Below, piece by piece: positions 1-64,000 of a stretch of DNA of 64,000 bases; position 1 is the first letter of the stretch, and each line of letters opens with the position of its first letter. Source of the DNA: Chaetoderma sp. LZ-2023a (taxonomy: Eukaryota > Mollusca > Caudofoveata > Chaetodermatida > Chaetodermatidae); NCBI GenBank assembly GCA_034401795.1, contig CM067373.1, positions 89,087,996 to 89,151,995 of the forward strand. Reading direction: 5' to 3'. Below the pieces are notes generated by a model, which was not told where the DNA came from, made no database searches, and saw nothing but the letters and a program-made list of their open reading frames with translations. A program made the position numbers and the translations under genes.

Positions 1-720
1 ATTATTATGGTCTTCTTTTAATTACTTTTATGCTTCTGGACGGAAGTATACAGCAACCCTTACTAACTGGCCCCACCCTTTTCTCGTTAACTGGTCCCAT
101 CGGTTTAAGGAGTGTGTCAATTTTCTGATAAAGGTAAATGTGGATCCAGTATTTCAGAGACGAAAGCATCTCATGTCCCATCTCCTTGGTTGATTGTGCT
201 TTTTCACATATAGGCCTAATATTGGAATCATATTTCAGATTCAATCACTTTTCCTCAACCTTCTTCACTGGGTCATGTCTGTTGTGAACATCCTAAGCTC
301 CTTTAGGTACTTATTCCTCCTCAGTCGTCTTATATTATGATTTTGATGTCTGATCGCAAAACACTTAGCAAGGGTGGTGTTCTGGGCGTCCTGTGGGTGC
401 TTTATACTTGTTGGTACCATAACTGGAAACTCCAAGACTTTCTGAGAGGTTGTAGGCCCTTGTTCTTAGAAATTACAACACCATGTCCTAACATTGGCAA
501 TCACCATTACGCTATCTTCAAAGACAGTGGAAAGACGACCGTGATACCAAGTTTCTAAATAGAAAGATGCCGAGTTTGAAATTATGCTGTGTCACTGTTA
601 TCAGCGGTTGCTCATGACATTGATGGTCTTGACATTCCTGGAAACTTTTTAGCCGTAAATCCTGTTTCCATGAAGACGGGAAAGCACCATACAACTGCCC
701 ATAATGGCCCTTTCCAGTTT
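1..720. other. no feature identified
   Basis: Short open frames only, without family resemblance or splice-supported structure. Confidence 0.3.
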
Positions 721-724
721 ATCT

Positions 725-1102
725 TATTACGTCATAATCAGCTACGCGACGTGCATGATAGCCTCATAATCAATTGCGTCATGAATGACGTAGATAACTA
801 CGTCACACGAACGCATAATTTTTAACGAAGGAAGCGTTGTTGTACGAATTGTATGTCTTTAGTATTTAATAAAGATGCTGTTGAGTATTTTGAAACTAAT
901 TTGAGTGGGCGCTGTTGCTGTCATAGGTAGCAACATTACCCAGTCGAATTACTTTCAAAATATTCATCAGCTTACATGTATAGTTTTCTGGAAATTGATA
1001 GGCAGGGAGTTCGGGGGTTGATCGATCTCAACACGGGGAAGTGTGGGTGGAGCTTACCTTGCGATGGGCGGGGTATAACCAAAACCGGAAATGTCCATTC
1101 TG
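725..1102 (+). repeat. MITE-A copy (palindromic, TGACGTCA-rich)
   Basis: This is the family seen throughout the window. A segment with several ACGTCA motifs is followed by a central inverted repeat (GCTGTTGAATATTTTGAAAC and its complement around GCTGCC), then ATCGATCGATCCCAACACG, then GGCGGGGCATAGCTAAAACT and GGTCCATT. Nothing is encoded. Confidence 0.7.
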
Positions 1103-1104
1103 CT

Positions 1105-1275
1105 CTTCCTCCACATCTCGGCCCATAGTACTGCATGGCCAACCTTCACCATTCATCTCAATTACAGGTATACTGGGTGAACTCGTTTCTGGCTCCATTC
1201 ATGAAGAGGTTTCTGGATTGGAGATGTTATTGGAAGCAGTTCATCAAGGACCGCTCTTCTCCATCGATGAAACCA
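1105..1275 (-). mobile_element. RTE-like LINE fragment (reverse transcriptase region)
   Basis: It aligns by eye with 52010-52140 of the better copy, both reading back from the MEYADD-coding segment. Numerous substitutions and indels; no open frame. Confidence 0.6.
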
Positions 1276-1532
1276 ACACCATTGACATACTCCATCTCTA
1301 GCAACCAGCCTAACTTTGACATACTCCATCTCTAGCAGGGCTCCTAGCTTTTACATACTTCATCTCTAGCAGCGCGCCTAGCTTTAACATACCCATCTCT
1401 AGCAGCGCACGTAGCTTTGACATACTCCATCTCTAGCAACGCGCCTAGCTTTGACATACTCCATCTCTAGTAGCCCGCCTAACATTGACATACTCCATCT
1501 CTAGCAGCGCGCCTTGATTTGACAGATAGTTT
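1276..1532. repeat. 34-bp minisatellite derived from the LINE YADD segment
   Basis: About seven to eight imperfect tandem units of GACATACTCCATCTCTAGCA plus GCGCGCCTAGCTTT. The first part is the antisense of the codons for the LINE catalytic ME-YADD motif, which appears once at 8550-8580 and 52125-52145. Confidence 0.75.
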
Positions 1533-2686
1533 ATTTACAGCCAGGTCGCAGAGTGGTTTCTGGCGACAAGTGAATTTACTCATTTTACTTTATTTATTGA
1601 ATATGGCGGTTAAACAGTTACATCAAATATTATTATGTTCCAAGAACGTAGTTCCTTGGAACATATTGTATTTGTAAATTATTCCACTGAAAATGTCGAA
1701 AAACTTGAATACAGTCAAAACCGGGTTGTCCAGATAGACGAGACGTGATACGGTGATAGAGACGCATAAGGGCTAGTGTTTGATAATGCCGGACTGAATC
1801 CTATTGGTCACCTAGAGCGGTGGCGATCTTGGAATTTCGGCAACTTATTTTAAATATTCAGAAATCAACTTCTCTAAAACCACCATGCTGATTGAATTAA
1901 AATTTGAGATATCTTCTCAACCGGTTGGCTTGAGCCAAGATTTCCCAAAATAGGCCAATCGGCCCGGATACCCTGGCGGCCATCTTGGATGAACTAGTTT
2001 TCACAAAAACGCCTTCTTCAGAACCACCAAGCGGGCCGGACCGAAATTTGGAATATTTCATTAGGGACTAAGGATCATGTCAGTTTGTCAAAGGGAAGTT
2101 GAGAGGATTAAAAACATGGCCGCGACCGACCAATCAATTTCGATAAAGTTACCATTTCACACATTTACATAATAACGTGGGCGGATATCAAATGTTCCAC
2201 TTTGCACTGTACCCTGGCGAGGAAACCACGTCCATCTTGGATTTATCGGAATTGCGACTGTTCGTGGGCGCCTTGTTGCGGGGGCGTTCTACCCAGGATT
2301 ACTATAGTGTTTAAGTAAACCATATTCGAAATTAGACTGGCAATATAGCTGCAGACATGTGGCGAAAGTTTGGTCCAGATCGGACCGGAAAAACGCGCGC
2401 AACTGTCGAAAATAAAATATCGATTTGAGACAAATAGGGTAGTTTCTCGCCAGCTTGATATTTAGCTTTTGGCTTATAATCTACCAGTAGTAGCTGTAAT
2501 CGTTACTGTTATTAAATAGTAAATAGTAATATTAAATGCTTTTCAGGTTTTAATTAAAATTAATTTAATTAATTTAAATTAATTTAATTTAATTTTAATT
2601 ACTTTAGTTAAATAGTTATTAGCTCCTTGTTTGAATATTAAATGTAACTAATTCAACTAACATTCCTTTCCAGTTTTTGTAGCTCT

Positions 2687-2688
<2 letters not shown>
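1533..2688. other. intergenic, old interspersed repeat sequence
   Basis: It contains short phrases of the GGCGGCCATCTTGGAT type that recur near 22.2, 27.6 and 32.0 kb, and an AT-rich TTAATTTAATT tract at 2540-2620. No coding sequence or RNA gene is seen. Confidence 0.4.
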
Positions 2689-2717
<29 letters not shown>

Positions 2718-2727
2718 GACTCACTTA

Positions 2728-2797
<70 letters not shown>
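2689..2797. repeat. (TTGA)n microsatellite
   Basis: About 25 GATT/TTGA units with one interruption at 2718-2728. Confidence 0.95.
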
Positions 2798-3835
2798 CAT
2801 GGATAAGCGAGTTCATAAGAGACGCAATGGCCAAGGGTATAACAAACCTGGTCTCGCTAGTAACCCTCGCCACCATAATCAGCAGCACAAAGCAACCAAC
2901 CAAGCCATTGCAAGGCTAATCAAGGTATATTACCGCATCTTGCAATGCTTTCACCACATGATGGTCCTCAAGACGCGCTCGGAGGCTAACTGTCTGCCTA
3001 GGGGCATGGGAAACAAAATTGATGAACGGAATAGGTTCTGCAAACCCGCTATGCCATGCACAGAGGTGTTTGACTCAATGGCTAAGGTCAATCTCGCATA
3101 GAATTCCAACTTGGGGCTCTGAGCGCCGAACTCGTTTCAGCACAAAAATCGTCAGGTGTTGACCGTAAACGTGCCCAAAATGTAGCTGTAGGTTGGGCTA
3201 AAAACAAGTATCTACGCAAATTAGAAAAACATGCTATTACTGCATTTTTCGAATTCATCAAACCAGTAGACACGAACTCAAACGTCCAATGGTCTCAGCA
3301 CGTTTAGACACCAATAATTCCGCAGACTGTTGAGCCAACCACACTGCTACGACCGAACAAACATCCTAGATCACCAGCAGAAATCTCACCCCGCTGAAAC
3401 GTTGGAATAGGCAACGCTCACCAGTAGCAATAGTGGGTGGGCCATCAACGTCCAGCTCTATTGGCAGTTATGCTAACAGATTTGCATATCTCCATATTCT
3501 ATCCCACTGCCTAATGATACACGACCATCACGGAGTGCACAGGATAGTACTCAATTTGTCAGCTCTATATCATCAACTACTGAATTTCCTCTACTTGCTC
3601 CATGGTCTCCGTGACTGCGGAAGAGAAATGGCAGCCACCAACACACCACCTCCTTCCGCTGTCATAACCCAGCTTAGTTTCACACCCACACCAGCCTAAC
3701 CTAGCAGTCGACCAATCCTACAGGTACAGAACAACAAACATGTAGCATCGGATACGACCACTTTCTGCAAATTCCGAGCTGAGACAACAGTCAAAACTGA
3801 TTGGTGTCTTCCTACAATATCAAAGAAAGTTCTAC

Positions 3836-4080
3836 TCTTTGGCTCATCCAATCTTAGTAATATAAATCTACCTCTCAACCCTGATATGGATGTTGCCTGT
3901 TTCCCAAGGGCCATTTCGACTCATGCTCGGTGCATAATCAGGCAATATAAAGGCACATATCACCCTGAGAAAATCATCATTAACATGGGGATTAATGATA
4001 ATGTTGCAAATCCTAACATCCCGAAATCACGATTGCATCATTTGTCCTGCGACGTCCGCCTGAAATTCCCCAAGACATAA
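3836..4080 (+). pseudogene. SGNH-like segment of the Penelope-like element
   Basis: It reads LFGSSNLSNINLPLNPDMD, then IIINMGINDN, then FPKT and a stop followed by VFFGLLIYSK. The spacing of a GSSN block and a GINDN block resembles SGNH/GDSL hydrolase folds carried by some retroelements. The serine/His catalytic pair cannot be assigned with confidence. The frame is lost at 4078. Confidence 0.45.
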
Positions 4081-4924
4081 GTATTCTTTGGCCTGCTAAT
4101 CTATTCAAAAAAGCTAGCCTCAGCACAGCAAACAACCATCAGAGAGATAAGCTCAGCAGCCTTATCTTCTAGGTCCAGTATAAAAACAATACCAGCAATC
4201 CCTGCAGCCCAATTCAGAGTGGGTTCGGATAATATTCACTGGACAGAGGAAACAGCAAACAAAATATACACACATTGCCTGCATTGCGTAGATTTAAACT
4301 AAATTCGGGTCAAGGCCATAATCATCCAGACACTGGCTTATGTACTAATATTGTTAACCTTACTGGCTCACCATTAAGTGAATCAGAAAGATCACTTCTA
4401 AATTACGAACTAACCAATGTTCCAACACCTAAACCCAAAAACTGGGCTAGACGCCCTACTGGATAATGGTACGTGAGAAATTGACGAATTTAAGCGCCAA
4501 ATTAAATTGCCAGACCTTTTTGGTAATACTACAATTGATTTTCTCCCTTTTGTAGACAAAACGGGCTGGGACCGAAACTGGAACTTGTTAACCCAACCAT
4601 CACTGACAGTGTAAAAATCACAAAAGATCGAATAGGTGGGCTAGTAGCCACATCAGATAAGCAAAATTTATCTGCACAGGAACGCCAGGCACTAAAAGGT
4701 TTATGCAAGAATAATAATATTATCATCCAACCAGCAGGTAAGGGATCGACCAATAAAATAATAACAAAAGATAATTACATACAGGAAGCTCTCAGACAGG
4801 TGAACAACGTTAAGCACCACAAAAAATTGGATGAAGTTATTTGGCCACGAAACATCCCATATTTAATTAAATACTTGAGGCATTACTAAAAAGGATAAGA
4901 TCAGTAAAAACAATTTAAGTACTT

Positions 4925-5763
4925 GTGTGCCAAAAATATTCCAAGCCACGTACATTCTACTTACTGCCCAAAATTCAGAAACCGATAAGGTCTTGGATGA
5001 ATCCCATGACACCACCAGGCAGGCCGATTATGTCAGACTGTGTCTCTGAATCATACAGGATCAGCGAGCTTATCGATTATCTTCTACATTCCATTGCTAA
5101 TAGGCACCCAAGCTTTCTAGAAAACCCTGAGGATTTCCTAGCAAAACTGGCCCAAATCAAAGTCCCCCCTAATGCATTCCTAATAACGTTAGATGTCAAT
5201 TCAATGTACACAAACATTGATATCGAAAAGGGTACGAACTCGGTCCGACGGGCCTTTAAGAAATACCCAGATATACAGCGTCCTGATACAGAAATATTGT
5301 CCCTATTAGAATGTAGTCTAAAAGGCAATGATTTTGAGTTTTATGGAGATATCTACCAACAGATTAGAGGTTGCGCCATGGGCAAACGTTTTAGCCCTGG
5401 TGTCGCAAATATCTACATGGGAGAATGGGAAGAGGCGGCCCTAAAAAGTGCAATAAAAGCCCTCGTAATTTTAATAGGTATCTGGATGACATCTTCTTAA
5501 TTTGGCCACACTACAGAGAATTCCTACTCACTTTAAATAGTCATGACCCCAATATCAAACTTAACACAGATATCAGTGATAGCTCAGATGATTTCTTAAA
5601 CCTAACAGTGTACAAAGGCACTACATTCTATGCATCCGGTTATTTAGATCATAAGGTTTATTTCAAGCCCACAGATTCACAGCAGCTGCTCCACAAAAAA
5701 ATCTGTTCCCCGTCCACACACTTTCGAAGGACTAGTAAAATCACAAATCATTTGATTTCATAG
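4925..5763 (+). pseudogene. Penelope-type reverse transcriptase (frameshifted)
   Basis: The first frame has LPKIQK, PGRPIMSDCVSESYRISELI, ITLDVNSMYTNIDIEKG (motif A) and GCAMGKRFSPGVANIYMG (motif B). A frameshift near 5450 moves the rest to another frame with YLDDIFLIW (motif C), DLTVYKG and LDHKVYFKPTDSQQLLH. These are standard Penelope-like RT blocks. The upstream IIIQPAGKGSTN block lies near 4720. A stop ends the second frame at 5763, after which the linker continues in another frame. Confidence 0.8.
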
Positions 5764-6245
5764 GAGCTCTAGCGATAAAGAAAGTCTAAATTCAGCATGT
5801 TCAACCTTATTTCATGCACTGAAAACAAGAGGCTACTCCGCCCGCCAACTTCGGAAAATCAAGTCGGACACCTTACAGAAGATAACATATAAACAATATA
5901 AACCAACAGATCAGGCCACCAATAAGATTATCCACAACACTGGCCCCCTGGGAGGGGACACACCAGGAAATGTGAAAAAAATAGTTATAAATTAGACCAA
6001 TTTCTCCCGAACCAAGATAGCTTTTTCAAACGAAAGACATGTTTCAAATTCAATCATGCCTGGATTGCGAAACAAAAAATGTGATTTACTTACTATCATG
6101 CAGGCTGTGTCAGAAATAATTTGTAGGGTAAACAAAAGGTCCATTCAGAGTACGTGCCACTAGGCATATATCCGACATAAACCTGAATGAGGACACTCGT
6201 GTAGCTGAGCATTTCAATCTGCCGGACCATCTTTTCCACCGTGAT

Positions 6246-6587
6246 TTGGAAATCTTACCAATTGAACAAACGACAATTTTAGATACAGAAGAAGAAACGG
6301 AAAAATGCCGACTTCTCAGAGAATCATTCTGGATTAAATGTATGCAGACAAAATGGTCTTGTGGCCTAAATGTAAACTCAGGCCTATCAGATACAAGGGG
6401 GATAATCCCTTTTGCCCTAACATACAACAGGCAAGATGTTCAAGCTACGAACATTTTCAAAGAGGAATACAATACATTCCAAACTAAATTACGTGAACCC
6501 TTTGGGTCCAGACCTGTTATTGCCTGCAAGAAAACCCCTAATCTCCCCAGCCTCCTAGTGAAAGCAAAACTATGTAAAGATCAATAA
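6246..6587 (+). pseudogene. C-terminal part of the Penelope-like element
   Basis: The open frame covers the end of the GIY-YIG type region (RLLRESFWIKCMQT, GLNVNSGLSD) and continues without a stop into IIPFALTYNRQDVQATNIF and KTPNLPSLLVKAKL. The second part resembles the PNLRDLLVRAKL segment that normally lies between RT and the zinc/GIY-YIG region. It ends at TAA 6587. Confidence 0.55.
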
Positions 6588-6596
6588 TTAAAACAC

Positions 6597-6800
6597 AGTG
6601 GAACCTGTCTATAGCGACAACTTTGGGCTAAATCGCTAAGGAAGTCTGTTCATTTAGTATTGTCAATTAATACAGCTGGTGGTTTTTGAGACTACAGAGT
6701 AGCGACCCTTTAAGACACGTGGTTGTACAACCGCTCATCTTCGAGATCCACACCACTCTGGTCCCACAGGCAGGTGATAGCTATAGACAGGCTGGACTGT
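6597..6800. mobile_element. short pogo/Tc1-type MITE
   Basis: Left end CAGTGGAACCTGTCTATAGC and right end, read inverted, CAGTCCAGCCTGTCTATAGC, give about 17 of 20 matching bases as terminal inverted repeats around roughly 200 bp without coding sequence. Confidence 0.6.
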
Positions 6801-6892
6801 AGACAGAAGAAAACTATTGTGTTGCACTAAATATAAACTATATAGCATACAATATATTAGAACAAAGCTACGCGCGTTAACAATATTATACT

Positions 6893-6948
6893 ACTGCTGC
6901 TGGCTGCTGCTGCTGCTGCTGCTGCTGCTGCCGCCGCCGCCGCCGCCG

Positions 6949-6984
<36 letters not shown>

Positions 6985-7212
6985 TGTTGCTTGATTTAGA
7001 TTATTGACAATTGTTTGCCTACTGGCAGATGATAATGATGATGATGATGATGATGATGATGATATATTGTTGATTAAATAATGGTTATGCAATTGTGTAT
7101 ATTTATATCAAATAAAATAATGTACATATATATCTCTACCATCAAATGTATAAATTTATAGCATACCTACAGGTTTAGCCTGATAGAATAAAGATTACTT
7201 GACTTGACTTGA
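6893..7212. repeat. (CTG)n/(CTA)n and (GAT)n microsatellites plus a LINE-type tail
   Basis: 6893-6985 is CTG, CCG then CTA triplets; 7026-7062 is GAT triplets. AATAAAGATTACTTGACTTGACTTG at 7187-7212 resembles the short tandem 3' tails of CR1/RTE-type LINEs, but no coding body is seen. Confidence 0.6.
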
Positions 7213-7739
7213 AAACATCAACAATTTATTAATACTAAGTATATTAGTATAAATACTGAAAAAATAGAGATTTTAGATAGTCGTGGACGATGTCAGCAGA
7301 GTGTTTGCTGGCGGGGACTATTACAAATATTAATACCATTATTTGCTGAATTGAATATTTGATTTTGTTCATCAAATATTTACAGACGACTAAGTAGTTT
7401 TATCTATATTATTTTTTGCTTATGCTCAGAAATATAGATTATGTTTGCGCATGATATATCACTACAGCCAGTCCAGTCGTTTATTGGATATCCTATTTCA
7501 ATTTTTTTAGATAGGCCCTGATATACCACAACAACGTAGCTGGTTTGAATAATGGGTGCCCGTCATCATTAGACAACGGTTCATAGTAGCCCGTGGATAT
7601 GTGAGTATTCATATATTTTCAGGAGTGAAGCATATATCTGCATCGCAAAAATCTTTATCTTCGACCTATGTGATTTTTAGTTATATCCTTAGAAATTTGA
7701 GTGAAGCATCCGAGACCCTTATATATGATTACCCTATTC

Positions 7740-10240
7740 TAGGGCTGTAGTAGTAGAAACTGCCTACAGCAGTAATCAGTCCTTCTTCGCTTTTGACCAC
7801 TGTGTCTTGTCTTCAGCCAAAATCGTTGGGCTCCTTAGGCCCGTTCTTGATTTGAGTGTAACAAGTCCTGCTTTCTTGAGGTCACCTCGTAGTCACGCTT
7901 AATAGATGTATGCAATAACGTCCTCTCCTGACGTTATATTTGCTGGCTCCAAGAAGGGCGAATTCCAATGCTCTCTGTGCTGGTGTGTCTTCTGGCATCC
8001 TTAGCACATGGCCGAACATGGACCATCTTTGCTGGGATATATTTACAGACAACAGCGATGTATTGCACATCTTGCATATGCATCCTGGGAAATTATGCTG
8101 GCTGGCCATCAGTGGCCAGTGATGGTGTGTAGGTGTTTGCGGTGGCAGGCATGGAGTTGTCTAGAGCTGCCTTTGGAGCCGCCCAGCTGTTAGTTATACA
8201 GCATCAAGGATACACAGGTTGCATTTTATAAAAGTAGTCTTTTTATCAAGATAATCTGTGATCTAAGATTCCATATCTTTCCAGAAAGATTGGAAAGCTA
8301 TGTTCCCTATGGTACAGTGCACAGCAAGATCAGTAGTGCGACAAAGCAGTGAGCCCAGGATTTTACTTTGCCTCCCTAGTTCACCGCCACGAAATAGATC
8401 GTTATTTTCTTTATTGTCGTGCTTTGTAGATAACCATATGTGGGTGAACTCTGGTGAACTATGTTTTGGATTGAGATTTTCAATTTTTAGTCTGCTTGCA
8501 TCTATTGGGAAAGTTCGTCAAATGATTTCATTTCCTCGTCTATGAAATACACGTCGTCAGCATATTCCATCTCTAGCAGCATGCCCACTATGAAAACTAT
8601 GGGTATGGTCTTGTGGACTTATCCCGCACAGATTTAAACACAGCAACAAGGTACCAAGTGAAAAGCATCGGGAATAGACCATTTCCCTGTGGGGAGCCGA
8701 TTGGTGTCTCACACTCTACATACTTCACCGACTTGACTCGTACTTTCAGCTTTGTGTTTGCAAGTAGTAGTCTCACTAGTCATAGGTCATCTTCATTGCA
8801 ACTGGTCTGATATAGAACATCTAGAATCTTTGAGTGTTTAATTCTGTCGAAGACTCATGACATGTCAATTCCCATTTTGTAGAAAACTCAGTGTTGTGTC
8901 ATGACTTCTGAGACAAGTATGCGTTGAGCCCCGTACAATGGCTGTAGAACAACTTTCACGTTTAAAGACACATTGACATGATCCGATGAAGTCATCGATC
9001 TTGTCTCGGATGCGGCATAGAGTAATATTGGATATGATGCTTTGAGGAGCACAATGGGGCAGTATATTGACTTGGGCCATGTGGCTTCTTGGGCTTGGGT
9101 AGTGCGATAAGAATGCATTGGCCTACAGCATCGATGGAAAGACGGTGCAAGCAGAATTGATTAGGTGTGTGATCGGTTTTAAGATAATATCACTTGCGTA
9201 TTTGAATAGTCCATTGCTCATTTTATCAGGACCATCGGCGCTTTGAGTTCCTTCTCAACTTCTGCTGTTGTAATTTGTGTTAGTAATGGCCTGGGATCTC
9301 CTCAGAACGGGTTCAATGGTTAATCATCGTGGTCAGTGAACTGACCACTTGACCCATTCTCGAATTGCCTCGGCTTTAACCTAGTCAGTCCCGATAAAGT
9401 GTCCTTCAGAGTTGTGTACAGTTAGTGGTGGTAAGTAGTCAGTAACACTCAGGGCTCAGGTTGTCTGAAACATTTTGGATAGTTATCTGTGTCAGTGATT
9501 TCATCTACCAGGGAGTCTGCTTATTGAATGGCAAGATCATTTAAGCATTCGCTATTGTGGCGCAGAATGTTATTGCATTCCCTGCGTAGTTTGGTGCAGT
9601 CTTAACTTTGGCCACCTTGATAGATTTGCAGTCGTAACGCTTTCTGCACCACTGATAACTTTACTACTACAGGGTCACCAGTACACCTAGCCCGGTTGTT
9701 TTTTCGAACTCCTATGGTGCTGGTAGCTGATGATTCCATATTCCAGTATTTTAGTTAGCGCTTCGTTTGGATCGCAGCTGAATTAGATGTTAGCTATCTG
9801 CTCCCCGAGTGCCTTCTTGTATGATATGTGAGTGTCAGTGTTACTGATGAGCTTGGGTAGGTTGTACGTGACTATACCCTCTTGCCTGTTATGGCGTATA
9901 TACATTAGGTAGAGATGGTGAATCTGAAGTCGTGTAACGACTGGGGTAGGGTCAGAGTTGAGGTCTGTATCTCCATTGGAACGAGCGTCCTGAAGTAGGG
10001 TTTTTGCTTCTGTTTTGCATAGTATGAAATCTATTTGGTTGAAGACTGTTGGTGTAGCCTTAGAGTCTTTTGGGGCTTTGCGATCAGCAATGTGTCCTGT
10101 CTATTTTGTCTGGTGACGGCATGCGTGTTTGAAATTCCGTTTTTGAACACTCTGGATGCGTTCAAATTTTGGCACATTTCTAGATTTGTCTCTAACTTTA
10201 TCAATCTGTGTCCATTTGGAAACCTCAACTGGAACGCATA
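7740..10240 (-). mobile_element. RTE-like non-LTR retrotransposon, decayed
   Basis: Reading the minus strand from 10240, FNQIDFILCKTEAKTLLQ and DTDLNSD mark the end of the endonuclease domain. Then come RT scraps (FDTIK-like near 8860, the YADD segment near 8565) and the C-terminal [20 protein letters not shown] followed by an RRGR.C.HLLSV block near 7900-8030. The 3' end is GGCTGTAGTAGTAGAAAC antisense at about 7745, shared with the copies at 25.4, 44.2 and 51.3 kb. Many stops; inactive. Clade call is tentative. Confidence 0.7.
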
Positions 10241-10244
10241 GTCG

Positions 10245-11260
10245 ATGACAGCCATTGCAAATCCCCACACGTTTGCCAACTGTGTCGTTGTGCACCACGA
10301 ATGCCCCAATTTGTCTCGCAATACGCAGGCACATGGGTAGCTAACACACCACATTTGGTTGAATTCCGCCAACATTGACTTTCTGTCCCCACCCATACAC
10401 CTACCCAGGGGCCGAGCCTAATGAGAATATTGTCTTCTAGTCTCCAATCATATGGGTAACTCATAGTGCAAATTTTAATTGAATTCCCAAAACGGTTTCG
10501 GAGGAGATAGTCAGACGTACAGACAGACAGACGGACGGAGGTAGGAGACTGATGGATGGACGGACGGATATATGGACATGTAAACGGCGGTGATTGCACT
10601 ATATCCCTTCGGATATTTTAAAGACCTCTGTGGATAATAAAGCAGCGACATCGTACATCTTATAGCCACGGTAGACCTTATAGGCAACTAAAGATTGCAG
10701 TGGATAGCTCAACTACAAGGTTAAAATTATTAGATCATAATCTATACGGGCAGGACGCTCGATAGCTGCGAAATGTCAAAGGTGTTAGCGACAGTTTATT
10801 TCCATAGATATCTTCCTCAGACCTAATCCAATCAACCTATGCAGTTTCAAGGCGAACCAATAAACGGTTACAGAGTTATCATCCGGAAATCCATTTGGCC
10901 ATCTTCGAATTAGTACCATTGTCGATGTCCATAGGTTTCTTCTCCAGTGTTATTGTCCGGAAACCAATTTTCAAGATGGCCACCCATGGCTGATGGCCAT
11001 CTTCAATTTTGAATTATCGTCGAATTCGATAGGTTTCTTCTCCAGACCTAGTCCACTCACCATCTTGAAAGTGATTTGGCTGGCTGTCATCCTGGATTTC
11101 CGATCATCGCAAATTTCGATAGGTTTCTTCCACAGATCTGATCCAAAGACCCCGTGCAGTTTCAAACTGATACCTACCTACTAAAGCGCTCGGATAAAAG
11201 GTAATCGGTTATCATCTGGAAACCATTCTGCTGCCCGCCCGTCCGCCCGCCCCTTTACCG
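10245..11260. repeat. old dispersed repeats, including a GACGGACGG run
   Basis: A GACAGACGGACGG run followed by GCACTATATCCC at 10510-10610 matches the style of the repeat tail at 59510-59570. 10790-11240 holds two or three diverged copies of a TTCGATAGGTTTCTTC(T/C)ACAG phrase. No gene. Confidence 0.5.
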
Positions 11261-11835
11261 GGCCGCGCCATCACATAATACCACGCAAATTCTTTGGCGA
11301 GTTATAAATATTCGACAAAAATTGTAAACAAAGTTTAACAAATTAAATACATTGTTCATGTACATACAGGTTAATACTATTAGATAGTAAAATTCGTTTC
11401 AAAATAGTCAACAGCTTACCCGTATATTTTTTTGAGATTCCGAGAATTCAGGATTCAAAGTATAATATATACATTGCATCTAACATGTGTAAAACGTGCT
11501 TTGCTAGAAATGGCTGGGCCATAGCTAGAAATGGATACCTTTATTTGGAACGTGGAAAATTAAAAGATAACGCAAGCGTGCACACGTTAATTGCCGAGCA
11601 TATTATCAACAGTTCATTTCTAAAATCCAACTCAGAATGTTATTATGCATGTATAATATATATCTACTAACAGAGTGTAATATATGGCAATGATTATGCA
11701 TGAAGGAGAGTTAATGACATGCATGAAGGTTAGCGAGTTTACAGGAATTCATTCCACTGAAATGAGAAGAAATCAGCATGATATTTATTATGCAAGTATT
11801 ATAGCGAGTTTAGATGGCTAAGTCCGCCTCGTATA
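11261..11835. other. intergenic, nothing recognised
   Basis: AT-rich sequence. 11380-11500 has weak resemblance to MITE-A pieces. No open frame of note, no RNA gene. Confidence 0.3.
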
Positions 11836-11837
11836 AC

Positions 11838-12238
11838 GGAATGGACCTTTCCAGTTTTAGCCATGCCTCGCCTATCTCTAACTAATCTCTCGCCACGCTT
11901 CCACAGTATTGGGATCGATCGATCCATGAACTCCCTGACTATAAATTTCCAGAAAATTATACAAGTAAACCGCTGAATATTTTTTAAACTAATTCGACTG
12001 GGTATTATTGCTGCCCATGGCAGCAACAGATCCCAGTCAAATTAGTTTCAAAATATTCAACAGCATGTTCATTGCATAGTAAATTCGTACGACAACGCTT
12101 AGTCCGTCATCAATTAAGCATTCGTGACGGACTTATCCACGTCAGTCATGACGTCATTGATTATGAGGTCATCCTTCACGTCGTGTAGTTGGTTATAACG
12201 TCATATGATTGATTGATAAACTGAAAAACTCCATTGGT
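11838..12238 (-). repeat. MITE-A, near full length
   Basis: Begins AATGGACCTTTCCAGTTTTA and ends in AAAACTCCATTGG. Contains ATCGATCGATCC, the central palindrome around CTGCCCATGGCAGCAAC, and several ACGTCA sites. Confidence 0.75.
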
Positions 12239-12481
12239 TACAAAGCCATATTTTATCTCACTTGATGATCATATGGTAAGATGAATATTACAGTATAAAA
12301 CAATCAGTCAACAGAGATGCTCAGAACAATCACTGTTGAATAATGTAACTAAAGTACAGCAGAAAGGAAAGATCGGGACCACGTGTCTGGATTGAGACCT
12401 TTAAGCCACAGATGAGCGTTTCTCATCTGCCTCTGACATGAACAATCCTGCAGTAAAGGACTAAGGAATCGAGGAATACAG

Positions 12482-12690
12482 TTTATCCATCAACATCAGC
12501 CATATCACGTCATAATCAACTGACGTGACGTGTAGATTGACGTCATGATCAATTACTTCACGTATGGTGTAGATAAGTTCGTCACGAACGCTTAACTGAT
12601 GACGGACTAAGCGTTGTTGTACGAATTGTATGTCTTTAAGGCAGCAACACACACCAGTCAAATTACTTTCAAAATATTCATAATCGATAA
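12482..12690 (+). repeat. MITE-A, truncated
   Basis: The ACGTCATAATCAACT portion and GAATTGTATGTCTTTA are followed by only the right half of the palindrome. Confidence 0.65.
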
Positions 12691-13700
12691 TCGAGACAGT
12701 TTTTCCAGTGGTAAACTTAAAAAATACTCTTCTCTTTACCTGCAGATGGATATTCAATAACGAAATTTCCTTGACCAAATTTTACCAATAATTTGTTACG
12801 GCCGTCATCACAGCAATCTGTATCACCGGGTGTTGGTTAGAATTAAAAATTGGGAGTCTGTGAGGAATGGCTTTGCTTTGGCTTTGTAACAAATCTAGAT
12901 CATGTGTTGACAATCCACTTGTGACAAAGGTGTCCGCCAACACAAACTAAGATTACGCACATAGGCAAAAGTCAGTCCAAAGACAACAACTAACTAAGCA
13001 AGAACCTCAACATGATCCTGAGCGAAATCATTGAATGGTTGAAACAACTGTCCATCAAAAGAGCAGATCAAATGGAAAATCAGACCACTTCGACTAATGA
13101 CTGTTGTAAATTGTGTAGTGAAGTCAAATCGTTAAAAATCGGTGTGCCACAGCAACCATCCACTGAATAAACTGATGAAGCATGCCTCATCGACACGAAT
13201 AGTAAAAAGTTAACATAATCAGAGAATGGTTAAGCATCAGTTCATCGATACATAAGCTGAGGCACTGCCATCGTTTGGTGACAAGACCCTTACAAAGTCC
13301 AAACACAGATGGAGCCATCAAGCCAGATGTGTAAGAAGATATAGTTATCGCATTGCCTAAGCTCAATAAAAACACCCGAACCAATCCGAGGTCAATTATC
13401 CTCGTGAATGGCATGAGGCATTAATTGATAAAGTAATGAGGAACCAGCATAATGTCTTTAAATTAGGAAGCAGGTGCGCGAACATAATCCGGGCACAATT
13501 GCTGCTGACATCGGTAGTGCTATCAAAGCATTGGTATTTCTACAAAATGAGCATCAACATGTTATGTTCATTTGATATCGTTAACAGACCAGAGAGTCCC
13601 TAATTCCTCCATCAAACTGACTGTGAACGTGACGACCTACGTCTACTGCCTAACCAAAAATTTGCCATTCGCATCAAATTAACCTGTTCTCAAAAATTTC
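12691..13700. other. no gene; possible decayed retroelement ORF
   Basis: Short coding-like phrases (IIEWLKQLSIKRADQMENQ at about 13020, ADIGSAIKALVFLQNE at about 13510) suggest an old retroelement ORF1, but no family can be named. Confidence 0.3.
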
Positions 13701-13707
13701 ACACTTC

Positions 13708-14103
13708 AATGGATGAATCCAGTTTTTCAGTGAATCATATGATGTCATAATCGACTACCTGATGTGTAGGTTGATGTCATAATCTATTACGTCATGGGGA
13801 CTCGACTTAGTCTGTTTTAAACGCTTAATAGTCTGTCAGCTTATACGAACTGTATGGCTTTACTATTTAATAAAGAAGCTATTGAATATTTTAAAACTAA
13901 TTTGACTGGTCGGTATTACTGCTATGAGCTGCAGCAGCACCCAGTCAAATTAGTTTCAAAATACACAAAAGCTTATCTGTATAGTTTTCTGGAACGTAAT
14001 ATTCAGAGAGTGCATGGGCCGATCGATCCCAAAACTGGCAAGGCGTGGATGGAGCTTAGCTAGAGATGGGCGGGACATAGCTAAAACTGGCTTCCCCCAT
14101 TGG
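13708..14103 (+). repeat. MITE-A, near full length
   Basis: Palindrome with GACTGGTCGGTATTACTGC, TCGATCCCAAAACTGG and GATGGGCGGGACATAGC. A C16 run at 14290 lies just outside. Confidence 0.72.
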
Positions 14104-14549
14104 TCACCATAAGAAGATGGTTTGTGACCACATCTCGTCACATGCTACTTCACTACAGCTCTGTCATCTGCTCGAGAACATTCAACAAGAACAAACGCTT
14201 CAATCACAAAGCCAGTCATGCCACTAGAGACGACGTATCTCGTTCATGCGGATTCCATGGATAAACAAAATGGCTACAAAACAACTATGCCCCCCCCCCC
14301 CCCCATTTCTAACTAAGCTCCGCCCACTAGTCACTGAAAATTCAAGGTTTAAAGATTTGACAAACTGATAGACCCGGAAGTGCGTCAATGCGACCTGGCA
14401 CAACTAAAATCAGCGGCTGACCCTACACAGTTGCAGTGTCCGATGTGGAGTCGCTTAAATTATACTGCCAATCAAGACAACTTGTAGGAAATGTCCAGTT
14501 CACTCTGCCTGAATAGAGAGAGCCCATCCATCTATCGCTCAAGCATACG

Positions 14550-14880
14550 CCGTTATAATCAATTACGATACATGTGGATGTCACAATCAAAATTTATATT
14601 AAATGACGTATCTAGCCCAGTAATGAATATTTAACAGTCCAGTATGTGTAAGAAGTGTCCGTCTTTGATGGATTTACTATTTAATAAACATCCTGACATA
14701 GGCAGCAACAACACACAGCATCCAATCCAATTTGTTCAAAATATTCAACAGCGTAGCGTTATAGTTACCTCGAAAATGGGATTCAGAGAAATTCATGGTC
14801 AAGTATATGGATCGTTTTTAACACACACAAAACGTGGGCGGAGCCTAGCTAGAAATTGGCGAGCATAGCTAGAAATGAAT
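14550..14880 (+). repeat. MITE-A, degraded
   Basis: Lies in the presumed 3' flank of the CBM9-like gene. Carries TTTAATAAACATCCTGACA, a shortened palindrome and GTGGGCGGAGCCTAGC. Confidence 0.6.
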
Positions 14881-14981
14881 TCCTCCCTACTGAGAGTATT
14901 CTGGGATTGTTCGTGAACATATCTATTAGTAGTATATGCAACATAATACATAATCATGTTCTGTTAATTTAACTGGGTGCG

Positions 14982-15221
14982 CTAGGGCGCATTGACACCA
15001 ATAGTTTTGTTCCCAAACCACGTGAGTCTATCAGACCGAATGTAACCTGTTTGTGACGCGTCCCCATTAAGAAGACGAACTGTCACGTAAAATGTGTACA
15101 CGACATTTGATGGCAGCTCAATTTGCGGCAATTCAAGGCCACACTTTCCTTCAAGCAAATATCGTGGTACCTCCAGGAGCCGCATATCGGCCTCATACAT
15201 GCCATACACCGCGTGATATGC
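14982..15221 (-). CDS. exon 12 (C-terminal extension and stop)
   Basis: Acceptor CGCTATTTCAG. It encodes [20 protein letters not shown] and continues through [15 protein letters not shown] to a TAG at 14984-14982. The small C-terminal module after the CBM9 fold (L..Y..YG.Y..D...L) is usual in the family. The 3' UTR runs into a MITE from about 14880. A minus-strand ATTAAA lies inside that MITE near 14684, but no polyadenylation site can be fixed. Confidence 0.84.
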   Translation of the reverse strand, partial: AYHAVYGMYEADMRLLEVPRYLLEGKCGLELPQIELPSNVVYTFYVTVRLLNGDASQTGYIRSDRLTWFGNKTIGVNAP

Positions 15222-18200
15222 CTGAAATAGCGAAACAGAAAATCATTAAAATGCATAGTGAAGTAGAAAAGCATCAAAATGTATCATTTAGACATAGAGT
15301 ATAGCTCTATAGTTTGACTGGAAGACATTGCAATCCAATTTGTTCAAAGTATTCAACAGAACATTTCTTATTAACATGTTTATTTTTGTTGTTTTTGGAA
15401 ACATTTTACGTTAATGTTACGTTATATTTTAGGCGTACTATGTTATATTCATTCACAAATAATTGTAATTGTATGTCAGATTGAATGGAATTATTTCACG
15501 TTGAGCAGCAAGACCTTGGTCCACATTTACGCCGGTCGACTATTTTGTTTCTAATTGCTTACTTTAAGATGAATCTCTAAGTTTCCTTTGTTTTTTTACT
15601 TTCTTCATCTGTATTAGCGATATGTGTCAATAGGCATAATTTTCTAGAGACTGAATGGTCAGGAGGGTTAAAGTGTTCAGTGACATGCGTGTCTTCTTCA
15701 TGTCTATTATAGCAAAGAGGTGTGTAGTTGCATTCAACTTAAAGGGCATTTATTTTCACCGACGTACTGCTTTTGGCATAATTTGCAGGATAATAAATTA
15801 ATGACGTTTTTAGAATCGCAATTTAAATTAGACCGAATTTGGCATTTGTCTTTGTTTTGAAAGCTCATACGTCGTTTTATATTTGGAATAAATAGGCCCA
15901 ATATACACTTTTTCTTTGAACATTTCCAAAATTCTCCTACACCACTAATTGGACAATTTTGACGAATCTTGGTAGGCCTGTGATCTGCAGCATTACCAGG
16001 GATAGTTTCCAAATCACGTAAACTTTCAGACTTAATTTTGCGCAAAAATCTAGACGAATACCCTTTCGGTTTGAGGGCCTTGAACAAAATAATTGGGAGC
16101 ACGGAGATTAAAAGTTTGTTCTATCACTCGAATTGCTATGTAAACGGATGATTTGTGATTTTACAATTCCTTTAAATGTATGAGGTCGGTGGACAGATTT
16201 CTAGTGTAGCAATTGATGCGAATCTGTGGGCTTAAAGTACAATGTACTTTTAGAATACATATATCAACTACATTTATATAATGAATGTCATAACGGCGGC
16301 AAAATAGGGCGAATTGATACGGGCTAAAGTTGTTCGCCTCCAATGACCTAAATATTCAAGAATTTTCTTATTCTGGCGCACACACATCTTGATATGATTC
16401 TTATTCTACGCACACATTTTGATATGATTCTTATTCTGGCGCACACATATCTTGCTATGATTCTTATTCTGCCGCACACATATCTTGATATGATTCTTAT
16501 TCTGCGGCACACATATCTTGATATGATTCTTATTCTACGCACACATATCTTGATATGATTCTTATTCTACGCACACATTTTGATATGATTCTTATTCTGG
16601 CGCACACATATCTTGATATGATTCTTATTCTGGCGCACACATATTTTGATATGATTCTTATTCTGCCGCACACATATCTTGATATGATTCTTATTCTGGC
16701 GCACACATATCTTGATATGATTCTTATTCTACGCACACATTTTGATATGATTCTTATTCTGGCGCACACATATCTTGATATGATTCTTATTCTGGCGCAC
16801 ACATATCTTGATATGATTCTTATTCTACGCACACATTTTGATATGATTCTTATTCTGGCGCACACATATCTTGATATGATTCTTATTCTACGCACACATA
16901 TCTTGATATGATTCTTATTCTGCCGCACACATATCTTGATATGATTCTTATTCTGGCGCACACATATCTTGATATGATTCTTATTCTACGCACACATTTT
17001 GATATAATTCTTATTCTGGCGCACACATATCTTGATATGATTCTTATTCTGGCGCACACATATTTTGATATGATTCTTATTCTGCCGCACACATATCTTG
17101 ATATGATTCTTATTCTGCCGCACACATATCTTGATATGATTCTTATTCTACGCACACATATCTTGATATGATTCCATACCAACCTGTCACCAAGAAGTTG
17201 ATACATAGAACATGCTAAAACACGCGAGTTTGAGGAAGAACATATATATGTAGCGCTCACAAACGCATAGCTGTCAGTATCTGTTTAAACGGGCTTTGAC
17301 CTTTGATATTACCTGTAATTCTTTGCGACAGGGGAAGACCTTCTTATTGAATGGCAGTTCCAACATTTACGAGCCTAATCTTACGCATTTTATAAAACTC
17401 ATCAACGTTGCATAGTTTATATGACCAATTCGATTTCAATGATATGGCAGTGTGAATGCACTCATGGTCACAACGGCAGCAAAAATAGAGCGGTATATTG
17501 ATTTCGAGCCTTGAAAGAAGTCGGTTAATTTCTTAATATTCATAACAAATAATTTGACTTTAAATTTTTCACATTCCCACAATCCCAAAACAAAGACATT
17601 TCGATAACGTCAGCCAAGTATCTGTAGCATACCTGTAAAGCATTGAATACGTCGAACAGGGCCCTTGAAACCAGCCAACGCGTGTCTGTCTTGAAGGCTT
17701 GGGTATTTGGTTCAGCACGGCTAAACTGCAGTAAGCCCCACCTGCGGGGTAGAGATCGGAATAACTAAAGCTTTGAAATGTGATTGAATAAAGGTACAGA
17801 CAACAGATCATAATAGACGGATCCATTTCTAGCTATGCCCCGCCCATTTCAAGCTAAGCTCCTCCCACTTTTTACGTGTGTTGGAATAAGTTTATATATT
17901 TTGAACCCAGATTTACCAGAGTCCGAATTTAAACGTAATTATACAGGTAAGCTACTGAATATTTTGAAGCTAATTTGACTGGGTGCTATTGCTGCACATA
18001 GCAGCAACAGCGCCCGGTCAAATTACTTTCAAAATATTCAGCCGCCTGTTTATTAAACAGTAAAGACACACAATGTACACATGTAACGGACTTTTCAATG
18101 TTGATGACGGAGCTAAATAAATCACTATATATTGTGATGGTAGCCTGCCTTATATGTGACGGAGTTGATTCTGACGTCATATACTTGAGTGACAGATCGG

Positions 18201-18826
18201 ATTTCTCCATTCATAATCTGAACGGTGTAGATTTGTTTATCTACATGTGTTCAAGGCACATCTTTGCGCTCAAATGGACGCCGATGACGTCACCTTCACA
18301 CTTTTAGACAAACAAAACATCACAGTTTACGGATTATACACTATACATTTAAAGAGGCACTGCAATTGTAGATATGCATGCCATATTGACTGGTTAAAAT
18401 TTGTTACGATTATTTATTTAAATCAGCAAGTATTAACCCTTTAACACTAACATCAGCCAAACACGGCTTATGCAGAGGTCTTCAGAAATATTCATTTGTA
18501 GACCAAGAAAAGACTATTTTTGAAAATATACCACTCGAATGACTGGCGCAATAACCGAGCCAGTCATTCAAGTGATAACTCTTCAAAAATAATCTTCTCT
18601 TGGTCTGCAAATTGGCATTTTCTATGATAAAATTCGAGTTTTCTTGACTAAATTCGAGTGTTAAAGTGTTAAGTCTGTAGAACCAGAGAAAAACTAAGCT
18701 GCGAAGGTTAACAACGTCATACAAAATAGAACTCATAGTATATAGGAAAGAAATAGAAGAGAAAAACAGACAATTAAACCGCAAAACAGATGAATTAGCA
18801 ATGGGAAAGTGTCGTAGGGAGGTTGG

Positions 18827-18894
<68 letters not shown>

Positions 18895-21800
18895 CCGGGC
18901 TATAAACATATTTTGGAATAATCAATAGTTGGAGTGTAATATAATGATCTTGATGTAGTGATACTGCGTACTAATTTGCAGACAAAATCCGGTTCCGGTA
19001 TGTTTGTTGTTATTCCTAAATAGTATGTTACCTACGGTGCGCGCACGAGTTTCTTGGTATGCGAAAAACATATTGGAGATTACAGATGTGTTGACAGTCT
19101 AACAATGTTAAATATGTCTAGACAGTTGGCCATTTGAGAAAAATACTGGGGCCACAAGTCTTACAACCCTCGCCCAGTAAAAAATTACATCAAATGCTAT
19201 CAACCGAAGAGAGCAAACCACGATAAAAGATGGATGACATCACAGAAACCAATAGAGGAATCCAGTTTTAGCTATGCCCCGCCCATCCTTACTCCTTAGC
19301 TAAGCTTCACCCCTCTTCGGCTGTGTTGGGATCGATCGATCCCTGAACTCTCTCACTATCAATTTCTAACTATACAGGTAAGCTGTTGAATATTTTGAAT
19401 CTAATTTGGCTGGCTGCTGTCATAGTTCGTACAGCAACGATTAGACCGTAATCCGTCAACAATTAATCGTTCGGGACGAAATTATGTACGTCATTCATAC
19501 GAAGTTGATTATGGCGTCATATGATTGATAAATAAACTGGAAACTTCCATAGCTGACATGTTGAGGAAACACGTGCATCCATGAATAACCTGGGCCCCAG
19601 TGCGCAGTTGTGTAGTTAAAAGAGGCATAAAGCAACGTCCGTCGTTAGCCCACGTCTTAGACATGAGCTAACGGTGGGCGTTGCTTTAAGACTAATTAAC
19701 AGCATAACTGTGGACTAGGTCCCTGGTGTTCTCTACGAAACGTTGGCGAGTTTAACCATCAAATTTCTATTTAGGTTTTAAATATTTGTGGAATATCTAC
19801 GTTGCAATGATTGCCTCTTATCTTCTTGATCATAGCATGAGCGCATATATAACAATCGATGTTCAAATGCTCACATCGACCCGCTAGAAGCATTTTATGC
19901 CCACGTTTCCGGATATAAAATTAATGTATAGATCTATCAATTATAATCTCTTTACCATTATCGTCATATGTTTGCTTATGTAACAGGCTGGTTACGTCTG
20001 TAGACATGTAATGTACACGGAATTGTAGTAATTTGCTTCCATTGCACGATCATTTAACAAGCCTAATCATGCTTAATAAACTGTGAACCTTAATTATCAG
20101 TCATCATTATTCAGCTAGCGTCTACGGCTAGAAACTATTTTTGTTACATAAGGCTGTCATTTAACCATGTAACACTCATATCAGCCAGAAATGTCCATGT
20201 GTAGACCAAGAGAAGACATTTTTTGAAAATTTACAACTGAAATGACAGTACATTTTCAAAAATAGCCTTCTCTTGGTCTGCAAACTGACATTTTCTTTGA
20301 GAAAATTGAAATTTTCTTGACAAAATTGATAAATAAACGGTTTAAGACAGGTTTTATCGCATACGAAGAAGAAGTGCAACAACTTTCGCTAGAAGCCATT
20401 CAGTTTGGGTTGTCTTGATGATGTTGTAGTAAATAAGCAAATCTCTAGTCATGTTGGCTGTGTAATACGCTAGGTTAGGCCAGTAACTGTTATCTTCACT
20501 CATTATGTGTGTGCGCGCGCGCGCGCACGCGTGCGTGTGTGTGTACGTACGGGGATGCGTGCATGCGACGGGAGAGAGGGATCTATTGATATCTCAAAAA
20601 ATTCTGGTCAGATTTTCCTCAAATTCTAATACAACGTAGGTGCTATAATACGTTAAGATTCCACACCATTGATCATGATGCGAAAACCGCGGAAAATCCT
20701 GAAAATCCGAAAAATCCTTTACGAAGTGACAAAAACACGAGAGAGAGGCAGGGTGTGCAATCTCTTGCCCTTGTTTGTGTTTACAATAATGTCACATTGT
20801 ATGCCTATTACCTGTCCGGTAGATGCAGAGCGATAGCTCCGTGTGGCGTCCAGGACCACCAATCTGCACCCAGCGACTCATTCTGAAATACAACATACTA
20901 TGCTCAGGTTATTCGTATCAAATGTGCTATGCAATCTGTATCTGACATTAGGCTATATCAAAATATGATGGCAACTCTATCCTTTCAAGCCTGAAGTCCG
21001 TCTCACTGGCAGGTTCTATTGCGACTAAACATACGTGACGGCAAATCTGATACCACGTGTCAACTCAATATAGCATTTACTTGTTAATTTCGCTTGATTG
21101 AGATAATTTGTAGAAGTACCCAGCAGAAGATGAGGTGTTGAAATGTAAATACAGAAGCATACGATAATTATTACCGCAATATCCCTATAGCGAAACAGCT
21201 ACAAATTACCAGGATCATTGACAATATTCCCAATAATATCCGATCCGTCACTTAAGCGAAGTCATAAGTAAATACGTGAATGGTAGGCTGACGTCAAAAT
21301 CATTATCACATATTATAACGCCGTCAGGAAGTAGGAAAGGTCAGGGTACGAATTGTATCTCTCTTTAATGAATTTACTAGTTGACAAACATTTTTAGGAT
21401 ATTTTGAAAACTAATTTGGCTGGGAGTTGTTTCTGTCTCAATAGCCCCCTGTCGAATTCGTTTCAAAATATTCAACAGCTTACCTGTATAGTTACCGTGG
21501 AATTGGAATTATACGTGCGTGTGTGCATGCGTGCGTACATGCGTGCGTGCATGCGTACGTGCGTGCACGTGTGAGGGGATGCGTGTCTGTGCATATATAG
21601 TGTGTGCATGAACTAACGCGTGCAGTACTTGTGTAATAGATTGATAAGCATGAGCCGACACGCGTGTTCTCACCTTAACATATGAATCATTTATGATGTT
21701 GAATTTCCACTCAGGGCTACAACAGAAGATATACATACAGCACTTAGTCGACATCCGTTAACCTATCAATACAGAATCCCTTTAAATCTAGTCATTTAAA

Positions 21801-21970
21801 AACATAACTAGTAAGTCTGAAATTGTTGGATTCCCAGAACTAATGCTGTCCACGCGTAATAAATCTCAGTCAAATAAGATATATATATATATATATATTG
21901 GCCGAATCACTCTTGATGTATGCATACCACAAGATATATGCGTGCGTGCGTGCGTGCGTGCGTGCGTCCG

Positions 21971-22015
<45 letters not shown>

Positions 22016-25000
22016 GTATGTCACATACAAGGCAGGCTACCATCACAATATATAGTGATTTATTTAGCTCCGTCATCAACATTGGCCCTACTTGAATAAA
22101 AATATCTTTTCATAACACTAATAACATATTCATATTATTGTGGAGTGGACTTATTGGTAGCGTTTGGTGTACTAAATAACATACTGAAATTCTACCACGA
22201 TCTGCCCATCGGAAAGTCATTATTTTCAAGATGGCGTCCAAGATGGCCGCCAAAACTATAAAATGTCCATAAGTCGTTAACTATTTATACTAGACTGGCG
22301 ATTTTGGTGTTTACCCCCAAAGTGCATGGTACTGAGCAACGTATTAAGACCAGGTAGGGGGCGATGGGTTATTAAATATATGAAAAAGTCCAACCTGGCA
22401 TTCAAGATGACGGCCAAAATACTAAAATCGCCATAAGTCGTTAACTATTCATACTAGAATATATCTGGGGAGCAAGTACGGTTTTGGGGACCGGTATGCT
22501 GTTAAAGGATGTCATATATCAAAATGATCTTTGAGGCATGAGCAATGGCATCCTACTATACATCCTTGCGGATCTGAATGTTAAAGGTCACAATGACGTT
22601 AAATGTACGCCAAGGTCACGGTTGTAAACAAATTAGCGTATTTCTCATAGAATTACTAAGGAGATTTGTCTTATTCAATATATTATTCCACTGAATAATA
22701 ATAATATCTTATCTATGGCGACTTAGACATAATATGCCAATACTCAGGTTAACCCTTTTACGATATTAAGCCAGATACAGCGTTTTCTTTGCAATATATG
22801 AACGGATATGTTGAATATTTTGAGACACATGCGGGTTGAACATTTCCGCCAAAGCAAAATCAGTAACAGCTTGCTGTCAAATTAGTTAGACTATTCAACA
22901 TCTAATCTCTATGGTTCAACTGAAAACAAATTCTGGGGTCTCAGGAATGAAAATGTCAAAAGGTTAATGTATTCAGAATTCCCAATTACTTTACTTAGAA
23001 CTAATCGTATTCAACGTAAATTTCATATTTTCACAAGCTGTATACAATTTTTCGCGACTTATTTCCACAAACTAAAACACAAATGTATTTTCAACTGCTT
23101 CAATCCTTCCATTTATTATGGCACAATACAGACCATAAGCAAAATATAAAGGAAAGATACACCGGCAATGATACCATCACTCTAATCGGATTCAGCTTAA
23201 AATGTATTAATTATTATGGCATGGCTACGTTTATCAACTGACAGGTTTCACTTGCACACAAAGTAGCCAGGAATACCATATATTTTGCATTATCTTAATT
23301 GGAAACAGCATTATTCAACATAAAAACATGAAGCACGTGATACATTGACATTCTAAGATTATTCGCACAAGCTGAAACAAAGGTTATCGACTGTATCAAT
23401 CCTAACGGTTGTTAATGCTCCACAACAGAGAACATATGTAAAGCAAACCTATGCGAAAGTTGAAACGGAAAAAATCTAATCTCTGCAGTCGGATTTATTA
23501 ACACGTATTTCCATTTATCCGCGCACGACTACAGTTCACTATGGATCCTCTGTACTTGCATGCAACATAGCAAGGAATGCCACGACTTCTGTACAAGAAC
23601 AGTTTATATTGCAGTATTGGGTATATTTACAAGCGAACATCTTTCCCATCTTTGCTGGCCATACTCAGTAAACGATGGCATATCTGCTTGTAGTATGTGG
23701 GCCCATTTATCAACACGTGTGGTATATTGAGCGTGCTTTAATGGCTGCTCCCATAGTTATTGAGGTGGCAGGAGCATTTACAGTTGGCCAGATCTGAAAC
23801 TAAGATAATTCTGACCTCTCAATTCTGGTATGCTAATATGTCTGTCAGGGCTAGCTCCATACACTGCCTTTAGTAGACGTGCTACTTAAGTAAAGGTGCA
23901 TATTCACACCAGAATGCTTGAAAACTAAATTGTTAAAAATTCTATACTTTTAGAGGATTAAATTGTATGACTAGATATAATGAAACGAAAGTAAGCTTAA
24001 CGTGATGATTTCATTCCGAATAAATTATAATTTTTAAGTTGTGAAATTGAAATAGAGACACGATCTAAATTCACAACCTAAAAATTTATATTAATTTATA
24101 CATAATGTAATTCATCATATGTTAAGATTTATTACGTTTCATTACATCAAGGCCCACAGTTTAAGCCTCTAAAGTAACCAAGTTAAACTATTTTATTTTC
24201 AGTAATTTTGTGAAAATGCATAGTTAATGAATTATTTGTTGGCTGATTTGCTTCTCCCGTAAATCTGCTCCTCGTGATGCTGTGGCTTGCAAATTTATTC
24301 AACTACTGTGTGCGATAAATGACGATTTTCCAGTTCCATATGGAAACCTGGATGTATCTGTGCCAGCGATACTATGTGGAAATGGAATCAGATTATGCAA
24401 TTTAGGAAGGAGACTGTTTGATATTTCGTGAATTGTAAGATAGTTGCCTTGGTCTCTACACACTCACATGTTTTGTTGCCATGCATATAACATCAGTATC
24501 ATTGCTGTATATCAAAATCATATACTCATGTTCTTCTCTTGCAGTATAAATTGTATGAAAAATGGCGCGTTGACCCCCACCTCACCCACCCTCTCCCCAT
24601 GTGTAGACATTAGGAATGGGACTGATTAAACATCGAAGCCAGTGACATTAACTGTTTTTGTTTCATCACTGAACCGATCAACCAAGTTCAAAAGACTTAT
24701 TTGAAACACAAATATTGTAGAAAGTCTTCCTTGTTTATGGAAGTCACAGAGAAATCATCTGGATGGGGAGTGGAAAAACCATCTATGACTTCATAGATTT
24801 TAAAGATCTGGTTTCCAATAGGGATTTGCCTCTCACTTTTCTTCAAACTGATCTTTTCATATCATCAATACAGAAATGAATGCTTCTTGTCTCACGTGGC
24901 ATGGCTGTTAGAAGTTTATATTTTTACCTGTTTTCGATTGCATCATGCAGTTCATGCATATCGAATAACCATTTCCGAATTAGATGCATAACATCTGTAA

Positions 25001-28000
25001 GAAGAACGGTACTGTCGTGTAGTCTTCATTGGGTAATCCATGCAACACATGCGATTCAGCCTTTCTTAATACTGTTTCACAAGGCTTGATTTTACTCCAC
25101 GTCTGCGCATCTGACAGCTGTTTGTGAAGAGCGAAGGGGACCTGATTACATTCATGTTCACGAACTGAACTAACTGAACTTGCCTACCACATGCTACAAT
25201 ATGTGCCATTGATAACTAGTCTGTGACGTCTGTGCCTTTCTGAAATGGCTTTAGCGGCATTTTACTCTTCATTTCGTGTGCATGAAACACGTTCAGAGTG
25301 ACAATTTTCTTTCCATTGCCTGGCAAGTGTTTCCCGGAGGCATGAGTCGCATGTTGCATCAACATTGATGAGGTCATTCTGTACTTGTATGATTACTGTG
25401 TTATGCGGCTGTAGTAGTAGAAACGCCCTACATAGGCAATCAGTACTTCTTCGCTTTTGACCAGTATATCTTTTGCTCAGTCAAAATCGTTAGCTTCCTT
25501 AGGTCCATTATTAATCTGAGTGTACTTTCTTGAGGTTACCTCACAGCCCGCTTAACATATTTATGCAATGACGTCCTCTCCTAGCTTTATATTTGCTGGC
25601 TCTCCGTAGCGCAAATTCCAAGGCTCTCTGTTCCGGTGTGTGTACTGGCATCCTTAGCACATGGCCAAATATGCTAAACGACTTTGATGGACAGTGGCGA
25701 TGTACTAGACATGTATTACACATCTAATATAGTGCATCGTTGGGAATTATGCTGACTGGCCATCGCTATGCAGTGATGGTATGGAGGTGTTTGTGGTGCA
25801 TGGATCAGGTTTATCTACAGTTGTCTTTGGAGCTGCCAAGCTGTCACAGTTATATAGGATCATGGATACGCAGATTGCGTTGTATAGACGTAGTCTCTTT
25901 GTCAAGGGCATCGTTGACCAACGAATCCATAGCTTTCTGCACTTGGTCGTCAGCAAATACACCAGAGCTGGTATTGATTAGGTGTTTTATGGGCCCCTTG
26001 AATGGATTGGTTCACAACAACTATGACTGGTCTTTTCTCTGGTTTTGGTGGTTTCACCGCTACCATTGTGTCTCATTATACCAGGGCTTATATAGAGCGT
26101 ACGTTTTATCTGATTTGTAATTGCAGCTGTGAGGGCTTTGTGTATATTCACTTTGCTCTTTGCGCCACATTGAGGTTTGTGCCATCCAAACCATTTTTGT
26201 CCTTAGCATATGTATGCTATTTTAAATTCTCTCTGACAACGAAAGTCTAATCAACCATTGCATTGTGAAATAAAGGATCACTTGGTGTAGCTCTTTCATT
26301 TCGCGTAAGGAAATGGGTAGAGACCGCTGTACGTATTTATGGTTTCCCACTGCTGTAAGAAATGGCAACATCTTGCCAGGTTCGGAAATATGGCGTTTCC
26401 AATTTTCTTCCCGCACATAAACATGAATCTCTGTAAATTATCAGTCATACAACAAACTATTAACCAAATGATGACTGTTGGTTTGTGAGTGACACTCTCG
26501 TCAAAGGAGGGCATGGATGATTGACTATCTAAAAGCTAATTTGACATTATATTATTCGCTTCAATCTGTCTCAGAACATGCTCAATAACTTCATCTCACA
26601 CAAAGTTGCCATTTTCATCTAGCCACTCATCAAAAGCCTCCAAACACAACGAACCACATGGGAAATTTCCATACAGGTCGGGTTTTCACACAAATAAAAC
26701 ATCTTTTTGAGTTTCTCGCTTGTGCATATGTATTGTGAGGCCTTGGCTGCCACTTTGATATCTTGTTTTCTACCCATATTCACAGTTTTGTTTTGCTTTG
26801 GTATCTTGCCATACGTGCATTCCTGCATTGCTATTATAACTTTATCTTTCGATTTAATATTATATAGAGTTAAGTTTTCCTCGAGTCTGATATAGTTTAC
26901 ATTTTTCATAACCAGGTTTTGGCTTGGACACTGTATTGCCTTTTGTATCTTCCTGATGCAATATCTGTTGATGTTCGTCCTCTTGGTTCTGTGGTTCTGC
27001 TCGCATATAGTGGAATCCCCCAATCGCTTCATGGCAATTTAAAACAATAACTTACACATGTATCAAACATAGTCAATGGATTTGTCTATGACAGTAAAAA
27101 CATCAATACCAGAATCCTCAGCATGTAGTTGTGTACCATCCATTAACATTGTGTATATTTCCAATACAATATTTTACATTTTTATCTTAACCAAGCCTAA
27201 ATGCACTGCACTGGGTTGAATTTGAACATAATACCGTATTCTGTACTTCAGTTGATATGGCACGTTCGAGAATCGTGCTTAGATCAAATTTTTAAGCCAA
27301 GCTATACCTGTTTTTAACTGTTACAACCTTGACTTAGATTTCAACGTCAAAGTGACTTACGTTTCATGGTCAAAGTGGCCTTTAACATCGGCAAGGATGT
27401 CTGATGAGATGCTATTGTACATGGAGCAAGGTTCATATTAGTATATGCCATCCTTTGACAGCAGATAGGTCTAAATATTTCGAAATTTGGGCACCTTGCT
27501 CCCCGTGTACTAGTGATTTTGGTGTCTACCGGTACTCCATATTTTGGAGCCTAGCAACACATTACGACCATGCATTACGATCCTGTCAAATTCCACGGGG
27601 TTATTAGATATTTAGGAAATTCAACATTGTGTCCAAGATGGCCGCCAAAACCATAACAATTGTCAGTTGTTATTAACTGTTCATAGCAGACTACTAGACT
27701 AGTGATTTTGGTGTCTCCAACTAGATTTATGTCATCTAGCAACCAGGTAAGATTACTTACTTAAGAATGCTATGGGTCTAATACGTAATACAGAAATTCA
27801 AGATGCCACCAGTTCTAGGCAGGCGATGTTGTTTTCCACCTGGTTGTTGGGTGGGGTTGGTGTTAGTGTGGGGTGGGGTGAGGTGGGGATGGTGGTTTGG
27901 GGGCTAGCAAATGACAAATTTCCGACACTCCAATTCAATTTTTCAACTTTTTGCAACCTGTTGAGTAGTTGCAGTGAATCATCTGTAGTTTGTCAGGGGT

Positions 28001-31000
28001 TGCTTTCAATTTTGATGCAATTGGCACCAACTGATATTCCTCCTGCGTCCAACCCAATTCAAGGCTTCCATAAACTTTTCTCTACCAATCCACACCATGA
28101 TCTGGTAGTAAACTCTTAGGCAGTGGAATCTAGTGGCATAATCAGTAGGGGCGGCGTTCAGGTGATACAAATGATTTAGCTGAAACGACTTTCTTACTGA
28201 AGATACTATAGCGCAAGGATGGAAGCAGTCCATTTTCGTAAGTTCCACACTGAGGAGATTGATCAGCCCTTCTTTGTTTCTGTCTTGACACAAAAAGGCC
28301 GCCTTCTTACCAGAAAACTGGTGTATGCAGTGAAGTTCACTATTGGATGGATATCGTGTCCACGCATCTGGAGTGTATTGTCCTTGATAGATGGACCTTC
28401 ACTATATCCATCAAAGACCACAGCTGCCATTCTATAATGGTGTATTGTGAAGTCAGCATACGAATCGGCTATTGTAACAAAGATTTCTCCTCTCTTCCCT
28501 GATAAATGGTAAAGCAAAGACCCCCCCATTAAGAATGTATTGATCTGTTTTCGGGGTGGTACATGGAATCGCTTCCCTTGAAACATTCGTGACATGATCT
28601 ACAATGGATTGTGAAAGGTGAGGCTTGTCAGCCTTCCGTAAAACATTGCTGGTCTCAAAGAGTGCCAGAGGGAAGGGACTAAGTTCATATCACATAAATT
28701 TTTCCAAGCAAAAGTATCCGGATATTGATGCCACAAGAAATCATTAGAACAGAGGTGCAGGATCAATGGTACGATCGGGAGCAACGTTGATGACAGACAT
28801 ATCTCCAAGGGTTTTAGTTTTGTCTTTCCTCTTGAAAATATAGGTGAATGCAGACTGCCCAATCATTTGTTCAATGATCTTGTTCCCAACTGCCTTAAAG
28901 TCATAAACATTTACATCCACATTTGCCACAACACCATTGACAACATTTCTCAATGTAGGATCAGGTTAGAAAGGCATGCAAGCAACAAGTCTTAAACATA
29001 TTTTAAGGTCCATATCATCTTTCTTGGTCCGTGCTTCTGTGCATTCTTTGAGTAGTTCATTTGTTGTGTAAGTGAGGTCTGTGAATTCGTGCATGGCACT
29101 CGTGTACCAAGATGTCACTGGTGCTGACATTGTTCACAAAATCTGGTGTTCCTCGGTCATCCGGCTACCGTGAGTCAAGCCTCCAATACCCTTCAATAAC
29201 CTCATCAGACTCTGTTCAATTACAAGGTCAGAGCTTAGGCCTGCCTAAGACGTATTGCTATGGCGGATGGCATTGTAACCCTCAACAAATTTTGTAAACA
29301 CGTATGGGTGTTTGACATCTAGATCAATCATTTCTTGAAGATAATAATGTATGGATTTCGAATAGTTGAAATGGCCAGCAGCAGTAAATACTGGTCGATC
29401 TGGCAATATCCAACATTCTCTGATAATTCAGCCACAACTGACTGGTCTTTGACTTATCACATAGTTCAGTCTTTCTCCTATTAATTTTTTGTTCAAGTGT
29501 ATCAGAGCTGACAGCATTTTCCAAAGTTGTATGTCCAACTAGCAATGAGGAGTAGAGTTCCTCCGCCTTCTCCAATAATGCTGCAACTTCTGGGTCATCA
29601 TCGGCCATGCTAGAAATAAGTGATAAGACATTTGTCTACTACCAGATGACTACGGAATGATCTTTGGACATATTTTCCGGTCATCATGTGCACTACAGCA
29701 TTTTCTCTATGGATAGTTTGCTGTATGTTCTTAAGGCCTGTGCCCTCCATAAGAGTCCCTATTGCCCCGAGTAAATTCATGAACGTGTGGAAACATCCCA
29801 ACAGCGGAACGCCTGTATTCAGATGACTGTTCTTTGCTGCATTACTGATAATATCAGCCGCCTTCTAAAACAGAGGATGGTCAAATGTTAATATAAGCAG
29901 AAAATGGTTGTTTAATTGCAAGATTGCAAATAAATTCCAATGTCGATAAAATACAGGTCTTACCCTCAGAGTACCTATCGATCATATGCAAGAAGGTTAC
30001 CGAAGATAGACCTGGATCCTCATTCCCCTGATGTAGAACATGCATCATCCCCTGCCGATTAGAGGCGACATGTTTGAAGTTTAGGGAGACCTCCCAAAAG
30101 ATATCAACCCTCCTGTCTGAGGCAACAAATGCCGGAAGTTCTTTGGAGATGAAGTTGTGGCGTGCATGATTGGCAAAGCGAAGCTCTATGATAGATATCG
30201 ATGTCCTTTCTGCAACGCTCAGTTCTGAAGTATTTCGACAAGGAATCATATGGTTTGTCCAGCGTCCATGTGGTAATTCCGTTACAATCCCCATCACATG
30301 AAAGGTCCATTTACTATCTACTGTAAGAATATTATGGACCACATCGTCTCCAACAAAAAGCAGTGACTTGTCTAACAAATCAATGTCGCCACCTAACACG
30401 ACTGGAGAAACACAGCCACCAGCATTCTTCTCGAATCGCAAGACTTCCCCATATGAGGAACAAAATCCCATCTCATGAAGTGTGTATATGATGAATTTAG
30501 AACAATACAAATGATGGGTCTGCACAGCAAGACCAACTTATAAAAGATCAAAGATTGCACATGGCCGAACTGCTGGTATGATTGCTTGACATATGCCTCC
30601 AACCTTTCGTCTAGTTTCTGTACCCACAAGCAGGATATTCAATGTCGTGCACAGTGTGTCAGGAATGAATGCCAAGGCAGAATCAAGCTCAAGTGTCTGA
30701 CCACATGGGTCCGGATTTGAAATAGACCGAACATTAGACTTAATGTCACTTTTAATCAGCCTCGTTTGCAGTTTCAATGATTGCCCTTTTGCGATTCTTT
30801 ATTAATCCGCTGGTTTGTTTGTTTGAAGTAACACCTCAGTATATGCGATGCTTTTTCCGTCATTTTCACTGCCTTCTTGTTCTGCAAAATGAATAGTTTC
30901 CATATCGCTCTTGCAACTGGACTTTGAGATATTGATTGCCATATGAAAAAGAACACGCACCAGACAGAAATTCGTTCCGAAACAGTCAGTTGTTCTTCAA

Positions 31001-34000
31001 TGTAAAGTTCAAGGTAAGAGCACATTTTCAGAAATGCTTGCTCCTGTTCTGCGTCTTTGGGTCGCACAGACATTTTGCGCTTAAAATCAGGAATGTAAGT
31101 GAAGGAGCACGTCAAGTCCAGACCAAAAGTTTCCACTACATGAATGATGATACAAGCAATCTGCAGTATGTAGATCACAACCATAGTATGCAATCCGACC
31201 TTTCACAGTGAAAGCCCAATGATCAGAACGACTATTACAATACTCCATAACTGTCTTTACGAAGGAATCTCTCTTGCCATATCTATAGTCCGTGCCTTCT
31301 ACACACACAATCAGGTTTGCTATCAAAGGCACATGTAGACGCTCTGGCGCTTCTCTTAGCTGCTATGAAGAGTCAACATTTCGTTACAAGCTGATTTCGT
31401 ATATCTCTTTGGTTCATATACGGCTTGCCACAGGTCTGATGCACTTTATCACCATCTGGCACAAGACTATCTCTTTTAATACTCGCTGCATTGATCCCAT
31501 CAGCTCCTTTCTGACGAATTTGAACTACATTAATATCTTCAATTTTCTCTCTCCAGATGGGACAAATTTCTTTGCTGACACGTGTGGTAAACATTGTTAG
31601 ATCAGAAAGAGATGGGATGTGAGCTATATAACCTAAATTGTTTTATCTTTCCCACAAAAGTAATAATAGAATGAAGAGATATGTTAGCAGAATAACACAA
31701 GCAAATACAGCTTATAAAATCGATAGTACAGCAGACGCCAAAAATGAATTTTCATTTACTCTTTTTCTCAATGATTTTATATTTACTCCATAGACCATTT
31801 TCTAAAAATTACCCCAGGCTATATGTTATGTTATATAAACAATGCCTGGAAATACGGCTATCATGGAAGCCATGCTGAATTTCTCAAATGTCTTATAACT
31901 CCTATGACATTTTGCCTGCTCTTAATGTGTTTCTAGGCACCATGAACCTGGGGGTAGATACCAAAATCCCACCATATTGTATGAATAGTTAACGACGTAT
32001 GGCCATTGTTAGGGTCTTGGCGGCCATTTTGAATACCATGTTGGATTTCCCAAATATCTAATAACCCCATGGCATTCTGCCTCGTCTTCATGTGTTGCTA
32101 GGCTCCATGAATGGTAGATACCGAAACCGCCAGTCTAGTATGAATAGTTAACATAACTTATGGCTATTTTATGGTTTTACGCCATCTGGAAAATAAATAC
32201 TTTCCGATGGTCAAATTGTGGTAGACTTTTAGTATGTGCTGTAGTACACCAAACCCTACCATAAAATGTTGAAAAACATTTTGGTGAAGTTTTTTTAGGT
32301 GAAACCATTTATTGACCTGACTATATAGGTTTTGGTCTCACCGCGCTAACACTATGCGCCATATGTCCATGTCACTCGGTGTAGCCAAGGTTTGCAAAGT
32401 GTTCTGTATTAGGTTGCTGAAGGGAATGGCCATCTCCACATTCCAGAATGTACCTGACAAGACAGCAGAGATGACAGGGCGAAAATGAGCAATGCGTACA
32501 ATCTGGCGAGATTGACTAAAGCCAGAATACATAAACAATGGATTCCAGTTTTAGCCATGACCCGCCCATCTCTAACGAAGTTCCAAAGACGCTGTAGCCG
32601 TGTTGGGATCAATCGATCGAGCTCTTCACTCCAGAAGACTATACAGGTAAGCTGTTGAATATTTTAAATAGTAAAGACATACAAATCGTAAGCATTTATT
32701 ACGGACTTAATTACGTCATTCATAATTGGTTATGAGGTCAGCCTACATGGTCCGTTGTTCATTATGATGTCATATGATTGGTTGATAAATTGGATTCATT
32801 AATTCTGTTCTCTCAGTTCAAATGGTTACAGCAATGCAGATTCTATTTACAACTCACGACTATAAGTCATTTAGTCGGTCAGTCGGTCAGTTGGTCGGTT
32901 GTTCGGTCGGTCACTTTGGCCATCATATTTTTTTTACACTTCTGGCCAACCTCCCTAAGAAGCAAGCATAGTGTGACGCATGTGTTTTCTTTACTCAATG
33001 CCGATATCCTGAATATTTTGCACCAAATCAAATTAGTTTCAAACTATTCAACAGCCTACCTGTATAGTTTTCTGGAAATTGAGTCAGGGAGTTCAGAGTT
33101 CGATCGATCCCAACACGAGCGAGGTGTGGGTGGAGCATAGCTAGTCATGGGCGGCGCACAATTAAAACTGAAAAGGTCCATTATTAGTCATGTAATAACA
33201 AGGCACAAAGGTCGTACCTTTTAAGACAAACACTAGTAAGTTTTATACTCTTTCGCAAATGTATTAAGCAATTGTTTTATCGATACATGTAAATTTATTT
33301 ATTTCATTTATTAGGAATAAGATGTACCGTCTTTGAATGTTGTTAGTCATATTAAGTATGATATAATATACTCATGAAATCGAAGACGATCCTATGTTAG
33401 CCCGACTAATCCTGATAAAATAAATCACTACTAACTTGTTTGTGTAGGATTGTTAACCGGTCCATCTGCAGAAACTCTGACCACCATGTCGCTTTCCCAT
33501 GCTGACACTGCAGACCCACCATCAATGTAAGCCTGAATAATAGAGGAAAATCTGTATATGTGTTTATCGATAAAGGGATTATTTTTTAAATAAAATGTCA
33601 AAAATCTCCAGGTTTATACATACTTTGAAAACCAATGTAAAGTTCTGTAACCTGGCTGAACAACCTATTTCGATTTCGGCAAAAAGTCGACTGTCATAGT
33701 ATTTTGTTTACGATTTTGGAGGGATGTGAGAGCGGTGGTCTGTAGCCTCCGGGGGTACGCGCCAGTCCATCCGCATATTCTGTTCCACAGCACCACATGT
33801 ACATGATGCACGGTTTAGCTGGTTAGCGTCAGTTCTCGGGGTTACGGATCTTGTTTTGCGACTCTCCGTATTATACAAAGACCGACTTCTTGAGCCGGTG
33901 GAACGATAATGTTCCAGTGGGGGCCATGTGCCCATTACCGCCGAGATTGAACCACACCGTCTCATCCCGACTGTTCGTGTCACCGGTATGGCAATCCCTT

Positions 34001-35475
34001 ACACAATTTAGGAGTCTAGACATAAGTAATAAAATAATATAAATACAGACAAACAATGCTACTCGTTTGCTAGTATGAGAGAGAAAATATAGTACATAGA
34101 ACTAAGTTGGTGTCTTGCTTATCGTGGGCTCGTCAGAGGTACCTCGCCAATCTCTAAATCTTCGATGTGTCCCTGCAAAGGAGAGTCCTAACGCGGTAAC
34201 TTATGAAGTTTAATATAAACCAATATACCCTAACAAAATATTATTGTTGCAAGAGGTAAGTGCCTCACGCGGGCCTCCATCACAGGAAAATGCCTTCAAC
34301 GCCGAAGCGGAGGAAGAAAGCTGGCAAAAAGGGCCATTCTCTTGTTCAAACATATGCTAAGTGTGTAATTTGTGTCAACCTAGTGAAACTGTATGTTAGT
34401 GTGATGCACGCTGAATTACGTGAAGATGGAGTGGATGATTTCCAGAGAATTCAACACCGTCATCTTGTGCAGGTTAAAGATACTGCATTGGTAGTTGCCA
34501 CTTTATTTTTGCAGTCCTTCTGCTACATCCTAAACTAACCTTTAGTTGTTAGGTCCATGTTCCATGCTTAGGCCACAAGTGGCAGGGATTTCTACCTATC
34601 TTTTAAGTACATGCGCCTGACTGGCGGAAATGCTCGGTTTCCATATGGTCACCATACAGAGCACCGCCCTCAGATAGACAGCAGGTGGACATACAACATC
34701 ACTATGACAAGCCATATTTACATAAGCAATTGAAAAGTGCATATATACTTTACGATGGGGAGGAGACGGCTGTCCAACTATAGTGACCTACGCGTGATGG
34801 CGTAGTGGGTTCCAAGACCGGACCCAGTGACTGTGAAGATTTAGAGGGAGATCCGAGTCTCTATCCATCACCTGGTGTGTCGGGGATAAAGCATGTAGGA
34901 TCCGAACCCGAGGACTAACATTTACCTGTCGTTAGGGTTATGTTTAAGAATGCCCAGAAATGCACTGCTGGGCGGTTAAAATAATATAATGTTTCGCAGT
35001 GCTTCCTGCTTTGGCATGGATATTTACGCTAACCGGTATCAGAGGACACAGAGGGAGTGTTTGCGGAATCAACAGTTTGCGTTTCATCACTCGGAAACCC
35101 CAGTAGTTTCCCGAGTCGGATTGCACCAACGTGGCAAAGGGAGGTCCAGACAGTTATAAGCCTTGTGGCTGGAGGAGTGTAGGAAAAGACAATCGCCCAT
35201 ATATTAATAAGGAGGCCCTAAGGTATATGGCCAATTTATACCACGTGGCCGGTGTGCAGTGTTACATATCAGCCACATCCGAAAAAGAGGCTTACACAAA
35301 TGACTCCTCAAGAGCGGTTATCGCTAACCACTTTTAAACCTATCCTATCGAGCAAGAATAGCCAGGTGTAGTCGATCTCATGGTGGAATTATGGGGGCTA
35401 TAGTTAGTGAGGGACAGGTAGAACAGAATCTTCATGCTAATACGACCGTTTCTATGGCGATAATTCCTCCCTTTT

Positions 35476-35552
<77 letters not shown>

Positions 35553-35610
35553 ATACGAACGTTTCTGTTGCGACAATTACTCCCTTTTTACTACTACTAC
35601 TACTACTACA

Positions 35611-35650
<40 letters not shown>

Positions 35651-35669
35651 CTCCTCCTACTACTACTAT

Positions 35670-35734
<65 letters not shown>

Positions 35735-35735
35735 A

Positions 35736-35803
<68 letters not shown>

Positions 35804-35810
35804 TAGCAGC

Positions 35811-35870
<60 letters not shown>

Positions 35871-35940
35871 TGTAGTTGTAGTTGTAGTAGTAGTAGTAGT
35901 AGTAAAAAGGGAGTAATTGTCGCAACAGAAACGTTCGTAT

Positions 35941-36029
<89 letters not shown>

Positions 36030-39000
36030 TACGTTTCTATTGCGACAATTACTCCCTTTTTACTACTACTACTACTTCTTTTTTTTTAAATCCGACGCTC
36101 ACGCAGTCGGATATACTTCCCGGAGGAACTCCCTTAAAAAGGCTTGCAAACCCCCATAAAAAATCGGTTGAAATAGCAGGCTTTATTAATAGAATAACAA
36201 TACAAACCTAACATGTCAAAACAGTGCAAGCTAAAATACTCCATTATCATATACCACAACCGTGGCATAACTACATAGAAAACATAATTAATAGAGCTGA
36301 TAACAGAACATAATTCAACAAAGACATTGCTATTTGCACACCGTGTAGTAGTAGGCCCAAATGGCGATCATAGCTAACCAACAAGTGGTAAAGCCACTCA
36401 TCAATAATTAGCAGTAAGCTACTGCTAATCATTGATGCCATTGAGCCGATTCATGACCGGCAGGCTAAGTAGATCATATGTAGTTTAACGTAGCACACCG
36501 TATAGTAGTATGGCCAAATGGCGAGTGCAGCTCGCCAACAAGTGGCGAGGTGACTCGTCAATAAGTAACAAAAAGTCACTCATTGACGCCAGTTAGCCGA
36601 TTATTAAATACCCAACGGACGTAGTAGCCATTACATAATATAAATGCACAAAGCAAACGTATACAAACTATGACTACTTAGATGGCGCTCTGGGTTCACA
36701 TTCTAAATTTACTTCATTGTAAGTTTTTGCAAATTACCCTGGAACAAATACACCTACAGTAAATATTTACAACAGGAAGCTAATTGTAAGATATCACACT
36801 CTGTTAACTTGAAAATCGGATCACCTCCAGAATATTGACATAATGCTCATTTGATATTTAAATATTCTGATCTCAAGGTTAGGATATTCGTCAAGATTAG
36901 AGTCTCCTAAGGCATTACAATTTTAAAATAAAGGCAATTAAATTAAATTAAAATAGCATTTATCAATATACAGCAAGCAGCAAGTGTGGTAGCTTATACA
37001 AGTTCCGCTTCTGATATTTTTAGATATCCGTATTCAATTGATACTAGGCCAGTTTTGCACCATACGTCTTTAAATCTACTTTCTCTCCCAGGTTCTACTA
37101 GCCTGTAAAATTCACAATGAATACAGTTTATCAACAATGATCGAAATATAGCTTGTATGGCTCTCTGATGGTTGTTGCCGGTTTTATCTCTGGCCTCTGA
37201 ACACCGATGCTTCCAGATGGCCCACACTCCTACAGATTACAGGGTTATTAACAATTCTTTCTCCTTGCTATTAATGATTCGTCCGATAGTTGAGCAATCT
37301 TAGAACAAAATTGTTTCAGCCACTAAATTCACATATTTGGTTCCAAATTTAGCAAGGAGCATATTGATATATACCCAAAAGCATGTAGTTATGCGACACT
37401 GAGTAAATAGATGGTCTATCGTTTCCTCCTCAGTATTACATAATAAGCACCGGTCTGTACTTGATATTTTACACATATAAGTAAGATGACCGACCCATAA
37501 CCTTCGATGGAATAATCGCCATGCCAGGTCCCGCGCATTTCCTGGTAGACAAGGTAGATGTATTGCTTTCCAGGCATTTTTCCAGTTCTTTGGCGTGCAT
37601 CCTAAATTGTTCCAATGCCTAACCACAATAGGAGTCTGTCTCCGACTTTGCATTAGAATTCTATACCAGTCTCTAGATGCCATGTTGTATTTTATATGTT
37701 CTGACATAAATACTAATGTTGGTTGCAGCATATCAATGTTGCCACGTGCTTTCGGCAATTTGAACCATACAGCAGGTATTGCATTCTTTATTCTAACAAA
37801 TAAGCGCTGAGCATCAATATGTCTCATTGATGTTATTCTTGCTACATCTTGCATCGCAATCCATTTACGAGATTTCGGATTTACCAAGTCACGTAAATAT
37901 TGAATACCATTTTTGGCCATAGAGGTCAAATATAATACATCATCATTATCACGAATCAACTCGTTGCCCCAAAGACGTTGCTCTAAGGCATCTTCCCAAC
38001 AATTGGGTTGTGGCATTGATCGTGTAAATATTTTTAAGGCTTCGAGCTGTTCTTTATATACATTTGGAATCTTTTGATGATTAGGTGGCAATTTATTGCA
38101 CATAAATAAACATTCTACTGGAAATGGGTCAACGTACCTTTGGAGAAGTGCCCTTGAAACACTTGACCAAGATGAGTTTGAAGTAAGTAACTTATTCAAG
38201 AATTTCAATTTTAAAGAAGCACACTTTGCTGAAATATTAACCAAATCCAGGCCTCCGGCATGCTTTTCATTGGTGAGGATTGACTGTGATACCAAATGGG
38301 CTTTGTCCTCCCATAAGAAGGACAAAAGTAACGTGTTGATCTTTGACTCTACTGATTTGGGCATATGAACTACAGAAGCGGTACAGTCCAGATAAAATTA
38401 AATTATTAAGGACAAATGTCCTGCCAAAGACAGTTAGGCGACCTCGTTTCCAATTTAGTAATGCACACTTTAGCTTGGATATCCTTTCTTCCCAGTTTAG
38501 TAAAGTAAATACCCAAAATTTTTATGACATCATTTGAGCAGTTAATATCCATCACATTATCAGTTCTGCCCTTCCAATAGCCCAAAAACAATCCCTTAGA
38601 TTTATCTTTATTGACTTTAAGTCCTGATGCCTTTTGAAAATCTGTTAATACTCCATTTAAAATTCTAAAATCCGTTTTTTTACCCGCAAATACAGTCGTA
38701 TCATCTGCATATTGAGAAACCTTTAGTGGCCTTTCTACGCCACGTATACATATTCCTCGAAAGTCATTGCGTTGCCTCAATGTGGCCCACAACGATTCCA
38801 TAGCTATGACGAATAGAAGCGGGGACAGTGAGCAACCCTGTCTGACACCTCGTTCCAACACTACAGTTTGGATAGCTGATTGTTAACTAAATAGCAACTT
38901 GTTATATCAGTATATAAAATATTGACCCATTTAATAAATCTTGAACTAAAGCCAATATGGTCTAAAGACTTAAACAAGAAATCCCATTCTAGTCTGTCAA

Positions 39001-42000
39001 ACGCCTTCTCGTTATCAAGTGCTATTATTGCTGCTGGGATACAATCCTTTTCAACTAGTTGAATAAGGTCCCGTACAAGCAAAGTGTTGTTTAATATTGA
39101 TCTTCCTGGCACAGAGCAGGTTTGATCATCATGAATGACTTCGCCTAGGACTGCGCCAAGTTTTAATGTTAGTGCCCGAGTAATAATCTTATAATCTACA
39201 CAGAGTAGAGAGATTGGTCTATAATTCTGTATTTTATTTCTGTCTACCCTCTTGTATATAAGCCGAACATATGCTTGGGCTTGGGATGTAGGGAGATGCC
39301 CTTGCTTAAAAATGCTGGTTGCTATTTCTTCTAATACTGGCCCAAATATGTGCCAGAATGTTTGATAAAATTCAACTGGAAGTCCGTCACATCCAGGAGA
39401 CCTTTCTAACTTCATACCTTTGAGGGATTTTGTCAAATCATCAATTGTTATTGATTGCTCACAGCTTTCGCGACATGAATCTGGAAGTCTTTTCGTTATA
39501 TTAGCTAAAACATCTCTAGTTGCAGTTTCCTCGCTTCCCTCAGATTTATACAATGATTTGTAAAATTCGGATACTACTTCAATCATTTCTGCATTTGAGC
39601 ACACTGATACTCCATCATTATTCTTCAGTGAGCGCATTAATTTCTCTATACCTCTTGCTTTTTCCAAGTTACAAAAGTAACGTGTAGGCTTTTCGCCCTC
39701 GGTGTGCATTTGTGCTCTTGACCTTATTTTGGTGCCATCAAAATGATATTGATCTATTTCATTTAGTCTACTTTTTAATTTAACGAATAGTTCGTAATAA
39801 TTATATTCCACATCATTAATTTTCTTATTAATTTTACACAACGCCTCTGAAGCGCCTTTTTACGCTTTCGTATTTCACGTGCTTTCCTAATGGAATACTG
39901 CCTTGAAATATATTTCAGGTCTGATTTAGCATCTTCACAACAGTCTGTTATACATTCATACGAACCTCTTCTTTCATCCCAATGCCTCCAACAACTTTCC
40001 ACACATTTGCGGTAGCAACTATCTCGTAGCAATGCTACATTAAGTTTCCAAAATCCATCTCCTCGTTTGACCCAGTCAGCATTGTCTAATGTGATGGAAA
40101 ACATATTGTGATCAGAGAAAGTTACTGGTTTTATGTTAGTTTCACACATGTAACCTTTCAATGAACGTTCTACATAGATCCTGTCTAACCTTGAAGCTAA
40201 CCTTCCATCGGTTGAAAACCAAGTGAATTCATGGCCTTCTGGATTTTCAATTCGATAAGTGTCTAACAAGCTTTTATTTTCACAAATGTGTTTCAAAATA
40301 TTATGCGATGTGTCATTAAAATTAGACCTAGAGTTTCTGTCTTTAGCCTCGTCTAATATGCAATTAAAGTCACCGCCCATAATTAGGTTTTCAGACGTTC
40401 TGTCTTGAATTATTGTAGAAACAACATTTAGAAATTCACGGCGCAATTGATGAGAGGTAGGTGCATAAAGGCACATCAAATTTAAACTTGTGTTTAGTAC
40501 ATCAATTGATACACAAATCCATCGTCCATTTGGATCTGATGACGACGATATAACGTCAACATAGTTGAGACAGCGGGGCAGGATAAAAATGGCCACTCCC
40601 GCACTATTATCTTGTGATAAAGAAAAAGAAATCTGCCCTTTTGAAATATCTTTGAGAGATTCATACACTTCGGCTTTTTGAATTTTGGTCTATTGTAGAA
40701 AAGCAATATCAACTCCCTCATTTGCTAATTCTTCAAGCAAGTGGCGCTGCTTGAATTCGGTATTTAATCCTCTGCAATTGATGGTGCAGATAATCATAAT
40801 TTGTAAAATGATGTTTACAACCGCCATCATTAGATTAACTAGATTTGGTTTTTTTAGCTCGTTTCTTAGACCATTTACCTAATTTTCCTGCGAATTCAAT
40901 ATTTCCTAGTTCTACCACAGACAAATATTCATATTTGGAAATATCAGAATCATGGCGCAGTAGACGATATTTCACGCCTCTCGCCGTTACATATGGCACT
41001 AACACTTCACCCCCTTCTGATCGGTACATTACCATTTCATCTTTCATCTGTGAGCTCTGTGTTTGAATGGACATATCTGATTCTGCAACTGACATTGTAT
41101 CATCATCCATATCATTTACTTCAATCTCAGATTCTGAGCTATTGTCTTCTTTATGACGGTTATTGCTACTTAAGTAACATTTGGCAGGAGCATCATTTAC
41201 CATATCTTCAAGCTGACTTAAATCAAGTGGGCTTAGCGGAAAATCGACTGAACTTTCTGTCTTCTGAGTCCTAAACTTATCCTGTCCTAATTTTAATTCA
41301 TCTTCTAAGGAATTGTAAACTGGCTCTTCTGTAAGATCATCATTTTTCTGCATGTCTTTTACAGCAACGTTTGGCTCCACTGCATTTTGAGTATTTTCTT
41401 GACTTAAGGTTATACCCTCCTCTAATACATGAATTTCATCAACTGTAGTTACTTTAACAGGATTTGATGATTTGTGTGTGTCATTTACAGTGGCATGAAC
41501 CAAAACAACAGCTTCCGTAGTGGTTGCTTCAGAAGCATTTGACTCAGTTGCATCCTTTAATGGCCGATTATCTCCTGATACTGAGGGCTTGTTTTGATTT
41601 TTTGAACAGCGCCATTTAAAATGATCAACTGAACCATAGAGCAAACATTTGTTTCGATTGGGACAATCTGTTGCCAAATGGTCAGTACTTAGGCAGATCC
41701 GGCATTCTTTAATTTGCCCTCTATACCATAAGGGCATGACAAAGCTGCCATCAAGCGTCAATCTGCTTGGTAAAGGACTATCCACTTTATCAAACCAAAT
41801 ACGTCTTACACCGTTTTCTAGCATTCTGTCAAAGGGATACGTTTCCCGTTCAATCTTTTACACTTTGCCATACTTCTTGAGTTCACTCATGATTCTGTCA
41901 TCTGGAATTTCTAGTGGAACTTTCATCTTCACTAGCAACCTATCTGACTCGATTTCCTCTACGTTACAAACTTCACCTTTTAAAATAAGAACATCTTCCA

Positions 42001-42880
42001 GAAGCTTTTCCTTGACCCCCTCATTTGACACTGTTACATTCCATACAGTTTTAGTAACATTGATAAGCCCCTGCAAAGTAGCAGGTCCCGCGCCAACGAC
42101 ATATTTTAACCAATGATACGCGTCGATAGCCGTGACACCCCACCCCTTAGTTATATTTTAAGGCTTAGGGTACGCTTATAGGTTGCCATGGTGGTTTATC
42201 AAAGGAGGAACCCCATACTACTACAATATATAATAAATATATACTTATATAACACCAGGACGTCAGGGAAAGAGCTAAACACTAAATAAATAGTGTCCCC
42301 TTTTGAAACCCTGACGTCTACCAACAAATATACGAATAGAGAGTACAGTCGTATATTTGTTAGTTTGAACCACTTTCTAAGTGGTTCACTAACACCTAGC
42401 CGATTAAAGTATACTAACAAATATATGAATAGATAGTACAGTCATATATTTGTTAGTCTGTTCGAGTTGACCGGGGACAGCCAACTGACTATAAGGATTT
42501 ATATAGTTAAAGAACTAGGCTTGTGCTTACAAATGACAAAGGAATTAAATCCACTCACTCAAGCGATCTTGCCAAATATAATGCGCTAGCCTACGAACTA
42601 TAGAAATAGCGGACTGGCGTGGGGAGAAATGTATTGCATTGACCACAGTAAGAGGAGCCCTATTAAATGGCGGAAACCGCCAGCTAAGAGGAATGCCTTT
42701 AGAAAATGGAGACACAAAATGCGCTCCAACCAAGACAAGAATTTACAAATTATACATAAACTTTGAAAGGAAATACTAATACGAAATATATGTATAAAAT
42801 TTATCTACAAAATCGCGCTAGAAACTAGCAAATTCGGGCAGCAATTGCAGAGCTAAATAAACGCGTGCGTTCACTTCGAA

Positions 42881-42972
<92 letters not shown>

Positions 42973-45900
42973 TGATGCTGCTACTGTGGCTGTTGATGCT
43001 TCTGCTGCTGCTACTGCTATTGGTATTGCTAGTGCTATTGTCTCTGCTACAGCTACCACTACTTTTACTGTTACTGCTACTGTCACTGTCGCTGCAACTA
43101 CTGTTGTTATTGCCACTGCTACGGCCACTGTCACTACTACTGCCATTGCCAGTTCTAAGACATGTAGCCATTATCTCTGTTGCCAGTGTGTTTTGAACTT
43201 GTTTCTAAAGAACTTTGCTTCATTGTAGGTTGATGGCAGTCCGAGGCTATGGTGGAAGTTGGTTTCGTATTTTGGAACGCTGATCTTCCCTCTCATTTCC
43301 CTGGATCACAAAATGTCGGGTATCCACGGACGCACAACATTGCTCTGCATTGACGGCGTTTATAGATTTTCACGCAGTTGTCCGCTGATGATAACTGTGT
43401 GGCCAGGCATGATGGGCTGGAGTTGAGATAACGAAACTGTGATGCATACAGTGTTTTGGCATTGTTCTCCTCTTTAAGAAAGATATATGTTATGTGGTCG
43501 CTCTGATGGCTTTGCAGTTGGAGCTCATGGAGAGGGAGGAGGATTGTTCCATCCGGATAACCGCATTTTCCGCTGACCCATCTGTAAAAATAATGGACCA
43601 CGTGTTCTGTAGATAACGACGCCCAGTATTTCTAGTGTGAGTACTTTCTGTTGAAATTGCAGCTGCTCTCCCTTTGCTGTCAGCCTTGGGACACCAGTGC
43701 TCTCCTTTCGTATGCATGTCCGTCACATTGTGATGCAGGGACTGTATTTTGAGCTTGTTTTCGTTTTATTCTTCTATTTCCGGTGGAGGGGATATGTTTG
43801 CAGTTTTCTCGCTTTTCCCCGCTGCATAATGGCTTTGTACTCTCGCCATTTCTCCAGAGTCGCTGCATCTCAGCCCTTTTCCCAAATTCTCCGATTGGTG
43901 CGATATTCATAGCGCTGAGGATAAGTCAGAGACGTATGTATTGCACCTTGTCAAGTCTGCTCTTGTTCGTTTTGGAGGCTGTTGTCCAGGTTGTCTATTT
44001 TATAACCATTTTTAGGTGATCATTAAAGTCACCATTAGAATTTAGACGTTTCTGATAGATCGGCTCTTAAGACACGGTAGATGTCATATATTTGAGCTTT
44101 TGGGCCAGATATTTCCAGTCACCAGTCATGAAGATACACGATTTTGATCCAAAATGCGGGTAGTCTCGCTAGTATTTAGGTATGATTACTGTATTCTGCG
44201 GCTGTAGTAGTAGAAACATCCTACAGCTGCAATCAGTCCTTTTTGCCCACTGTGTCTTGTCCTCAGCCGAAATACTTAGCTTCCTCAGGTCCATTTTTTT
44301 ACTTGAGTGTACCGAGTCCTGCTTTCTTGAGGTCACCTCGTAGCACACTTAGCAGATTTATGCAATGCCGTCCTCTCCTGGCTTTGTATTTGCTGGCTCC
44401 GAGTAGGGCAAATTCCAAGGCTCTCTGTGCTGGTGGCTCTTCTGGCATCCTTAGCACGTGGCCAAACATGGATCATCTTTGCTGGGCAACTTTTACAGAC
44501 AGCGGCGACGTATCACATATCTTGTATAGTGCATCGACATCCTCATACGACGCAACCTTCCCAGGAGCTTACCATAGCTACGTGGAATGTACGTAGTCTG
44601 AGTGCAACATAAAAGAGGCAAACGTTAGGTGCAGAATGTGGACACTATGACATCGATATTGCATGCATTCAAGAGACTAAAGTAGCTAAACACTCAGAGC
44701 AGCAACGACGGACAGGCCATAAGCTAGTGCTCATGGAGCAAGAACAGGCCACATACCGAGGCTTAGGCTTATTAATCGGACCAAGGGTCTTGGATCATAT
44801 CATTAGTTTTGGATATGTCAGTGATCGCATTGCATTCACCGACCTGGCTATACCTACGCGAAAACAGACCACCACTAAGTGTCGAATTGTCAACGCATAC
44901 GGCCCAACTACCGAAAAAGCCAAAGAGAATCCAGCAATCTTAGATTCATTCCATGCAGAACTGAGCTCCGCCATTAGAATCCCAGCAAGATGGCAACTGT
45001 TCATGTGTGGAGATTTCAACTCCAAGCTGGGTAAACTCGGAATTGCGGACAAAAGTTCAGGGCTTGGCTTATGCCTGGGATCCTATGGAGAGGGCACACG
45101 CAACAGCAATGGAGATCTTCTAAGGCTACAACAGCTGTCCTCAACCAATAAACTTCAGATTGTGCAAGACAGAAGCAAAACCTTTACTCCAGAATGCTCG
45201 TTCGTATGGAGACACAGACCTCAATTCTGACCATAAGCTAGTTATTGCACGCCTTCAGATGAACGATCTCTACCTAATATATAAACACCATACCAGTCAA
45301 GAGGGTAGAGTCACCTACAACCTACCCAAGCTCATCAGCGACACTGCCACTCAAATGTCATACAAAAAACCCTCAGGGAGCAGATAGCTAATATCGATGT
45401 CAGCTCTGATCCAAGCGAAGCCCTAACCAAAATACTGAAATCCATGGAATCATACGCTACCAGCACCATAGGTGTTCTTTAAAACAACCAAACTAGGTAT
45501 ACTGACAACCCTCTAGTAGTAAAATTGTCAGCAGTGCAGAAAGCATTACGGCTGCGCATCGATCAAAGTGGCCAAAGTGAAGACCGCACCAAACTACGTC
45601 GGGAGCGCAATATTATTCTGTGCCACATTAACGAACACTTAAAAGATCTTGCTGTTCAACAGGCAGACTCACTAGCAGATGAAATCACTGCCACGGATGA
45701 CTGTCACAAAATGTTTCGGGCAGCCCGAGCCCTGAGAGTTACTGACTAAACACCACCACTCATTGTACACAACTCTGAAGGACACTTTATCGGGACTGAC
45801 CAGGGAAAAGCCTAGGAAACCGTGAATTGTTCAAGGAACAGTTCACTGACAACGATGATGAACCCTTGCACCCGTTCCCTGGAGACCCCAGGCTATTACT

Positions 45901-47283
45901 AACACCAATTAAAACAGCAAAAGTTGAGAAGGCATTCAGCCCTGGACCTGCTGGCATGAGCAATGAATCATTCAAATATGCAAGTGACATTATCTCAAAC
46001 CGAGCACGCACATTATCAATTCAGCTTTTATGCACCACCTTCCCATCGACGCTGTAGGTCAAGGCACCCTTATCGCTCCACCTAAGCCCAAGAAGCCACC
46101 TGGGCCCCCAGCCAATCTGCGGCCCATTGTGCTCCTCGACAGCATGCGGAAAATCCTATCCAATGTTACTCTATGCCGCATCTGAGACAAGATCGATTAC
46201 TTTACCGGATCAGGTCAAAGTGGCTTCAAATGTGGACGCAGCTGTGCAGACATTGTATGGGCTCCACGCATGCTTATGTCGGTAGTCATGTCCAAACACT
46301 GGGACTTCCACAAAATGGACATTGACATGTCACGAGCCTTCGACACAGTTAAATGCTAAAAGATCCTAGATGTACTACGCCAGGCCAGTTGCAATGTAGC
46401 TGAGATACGACTAGTGAGACTACTGCTTGCAGACACCAAGCTGAGAGTACGAGTCAAGTCAGTGAATTCTGAAGTGTTTGAGACATCAATCGGCTCCACA
46501 CTTGGAGATGGTCTATCTCCGGTGCTTTTCACCTGCTACCTTGCTGCCGCATTGAAATATGTGCGGAAAAGTTCCACAAGCCCAACTCACCCCACCCACC
46601 CCACCCCCGTGTCAATACTGAGCAAGCCACTAGAAATGAAATATGCCGATGATGTGGACGAGGAGAAAAACCCCATGATGACCTTCTCCCAATAGCTGCA
46701 AGCAAGCTAAAAATTGAGAATCTCTTTATGAATGAATCCAAAACAGAGTTCACCCACATATACCTATCTAAAAAGCATGAAACTAAAGAAAATGATGATC
46801 CGCTTCGTGGCGGCAAACCATGGAGGAAAAGTAAAATCGTTGTGTCATAGGGAACATAGCTTTCCAGTCCTTCTGGAAGCTATGGATTCGTAGACCAAAG
46901 ATGCCCTTGATATAGAGGCTACGTTTATACAATGCAACCTGCGTATCCTTGATGCCGTATAACTGCAACAGCTGGGAAGCTCCAAAGGCAGCTCTAGACA
47001 AACTCGATGCCTGCCAGCGCAAACACCTACGCACCTTCACTGGACACCGATGGCCAGACAGTATAATTTCCTAGTCGTCTTGACAAATACAGCTAAAATA
47101 TACATACTTTGCTAAGTCGTAGGTCCCATGTTGTATTCAACGCATTCACTTGAAGTTCTTTGTAGCTAAAACAACAACATAACACTTTTAAAATTAATAA
47201 TTGTTTGTATTGAGTGAATGAACCCCCTCACTCACACGCGCGCTCGCGCGCGCGCACACACACACGCACACGCACACGCACGC

Positions 47284-47345
<62 letters not shown>

Positions 47346-50300
47346 GCGCACACGCATACGTACCCACTCACGCACACATGTTCATATAGCACATAGACTG
47401 CCATTTGGTATACTGGCACAAAATACAATATTTTAACTTGCCGATCTTATATATGGAGATAATTGCGCTCTACCAGGACCTTCTCTCGTTATGTCCTATT
47501 TATTTTTGTATTTTCTCTTGAGTATTTGTTTTAGTTACGTTGAAATGCTAAGAATTCGAGGTTCAAAGTAGATAAATCAATCTCATCACGCGCAAAACGT
47601 GGACGAAGCTTAGCTTGTAATTGGCGGGGCATAGCTAGAAATTGGCGGGGTATAGCTAGAAATGGATCCTTCTATTGTCTTATCACATCATTGATGAATT
47701 ATCATATTTGAATGTGATTACCAGACATAAATCAAAGGAACGCCGCGTCTTTGACAAGCTCCACTTACTTGTGGCATGATCCGTCTGCGTCAAAGTACAC
47801 CTGCAATAGAGCAAATACATAATGCTGATTGCACGCACGCAAGTAAGTACGCACGCACGCGCACGCAGCCATATACTGCTGATTACAGACAGATAAATAT
47901 ATACGGATGATTACATACTCAGACATTTAATGCTAACCATATACAGACACGCATATACGCACACGTCTCCGCAGGCCCACGTATGGGAACGCGTACGTAC
48001 ATGCACACGCACACTTGCACGTACACACGCACGCACTCCCGCACGCGCGCACACGCATGCACGCAGACACGCACACGCGGAATATGTAATTAGGCCTACA
48101 TATACAGGTACGTTTGACTTACCTCAAAGGCATTATCTGTCCAGACTGTAAAAGAAATGAAATACAGATCTATTTTGGTAAAAGTTTTTTAAATGCACAA
48201 TTGTTAAATAAAATATTCAAAATCACTTTGGATAGTCAACCTGCTCTGGTGACCAACTGACTGATGTGCCCAAGGCTCTATGTGATTCCACGTCTCCGAA
48301 TGCAGAGTGTGGATCAATGGACAGACACGTGGAATCGCTGTCGTAAATAGTATTGTTCTTTAAGTCAGATTCCTGATATGACACAATTTAGGATTTAGCT
48401 GTACCTCTTGTTGCACGTGCATGTCATGGTTAGAGCGCCTCTCGAGAATGCTCTCTTTTGTAATTTGTATCTATTGTTTACATTACAAATACGATCACGT
48501 AGTCGGTGCAATGGATGAATCCTCTTTTCGCTATGGCCCGCCTACATCTAGCTAAGCTCCGCCAATGCTTTGTCCACGTTGGGATCGATCGAACCATGAC
48601 CTCTCTGAATCTCAAATTCGAGAGAACAATAGGCATACATGTGAGCTGTTGTATATACACCTGTGCAAAAGTTAAGCACTAGCAAAAACAATAGAACGTA
48701 GAAACATGATGGTACAACTAGGCTGCCATACTTTTTGTCCCCGCGTTAGCTGACATAATTCCAAGTACGAAATGCACATGCATGCATGACTTCACGCCGC
48801 TTGATGTCCGTGCGTGGCGGGAAACAGCACACGTGTTCAGTTATGTAAAAGTCCAGTTTGAGGTGTAGAACATTACATACAGATTTAGGCGACAAGATTA
48901 GGAATTTTGTGTTCATGACCGTGGTTTATTTGTACAGAGAGAATTAGCTCTTGATTGTGAACCGCTATGGCAAGACGAAGGTTAAGTGATCGTGTGAAAT
49001 GGCAAATCATAGGCATGCATACCACTGGTATGTCATGCAGAGAGATTGGCAGACAGCTGAACATTAACCATACTGTAATCAGTCGTTTGATTGCAAAACA
49101 TGGGCAAACTAACGAGGTGAAGGACAGGCCTAGATCTGGAAGACCGAAGAAGACTACTTCCCGTGATGATCTAGTACGCCTTGTTAGGAGATCTCCATTC
49201 ACCAACAGCAGAGTGCTCAGCCAGCAATGGGAAACGCGCAATAGAGTGTCAATGTCTACCGTCAAAAGGAGACTGTATGCTGCTGGCATGAAAGCTAGGA
49301 GACCTGTCAGACGTCCTCTCCTCACTGCACACCACAAAGAGGAGCGTCTGAGGTGGTGCAACGAAAGAAGACACTGGAACATGAGATCCTGGAGACGGGT
49401 ACACCGGTCCGATGAAAGTCGGTTCCTGCGTCATGCCACAGATGGTCGAACTCGTGTATGGAGGTCCAGACGCACGGCGTACGACCAACGTAACATCATG
49501 GAAGAAGTTCCATTTGGTGGAGGTTCCGTTATGATATGGGGGTGCATCTCATTTGATTGTAAGCTGGATCTGTTGACTGTACCTGGAACACTAAATGGAC
49601 AAAGATATCAAGATTCCATACTGGATAGAGTTGTGGTCCCTCATTTTGTAAATCATGCACCTGGAACCCACCCTATATTCATGGATGACAACGCCCGACC
49701 ACATCGTGCTAGAGCTGTGCATGAATACCTCCGCCAGAATGCCATCGAAACCCTACCATGGCCAGCAAGGAGCCCTGACATGAACCCTATTGAGCATATC
49801 TGGGACATTCTGGGAAACATGGTGAGAAGGAGGGATCCTCCTGTGCAGAACCTACAGGAATTAAGAGACGCACTCCATCTTGAATGGCAACGAATACCAC
49901 AATGGCGTATCAGTCGGATGGTGACCAGCATGAGACGTCGTGTCCAGGCCGTCATCCAGGCACAAGGTGGATATACCCGGTATTAATAATGACAGTCTCA
50001 AACTCGTGCACAGATGTTAAACTTCGTTTTCAGACACCATTAATGACAATCTAGCCACGTGTGTCAACTGTAGGGCAATAGTTGTCAGTTGTGTCAACGT
50101 AACCATATTCAGGCCTCGTTTTCAAGTTCAAACAAAAACATACAGTGTTTCCCCACCATCATAATCAGCATTCCTCTAGTTGCATTATTACCTCTTGCAC
50201 TAAGATGGATGGGTACATAAATGTTTATGCTATTGCTTTCTTCATAGCACATGAATATACCCTCGCATGTGCGTAAAAATAGGGTGGTGCTTAACTTTTG

Positions 50301-51289
50301 CACAGGTGTATATTTTGAAACCAGTTTCAGTGGGTGCCGTAGCACACAGTCAAATTAGTTTCAAAATATTAAACAGAATAATTATTAAATAGTAAACATA
50401 CAGTTCGTACACATGCCGGATTTGTTTTTTAATTGCATGACGGATTTATTTAACATACGTCATTCATTAGGAATTTGATTGTGACGTCAGCCTACGTGTG
50501 ACGTAATTCATTATCACAATATGACGTAATATACTTGAGTGACGGATTGGATTCATCCATTGCATATTTTCCAGCTAGATGTTGCGTGAAAGTATGTGAA
50601 AATTCATTTGATTTTACGCTTTGAAACATGATTCGCCAAAATCTTAATTTCAAGGTACCTATATACAGGTAAGCTGATGAATATTTTGAGATTAATTTCA
50701 CTGGAAGTTGTTGTTGCCTATGGATTCAAAATATACACCCGATTATTTACTAAACTGTAAATTCGCCAAACACATACAATTGAGACACTTTTGCGGTGGA
50801 CCTTCGTCACAGAATGACGTCATTTGATTATGACGTCAGCTAACAACATGATGCCAGATAATGGAGGAAACCAGTTTTAGGCAAGCTGTTTATTATTTTT
50901 AAACTAATTTGACTATGGCAGCATCAGTGCCAAGTTAAATTAGTTTTAAAATATTAAACATAATTTTTTTATTAATTAAATAGTAAAGACATGCAATTCG
51001 CACAACTTGACAGACTATTAAGCGTTTAAAACGGACTAAATGACGTAATTGACTATGACGCTAGCCTAAATGTGACGTAGTTGATTATGACGTCATATGA
51101 TTGACTGAGAAACTGGATTGGGTAACATATCGGAGCCCTCCATAGCTTCGAGATGTAACTAATTTTGGAAATACTTCGTAATTTGTAACATTACGGCCAT
51201 GGTATAAATTGTGCTTGCATTAGTATCTGTTGAAATTTATCATTTGCATCTTCCTGGATGCAGAGTGGCTGTATATATAGGGCCTATAT

Positions 51290-51340
<51 letters not shown>

Positions 51341-54300
51341 ACTGCATTCTGCGACTGTAGTAGTAGAAACATCTCACAGCTGCAATCAGCCCTTCTTCGC
51401 TTTTTCCCATTGTGTATTGTCCTCAGCAGAAATCCTTAGCTTCCTCAGGTCCATTTTGACTTGAGTGTGCCGAGTCCTGCTTTCTTGAGGTCACCTCGTA
51501 GCGCAGTAACGTGCTCTTCTGGCTTTGTATTTCGAATTTCAAGGCGCTCTGTGCTGACGTGTCTTCTGGCATCCTTAGCACATGACCAAACATGGACTAT
51601 CTTTGCTGGGCAAATTTTACAGACAACGGCGATATATTGCACATCTTGTACAGTGCATCATTGGAAATTAAGCTGTCTGCCCATCGGTGTGCATTAGATG
51701 GCTGCACTGGTAGGCATCAAGTTTGTCTAGAGCTGCCTTTGGAGATGCCCAACTGTAACAGTTATACAGCATCAAGGATACGCAGGTTCCATTGTATACG
51801 CGTAGTCTTTTTGTTACTGGTATCGTTGATCTACGAATCCATAGCTTCCAGAAGGACTGAAAAGCTATGTTCCTCATGACGCAGCGTGCAGCAATTCCAG
51901 AAGACCGGCAAAGCAGTGATCCCAGGATTGTACTTTTCCCCCATGGTTTGCGCCACGAAGTGGATCATCGTTTTCTTTTGTTCCATGCTTTGTAGATAGG
52001 TATATGTAGGTGAATTCTGTTTTGGATTCATTCATAAAGAGATTCTCAATTTTTTATTTGCTTTCGGCTATTGGAAGTAGTTCGTCAAGGGATTTCTTTT
52101 CTTCATCTATGAAGCCCACATCGTCGGTATATTCCATATCTATCGGCATACCAAGTATGGAAACTAGGGAGTTTGGTATTGTGGAATTTTCCCGCACGGA
52201 TTGCAATGCAACAGCACGATAACAGGTGAAAAGCACAGGGGATAGACAAGCTCTCTGTGGGTAGCCGATTGATATTTCAAGCTCTACAGACGTCACTGAC
52301 TTGACTCGTACTCTCAAATAGATGTCTGCAAGTAGTAGTCTCACTAGTCGTAGCTCATCTTCATTGCAACTGGGCTGGCGTAGTACGTCTAGGATCGTTG
52401 AGCACTTACTTATAGCTATGCCCATTTTGTGGAAATCCCAGTGTTTAGACATGACTACTGAGACAAGCATGCGTTGAGCACATACAATGTCGGCGCAGCA
52501 GTATCCACGTCTGAAGACACTTTGGCATGATCAGGTGAAGTCATCGATCTTGTCTCGGATGCGGCACAGAGTAAGATTGGATAGGATTTTCCGTATGCTG
52601 TTGAGCAGCACAATGCTGCAGATTGGCTGGGAGCCCATGTGGCGTCTTGGGCTTGGGTAGTGCCTTGGCATACAGCATCGATGGGAAGGTGGTGCATAAA
52701 AGCTGAATTGATTAGGTGCGTGCTTGGTTTTGAGGTAATGCCACATGCATATTTGAATAGTTCATTGTTCATGCCACCAGGTCCATTTTTCAGGGCTTTA
52801 AGCGCCTTCTCAACTTCTGCTGTTTTAATTGGTGTTAGTAATGGCCCGGGGTCTCCTGAGAACGGGTGAAAGGGCTCATCATCGTTGTCAGTGAACTATT
52901 CCTTGAGCCATTCTCAGATCGCCTCGGCTTTTCCCTGGTCATTCTCGATAGTATGAGGAGCACAATGGGTCGCAGATTGGCTGTATCCCATATGTCCAGG
53001 TTATAGCCAATAGATGTATCTTTTTAAAATACGGAAACATATCCATAAAGCTTTTCTTGTGGGACAATACAAGCATTGAATCCGCTGATTCTTATATATA
53101 TAAAATATGTGTATTGTCCCACAAGAAACATTTTATGGGCATGGTTCCAAATTTTAAAATGATGTATCTATCGGCTATATTGTCTTTAATTTATAATAGT
53201 ATTATGGACACAGAGGATAGCAAAAATCAAACCAAACGTGTCGTGTTCCGTCTTAGTCGCCCATAGATCTGTTTCCATCAGCTCAGCGGCGATGTAAACA
53301 TAAGTGTCATCCCATCGAATCTTTACTCGAGTTCTCTGACTAGGAATCGGGTATTGAGCTCCACGAAGATCTGAGAATGAAATACACAATATGTTATACC
53401 CGTAGGTCTATACATGGATCCAATTTTATCACGTATGTCCCATCCAGTATCGCAATGTTATTCGATCGATTGAGCTGCCAATCTCTTCCAGTCATTCAAA
53501 GGCCATATGTGATTGTATATATCTAAAAGAGCTTTCTGTGTTTTTATCTCAATATATGGACACATGACATACACTTAGGTTATGCGCTACCGTGGTTTGT
53601 CATACGAGGCTTAATACTGCAGTAGGTAGTTCTACTCTGTGACTTAACCCACAAAATTTGTTCAAGAAAATTTCGATTTTCTCATAGAAAGTATCCATCT
53701 ACAGATCAACAGAAGATTATTTTTAAAAAGCTGGCACTGGAATGACTGACAGGCCATTCATTCCAACAGTAAATGTTCAAAAATACTCTTCTCTTTCTCT
53801 TCAAATGAACATTTCTCACTACCATTGCACATGCTATTTTGTCCGGCTTGAGTGTTAAAGATTTAAAGAAGCAACCTCTTTAGAGATGAAAAGGAGACAT
53901 TTCAACGGACAGATAAACATGTCCATTACAATTCATATTTCCAGAGTATCCATCGATGAGTTGACGCCATATGACGTCATAATCGGCTAAGCGGCGTGTA
54001 GGGTGACGTCATAACCATTACGTCAGAAATTATTCTATTAGGCCCGTCTTTAACTCTTAATCTTCCGACACGTTATGAGAATTGTATGTCGCTCCCATTT
54101 AATAAACATGCTGGCAGCCACAGCACCCAGTCAAATTATTTTCAAAATATTCAACAGCATACCTCTATAGTTTTCTGGAAATTGATAGTCAGGAAGTTCA
54201 GAGATCGATCATCTCAATACGAGTGAGGTGTGGGTGGAGCTTAGCTAGAAATGGGCGGGGCATAGCTAAAATGGAAATGTCCATTAGGTTTTCTGATGAT

Positions 54301-56464
54301 TACGAGATGGTGGGTTTATAACATGGATATTGGTAAGACCACCCGCAATAAATAGCCACCATTTTGTGTCGCACCAAATGCCATTTTATATAGCCAGCGA
54401 CTTATATTAAAACTGAATACCAAACAATTTAGTGACCACTCTTGAATGGTTAATATATGGATCCGCCTGTAGCTAAGCTCCGCCAACATTGTACCTGTAG
54501 TGGAATCAATTTACATGCTTTGAATCCTAAATTCCCAAGATTTCAGTTTCACGATAATTATAAGCATACGCTGTTGAATCTCTTCAAATTAATTTGACTG
54601 GAGGCTTTTTCTGCTAATGGCAGCAATAACGCCGATTCAGATGAGTTTCAAAATATTAAACAGAATGTTTATTAAATAGTAAATATATCAAAGACATACA
54701 AGTCGTAGCGCCATGCGCTTGATTTGCAGGTCGGACCCCTCCATTATGTTATAGACAGGATTAATTTACTGCATAGTGTGATCCATTTCTAACTGAGCTC
54801 CACCCAGTTGGCGCATGCGTGTGAATCGATTTAGCACGTTGAACCTTGAATTCACAGAATCTCAGGATAACTAAGCTGTTGAATATCCATTTTCTATTAG
54901 TTTTAAATAGTCAACAGAGTGTATATTATTATGGTAAATTAGTTAGAATTCAAGGCGAAATGGTTAAAGAATGAAGGTTATCTTTAATAACAACCCCCGT
55001 AGGCCTACATAGGATCTTTCCGCAACAAAATAGGAATTGATAATAACAATTATCTCATAAAATAGTGTTTCTTTCCTTTCATAGCTAGAACAGGACTCCT
55101 CCACTGTATGCCTTTCCTCATATTCCTATCGGGTTTGTTATTAAAGACACCTTTCATTGTTTAGCCAATTGTGACGTCATATGATTGACTGAGAAACGGG
55201 AATCCTCCATTCCAATAGTTACTGGCGGACCGTTGCATCATTTCATATCGGCCCTGTCATTTGATTATGAAGCCATTTATCAAGTGATGTTTTCTGATTA
55301 TACGTCAGATACTTGTGTCATAGATCAGTCCCTCCATTCTGACATGTGCCCACATACACTTTCTCCCACATGCCTACCCGCCCGACGGCCAGCCACTCAC
55401 TCGCCCACGCGCTCACGCACACGCTCCCATTCACTCACTCGTTCAGTTACAAATAAACACATACGCTCGTTGCCTCTGATCAACCCATACAGTCCTCAAT
55501 CGCGATGATAGAGCAAAACTGTTTTGCATCATACCACAGAATATGTCTAACTTTATTACCAGCAAAATCTTCTGTCCATTGTACGACCGCCCATGCATCC
55601 TCGTTGAACTCTCCGTCAATATTAATTCTCTCCCCAGATCTCAGGTGATAAGTTGTGTAATGTCGAGGAAGTGTACCGCCACAAACACTGGAAAATATGC
55701 GAGTAAAATAACATCAGCTCGAGGAACGACCAAAATCTGATTATCGTGCACGACACACGCACGCACAGACGCACGCAAATTTATGCTCTGCTTCTACCCT
55801 ATAAGTCACTTTCTATAAGCAATTACTTTTTAGCATGTGATGGTGCAATCTCTACGGCATGTGGTCAAATGGTCGCCTAGAGACTTCCACTATCACAATC
55901 AGAATTAGATTCCAGTAAACAAAACTGAACTAAGTTATTATGTTCTTATCTTTTTATGAATTAATAAACATTTGACAATTTTCACAACCTCTATCAATAT
56001 TAAAATTTCGGTTAAAATCGTCAATTTTTACATCCGATAAAATTCGCAGTAGGACCTCATTGTGTGACTCGCCAATCACGCGAGTTCAGATTTCACCACA
56101 CGTGTTTTCAGATTAGAGGAAATTGTGTCTAATAAAGAGTAACTCAATTGGACTTGATGACACCTTGATTGTTATAATCTATTAGATATATTTACTAAAT
56201 CGTTGTCAGCGTTAAGCAAAACTCCACTGACGTCATGATTTTATGGGTGTTCATGAAAATCGTGCAAGAGTCTTGAAGAATGGAAATGAGTTCTCTTTGA
56301 TCGGGTGTTTGGAAGTGGAGGCTTGGCTGGTATGGAATCTGCGGTTTGGAGAATTACATTTCGTGAGTTACAAAAGTTACGAAGCCGGATCCAGGTTATA
56401 GTTTAGCCATGTTTCTCCCGGATCTCATTAATATGGCGGTGTCTGAATGCAATTATCAATCATG

Positions 56465-56502
<38 letters not shown>

Positions 56503-59500
56503 CTTAATATCATGCATGCGATGACGTCATACCGCATACGTAACATCAATTCACGCAATGGCGTCACTCCGCGATTCTCAGTGAAATTTAAGAAAGTTAA
56601 TTTTCATTCGGAAATTTAGTATTTAGGAATTCGAAATCATGCAAACAATATATTTTATTTTAATTAAATTATACAGAATCATGATTTGAAATCGTTTGAC
56701 CTTTCACTGATTTGTGCTCCCCTTTAAGCCTATCGTGGCGAAACCGACGAAAACCGGCGTGTGCAGTGAGCTTGAGGAATGTCCCTTTGCAGGCCAAGAG
56801 AAGACTATCTTTGAGGATTTGCCACTTAAATACCGAACTAGTCACTCCAGTGGTAAATCTTCAAAAATGAGATGGTTAAAGTATCACAACCCCGTGGTTC
56901 CCAGAGGCAGATCGTCTCTATAGAGTCGGATTATCTTCCCATGTGGATAATAAACATTGTGCTGCACCTCAATAAACATGAATGCTCTCTTCATTGCTGT
57001 AGAAATTAGCTGGTGTATAGCATGAAAGACTCAATCTCCCGATGCTTGTTATTGCCACCAATATAGTGTCATGAACTCCATGATCTCTGCGCCTGGGCGG
57101 TTGTCTGGTGGTATTTGCAGTACATGGCTAACTATTGTGTCACGTTCCCTGACATTGGCGACCGTATTGCAAATAGTGTAAAATGCGCCACTGCCTCACT
57201 GGAGATTATCCTATCTGGTCTGATATACGAAGGTGGTTGTCGCGGTAGACATTAACCTTATCTAGAACTGCCTTTGTGGCTATCCAGCCATTACAGTTGT
57301 AATGCATCAGTGATGCAAATGTCGCACCGCACAAGCATAATTTTTGCCAGAAATATCATTGATTCGCGGATCTATAGTTTCTAAATTACTGGAAGCCTAA
57401 TATTTTCTGTGACGCAATGCGCAGCAATGTCAAAGAAGCGGCAGGTTAATGAGCCAAGCATTTTGCTATTCCTCTATTCCTTCTCGACACGCGGTGGGAA
57501 ACCTGAGTCACTAACTTCGTCTGCATCTGATAGGTGTGCATGCGCAAGTTCGGTCTTGGCTCGCATTCAGAAAGATATATTAACATTCTTCAGATGCTCT
57601 GCAACTGCTGGTCTCTTTTGATGCCGTCCGAAATAAATTAAACGTATGGACTTTTAGTGTCTACCATAATGTGTTTATTATTGTCATCCGACCGGGAATT
57701 GTAGAAAATACTTCGTACTAGGGGCTAATCCGAGAATATCGCCAAGAGTATACGGAGAGATGGTCGGGAGATAAATAATATTCTGATAAGATAAAAAAAA
57801 GAGCCATCAGAAGACGGCATATCGTACCCCCCCCCCCACCCCTCCTCCCCACAGACAACCACCCCAAACACCCCCACCCACCCCACCCCCACCCACCCCC
57901 ACCCCCGGATCCAAACATTTCAGATAAACATACATCAAAAGTGGATATGCATGTAACGTCAATTGTAAAGGACAATATTTCAGAAAAGCTAATCAATGAA
58001 AAATTAAATAGTGACACTGCTCGCCTTAAAGAAAGATAGATTTATAAGTGCAAGTTCAATTCCGTTCAACTTATTATGCATGGACAAGAGAATGTTGGTG
58101 AATTTAAGTTTCTCAAGGGAGATAGTTCAGGAAAATACGGATGAATTTCTTCAAAATGGAATCATAGCACTGCTTCTTCAAGTAATATATTCAGTGACAA
58201 AGGAATTGAGAGCATAGGTTCAAAACTTCAAGATCTGGCACGAACAAGACAATTTTGATGAATTTTAAGTATTTCAGGGGAGATAACGACCACAGACACC
58301 CCCAGGGTTTGTCTGTCACTCTATTAACCACATAAACATGCCTATTGTTCAGTCACCACTTGCTAAATAAGTCTACTTACATTTAGCGACAGAAAAAGAT
58401 TTCTAATCTTGCATTTCATGCCTTCTAATGCAAGAACCACAACTCTCAACTCTAGTCCAGGTTTCTGGATGGAGTAGACTCCCTTAATGTCAATCAAACA
58501 GAGAGTTCTGGAATCGTAGCTAAACTGTAGGAGTTGTGTTGACATCTTGAAATGAGTGTCAGAGATGTACGGTCGGACCGACAGACTGGCATACATATAT
58601 TCTATACAGACGCATGAATGTACAGGCATACGGATAGCACATGCACATCTTCAAGTGGTATTGAGAACCCTTACCAAGTTTCAAAAGAATCACAGCTAAA
58701 TTGTAGGAGTTGTGTTGACAAGAAATGATTGGTACTGCAGTTTATGTATTAGCTTAAAGGTTTTTATAGGGGATACCTCTGTAATGAATAATTTTCTGAC
58801 CACGAAAAAAGCACACACACACACACACATCTTCAGATGGTAATGACTAGATTTAACACGTTTCAAAAGAATTGTAACTAAACTGTAGGAGGAGTTGCGT
58901 TGTCAAGATGGACCGACAGACGAACATACATTTGGGACAGATGGATAAACATGCAATTGCAGCTAAACTGTAGGAGTTGCGTTGACAAGAAATGATTGGC
59001 AATGCAGTTTATGTCTTAGCTTTAAGATGTTTAAAGGGTGATAACTCTGCATTGAATAATGTTTAGCCCCGAAAAAATGACACGCACATCTGCACATGAT
59101 ACTGATAATGTGGACGAAATTTTAAGTTAATCTATTGAGACCTCTAGGAGGAGTTGCGTTGACAAGAAATGATTATTAGAGATGGATGGATCGACAGACG
59201 GACATACGTATATTTTGGACAGACGGATAGACATACAGGCATACGGATATCACATGCACACCTTCACGTGGTAATGATAACACTTACCAAGTTTCAAAAG
59301 AATACGAGCTAAACTGTAGGAGTTGCGTTGACAATAAATGATTGTCAATGCAGTTAATGTATCGGCTTTAAGATATTTAAAGGGGGATACCCCTGTATGA
59401 ACAATTTTTTGCCGCGAAAAAAGCACATGCACATCTGTACATGATAATGATAATGTGGACACAATTTTAAGCTAATCCATTGAGCCCTCTAGGAGTTGCA

Positions 59501-60720
59501 TTGACAAAATGGGGACAGACAGACAGACGGACGGACGGACATGTTGACCGCTATATCATACACACCCTTCCAGACCCGGGGGTGGAGTGGGGGTCGTGGT
59601 GGATAAAAACGAAATAATCAGAATTTCTTGGAATAGTTCTAGTTACCAAAATTTGAATAGTTACATTTACAATCATATTAGCTATATCGTTCCAGGTTTA
59701 TGTGTAAACGTGCATTGCCAATCAGAATGGACCTTTCTGGTTTTAGCTATAGCCCGCCCATCACTAAGCTCTACTCCCACCTCGCTCGTGCTGTGATCGA
59801 TCGATCCCTGAACTCTCTGACTATCAATTTCCAGAAAACTATACAGGTAAGCTGCAATATTTTCAAACTAATTTGACTGAGCGCTCTTGCTGCCTATGAT
59901 TATTACTTCATCATACACACCACATAGTTAATTATGACGTCATATGACGTCAGATGATCGATGGATAAACTGGAAAGGTGAATTCCGTGCTAATTCTAAA
60001 GAATATGCTTGCTCCCAGTCACAACAGCAGTTGAGTTGAGCAAGTCTCTGAATTGTTGTAGGAGGAATATAAGGAAAGTCACATCAACACAATAAACAGC
60101 AGCACTATGTTGAGCTGTATGCTAAATAAATCCAGAATAAGTCGTTGTAGCTAAGCATACACATCTCCAGCTTGTTTATTATTTTGCGCGTGTTGGAATA
60201 GATTTGAAACATTGAAACCTGAATTCCAAGAACCTAAATTTTACGGTAAGTTAGGGGTAAGATATTAGATATTTGGGAACTAATCTGAATAGGGGGTTGT
60301 TAATGCGTGTGACAGAACAGATCCCAGTCAAATTAGTTTCAGAGTATTCAAAAGAATGTTTATTAAATTATAAAATTGATCAAACACAATTCGTACACTT
60401 TCGGGACAGAAATCTCGATTTTCATGATGGAGCTACACCAATTTGATTGTGACATCAGCTAATATCTGATGTATTTCCTTATGACGTCAGATACTTGGGT
60501 GGGAGATGCAATCCCACTATTCATCCTAGCCGACGTACCCTGTATCAGTATCAAGACCGTCTGTGGGCTGTGTGGAACCATTTGTGGGCTGGTCAGTTCC
60601 GCTGCAATTTTTCGGCTCGCAGGGGTTTGGTATAAACACGTATCCAAGAAGAAGGCCTATTCCAAGACAAAGAACAGCTGCACCGACTGTAATAAGAATT
60701 ACATACCGCGTGGAAACCAT
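14982..60720 (-). CDS. CBM9-like carbohydrate-binding type II membrane protein gene (12 coding exons)
   Basis: Seen: twelve minus-strand exons, 60539-60720, 55560-55687, 53233-53370, 48123-48145, 47769-47800, 47108-47165, 33436-33532, 32342-32453, 21674-21716, 20812-20882, 17633-17741 and 14982-15221, total 1233 nt (410 residues plus stop) in one frame, every intron GT-AG. Residues 1-6 are a short tail with Arg5, about 7-30 a membrane segment, 31-62 a Cys/Thr/Pro/Ser-rich stalk, about 63-310 a CBM9-like beta-sandwich with [36 protein letters not shown] and [19 protein letters not shown], then a C-terminal extension. Several N-X-S/T sequons fit an extracellular domain. Family knowledge: CBM9 domains in bacterial xylanases bind glycan chain ends; related stand-alone proteins occur in bacteria and invertebrates. 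Inferred: a single-pass membrane lectin-like protein of unknown ligand. A cleaved signal peptide instead of an anchor is possible. No enzyme domain is seen. Confidence 0.85.
15305..15365. repeat. MITE-A fragment in intron 11
   Basis: CAATCCAATTTGTTCAAAGT and ATTCAACAG match the palindrome arm. Confidence 0.45.
15600..16345 (-). mobile_element. Penelope-like element 3' fragment
   Basis: Minus frames give [20 protein letters not shown], then [20 protein letters not shown] and YVGE, then, after a frameshift near 15735, [20 protein letters not shown]. This is the linker and GIY-YIG type C-terminus. Another remnant upstream (16161-16343) is open but not assigned. It is about half conserved relative to the 6.0-kb copy, so a different family. 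Confidence 0.72.
16372..17175. repeat. minisatellite, 33/30/32-bp units, about 25 copies
   Basis: Unit types: CTGGCGCACACATATCTTGA plus TATGATTCTTATT (33 bp), a CTGCCG variant, a 30-bp form CTACGCACACATTTTGATAT plus GATTCTTATT, and a 32-bp form. Because 33 and 30 are multiples of three, long open frames arise on both strands (11-residue repeats such as [11 protein letters not shown]). These are not evidence of a protein. Confidence 0.92.
17633..17741 (-). CDS. exon 11
   Basis: Acceptor TACCCCGCAG, donor GTATGC. It completes Arg295 and encodes [16 protein letters not shown], then [16 protein letters not shown]. This matches the WG.VQFS block and the following helix of CBM9-like proteins. Confidence 0.84.
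17819..18215 (-). repeat. MITE-A in intron 10
   Basis: Begins GGATCCATTTCTAGCTATGC and ends near GACAGATCGGATTTCTCCAT. The central palindrome is around CTGCACATAGCAGC. It starts 77 bp upstream of the exon 11 acceptor. Its 18090-18160 part is repeated inverted at 22030-22082. Confidence 0.72.
18440..18680. repeat. MITE-B, fold-back element
   Basis: Long inverted repeat: AGACCAAGAAAAGACTATTTTTGAA at 18499 pairs with TTCAAAAATAATCTTCTCTTGGTCT at 18591, with a further internal stem of ATGACTGGC / GCCAGTCAT. Ends read as AACACT...AGTGTTAA. Confidence 0.7.
18829..18891. repeat. (AT)n microsatellite
   Basis: About 31 uninterrupted AT units. Confidence 0.97.
19253..19552 (-). repeat. MITE-A, internal deletion
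   Basis: Starts GAGGAATCCAGTTTTAGC, contains ATCGATCGATCC, half of the palindrome, and the terminal ACGTCATTCAT / GCGTCATATGATTGAT part. Confidence 0.65.
19588..19737. repeat. short palindromic MITE
   Basis: CTGGGCCCCAGTGCGCAGTT and, inverted, CCTGGTCC..AGT at the right end, around an inner hairpin AAGCAACGTCCGTCGTTAGC ... GCTAACGGTGGGCGTTGCTT. Confidence 0.6.
20163..20345. repeat. MITE-B, fold-back element
   Basis: AGACCAAGAGAAGACATTTT pairs with AAAATAGCCTTCTCTTGGTCT around TGAAATGACAGT. Confidence 0.65.
20503..20545. repeat. (GT)n/(GC)n microsatellite
   Basis: Alternating GTGTGCGCGCGC tract about 270 bp from the exon 10 donor. Confidence 0.85.
20812..20882 (-). CDS. exon 10 ([10 protein letters not shown] motif)
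   Basis: Acceptor GTATTTCAG, donor GTAATA. It encodes [20 protein letters not shown] then LPD and two bases of Arg295. This is the strongest single family match (NW.WSP.G.I.MH.PERWG). Confidence 0.86.
21245..21505 (+). repeat. MITE-A, truncated, in intron 9
   Basis: TACGAATTGTATCTCTCTTT, a shortened palindrome (GGCTGGGAGTTG) and TTACCTGTATAGTTACC. Despite the repeat, the adjoining exon 9 is intact 170 bp away. Confidence 0.55.
21511..21575. repeat. (CGTG)n microsatellite
   Basis: TGCGTGCG/CATGCGTGCG tract inside intron 9, about 100 bp from the exon 9 donor. Confidence 0.85.
21674..21716 (-). CDS. exon 9
   Basis: Acceptor CTGTTGTAG, donor GTGAGA. It completes Arg257 and encodes [14 protein letters not shown]. 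This corresponds to the VEW....DG.Y.K stretch that precedes the W.WSP motif in the family. Confidence 0.8.
21878..22018. repeat. (AT)n then (TGCG)n microsatellites
   Basis: AT repeats at 21878-21898; about 19 TGCG units at 21939-22018. They end at a MITE-A fragment (22030-22082). Confidence 0.92.
22140..22650. repeat. left inverted module (parts A and B)
   Basis: Part A 22140-22460 matches inverted 31850-32295. Part B 22461-22650 (GGGGAGCAAG, TTAAAGGATGTCATAT, CATCCTTGCGGAT, AAGGTCACAATGACGTT) matches inverted 27300-27500. Confidence 0.65.
22651..25385. other. left part of the insertion, no gene recognised
   Basis: AT-rich. 22745-22965 looks like a MITE with AACCCTTTTACGATATTAAG and an inverted end CATTAACCTTTTGACATT. 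Minus-strand coding-like phrases such as [20 protein letters not shown] at about 23690 suggest a decayed gene. None is assignable. Confidence 0.35.
25388..25985 (-). mobile_element. RTE-like LINE 3' fragment
   Basis: Antisense of the C-terminal region ([33 protein letters not shown]) and of [17 protein letters not shown]. The 3' end is GATTACTGTGTTATGCGGC at 25388. It interrupts the decayed gene remnant of this insertion. Confidence 0.7.
26222..27032 (-). pseudogene. decayed gene remnant, possibly a second copy of the unknown gene family
   Basis: Frame 27032-26619 encodes 137 residues with [20 protein letters not shown]; frames at 26514-26222 include [20 protein letters not shown] and [20 protein letters not shown]. 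The latter resembles the block of the 27.8-31.6 kb family that precedes the tract coded near 29330-29420. Relation is tentative, and stops separate the pieces. Confidence 0.35.
27300..27770. repeat. internal module (inverted B, then A in left orientation)
   Basis: 27300-27500 is the inverted copy of part B. 27505-27770 is part A with GATTTTGGTGTCTACC, GCCTAGCAACACATTACGAC and CAAGATGGCCGCCAAAACCA. It sits directly downstream of the pseudogene, facing the inverted A module at 31.85-32.3 kb. Confidence 0.6.
27780..31600 (-). pseudogene. decayed copy of a dispersed metazoan gene family of unknown function
   Basis: Minus-strand frames line up as one protein: 31594-31373; 31332-30774; 30777-30538; 30525-29881 (214 residues open, with [20 protein letters not shown] and [20 protein letters not shown]); 29801-29610 ([20 protein letters not shown]); 29608-29324 ([38 protein letters not shown]); 29320-28960; 28953-28263; 28293-28006 ([11 protein letters not shown]). 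At least ten stops or frameshifts separate them. I recall near-identical block orders in many uncharacterised multi-copy proteins of invertebrates and fish. Those normally have a further tract between the YADFTIH and CLRVYYQ blocks and a Cys-rich C-terminus; both seem lost here. Function unknown. A mobile-element origin is inferred from the flanking inverted modules. Confidence 0.65.
31850..32295. repeat. right inverted module
   Basis: Three diverged units of GGTAGATACC(A/G)AAA(C/T)C, GTATGAATAGTTAAC, GGCGGCCATTTTG and CCAAATATCTAATAACCCCAT, opposite in orientation to 22140-22460 and 27505-27770. It ends about 45 bp from the exon 8 splice donor. Confidence 0.65.
32342..32453 (-). CDS. exon 8 (CBM9-like core)
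   Basis: Acceptor TGTCTTGTCAG, donor GTGAGA. It encodes [16 protein letters not shown] and ends in [10 protein letters not shown] plus two bases of Arg257, matching GWTVE.AIP...L and P..GD.WR.NFSR of the family. The large intronic insertion ends about 50 bp past this donor. Confidence 0.83.
32535..32800 (-). repeat. MITE-A with the palindrome deleted
   Basis: AATGGATTCCAGTTTTAGCC, GGATCAATCGATCGAGCTC, AGGTAAGCTGTTGAATATTT joined straight to AATAGTAAAGACATAC. Lies 80 bp upstream of the exon 8 acceptor. Confidence 0.65.
32990..33185 (+). repeat. MITE-A, 3' half
   Basis: TTAGTTTCAAACTATTCAAC, CGATCGATCCCAACACGAG and GGCGGCGCACAATTAAAACT. Lies in intron 7. A GTCGGTCAGTCGGTCAGTTG run precedes it at 32873. 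Confidence 0.65.
33436..33532 (-). CDS. exon 7 (CBM9-like core)
   Basis: Acceptor TATTCAG, donor GTTAGT after the first base of Ser220. It encodes [20 protein letters not shown] and [12 protein letters not shown], matching the Y.DGG.A...W.....V...GTLN.P block of the family. Confidence 0.84.
33540..35440. other. intron 6 sequence, nothing firmly identified
   Basis: 33700-34020 is GC-richer than its surroundings and 34740-35340 holds phrases such as GGATCCGAACCCGAGGAC at about 34900, whose complement (GGGTTCGGATCC) resembles a tRNA B box. A tRNA-derived SINE is possible, but no convincing A box was found. 34260-34538 is open (92 residues, [10 protein letters not shown]) without a recognised relative. 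Confidence 0.3.
35443..36076. repeat. (ACT)n/(AGT)n arrays with a repeated 39-bp spacer
   Basis: ACT arrays at 35474-35551 and 35587-35667, AGT arrays at 35668-35902 and 35941-36028, then a short ACT array to 36076. The spacer AATACGAACGTTTCTGTTGC plus GACAATTACTCCCTTTTT occurs at about 35443, 35552 and 36029 in one orientation and at 35903-35944 inverted. Open frames here are only triplet repeats. Confidence 0.95.
36077..36990 (-). other. LINE 3' untranslated region with an internal duplication
   Basis: 36335-36465 and 36500-36610 are diverged tandem copies beginning GCACACCGT(G/A)TAGTAGTA, each holding GGCCAAATGGCGA, CCAACAAGTGG and ATTGA(T/C)GCCA. No open frame. Confidence 0.65.
36994..40797 (-). 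pseudogene. LINE ORF2: endonuclease and reverse transcriptase, interrupted
   Basis: ATG at 40797-40795, [20 protein letters not shown], then a TAG where LQE.K of the endonuclease is expected (about 40693). The frame 40668-39775 has [18 protein letters not shown] and the SDHN active-site block ([14 protein letters not shown]). A frameshift near 39840 leads to 39841-38861 with [32 protein letters not shown] and [16 protein letters not shown]. Another near 38865 leads to [14 protein letters not shown] and [10 protein letters not shown]. Further frames 38364-37300 and 37227-36994 cover the C-terminus, including a [18 protein letters not shown] zinc-like motif. At least four lesions. Confidence 0.85.
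40835..42076 (-). pseudogene. LINE ORF1: nucleic-acid-binding protein with zinc knuckles, one stop
   Basis: Open from [20 protein letters not shown] to a single in-frame TAA at 41858-41860, then open again in the same frame for 329 residues. A CX2CX4HX4C knuckle ([14 protein letters not shown]) is followed by a second in which the second Cys is Tyr ([14 protein letters not shown]). The C-terminal half is acidic and ends [12 protein letters not shown]2 starts just past its stop on the sense strand. The start codon may lie further upstream. Confidence 0.78.
42077..42880 (-). other. LINE 5' untranslated region with repeated hairpins
   Basis: Two copies of an inverted repeat (CTAACAAATATACGAATAGA ... 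GTCGTATATTTGTTAG at 42320-42365, and 42410-42460 with ATATATGAATAGATAGTACA) flank a third stem AACCACTTTCTAAGTGGTT. Confidence 0.6.
42881..43155. repeat. (TAC)n microsatellite and decayed extension
   Basis: Thirty uninterrupted TAC units to 42972, then a run of CTG/CTA/CTT-like triplets decaying to 43155. Confidence 0.93.
43156..44180. other. intron 6 sequence, no gene recognised
   Basis: 43300-43900 is unusually GC-balanced, with minus-strand open frames sharing phrases such as [20 protein letters not shown] and DGSAENAV. It may be an old retroelement RNase H or RT remnant (FTDGSAENA near 43560 resembles the FTDGS motif of RNase H). Too degraded to call. Confidence 0.35.
44570..45240 (+). 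pseudogene. LINE endonuclease domain
   Basis: [14 protein letters not shown], a stop, then [20 protein letters not shown], the frame 44727-45230 with [18 protein letters not shown] and [15 protein letters not shown], and [12 protein letters not shown] in another frame. The order matches an apurinic-type LINE endonuclease (N, E, Y, GDFN, SDH). Confidence 0.75.
45525..47073 (+). pseudogene. LINE reverse transcriptase and C-terminal region
   Basis: Frames in order: 45525-45749; 45827-46057 ([18 protein letters not shown]); 46200-46360 with [20 protein letters not shown] and [13 protein letters not shown]; 46414-46695 with [20 protein letters not shown] and KYADDVDEE. Then [17 protein letters not shown] and the C-terminal block. 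Several stops. Confidence 0.72.
47108..47165 (-). CDS. exon 6 (CBM9-like core)
   Basis: Acceptor TGTTTTAG, donor GTATGT. It completes Asn168 and encodes [19 protein letters not shown], matching NYKEFEINALNT.WDLLL.K of the family. A LINE end lies only 35 bp beyond the donor. Confidence 0.84.
47236..47366. repeat. (CA)n microsatellite in intron 5
   Basis: CGCGCGC then CACACG and about 30 CA units, ending CATACGCACACG. Confidence 0.95.
47555..47680 (+). repeat. MITE-A 3' fragment in intron 5
   Basis: CAAAACGTGGACGAAGCTTA followed by a duplicated GGCGGGGCATAGCTAGAAAT. Confidence 0.6.
47769..47800 (-). CDS. exon 5 (32-bp exon)
   Basis: Acceptor CTATTGCAG, donor GTAAGT. It encodes [10 protein letters not shown] plus two bases of Asn168, continuing the FEVF.DPDG..HNY block of CBM9-like domains. 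Confidence 0.82.
47832..48085. repeat. CA/CG-rich ACGCAC repeats in intron 4
   Basis: Degenerate ACGCACGCAC tracts between the 32-bp and 23-bp exons. Confidence 0.7.
48123..48145 (-). CDS. exon 4 (23-bp microexon)
   Basis: Acceptor TTTTACAG, donor GTAAGT. With the G from exon 3 it encodes V-WTDNAFE, matching the DNDFEVF block of the family. The neighbouring frames agree on both sides. Confidence 0.8.
48512..48657 (-). repeat. MITE-A, first part, split by Tc1
   Basis: GGATGAATCCTCTTTTCGCT, GGGATCGATCGAACCATGAC, and GTGAGCTGTTGTA, which continues after the Tc1 element at 50309. Confidence 0.7.
48658..50308 (+). mobile_element. Tc1/mariner transposon, apparently intact
   Basis: 1651 bp with identical 22-bp ends CACCTGTGCAAAAGTTAAGC-AC and its complement, flanked by TA on both sides, and one uninterrupted transposase gene. 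Inserted in the TA of the MITE-A palindrome arm, which resumes at 50309 as TATTTTGAAACCAGTTTCAG. Confidence 0.9.
48967..49986 (+). CDS. Tc1-family transposase (DD34E)
   Basis: 339 residues, the usual length. Cuts and rejoins the transposon at TA sites. Residues 4-45 form the first helix-turn-helix ([20 protein letters not shown]), RPRSGRPKK at about 54-62 is the GRPR-like linker, and 80-115 the second helix-turn-helix. Catalytic residues D149 (RSDESRF), D241 ([11 protein letters not shown]) and E276 ([12 protein letters not shown]), with 34 residues between the last two. [10 protein letters not shown] at 184-193 is the glycine-rich block. The residues before D149 are VHRS where most relatives have a hydrophobic run, the one oddity. 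The ATG at 48967 opens the conserved start [11 protein letters not shown]. No stops or frameshifts, so possibly functional. Confidence 0.95.
   Translation: MARRRLSDRVKWQIIGMHTTGMSCREIGRQLNINHTVISRLIAKHGQTNEVKDRPRSGRPKKTTSRDDLVRLVRRSPFTNSRVLSQQWETRNRVSMSTVKRRLYAAGMKARRPVRRPLLTAHHKEERLRWCNERRHWNMRSWRRVHRSDESRFLRHATDGRTRVWRSRRTAYDQRNIMEEVPFGGGSVMIWGCISFDCKLDLLTVPGTLNGQRYQDSILDRVVVPHFVNHAPGTHPIFMDDNARPHRARAVHEYLRQNAIETLPWPARSPDMNPIEHIWDILGNMVRRRDPPVQNLQELRDALHLEWQRIPQWRISRMVTSMRRRVQAVIQAQGGYTRY
50309..50562 (-). repeat. MITE-A, second part, split by Tc1
   Basis: Continues the palindrome (ATTAGTTTCAAAATATTAAA) and ends with GACGTAATATACTTGAGTGA, then TTGGATTCATCCATT. Confidence 0.7.
50650..51125 (-). 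repeat. two further MITE-A pieces
   Basis: 50650-50860 has TATACAGGTAAGCTGATGAA and ACGTCATTTGATTATGACGT; 50862-51125 has CCAGTTTTAGGCAAGCTG, TTAAATTAGTTTTAAAATAT and three ACGTCA-like sites. Confidence 0.65.
51288..51340. repeat. (GAT)n at the LINE 3' end
   Basis: About 16 GAT units run directly into GATTACTGCATTCTGCGACT, the 3' end of the following minus-strand LINE. Confidence 0.9.
51338..52990 (-). mobile_element. RTE-like LINE, 5'-truncated
   Basis: Reads from about 52990 down: [95 protein letters not shown] (YTDD instead of YADD), the [10 protein letters not shown] block and the FGH-type C-terminus. Truncated within the RT at its 5' side. Several frameshifts. Confidence 0.78.
52998..53182. 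repeat. palindromic MITE next to exon 3
   Basis: TATAGCCAATAGATGTATCT ... CTTTTCTTGTGGGACAATAC, then after a loop GTATTGTCCCACAAGAAACA ... GATGTATCTATCGGCTATA. Arms of about 70 bp. It ends 50 bp from the exon 3 donor. Confidence 0.75.
53233..53370 (-). CDS. exon 3 (CBM9-like core)
   Basis: Acceptor ATTCTCAG. It encodes [20 protein letters not shown] and then [20 protein letters not shown], a close fit to the CBM9-like signature RTRVK..WDD.YLYIAAEL. The donor used is GTTTGA after TTT G (phase 1). It is weak, but it is the only GT that keeps the reading frame into exon 4. Confidence 0.83.
53640..53880. repeat. MITE-B, fold-back element
   Basis: ATCAACAGAAGATTATTTTTAAA pairs with TTCAAAAATACTCTTCTCTT, with ATGACTGACAGGCCATTCAT in the middle. 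Lies in intron 2. Confidence 0.65.
53930..54290 (+). repeat. MITE-A with half palindrome
   Basis: CATATGACGTCATAATCGGC, GGTGACGTCATAACC, GGCAGCCACAGCACCCAGTC, GATCGATCATCTCAATACGA and GGGCGGGGCATAGCTAAAAT, ending TGTCCATTAGG. Confidence 0.7.
54455..55345 (-). repeat. cluster of degraded MITE-A pieces in intron 2
   Basis: 54455-54720 and 54780-54950 carry GGATCC...GTAGCTAAGCTCCGCC and CTAACTGAGCTCCACCC starts and palindrome pieces. 55165-55345 has GACGTCATATGATTGACTGA and TACGTCAGATACTTGTGTCA. Confidence 0.55.
55560..55687 (-). CDS. exon 2 (first strand of CBM9-like domain)
   Basis: Acceptor ATTTTCCAG, donor GTAATA. It encodes a segment with the family-typical [12 protein letters not shown], where CBM9-like proteins usually read ITIDG..DE.AW, then WTEDFA. 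It begins with one base completing Gly61 and ends in phase 1. Confidence 0.85.
55745..56770. other. intron 1 sequence, no gene
   Basis: Contains (CAA)n at 56466-56505 (13 units) and plain AT-rich sequence. Nothing else recognised. Confidence 0.5.
56770..56885. repeat. MITE-B fragment
   Basis: GGCCAAGAGAAGACTATCTTTGA and ACCGAACTAGTCACTCCAGT, GGTAAATCTTCAAAAATGA. Confidence 0.55.
57000..57620 (-). mobile_element. diverged RTE-like LINE fragment
   Basis: CTTATCTAGAACTGCCTTTG, CATTACAGTTGTAATGCATC and TGTGACGCAATGCGCAGCAA align in order with 51710-51900 of the better LINE copy, so the same part of the element in the same orientation. Confidence 0.5.
57829..57908. repeat. C-rich CCCCCAC tract
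   Basis: Poly-C and CCCACC/CCCCAC units, G-rich on the minus (sense) strand. Confidence 0.9.
58280..59575. repeat. tandemly arranged dispersed repeat in intron 1
   Basis: A unit of roughly 300-350 bp recurs three to four times: GCTAAACTGTAGGAGTTG, GTTGACAAGAAATGATTG, AATGCAGTTTATGT, TTTAAAGGG, CACATGCACATCTTCA, GTTTCAAAAGAAT. Interspersed GGACAGACGGATAGACAT runs. Ends in GACGGACGGACGGACATGTT then CGCTATATCA, as at 10.6 kb. No open frame. Confidence 0.7.
59725..59985 (-). repeat. MITE-A with half palindrome
   Basis: AATGGACCTTTCTGGTTTTA, GTGATCGATCGATCCCTGAA, ACTATACAGGTAAGCTGCAA, then ATGACGTCATATGACGTCAG, two adjacent CRE-like sites. Confidence 0.7.
60150..60522 (-). repeat. MITE-A abutting the exon 1 donor
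   Basis: AATTTTACGGTAAGTTAG, palindrome arms around 60280-60350, GTTTATTAAATTATAAAATT, and the terminal GACGTCAGATACTTGGGTGG..ATTCATCC. It ends about 15 bp from the exon 1 splice donor at 60538. Confidence 0.65.
60539..60720 (-). CDS. exon 1 (start codon, membrane anchor, stalk)
   Basis: ATG at 60720-60718 with an in-frame TAA two codons upstream and a favourable context (GAGATGG). It encodes [20 protein letters not shown] and then a further hydrophobic run to about residue 30, followed by a stalk with C34, C39 and two N-X-S sequons. The donor GTACGT follows GG (phase 2). The next exon supplies T, giving Gly61. Start choice is firm unless an upstream exon adds sequence. Confidence 0.82.
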
Positions 60721-60824
60721 CTCTTATTTGAGCGAAACTGTATGTGCTAATGCACAACTTGAAAAGCAACTGTGAAGAGAAATGAATACAGTTAAGCGGT
60801 AATCATATGGTCAGATTAATGGAT

Positions 60825-61150
60825 GAATCCGATTAGTCAGTCAGGTATATGACATCATAATCAATTACGTCACATGTTGGCTGACCTCACAATGATAATT
60901 GGCAGAAACATTCCGTCATGAACATGGAATAGTCCGTCATGTGTACGAATTGTATATCTTCACTATTTACTAAACATTCATTTGAATATTTTGAAATTAA
61001 TTTGACTGGGAGCTGTTACAGTCCCCAGGCAAATTAGTTCCAAAATATTAAACATGTTAGCTGTATGCATACCATGAAATTGGGATTCTGGCAATTTAGG
61101 AGTCATAGCTTAGCTAGAGGTAGGCGGCATAGCTACAAGTGGATTCATCA
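60825..61150 (+). repeat. MITE-A upstream of exon 1
   Basis: TGGATGAATCCGATTAGTCA, TGACATCATAATCAATTACG, ACTATTTACTAAACATTCAT, a shortened palindrome, ending GGCATAGCTACAAGTGGATT. About 105 bp upstream of the start codon. Confidence 0.65.
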
Positions 61151-61754
61151 ATTGAATTTAACTATTGAAAGCAAAGTCTGCACAAGGCGAATCCGACGAA
61201 TCAGATACACTCATACATCATCAGAATAATGATAATTCTTAGTGTATTCTTAGCGGGATGGCGAAATTGAACCTCCGATTCGTCGAAGTTGACATGATGA
61301 GGCGAAAGACAAATCGTGCAAGATCAATCGCATTGCATTTTATCTAAAGCCATGTCACCATAGGCCCTATATGCCAGAATTTATCTAATTCCCGTAATCT
61401 GACAGAAAGGAGAAATGTTTGGATTGATTGACCTATATAGAGTTTTATTTTCAGTCAATAGCGCCATTATGGCGAACTTCTCCGGGCTTTCTTACACCGG
61501 TACCCATTTATATTCCTGAGTGGAGAGAGGCTGATACTGATACTGATAAATAAACAGACATTGTACACAGTATATGGAGATGTATATAAATTCTCCCCAT
61601 TAAACTGTGCACAGGCATCAACTTTTTTATAACATTATTATTATCATCATAATTATTAACAGTATTATTATCATTATCGTCATTAGATTCCATTCTTGTG
61701 TCAACAGCGCCGCGGGGCATTAAATGTTGCATTTCTACAAACTTACTCCCTTAA

Positions 61755-62160
61755 TTCACCTTTCCAGAGTATCCACCCATCATATGACGTCATAATCAAC
61801 TACGTGATGTGTAGAATGACATCATAATGAATGACGTCATGAATGACGTCGATAAGTACGTCATGAAAGCATATTTGAAGACGATCTATGCGTTGTTGTA
61901 CAAATTGTATATCTTTACTATTCAATAAATTTTCTGTTGAATATTTTGAAAATAATTTAACTTGGCGCTGTTGCTGCCTTAGGCAGCAACAGCACCCAGT
62001 CAAATTAGTTTCAAAATATTCAACAGCTTACCTGTGTAATTTTTTGTGAATCGATAGTCAGGTTGTTCAGAGATCGATCGATCCCAACGCGAGCGAGGTA
62101 TAGGTGGTGCTTAGCTAGAGATGGGCGAGGCATAGCTATTACCGAAAGGTCCATTGGTTA
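61755..62160 (+). repeat. MITE-A, best preserved copy
   Basis: CATATGACGTCATAATCAAC, AATGACGTCATGAATGACGTC, a full palindrome (GCGCTGTTGCTGCCTTAGGCAGCAACAGCACC), GATCGATCGATCCCAACGCG, GGCGAGGCATAGC, ending AAAGGTCCATTGG. About 405 bp. Confidence 0.78.
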
Positions 62161-62209
62161 CAGGTTAAGAAAATCTAAATTTCTTCTCAGCCAGTGCCAA
62201 CATACAGGC

Positions 62210-62380
62210 CACGTGAAGACAACTCCCGGAAATCCATCACCAAAATCAGTCCCTCGATTATCGAGCCAACCATTCAAGTGTTAAATCTTCAGAAACTATT
62301 CTGACCATGTCCCGCAAATGGGCACCGCTCAAGACCACTGCAGAGGCCGTTGTGTCTGGCTTGACCATTAAATGGTTACG
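62210..62380. repeat. MITE-B, degraded
   Basis: ATTATCGAGCCAACCATTCA, GTGTTAAATCTTCAGAAACT, then GCTTGACCATTAAATGGTTA. Confidence 0.5.
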
Positions 62381-62388
62381 TAGACACA

Positions 62389-62660
62389 AGCATGATTATA
62401 ATCAACATCATTATTAGTAACATTACTAGTATCATTATTAGCTTCAATAGCATCATCGTCATTATTATTATTGTTATTTATTTTATTGTCAGTTTTTTTA
62501 TAATTATTATTGTTATTACAATTATTATTATAATTATTACTCTCATCATAAGTCTCATCATTAATTTGAGTAGTTTTATTATCATTATTATTATTATCAT
62601 TTTTATATCTTCATCATCATCATCATCGTATCGCCACCATCACCATCGTCATCATTATCA
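62389..62660. repeat. (ATT)n/(CAT)n degenerate microsatellite
   Basis: Imperfect ATTATT and CATCAT units; the open frame here is low-complexity. Confidence 0.88.
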
Positions 62661-63547
62661 TTGTGTTTTCTATTTTATTGGTAAATTTGTATTTTATTGT
62701 TACTTGTGTCCTATTCTCTTCTTGTTGGTGATTTGAATAACGGTTGTGGTGCGTGTACCTATGTCATGGTCGTTGTCTTGTTGTTCGTGTTTGTCCTCAT
62801 TATCGTCGTCATTTATAGTGTCTGATATTGCAACAAAGAGACAATTCACAGCACTTAGTTCACCCCGCGTTCATTGCAGCAGGCAACAACAAGGAAGCAG
62901 CAACAGATTCCAGTTGGTCCCATTCAGTGATGGCTTAGTAATGTTGCCTTTTGAATTAATGAAATATGTAAAATGGCTTGAGAGTATTTATTTGTCTTAG
63001 CCATGCTTCTGTGAAAATTTCATTTATGCGTGAAGTGTCTAGTGATTTCGTGAATAAATCGGCAAATTTTGCCTAAAAGTATTTTCTTATTAGAGGAAAA
63101 TAGTTGGAAAAATTTGTAATAAATTGGTCTTCTACTGTAGTATTTACGAAAGATTTCCAATCCTGTCTGGTCCGGAATCTGGTGGACAGGAGTCTGTTAT
63201 TATCATAGAGTCTAAGTAGATACGGTTCCATTTATGGTACAGAGACATAGCCACATGGACTCACCAACACGAATCGAAGGGCATAGAGACACACGCACAC
63301 ACGGCCGCATCTGCATCAATAAGAACGCACGCATACGCGACTACACAACTATATGATACGGTTGGATGATTGACACGCCCCGTGATACGTGACAGACTCG
63401 ATGAGACAGGTCGTGACGTTATATCAATAAATAGACAAATATATGCATAGAATATTAATCGACACGCCGACAATGGAACAATTAGTTTTTAGTCAGAATG
63501 GACACGTGCAGAGTATAACTCCTGTAATTCAATTTTATAATATGCTG

Positions 63548-63705
63548 TTAGTAGTATAGCTAGAGCGCTGTCCAAATACGCTGATTGGTTGAAAAGTCGG
63601 TTAGCCCTGACCGACTTTTCAACCAATCAGCGTGTTCGGACAGCGCTCTAGCAATATTTTCAACCAATCAGCGTGTTCGGATAGTGCTCTGCCAATATTT
63701 TCGAT
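63548..63705. repeat. hairpin repeat with CCAAT boxes
   Basis: GCTAGAGCGCTGTCCAAATA...GATTGGTTGAAAAGTCGGT at 63560-63602 pairs almost perfectly with ACCGACTTTTCAACCAATCA...GGACAGCGCTCTAGC at 63610-63652. A third, single arm follows at 63654-63700. Confidence 0.85.
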
Positions 63706-63766
63706 TGTTTCATGAGCTAAAAATAAAATGATGACGCACCAGCAGCCAATCATCTTGTTCGAATAA

Positions 63767-63832
63767 CCACCACCACCACCACCACCACCACCACCACCAC
63801 CCCCCACCACCCCCACACCACCCCACACCCCC
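63767..63832. repeat. (CCA)n microsatellite
   Basis: CCACCA units running into CCCCCACCACCCCC. Confidence 0.95.
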
Positions 63833-63921
63833 ACTAGGAATATTCTGGAAACATCAGCATGTTTTTCCCATATTAGTCACTTAAGAATCTATTTATAACT
63901 TCCTGGAAAACCTCACTTACA

Positions 63922-63975
63922 TGTCTGGTCTCGTCGAGTAGATTTGCTGATCATGCATGACGATTTAGGGAGCGA
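63922..63975 (-). other. possible upstream non-coding exon end with a strong splice donor
   Basis: The minus strand reads GACCAGACAT then GTAAGTGAGG, a near-perfect donor, about 3.2 kb upstream of exon 1. Acceptor-like CACATACAG sits 17-25 bp upstream of the start codon. It could be the 5' UTR exon of the CBM9-like gene or the end of an unrelated gene outside the window. Confidence 0.3.
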
Positions 63976-64000
63976 GTTCAGACATGTTTTACCTTAGGGT

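Follow-up and report, generated by a model that had tools for sequence, protein, structure and literature searches.

In the strict CAZy sense, a carbohydrate-binding module (CBM) is a module inside a carbohydrate-active enzyme. Modules of this kind in family 9 include TmCBM9-2 (PDB 1i82) and CkXyn10C CBM9.3 (PDB 7nwn), both carried by xylanases; the animal protein described here has no enzyme domain. The CBM9 fold also occurs in subunits of ethylbenzene dehydrogenase (2ivf) and nitrite oxidoreductase (7b04). Bacteroides uniformis BACUNI_03838 (PDB 4jpq, a chain of ~218 residues) was deposited as a putative carbohydrate-binding protein, and we know of no function for it. As described in an excerpt from PMC8280721, TmCBM9-2 has an aromatic clamp formed by Trp71 and Trp175, Gln96 and Asn172 make hydrogen bonds, and three calcium ions are described for CBM9.

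CBM9-like proteins are already known from bacteria and, according to excerpts from two reports, from oomycetes: CBM9 is the sole CAZyme module of one Phytophthora parasitica protein (PMC4176579), and an oomycete secretome table includes a CBM9 row (PMC4316629). The oomycete proteins, likened to ours by description only, are eukaryotic and the P. parasitica one also lacks an enzyme module, but oomycetes are not animals. The closest comparison is with bacterial CBM9-like proteins such as those of Algibacter lectus (L001:3923-4993), Aureibacter (WP_309940891.1) and Parabacteroides (WP_011966800.1), with which the animal protein is colinear over both domains. Unlike them, it is encoded in 12 exons and in three tandem copies, has several invariant residues changed, and bears a hydrophobic N-terminus and a stalk where they have a bacterial signal sequence. 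PMC12616123 describes CBM94 as the C-terminal lectin domain of the animal Golgi enzyme family MGAT4; there, as predicted for the present protein, type II topology is combined with carbohydrate binding, but CBM94 is a different family and is attached to a glycosyltransferase. A literature lead pairing 'CBM9' with lectins was rejected, as the domain was CBM94. An animal, probably membrane-anchored, tandem CBM9-like form did not appear among the open-access papers listed by our searches; invertebrate proteins of a similar kind may already carry automatic annotations.

In the window, by which we mean the whole stretch of 64,000 nucleotides analysed (C15:89087996-89151995), we confirmed a CBM9-like gene of 12 exons on the minus strand, running from 60720 to 14982 (Table 1). 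Its coding sequence of 1233 nt has no internal stops and gives a product of 410 aa; an in-frame TAA lies two codons upstream of the start Met. All eleven introns are GT..AG and all junctions are in phase; exons 4, 5 and 9 are micro-exons. The exon 3 donor is poor (TTTG/GTTTGA), and the presence of the same 139 bases in three copies does not by itself prove this splice site. The model ends exactly where the initial annotation had placed its 12-exon gene, and that proposal of a real gene with no exon above 240 bp, eleven in-phase junctions and exons in family order agrees with the joined coding sequence and with a bacterial-only profile. The initial annotation had overlooked the minus strand and the three tandem copies, and as a whole its interpretation was partly supported.

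Table 1. Coordinates of the exons of the window gene (window positions) and of exon 1 in its two neighbouring copies (contig positions).
Feature	Position	Strand	Content	Bacterial profile E	Also in copies
Exon 1	60539..60720	-	residues 1-61: start Met, hydrophobic putative anchor ~6-28, Cys/Thr stalk		B, C
Exon 2	55560..55687	-	end of stalk and first CBM9 blocks	1.3e-6	B, C
Exon 3	53233..53370	-	CBM9 core; weak donor GTTTGA	2.7e-15	B, C
Exon 4	48123..48145	-	23 nt, VWTDNAFE; holds W151 and E157		B, C
Exon 5	47769..47800	-	32-nt micro-exon		B, C
Exon 6	47108..47165	-		2.8e-4	B, C
Exon 7	33436..33532	-	in order	0.11	B, C
Exon 8	32342..32453	-	contains WRIVLAR	1.2e-4	B, C
Exon 9	21674..21716	-	43 nt		B, C
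Exon 10	20812..20882	-	W282, likely second clamp aromatic	0.0042	B, C
Exon 11	17633..17741	-	CBM9 domain end (RWGLLQFS) and C-terminal domain start	0.0049	B, C
Exon 12	14982..15221	-	240 nt, longest exon; remainder of C-terminal domain and stop codon TAG		B, C
Exon 1, copy B	C15:89062351-89062523	-	86% like A; other eleven B exons 95-100%
Exon 1, copy C	C15:89332313-89332485	-	length and identity same as in copy B

The gene model was built from CBM9 motifs first and then from splice sites and phase. Because the choice of exons was thus guided by the family, the chance test was made independent of that choice. A profile of 58 bacterial relatives, with the window protein excluded, was run on 3733 six-frame stop-to-stop fragments of the window (at least 10 residues each); the 58 rows had been gathered using A1, an alignment that paired the window protein with its Algibacter relative. 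The seven best fragments (E-values in Table 1) were all minus-strand and followed the order of the family, the first at 55.7 kb and the last at 17.5 kb; the next match had an E-value of 6.5. Controls gave a best E-value of 4.7 for the reversed window and 3.7 for three triplet shuffles. Exons 1, 4, 5, 9 and 12 were not found individually by the bacterial profile among the window fragments, and these same exons were recovered in the neighbouring copies by DNA search.

Searches of the animal's own 2.44-Gb genome placed the gene within a small array; we take the genome to be an animal's from its size, its introns and its transposons. They returned 27 exon places with the protein as query and 36 with the coding sequence, all on the minus strand of C15 at 89.02-89.33 Mb, and the 36 matches are the 12 exons in three ordered copies: B, A (in the window) and C. 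The window gene thus has two tandem neighbours in this animal genome, and all 12 exons were matched in each of the three. A search of the same genome with PF06452 gave no match, presumably because each single exon is too short. Copies B and C are known from these matches, and their reading frames throughout are putative.

Divergence among the copies was uneven. Between A and C, ten of the twelve exons were 91-97% identical, with exon 10 at 82% (a match that overruns the exon) and exon 1 at 86%; between A and B, exon 1 stood apart at 86% (Table 1). The same method gave 97-100% for A against itself, because matches overrun the exon joints by a few bases. A stretch of 1151 bases, which takes in the last part of intron 3, introns 4 and 5 and the enclosed exons 4-6, was 95% identical between A and B and aligned in pieces between A and C at 87%, 71%, 84% and 86%. 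Most exons were more alike among the copies than the introns tested. Exon 1 of A and B diverged more than those introns, and in both B and C it is 9 nt shorter than in A; this pattern suggests either exchange between copies or an anchor and stalk that change fast. In exon 12, ~6 amino-acid changes per roughly 6-11 base changes (from rounded identities) separate the copies, so that change here may be near neutral and this part of the protein perhaps almost free of constraint.

The product matched PF06452 (CBM9_1) at residues 84-237 with 38.3 bits (curated cut-off 23.4) and an E-value of 1.7e-9, within the region where a CBM9-like domain had been proposed (residues 65-310); the second Pfam family, CBM9_2, fell below its cut-off (E 0.002), and no NCBIfam family matched. 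Profile searches against Pfam and NCBIfam detected no catalytic domain in the 410 aa. The protein therefore lies outside the strict definition of a CBM, and we call it CBM9-like. Its membership in a non-catalytic CBM9-like family is shown by these matches; sugar binding is predicted from the sequence. No PDB chain matched the animal protein by phmmer at E-values up to 1, and the CBM9 beta-sandwich fold was found by structure comparison in the Algibacter relative and is predicted for the animal protein from its sequence.

Similarity to the bacterial family extended colinearly over both domains, though weakly over the C-terminal part. Conservation in at least 80% of the 58 bacterial rows applies to 94 positions, of which the animal protein keeps 63; its median identity to these rows is 40% for residues 64-302 and 16% for residues 303-410. 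Against a profile of the bacterial C-terminal domain, residues 301-410 scored 19.1 bits and the best of 500 shuffles 4.5. The initial annotation had missed both that the ectodomain matches one bacterial family throughout and that the last ~100 residues, following the CBM9 domain (~residues 67-302), form a separate domain. In the bacterial relative, this C-terminal domain combines a helix with a sheet and is pilin-like. The likeness to type IV pilins and pseudopilins (PDB 4noa, 4bhr, 4d40) rests on the bacterial relative's domain, with a Foldseek E-value of only 0.084, and the animal domain has no pilin N-terminal segment ahead of it.

At the other end of the protein, the N-terminus is hydrophobic over ~22 residues, with a mean Kyte-Doolittle value of 2.79 at residues 7-25. 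The membrane anchor proposed earlier thus finds its hydrophobic segment, and from its hydropathy we infer that it is an uncleaved type II signal anchor. The proposed Cys/Thr-rich stalk was present as described: residues 31-66 include 3 Cys and 7 Thr, together with two of the six N-glycosylation sequons of the whole protein. Beyond the hydrophobic stretch, cysteines occur at positions 34, 39, 63, 166 and 358.

We compared the candidate binding site with that of TmCBM9-2. In the profile alignment, read by hand, the first clamp aromatic (Trp71 of TmCBM9-2) has its counterpart in W151, at position -6 from an invariant Glu; this place is F or Y in 58/58 bacteria. W282 aligns with a Trp invariant in 58/58 bacteria, and the N-x-x-W spacing, rather than a residue-level alignment, suggests that it is the counterpart of Trp175. 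Around these positions the animal protein has changed N to W279 (N in 58/58 bacteria), E to Q173 (58/58), R to I190 (55/58) and D to A155 (53/58). N240 of the relative may be the counterpart of the glucose-contacting Asn172 of TmCBM9-2; its place in the window protein would be W279, in which case the old ligand may have been lost. The clamp thus seems to be kept and its rim altered, and the altered polar residues around the candidate site suggest a ligand unlike that of the bacterial relatives.

On balance, we lean towards reading the CBM9-like product of these tandem animal genes as a membrane-anchored sugar-binding protein that recognises glycan ends at the cell surface. A very short cytosolic N-terminus and the uncleaved signal anchor would keep the protein in the membrane in type II orientation, and the glycosylated stalk of ~36 residues would raise the CBM9 domain off the membrane; the three cysteines of the stalk may cross-link chains. 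The terminal sugar ring of a glycan would be gripped between W151 and probably W282, aided by E157; the small C-terminal domain may help in assembly or provide a second contact. Most likely, the protein would recognise glycan ends on the animal cell surface (in feeding, or in recognition of symbionts or microbes), and the tandem copies would supply variants.

The same architecture could serve elsewhere in the cell. Golgi enzymes typically have a very short cytosolic tail, a single anchor and a stem, as this protein appears to have, and some bacterial relatives (Algibacter, Hymenobacter) adjoin N-glycan or mannan genes. With the C-terminal CBM94 domain of MGAT4 (PMC12616123) as a precedent, the protein might reside in the Golgi or ER as a type II lectin or cofactor and act on N-glycans within the secretory pathway, but it lacks a catalytic domain and tandem copies would be commoner for recognition proteins, and we consider such a residence unlikely. 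Somewhat more doubtful still is a secreted lectin acting in mucus, gut fluid or matrix, with the hydrophobic N-terminus as a cleaved signal peptide: by inspection, bacterial relatives mostly start with an apparent short signal or lipoprotein sequence, but a hydrophobic stretch of ~22 residues, its mean hydropathy reaching 2.79, is long for a signal peptide, and we saw no clear small-x-small cleavage site.

The altered rim also bears on whether sugars are bound at all. Loss of invariant polar residues, together with the other roles of the CBM9 fold in 2ivf and 7b04, would fit a protein that has retained the fold, lost sugar binding and become structural or protein-binding. Against this, the protein keeps E157 and the two candidate clamp aromatics, and W151 even matches the Trp of TmCBM9-2 at a place where the 58 bacteria have F or Y; we give this loss of binding the same low credence as Golgi or ER residence. 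That the nearest sequences in the bacterial and archaeal genomes searched are bacterial would be expected of contamination, but 36 ordered exon matches in three copies over 0.31 Mb, on one contig reaching beyond 172 Mb, animal-type transposons inside the introns, a frame open over 1233 nt and exons mostly more alike than the introns tested speak against bacterial contamination, an assembly artefact or a dead pseudogene. We disfavour this whole group of explanations as highly improbable.

The bacterial relatives offer a view of what the family does. A genome-contig scan, whose E-values count candidate stretches only, found three loci, in two Algibacter species and one Latescibacterota MAG. With the A1 profile (E up to 1e-40), relatives were present in 48/247 Bacteroidota genomes, an evenly spaced sample of a larger set, and in 31/64 genomes of the MAG's phylum. 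Three of 72,556 plasmid records matched the Algibacter protein and are annotated 'carbohydrate-binding family 9-like protein'. The 58-row set was drawn from 68 loci after near-copies and short or distant sequences were dropped (L002, L003, L006, L007, L009-L012, L066); L013, which had no match, is also outside it. In a tree of 59 proteins, midpoint-rooted for drawing only, the animal protein sat on a very long branch (3.49) and in no starred group; therefore neither donor nor date can be read from the tree.

Neighbouring genes were counted at loci L029-L068, representing 40 of the 47 matching Bacteroidota genomes other than G001; the 28 remaining loci of the 68, including the probe sources L001 and L004-L006, are outside the count. 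A GHL10-like gene was found at 25 of the 40 loci, GH92 at 13 and GH130 at 13, and at nine the probes matched nothing, or nothing beyond a transporter or ROK. Ten of the 13 GH92 loci (L029-L037, L041) fall with L001 in one starred clade of 12 rows; the GH92 cases being largely one clade, this neighbourhood is partly one inherited cluster. As background, GH92 is present in 25/40 genomes (1-9 each), GHL10 (PF02638) has 0-5 matches per genome with 35/40 genomes positive, and such a match lies within ~1 kb of the CBM9-like gene in 12/40 genomes. Individual neighbourhoods differ: GH92 and GH130 in Algibacter; GH92, N4-GlcNAc-asparaginase, ROK and GH2 in Hymenobacter; housekeeping genes, a serine hydrolase and a peptidase in Parabacteroides. 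From these neighbourhoods, the bacterial protein probably helps in the uptake or handling of glycans, not always in an evident cluster.

A divergent GHL10-like gene (L001:5000-6109; 25/40 of loci L029-L068) often accompanies the bacterial CBM9-like gene, and the two possibly form a two-gene glycan module. We take DigH to be a GHL10 member. According to an excerpt from PMC12288456, DigH acts on peptidoglycan strands. The GHL10-like partner was not found in the animal genome, a result that is uninformative since the power of the query on animal genes is unproven. On a Hymenobacter plasmid (L006:8947-9995), the CBM9-like match spans two adjoining annotated genes, one CBM9-like and one hypothetical, and in the Latescibacterota protein (L003:2625-4571) a long beta-repeat-looking region is joined to the CBM9-like stretch.

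The oomycete reports imply that the family is not restricted to bacteria, and therefore that the animal gene need not come directly from them. The gene may have been acquired by transfer, or it may have an older eukaryotic history, because oomycetes are also reported to have CBM9 proteins. One doubtful but explicit scenario is that an animal lineage took up a bacterial glycan-scavenging protein with a pilin-like tail, added introns, anchor and stalk, and multiplied it in tandem into surface receptors that recognise the ends of glycans, such as those of microbes or food. If the gene is confirmed, animals would gain a type of lectin that ORF callers miss and that, among the open-access papers listed, we met only from bacteria and, briefly, from oomycetes. 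It would also be an instance, open to testing, of a glycan-uptake protein fold serving as an animal membrane receptor, with a pilin-like domain brought into an animal protein. On the bacterial side, it would provide a clue to a conserved two-domain protein often found with a GHL10-like partner gene.

The gene had been described as set among transposons, and the introns bear this out. Intron 3 contains an open Tc1-like transposase frame of 341 aa (48961-49986, plus strand; HTH_Tnp_Tc3_2, DDE_3), and intron 6 a LINE-type retroelement in several frames (37300-41857, minus strand; endonuclease, reverse transcriptase, zf-RVT). Frames at 4919-6587 (plus strand) resemble a Penelope-type element; the piece of them scanned against Pfam, 4919-5497, had no match. 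Simple repeats include a 33-bp minisatellite of ~25 copies in intron 11 (16365-17174); intron 6 has ~119 copies of a 3-bp unit (35670-36029). A short dispersed repeat in intron 5 (~47532-47698) recurs on many contigs of the genome at ~76-85% identity.
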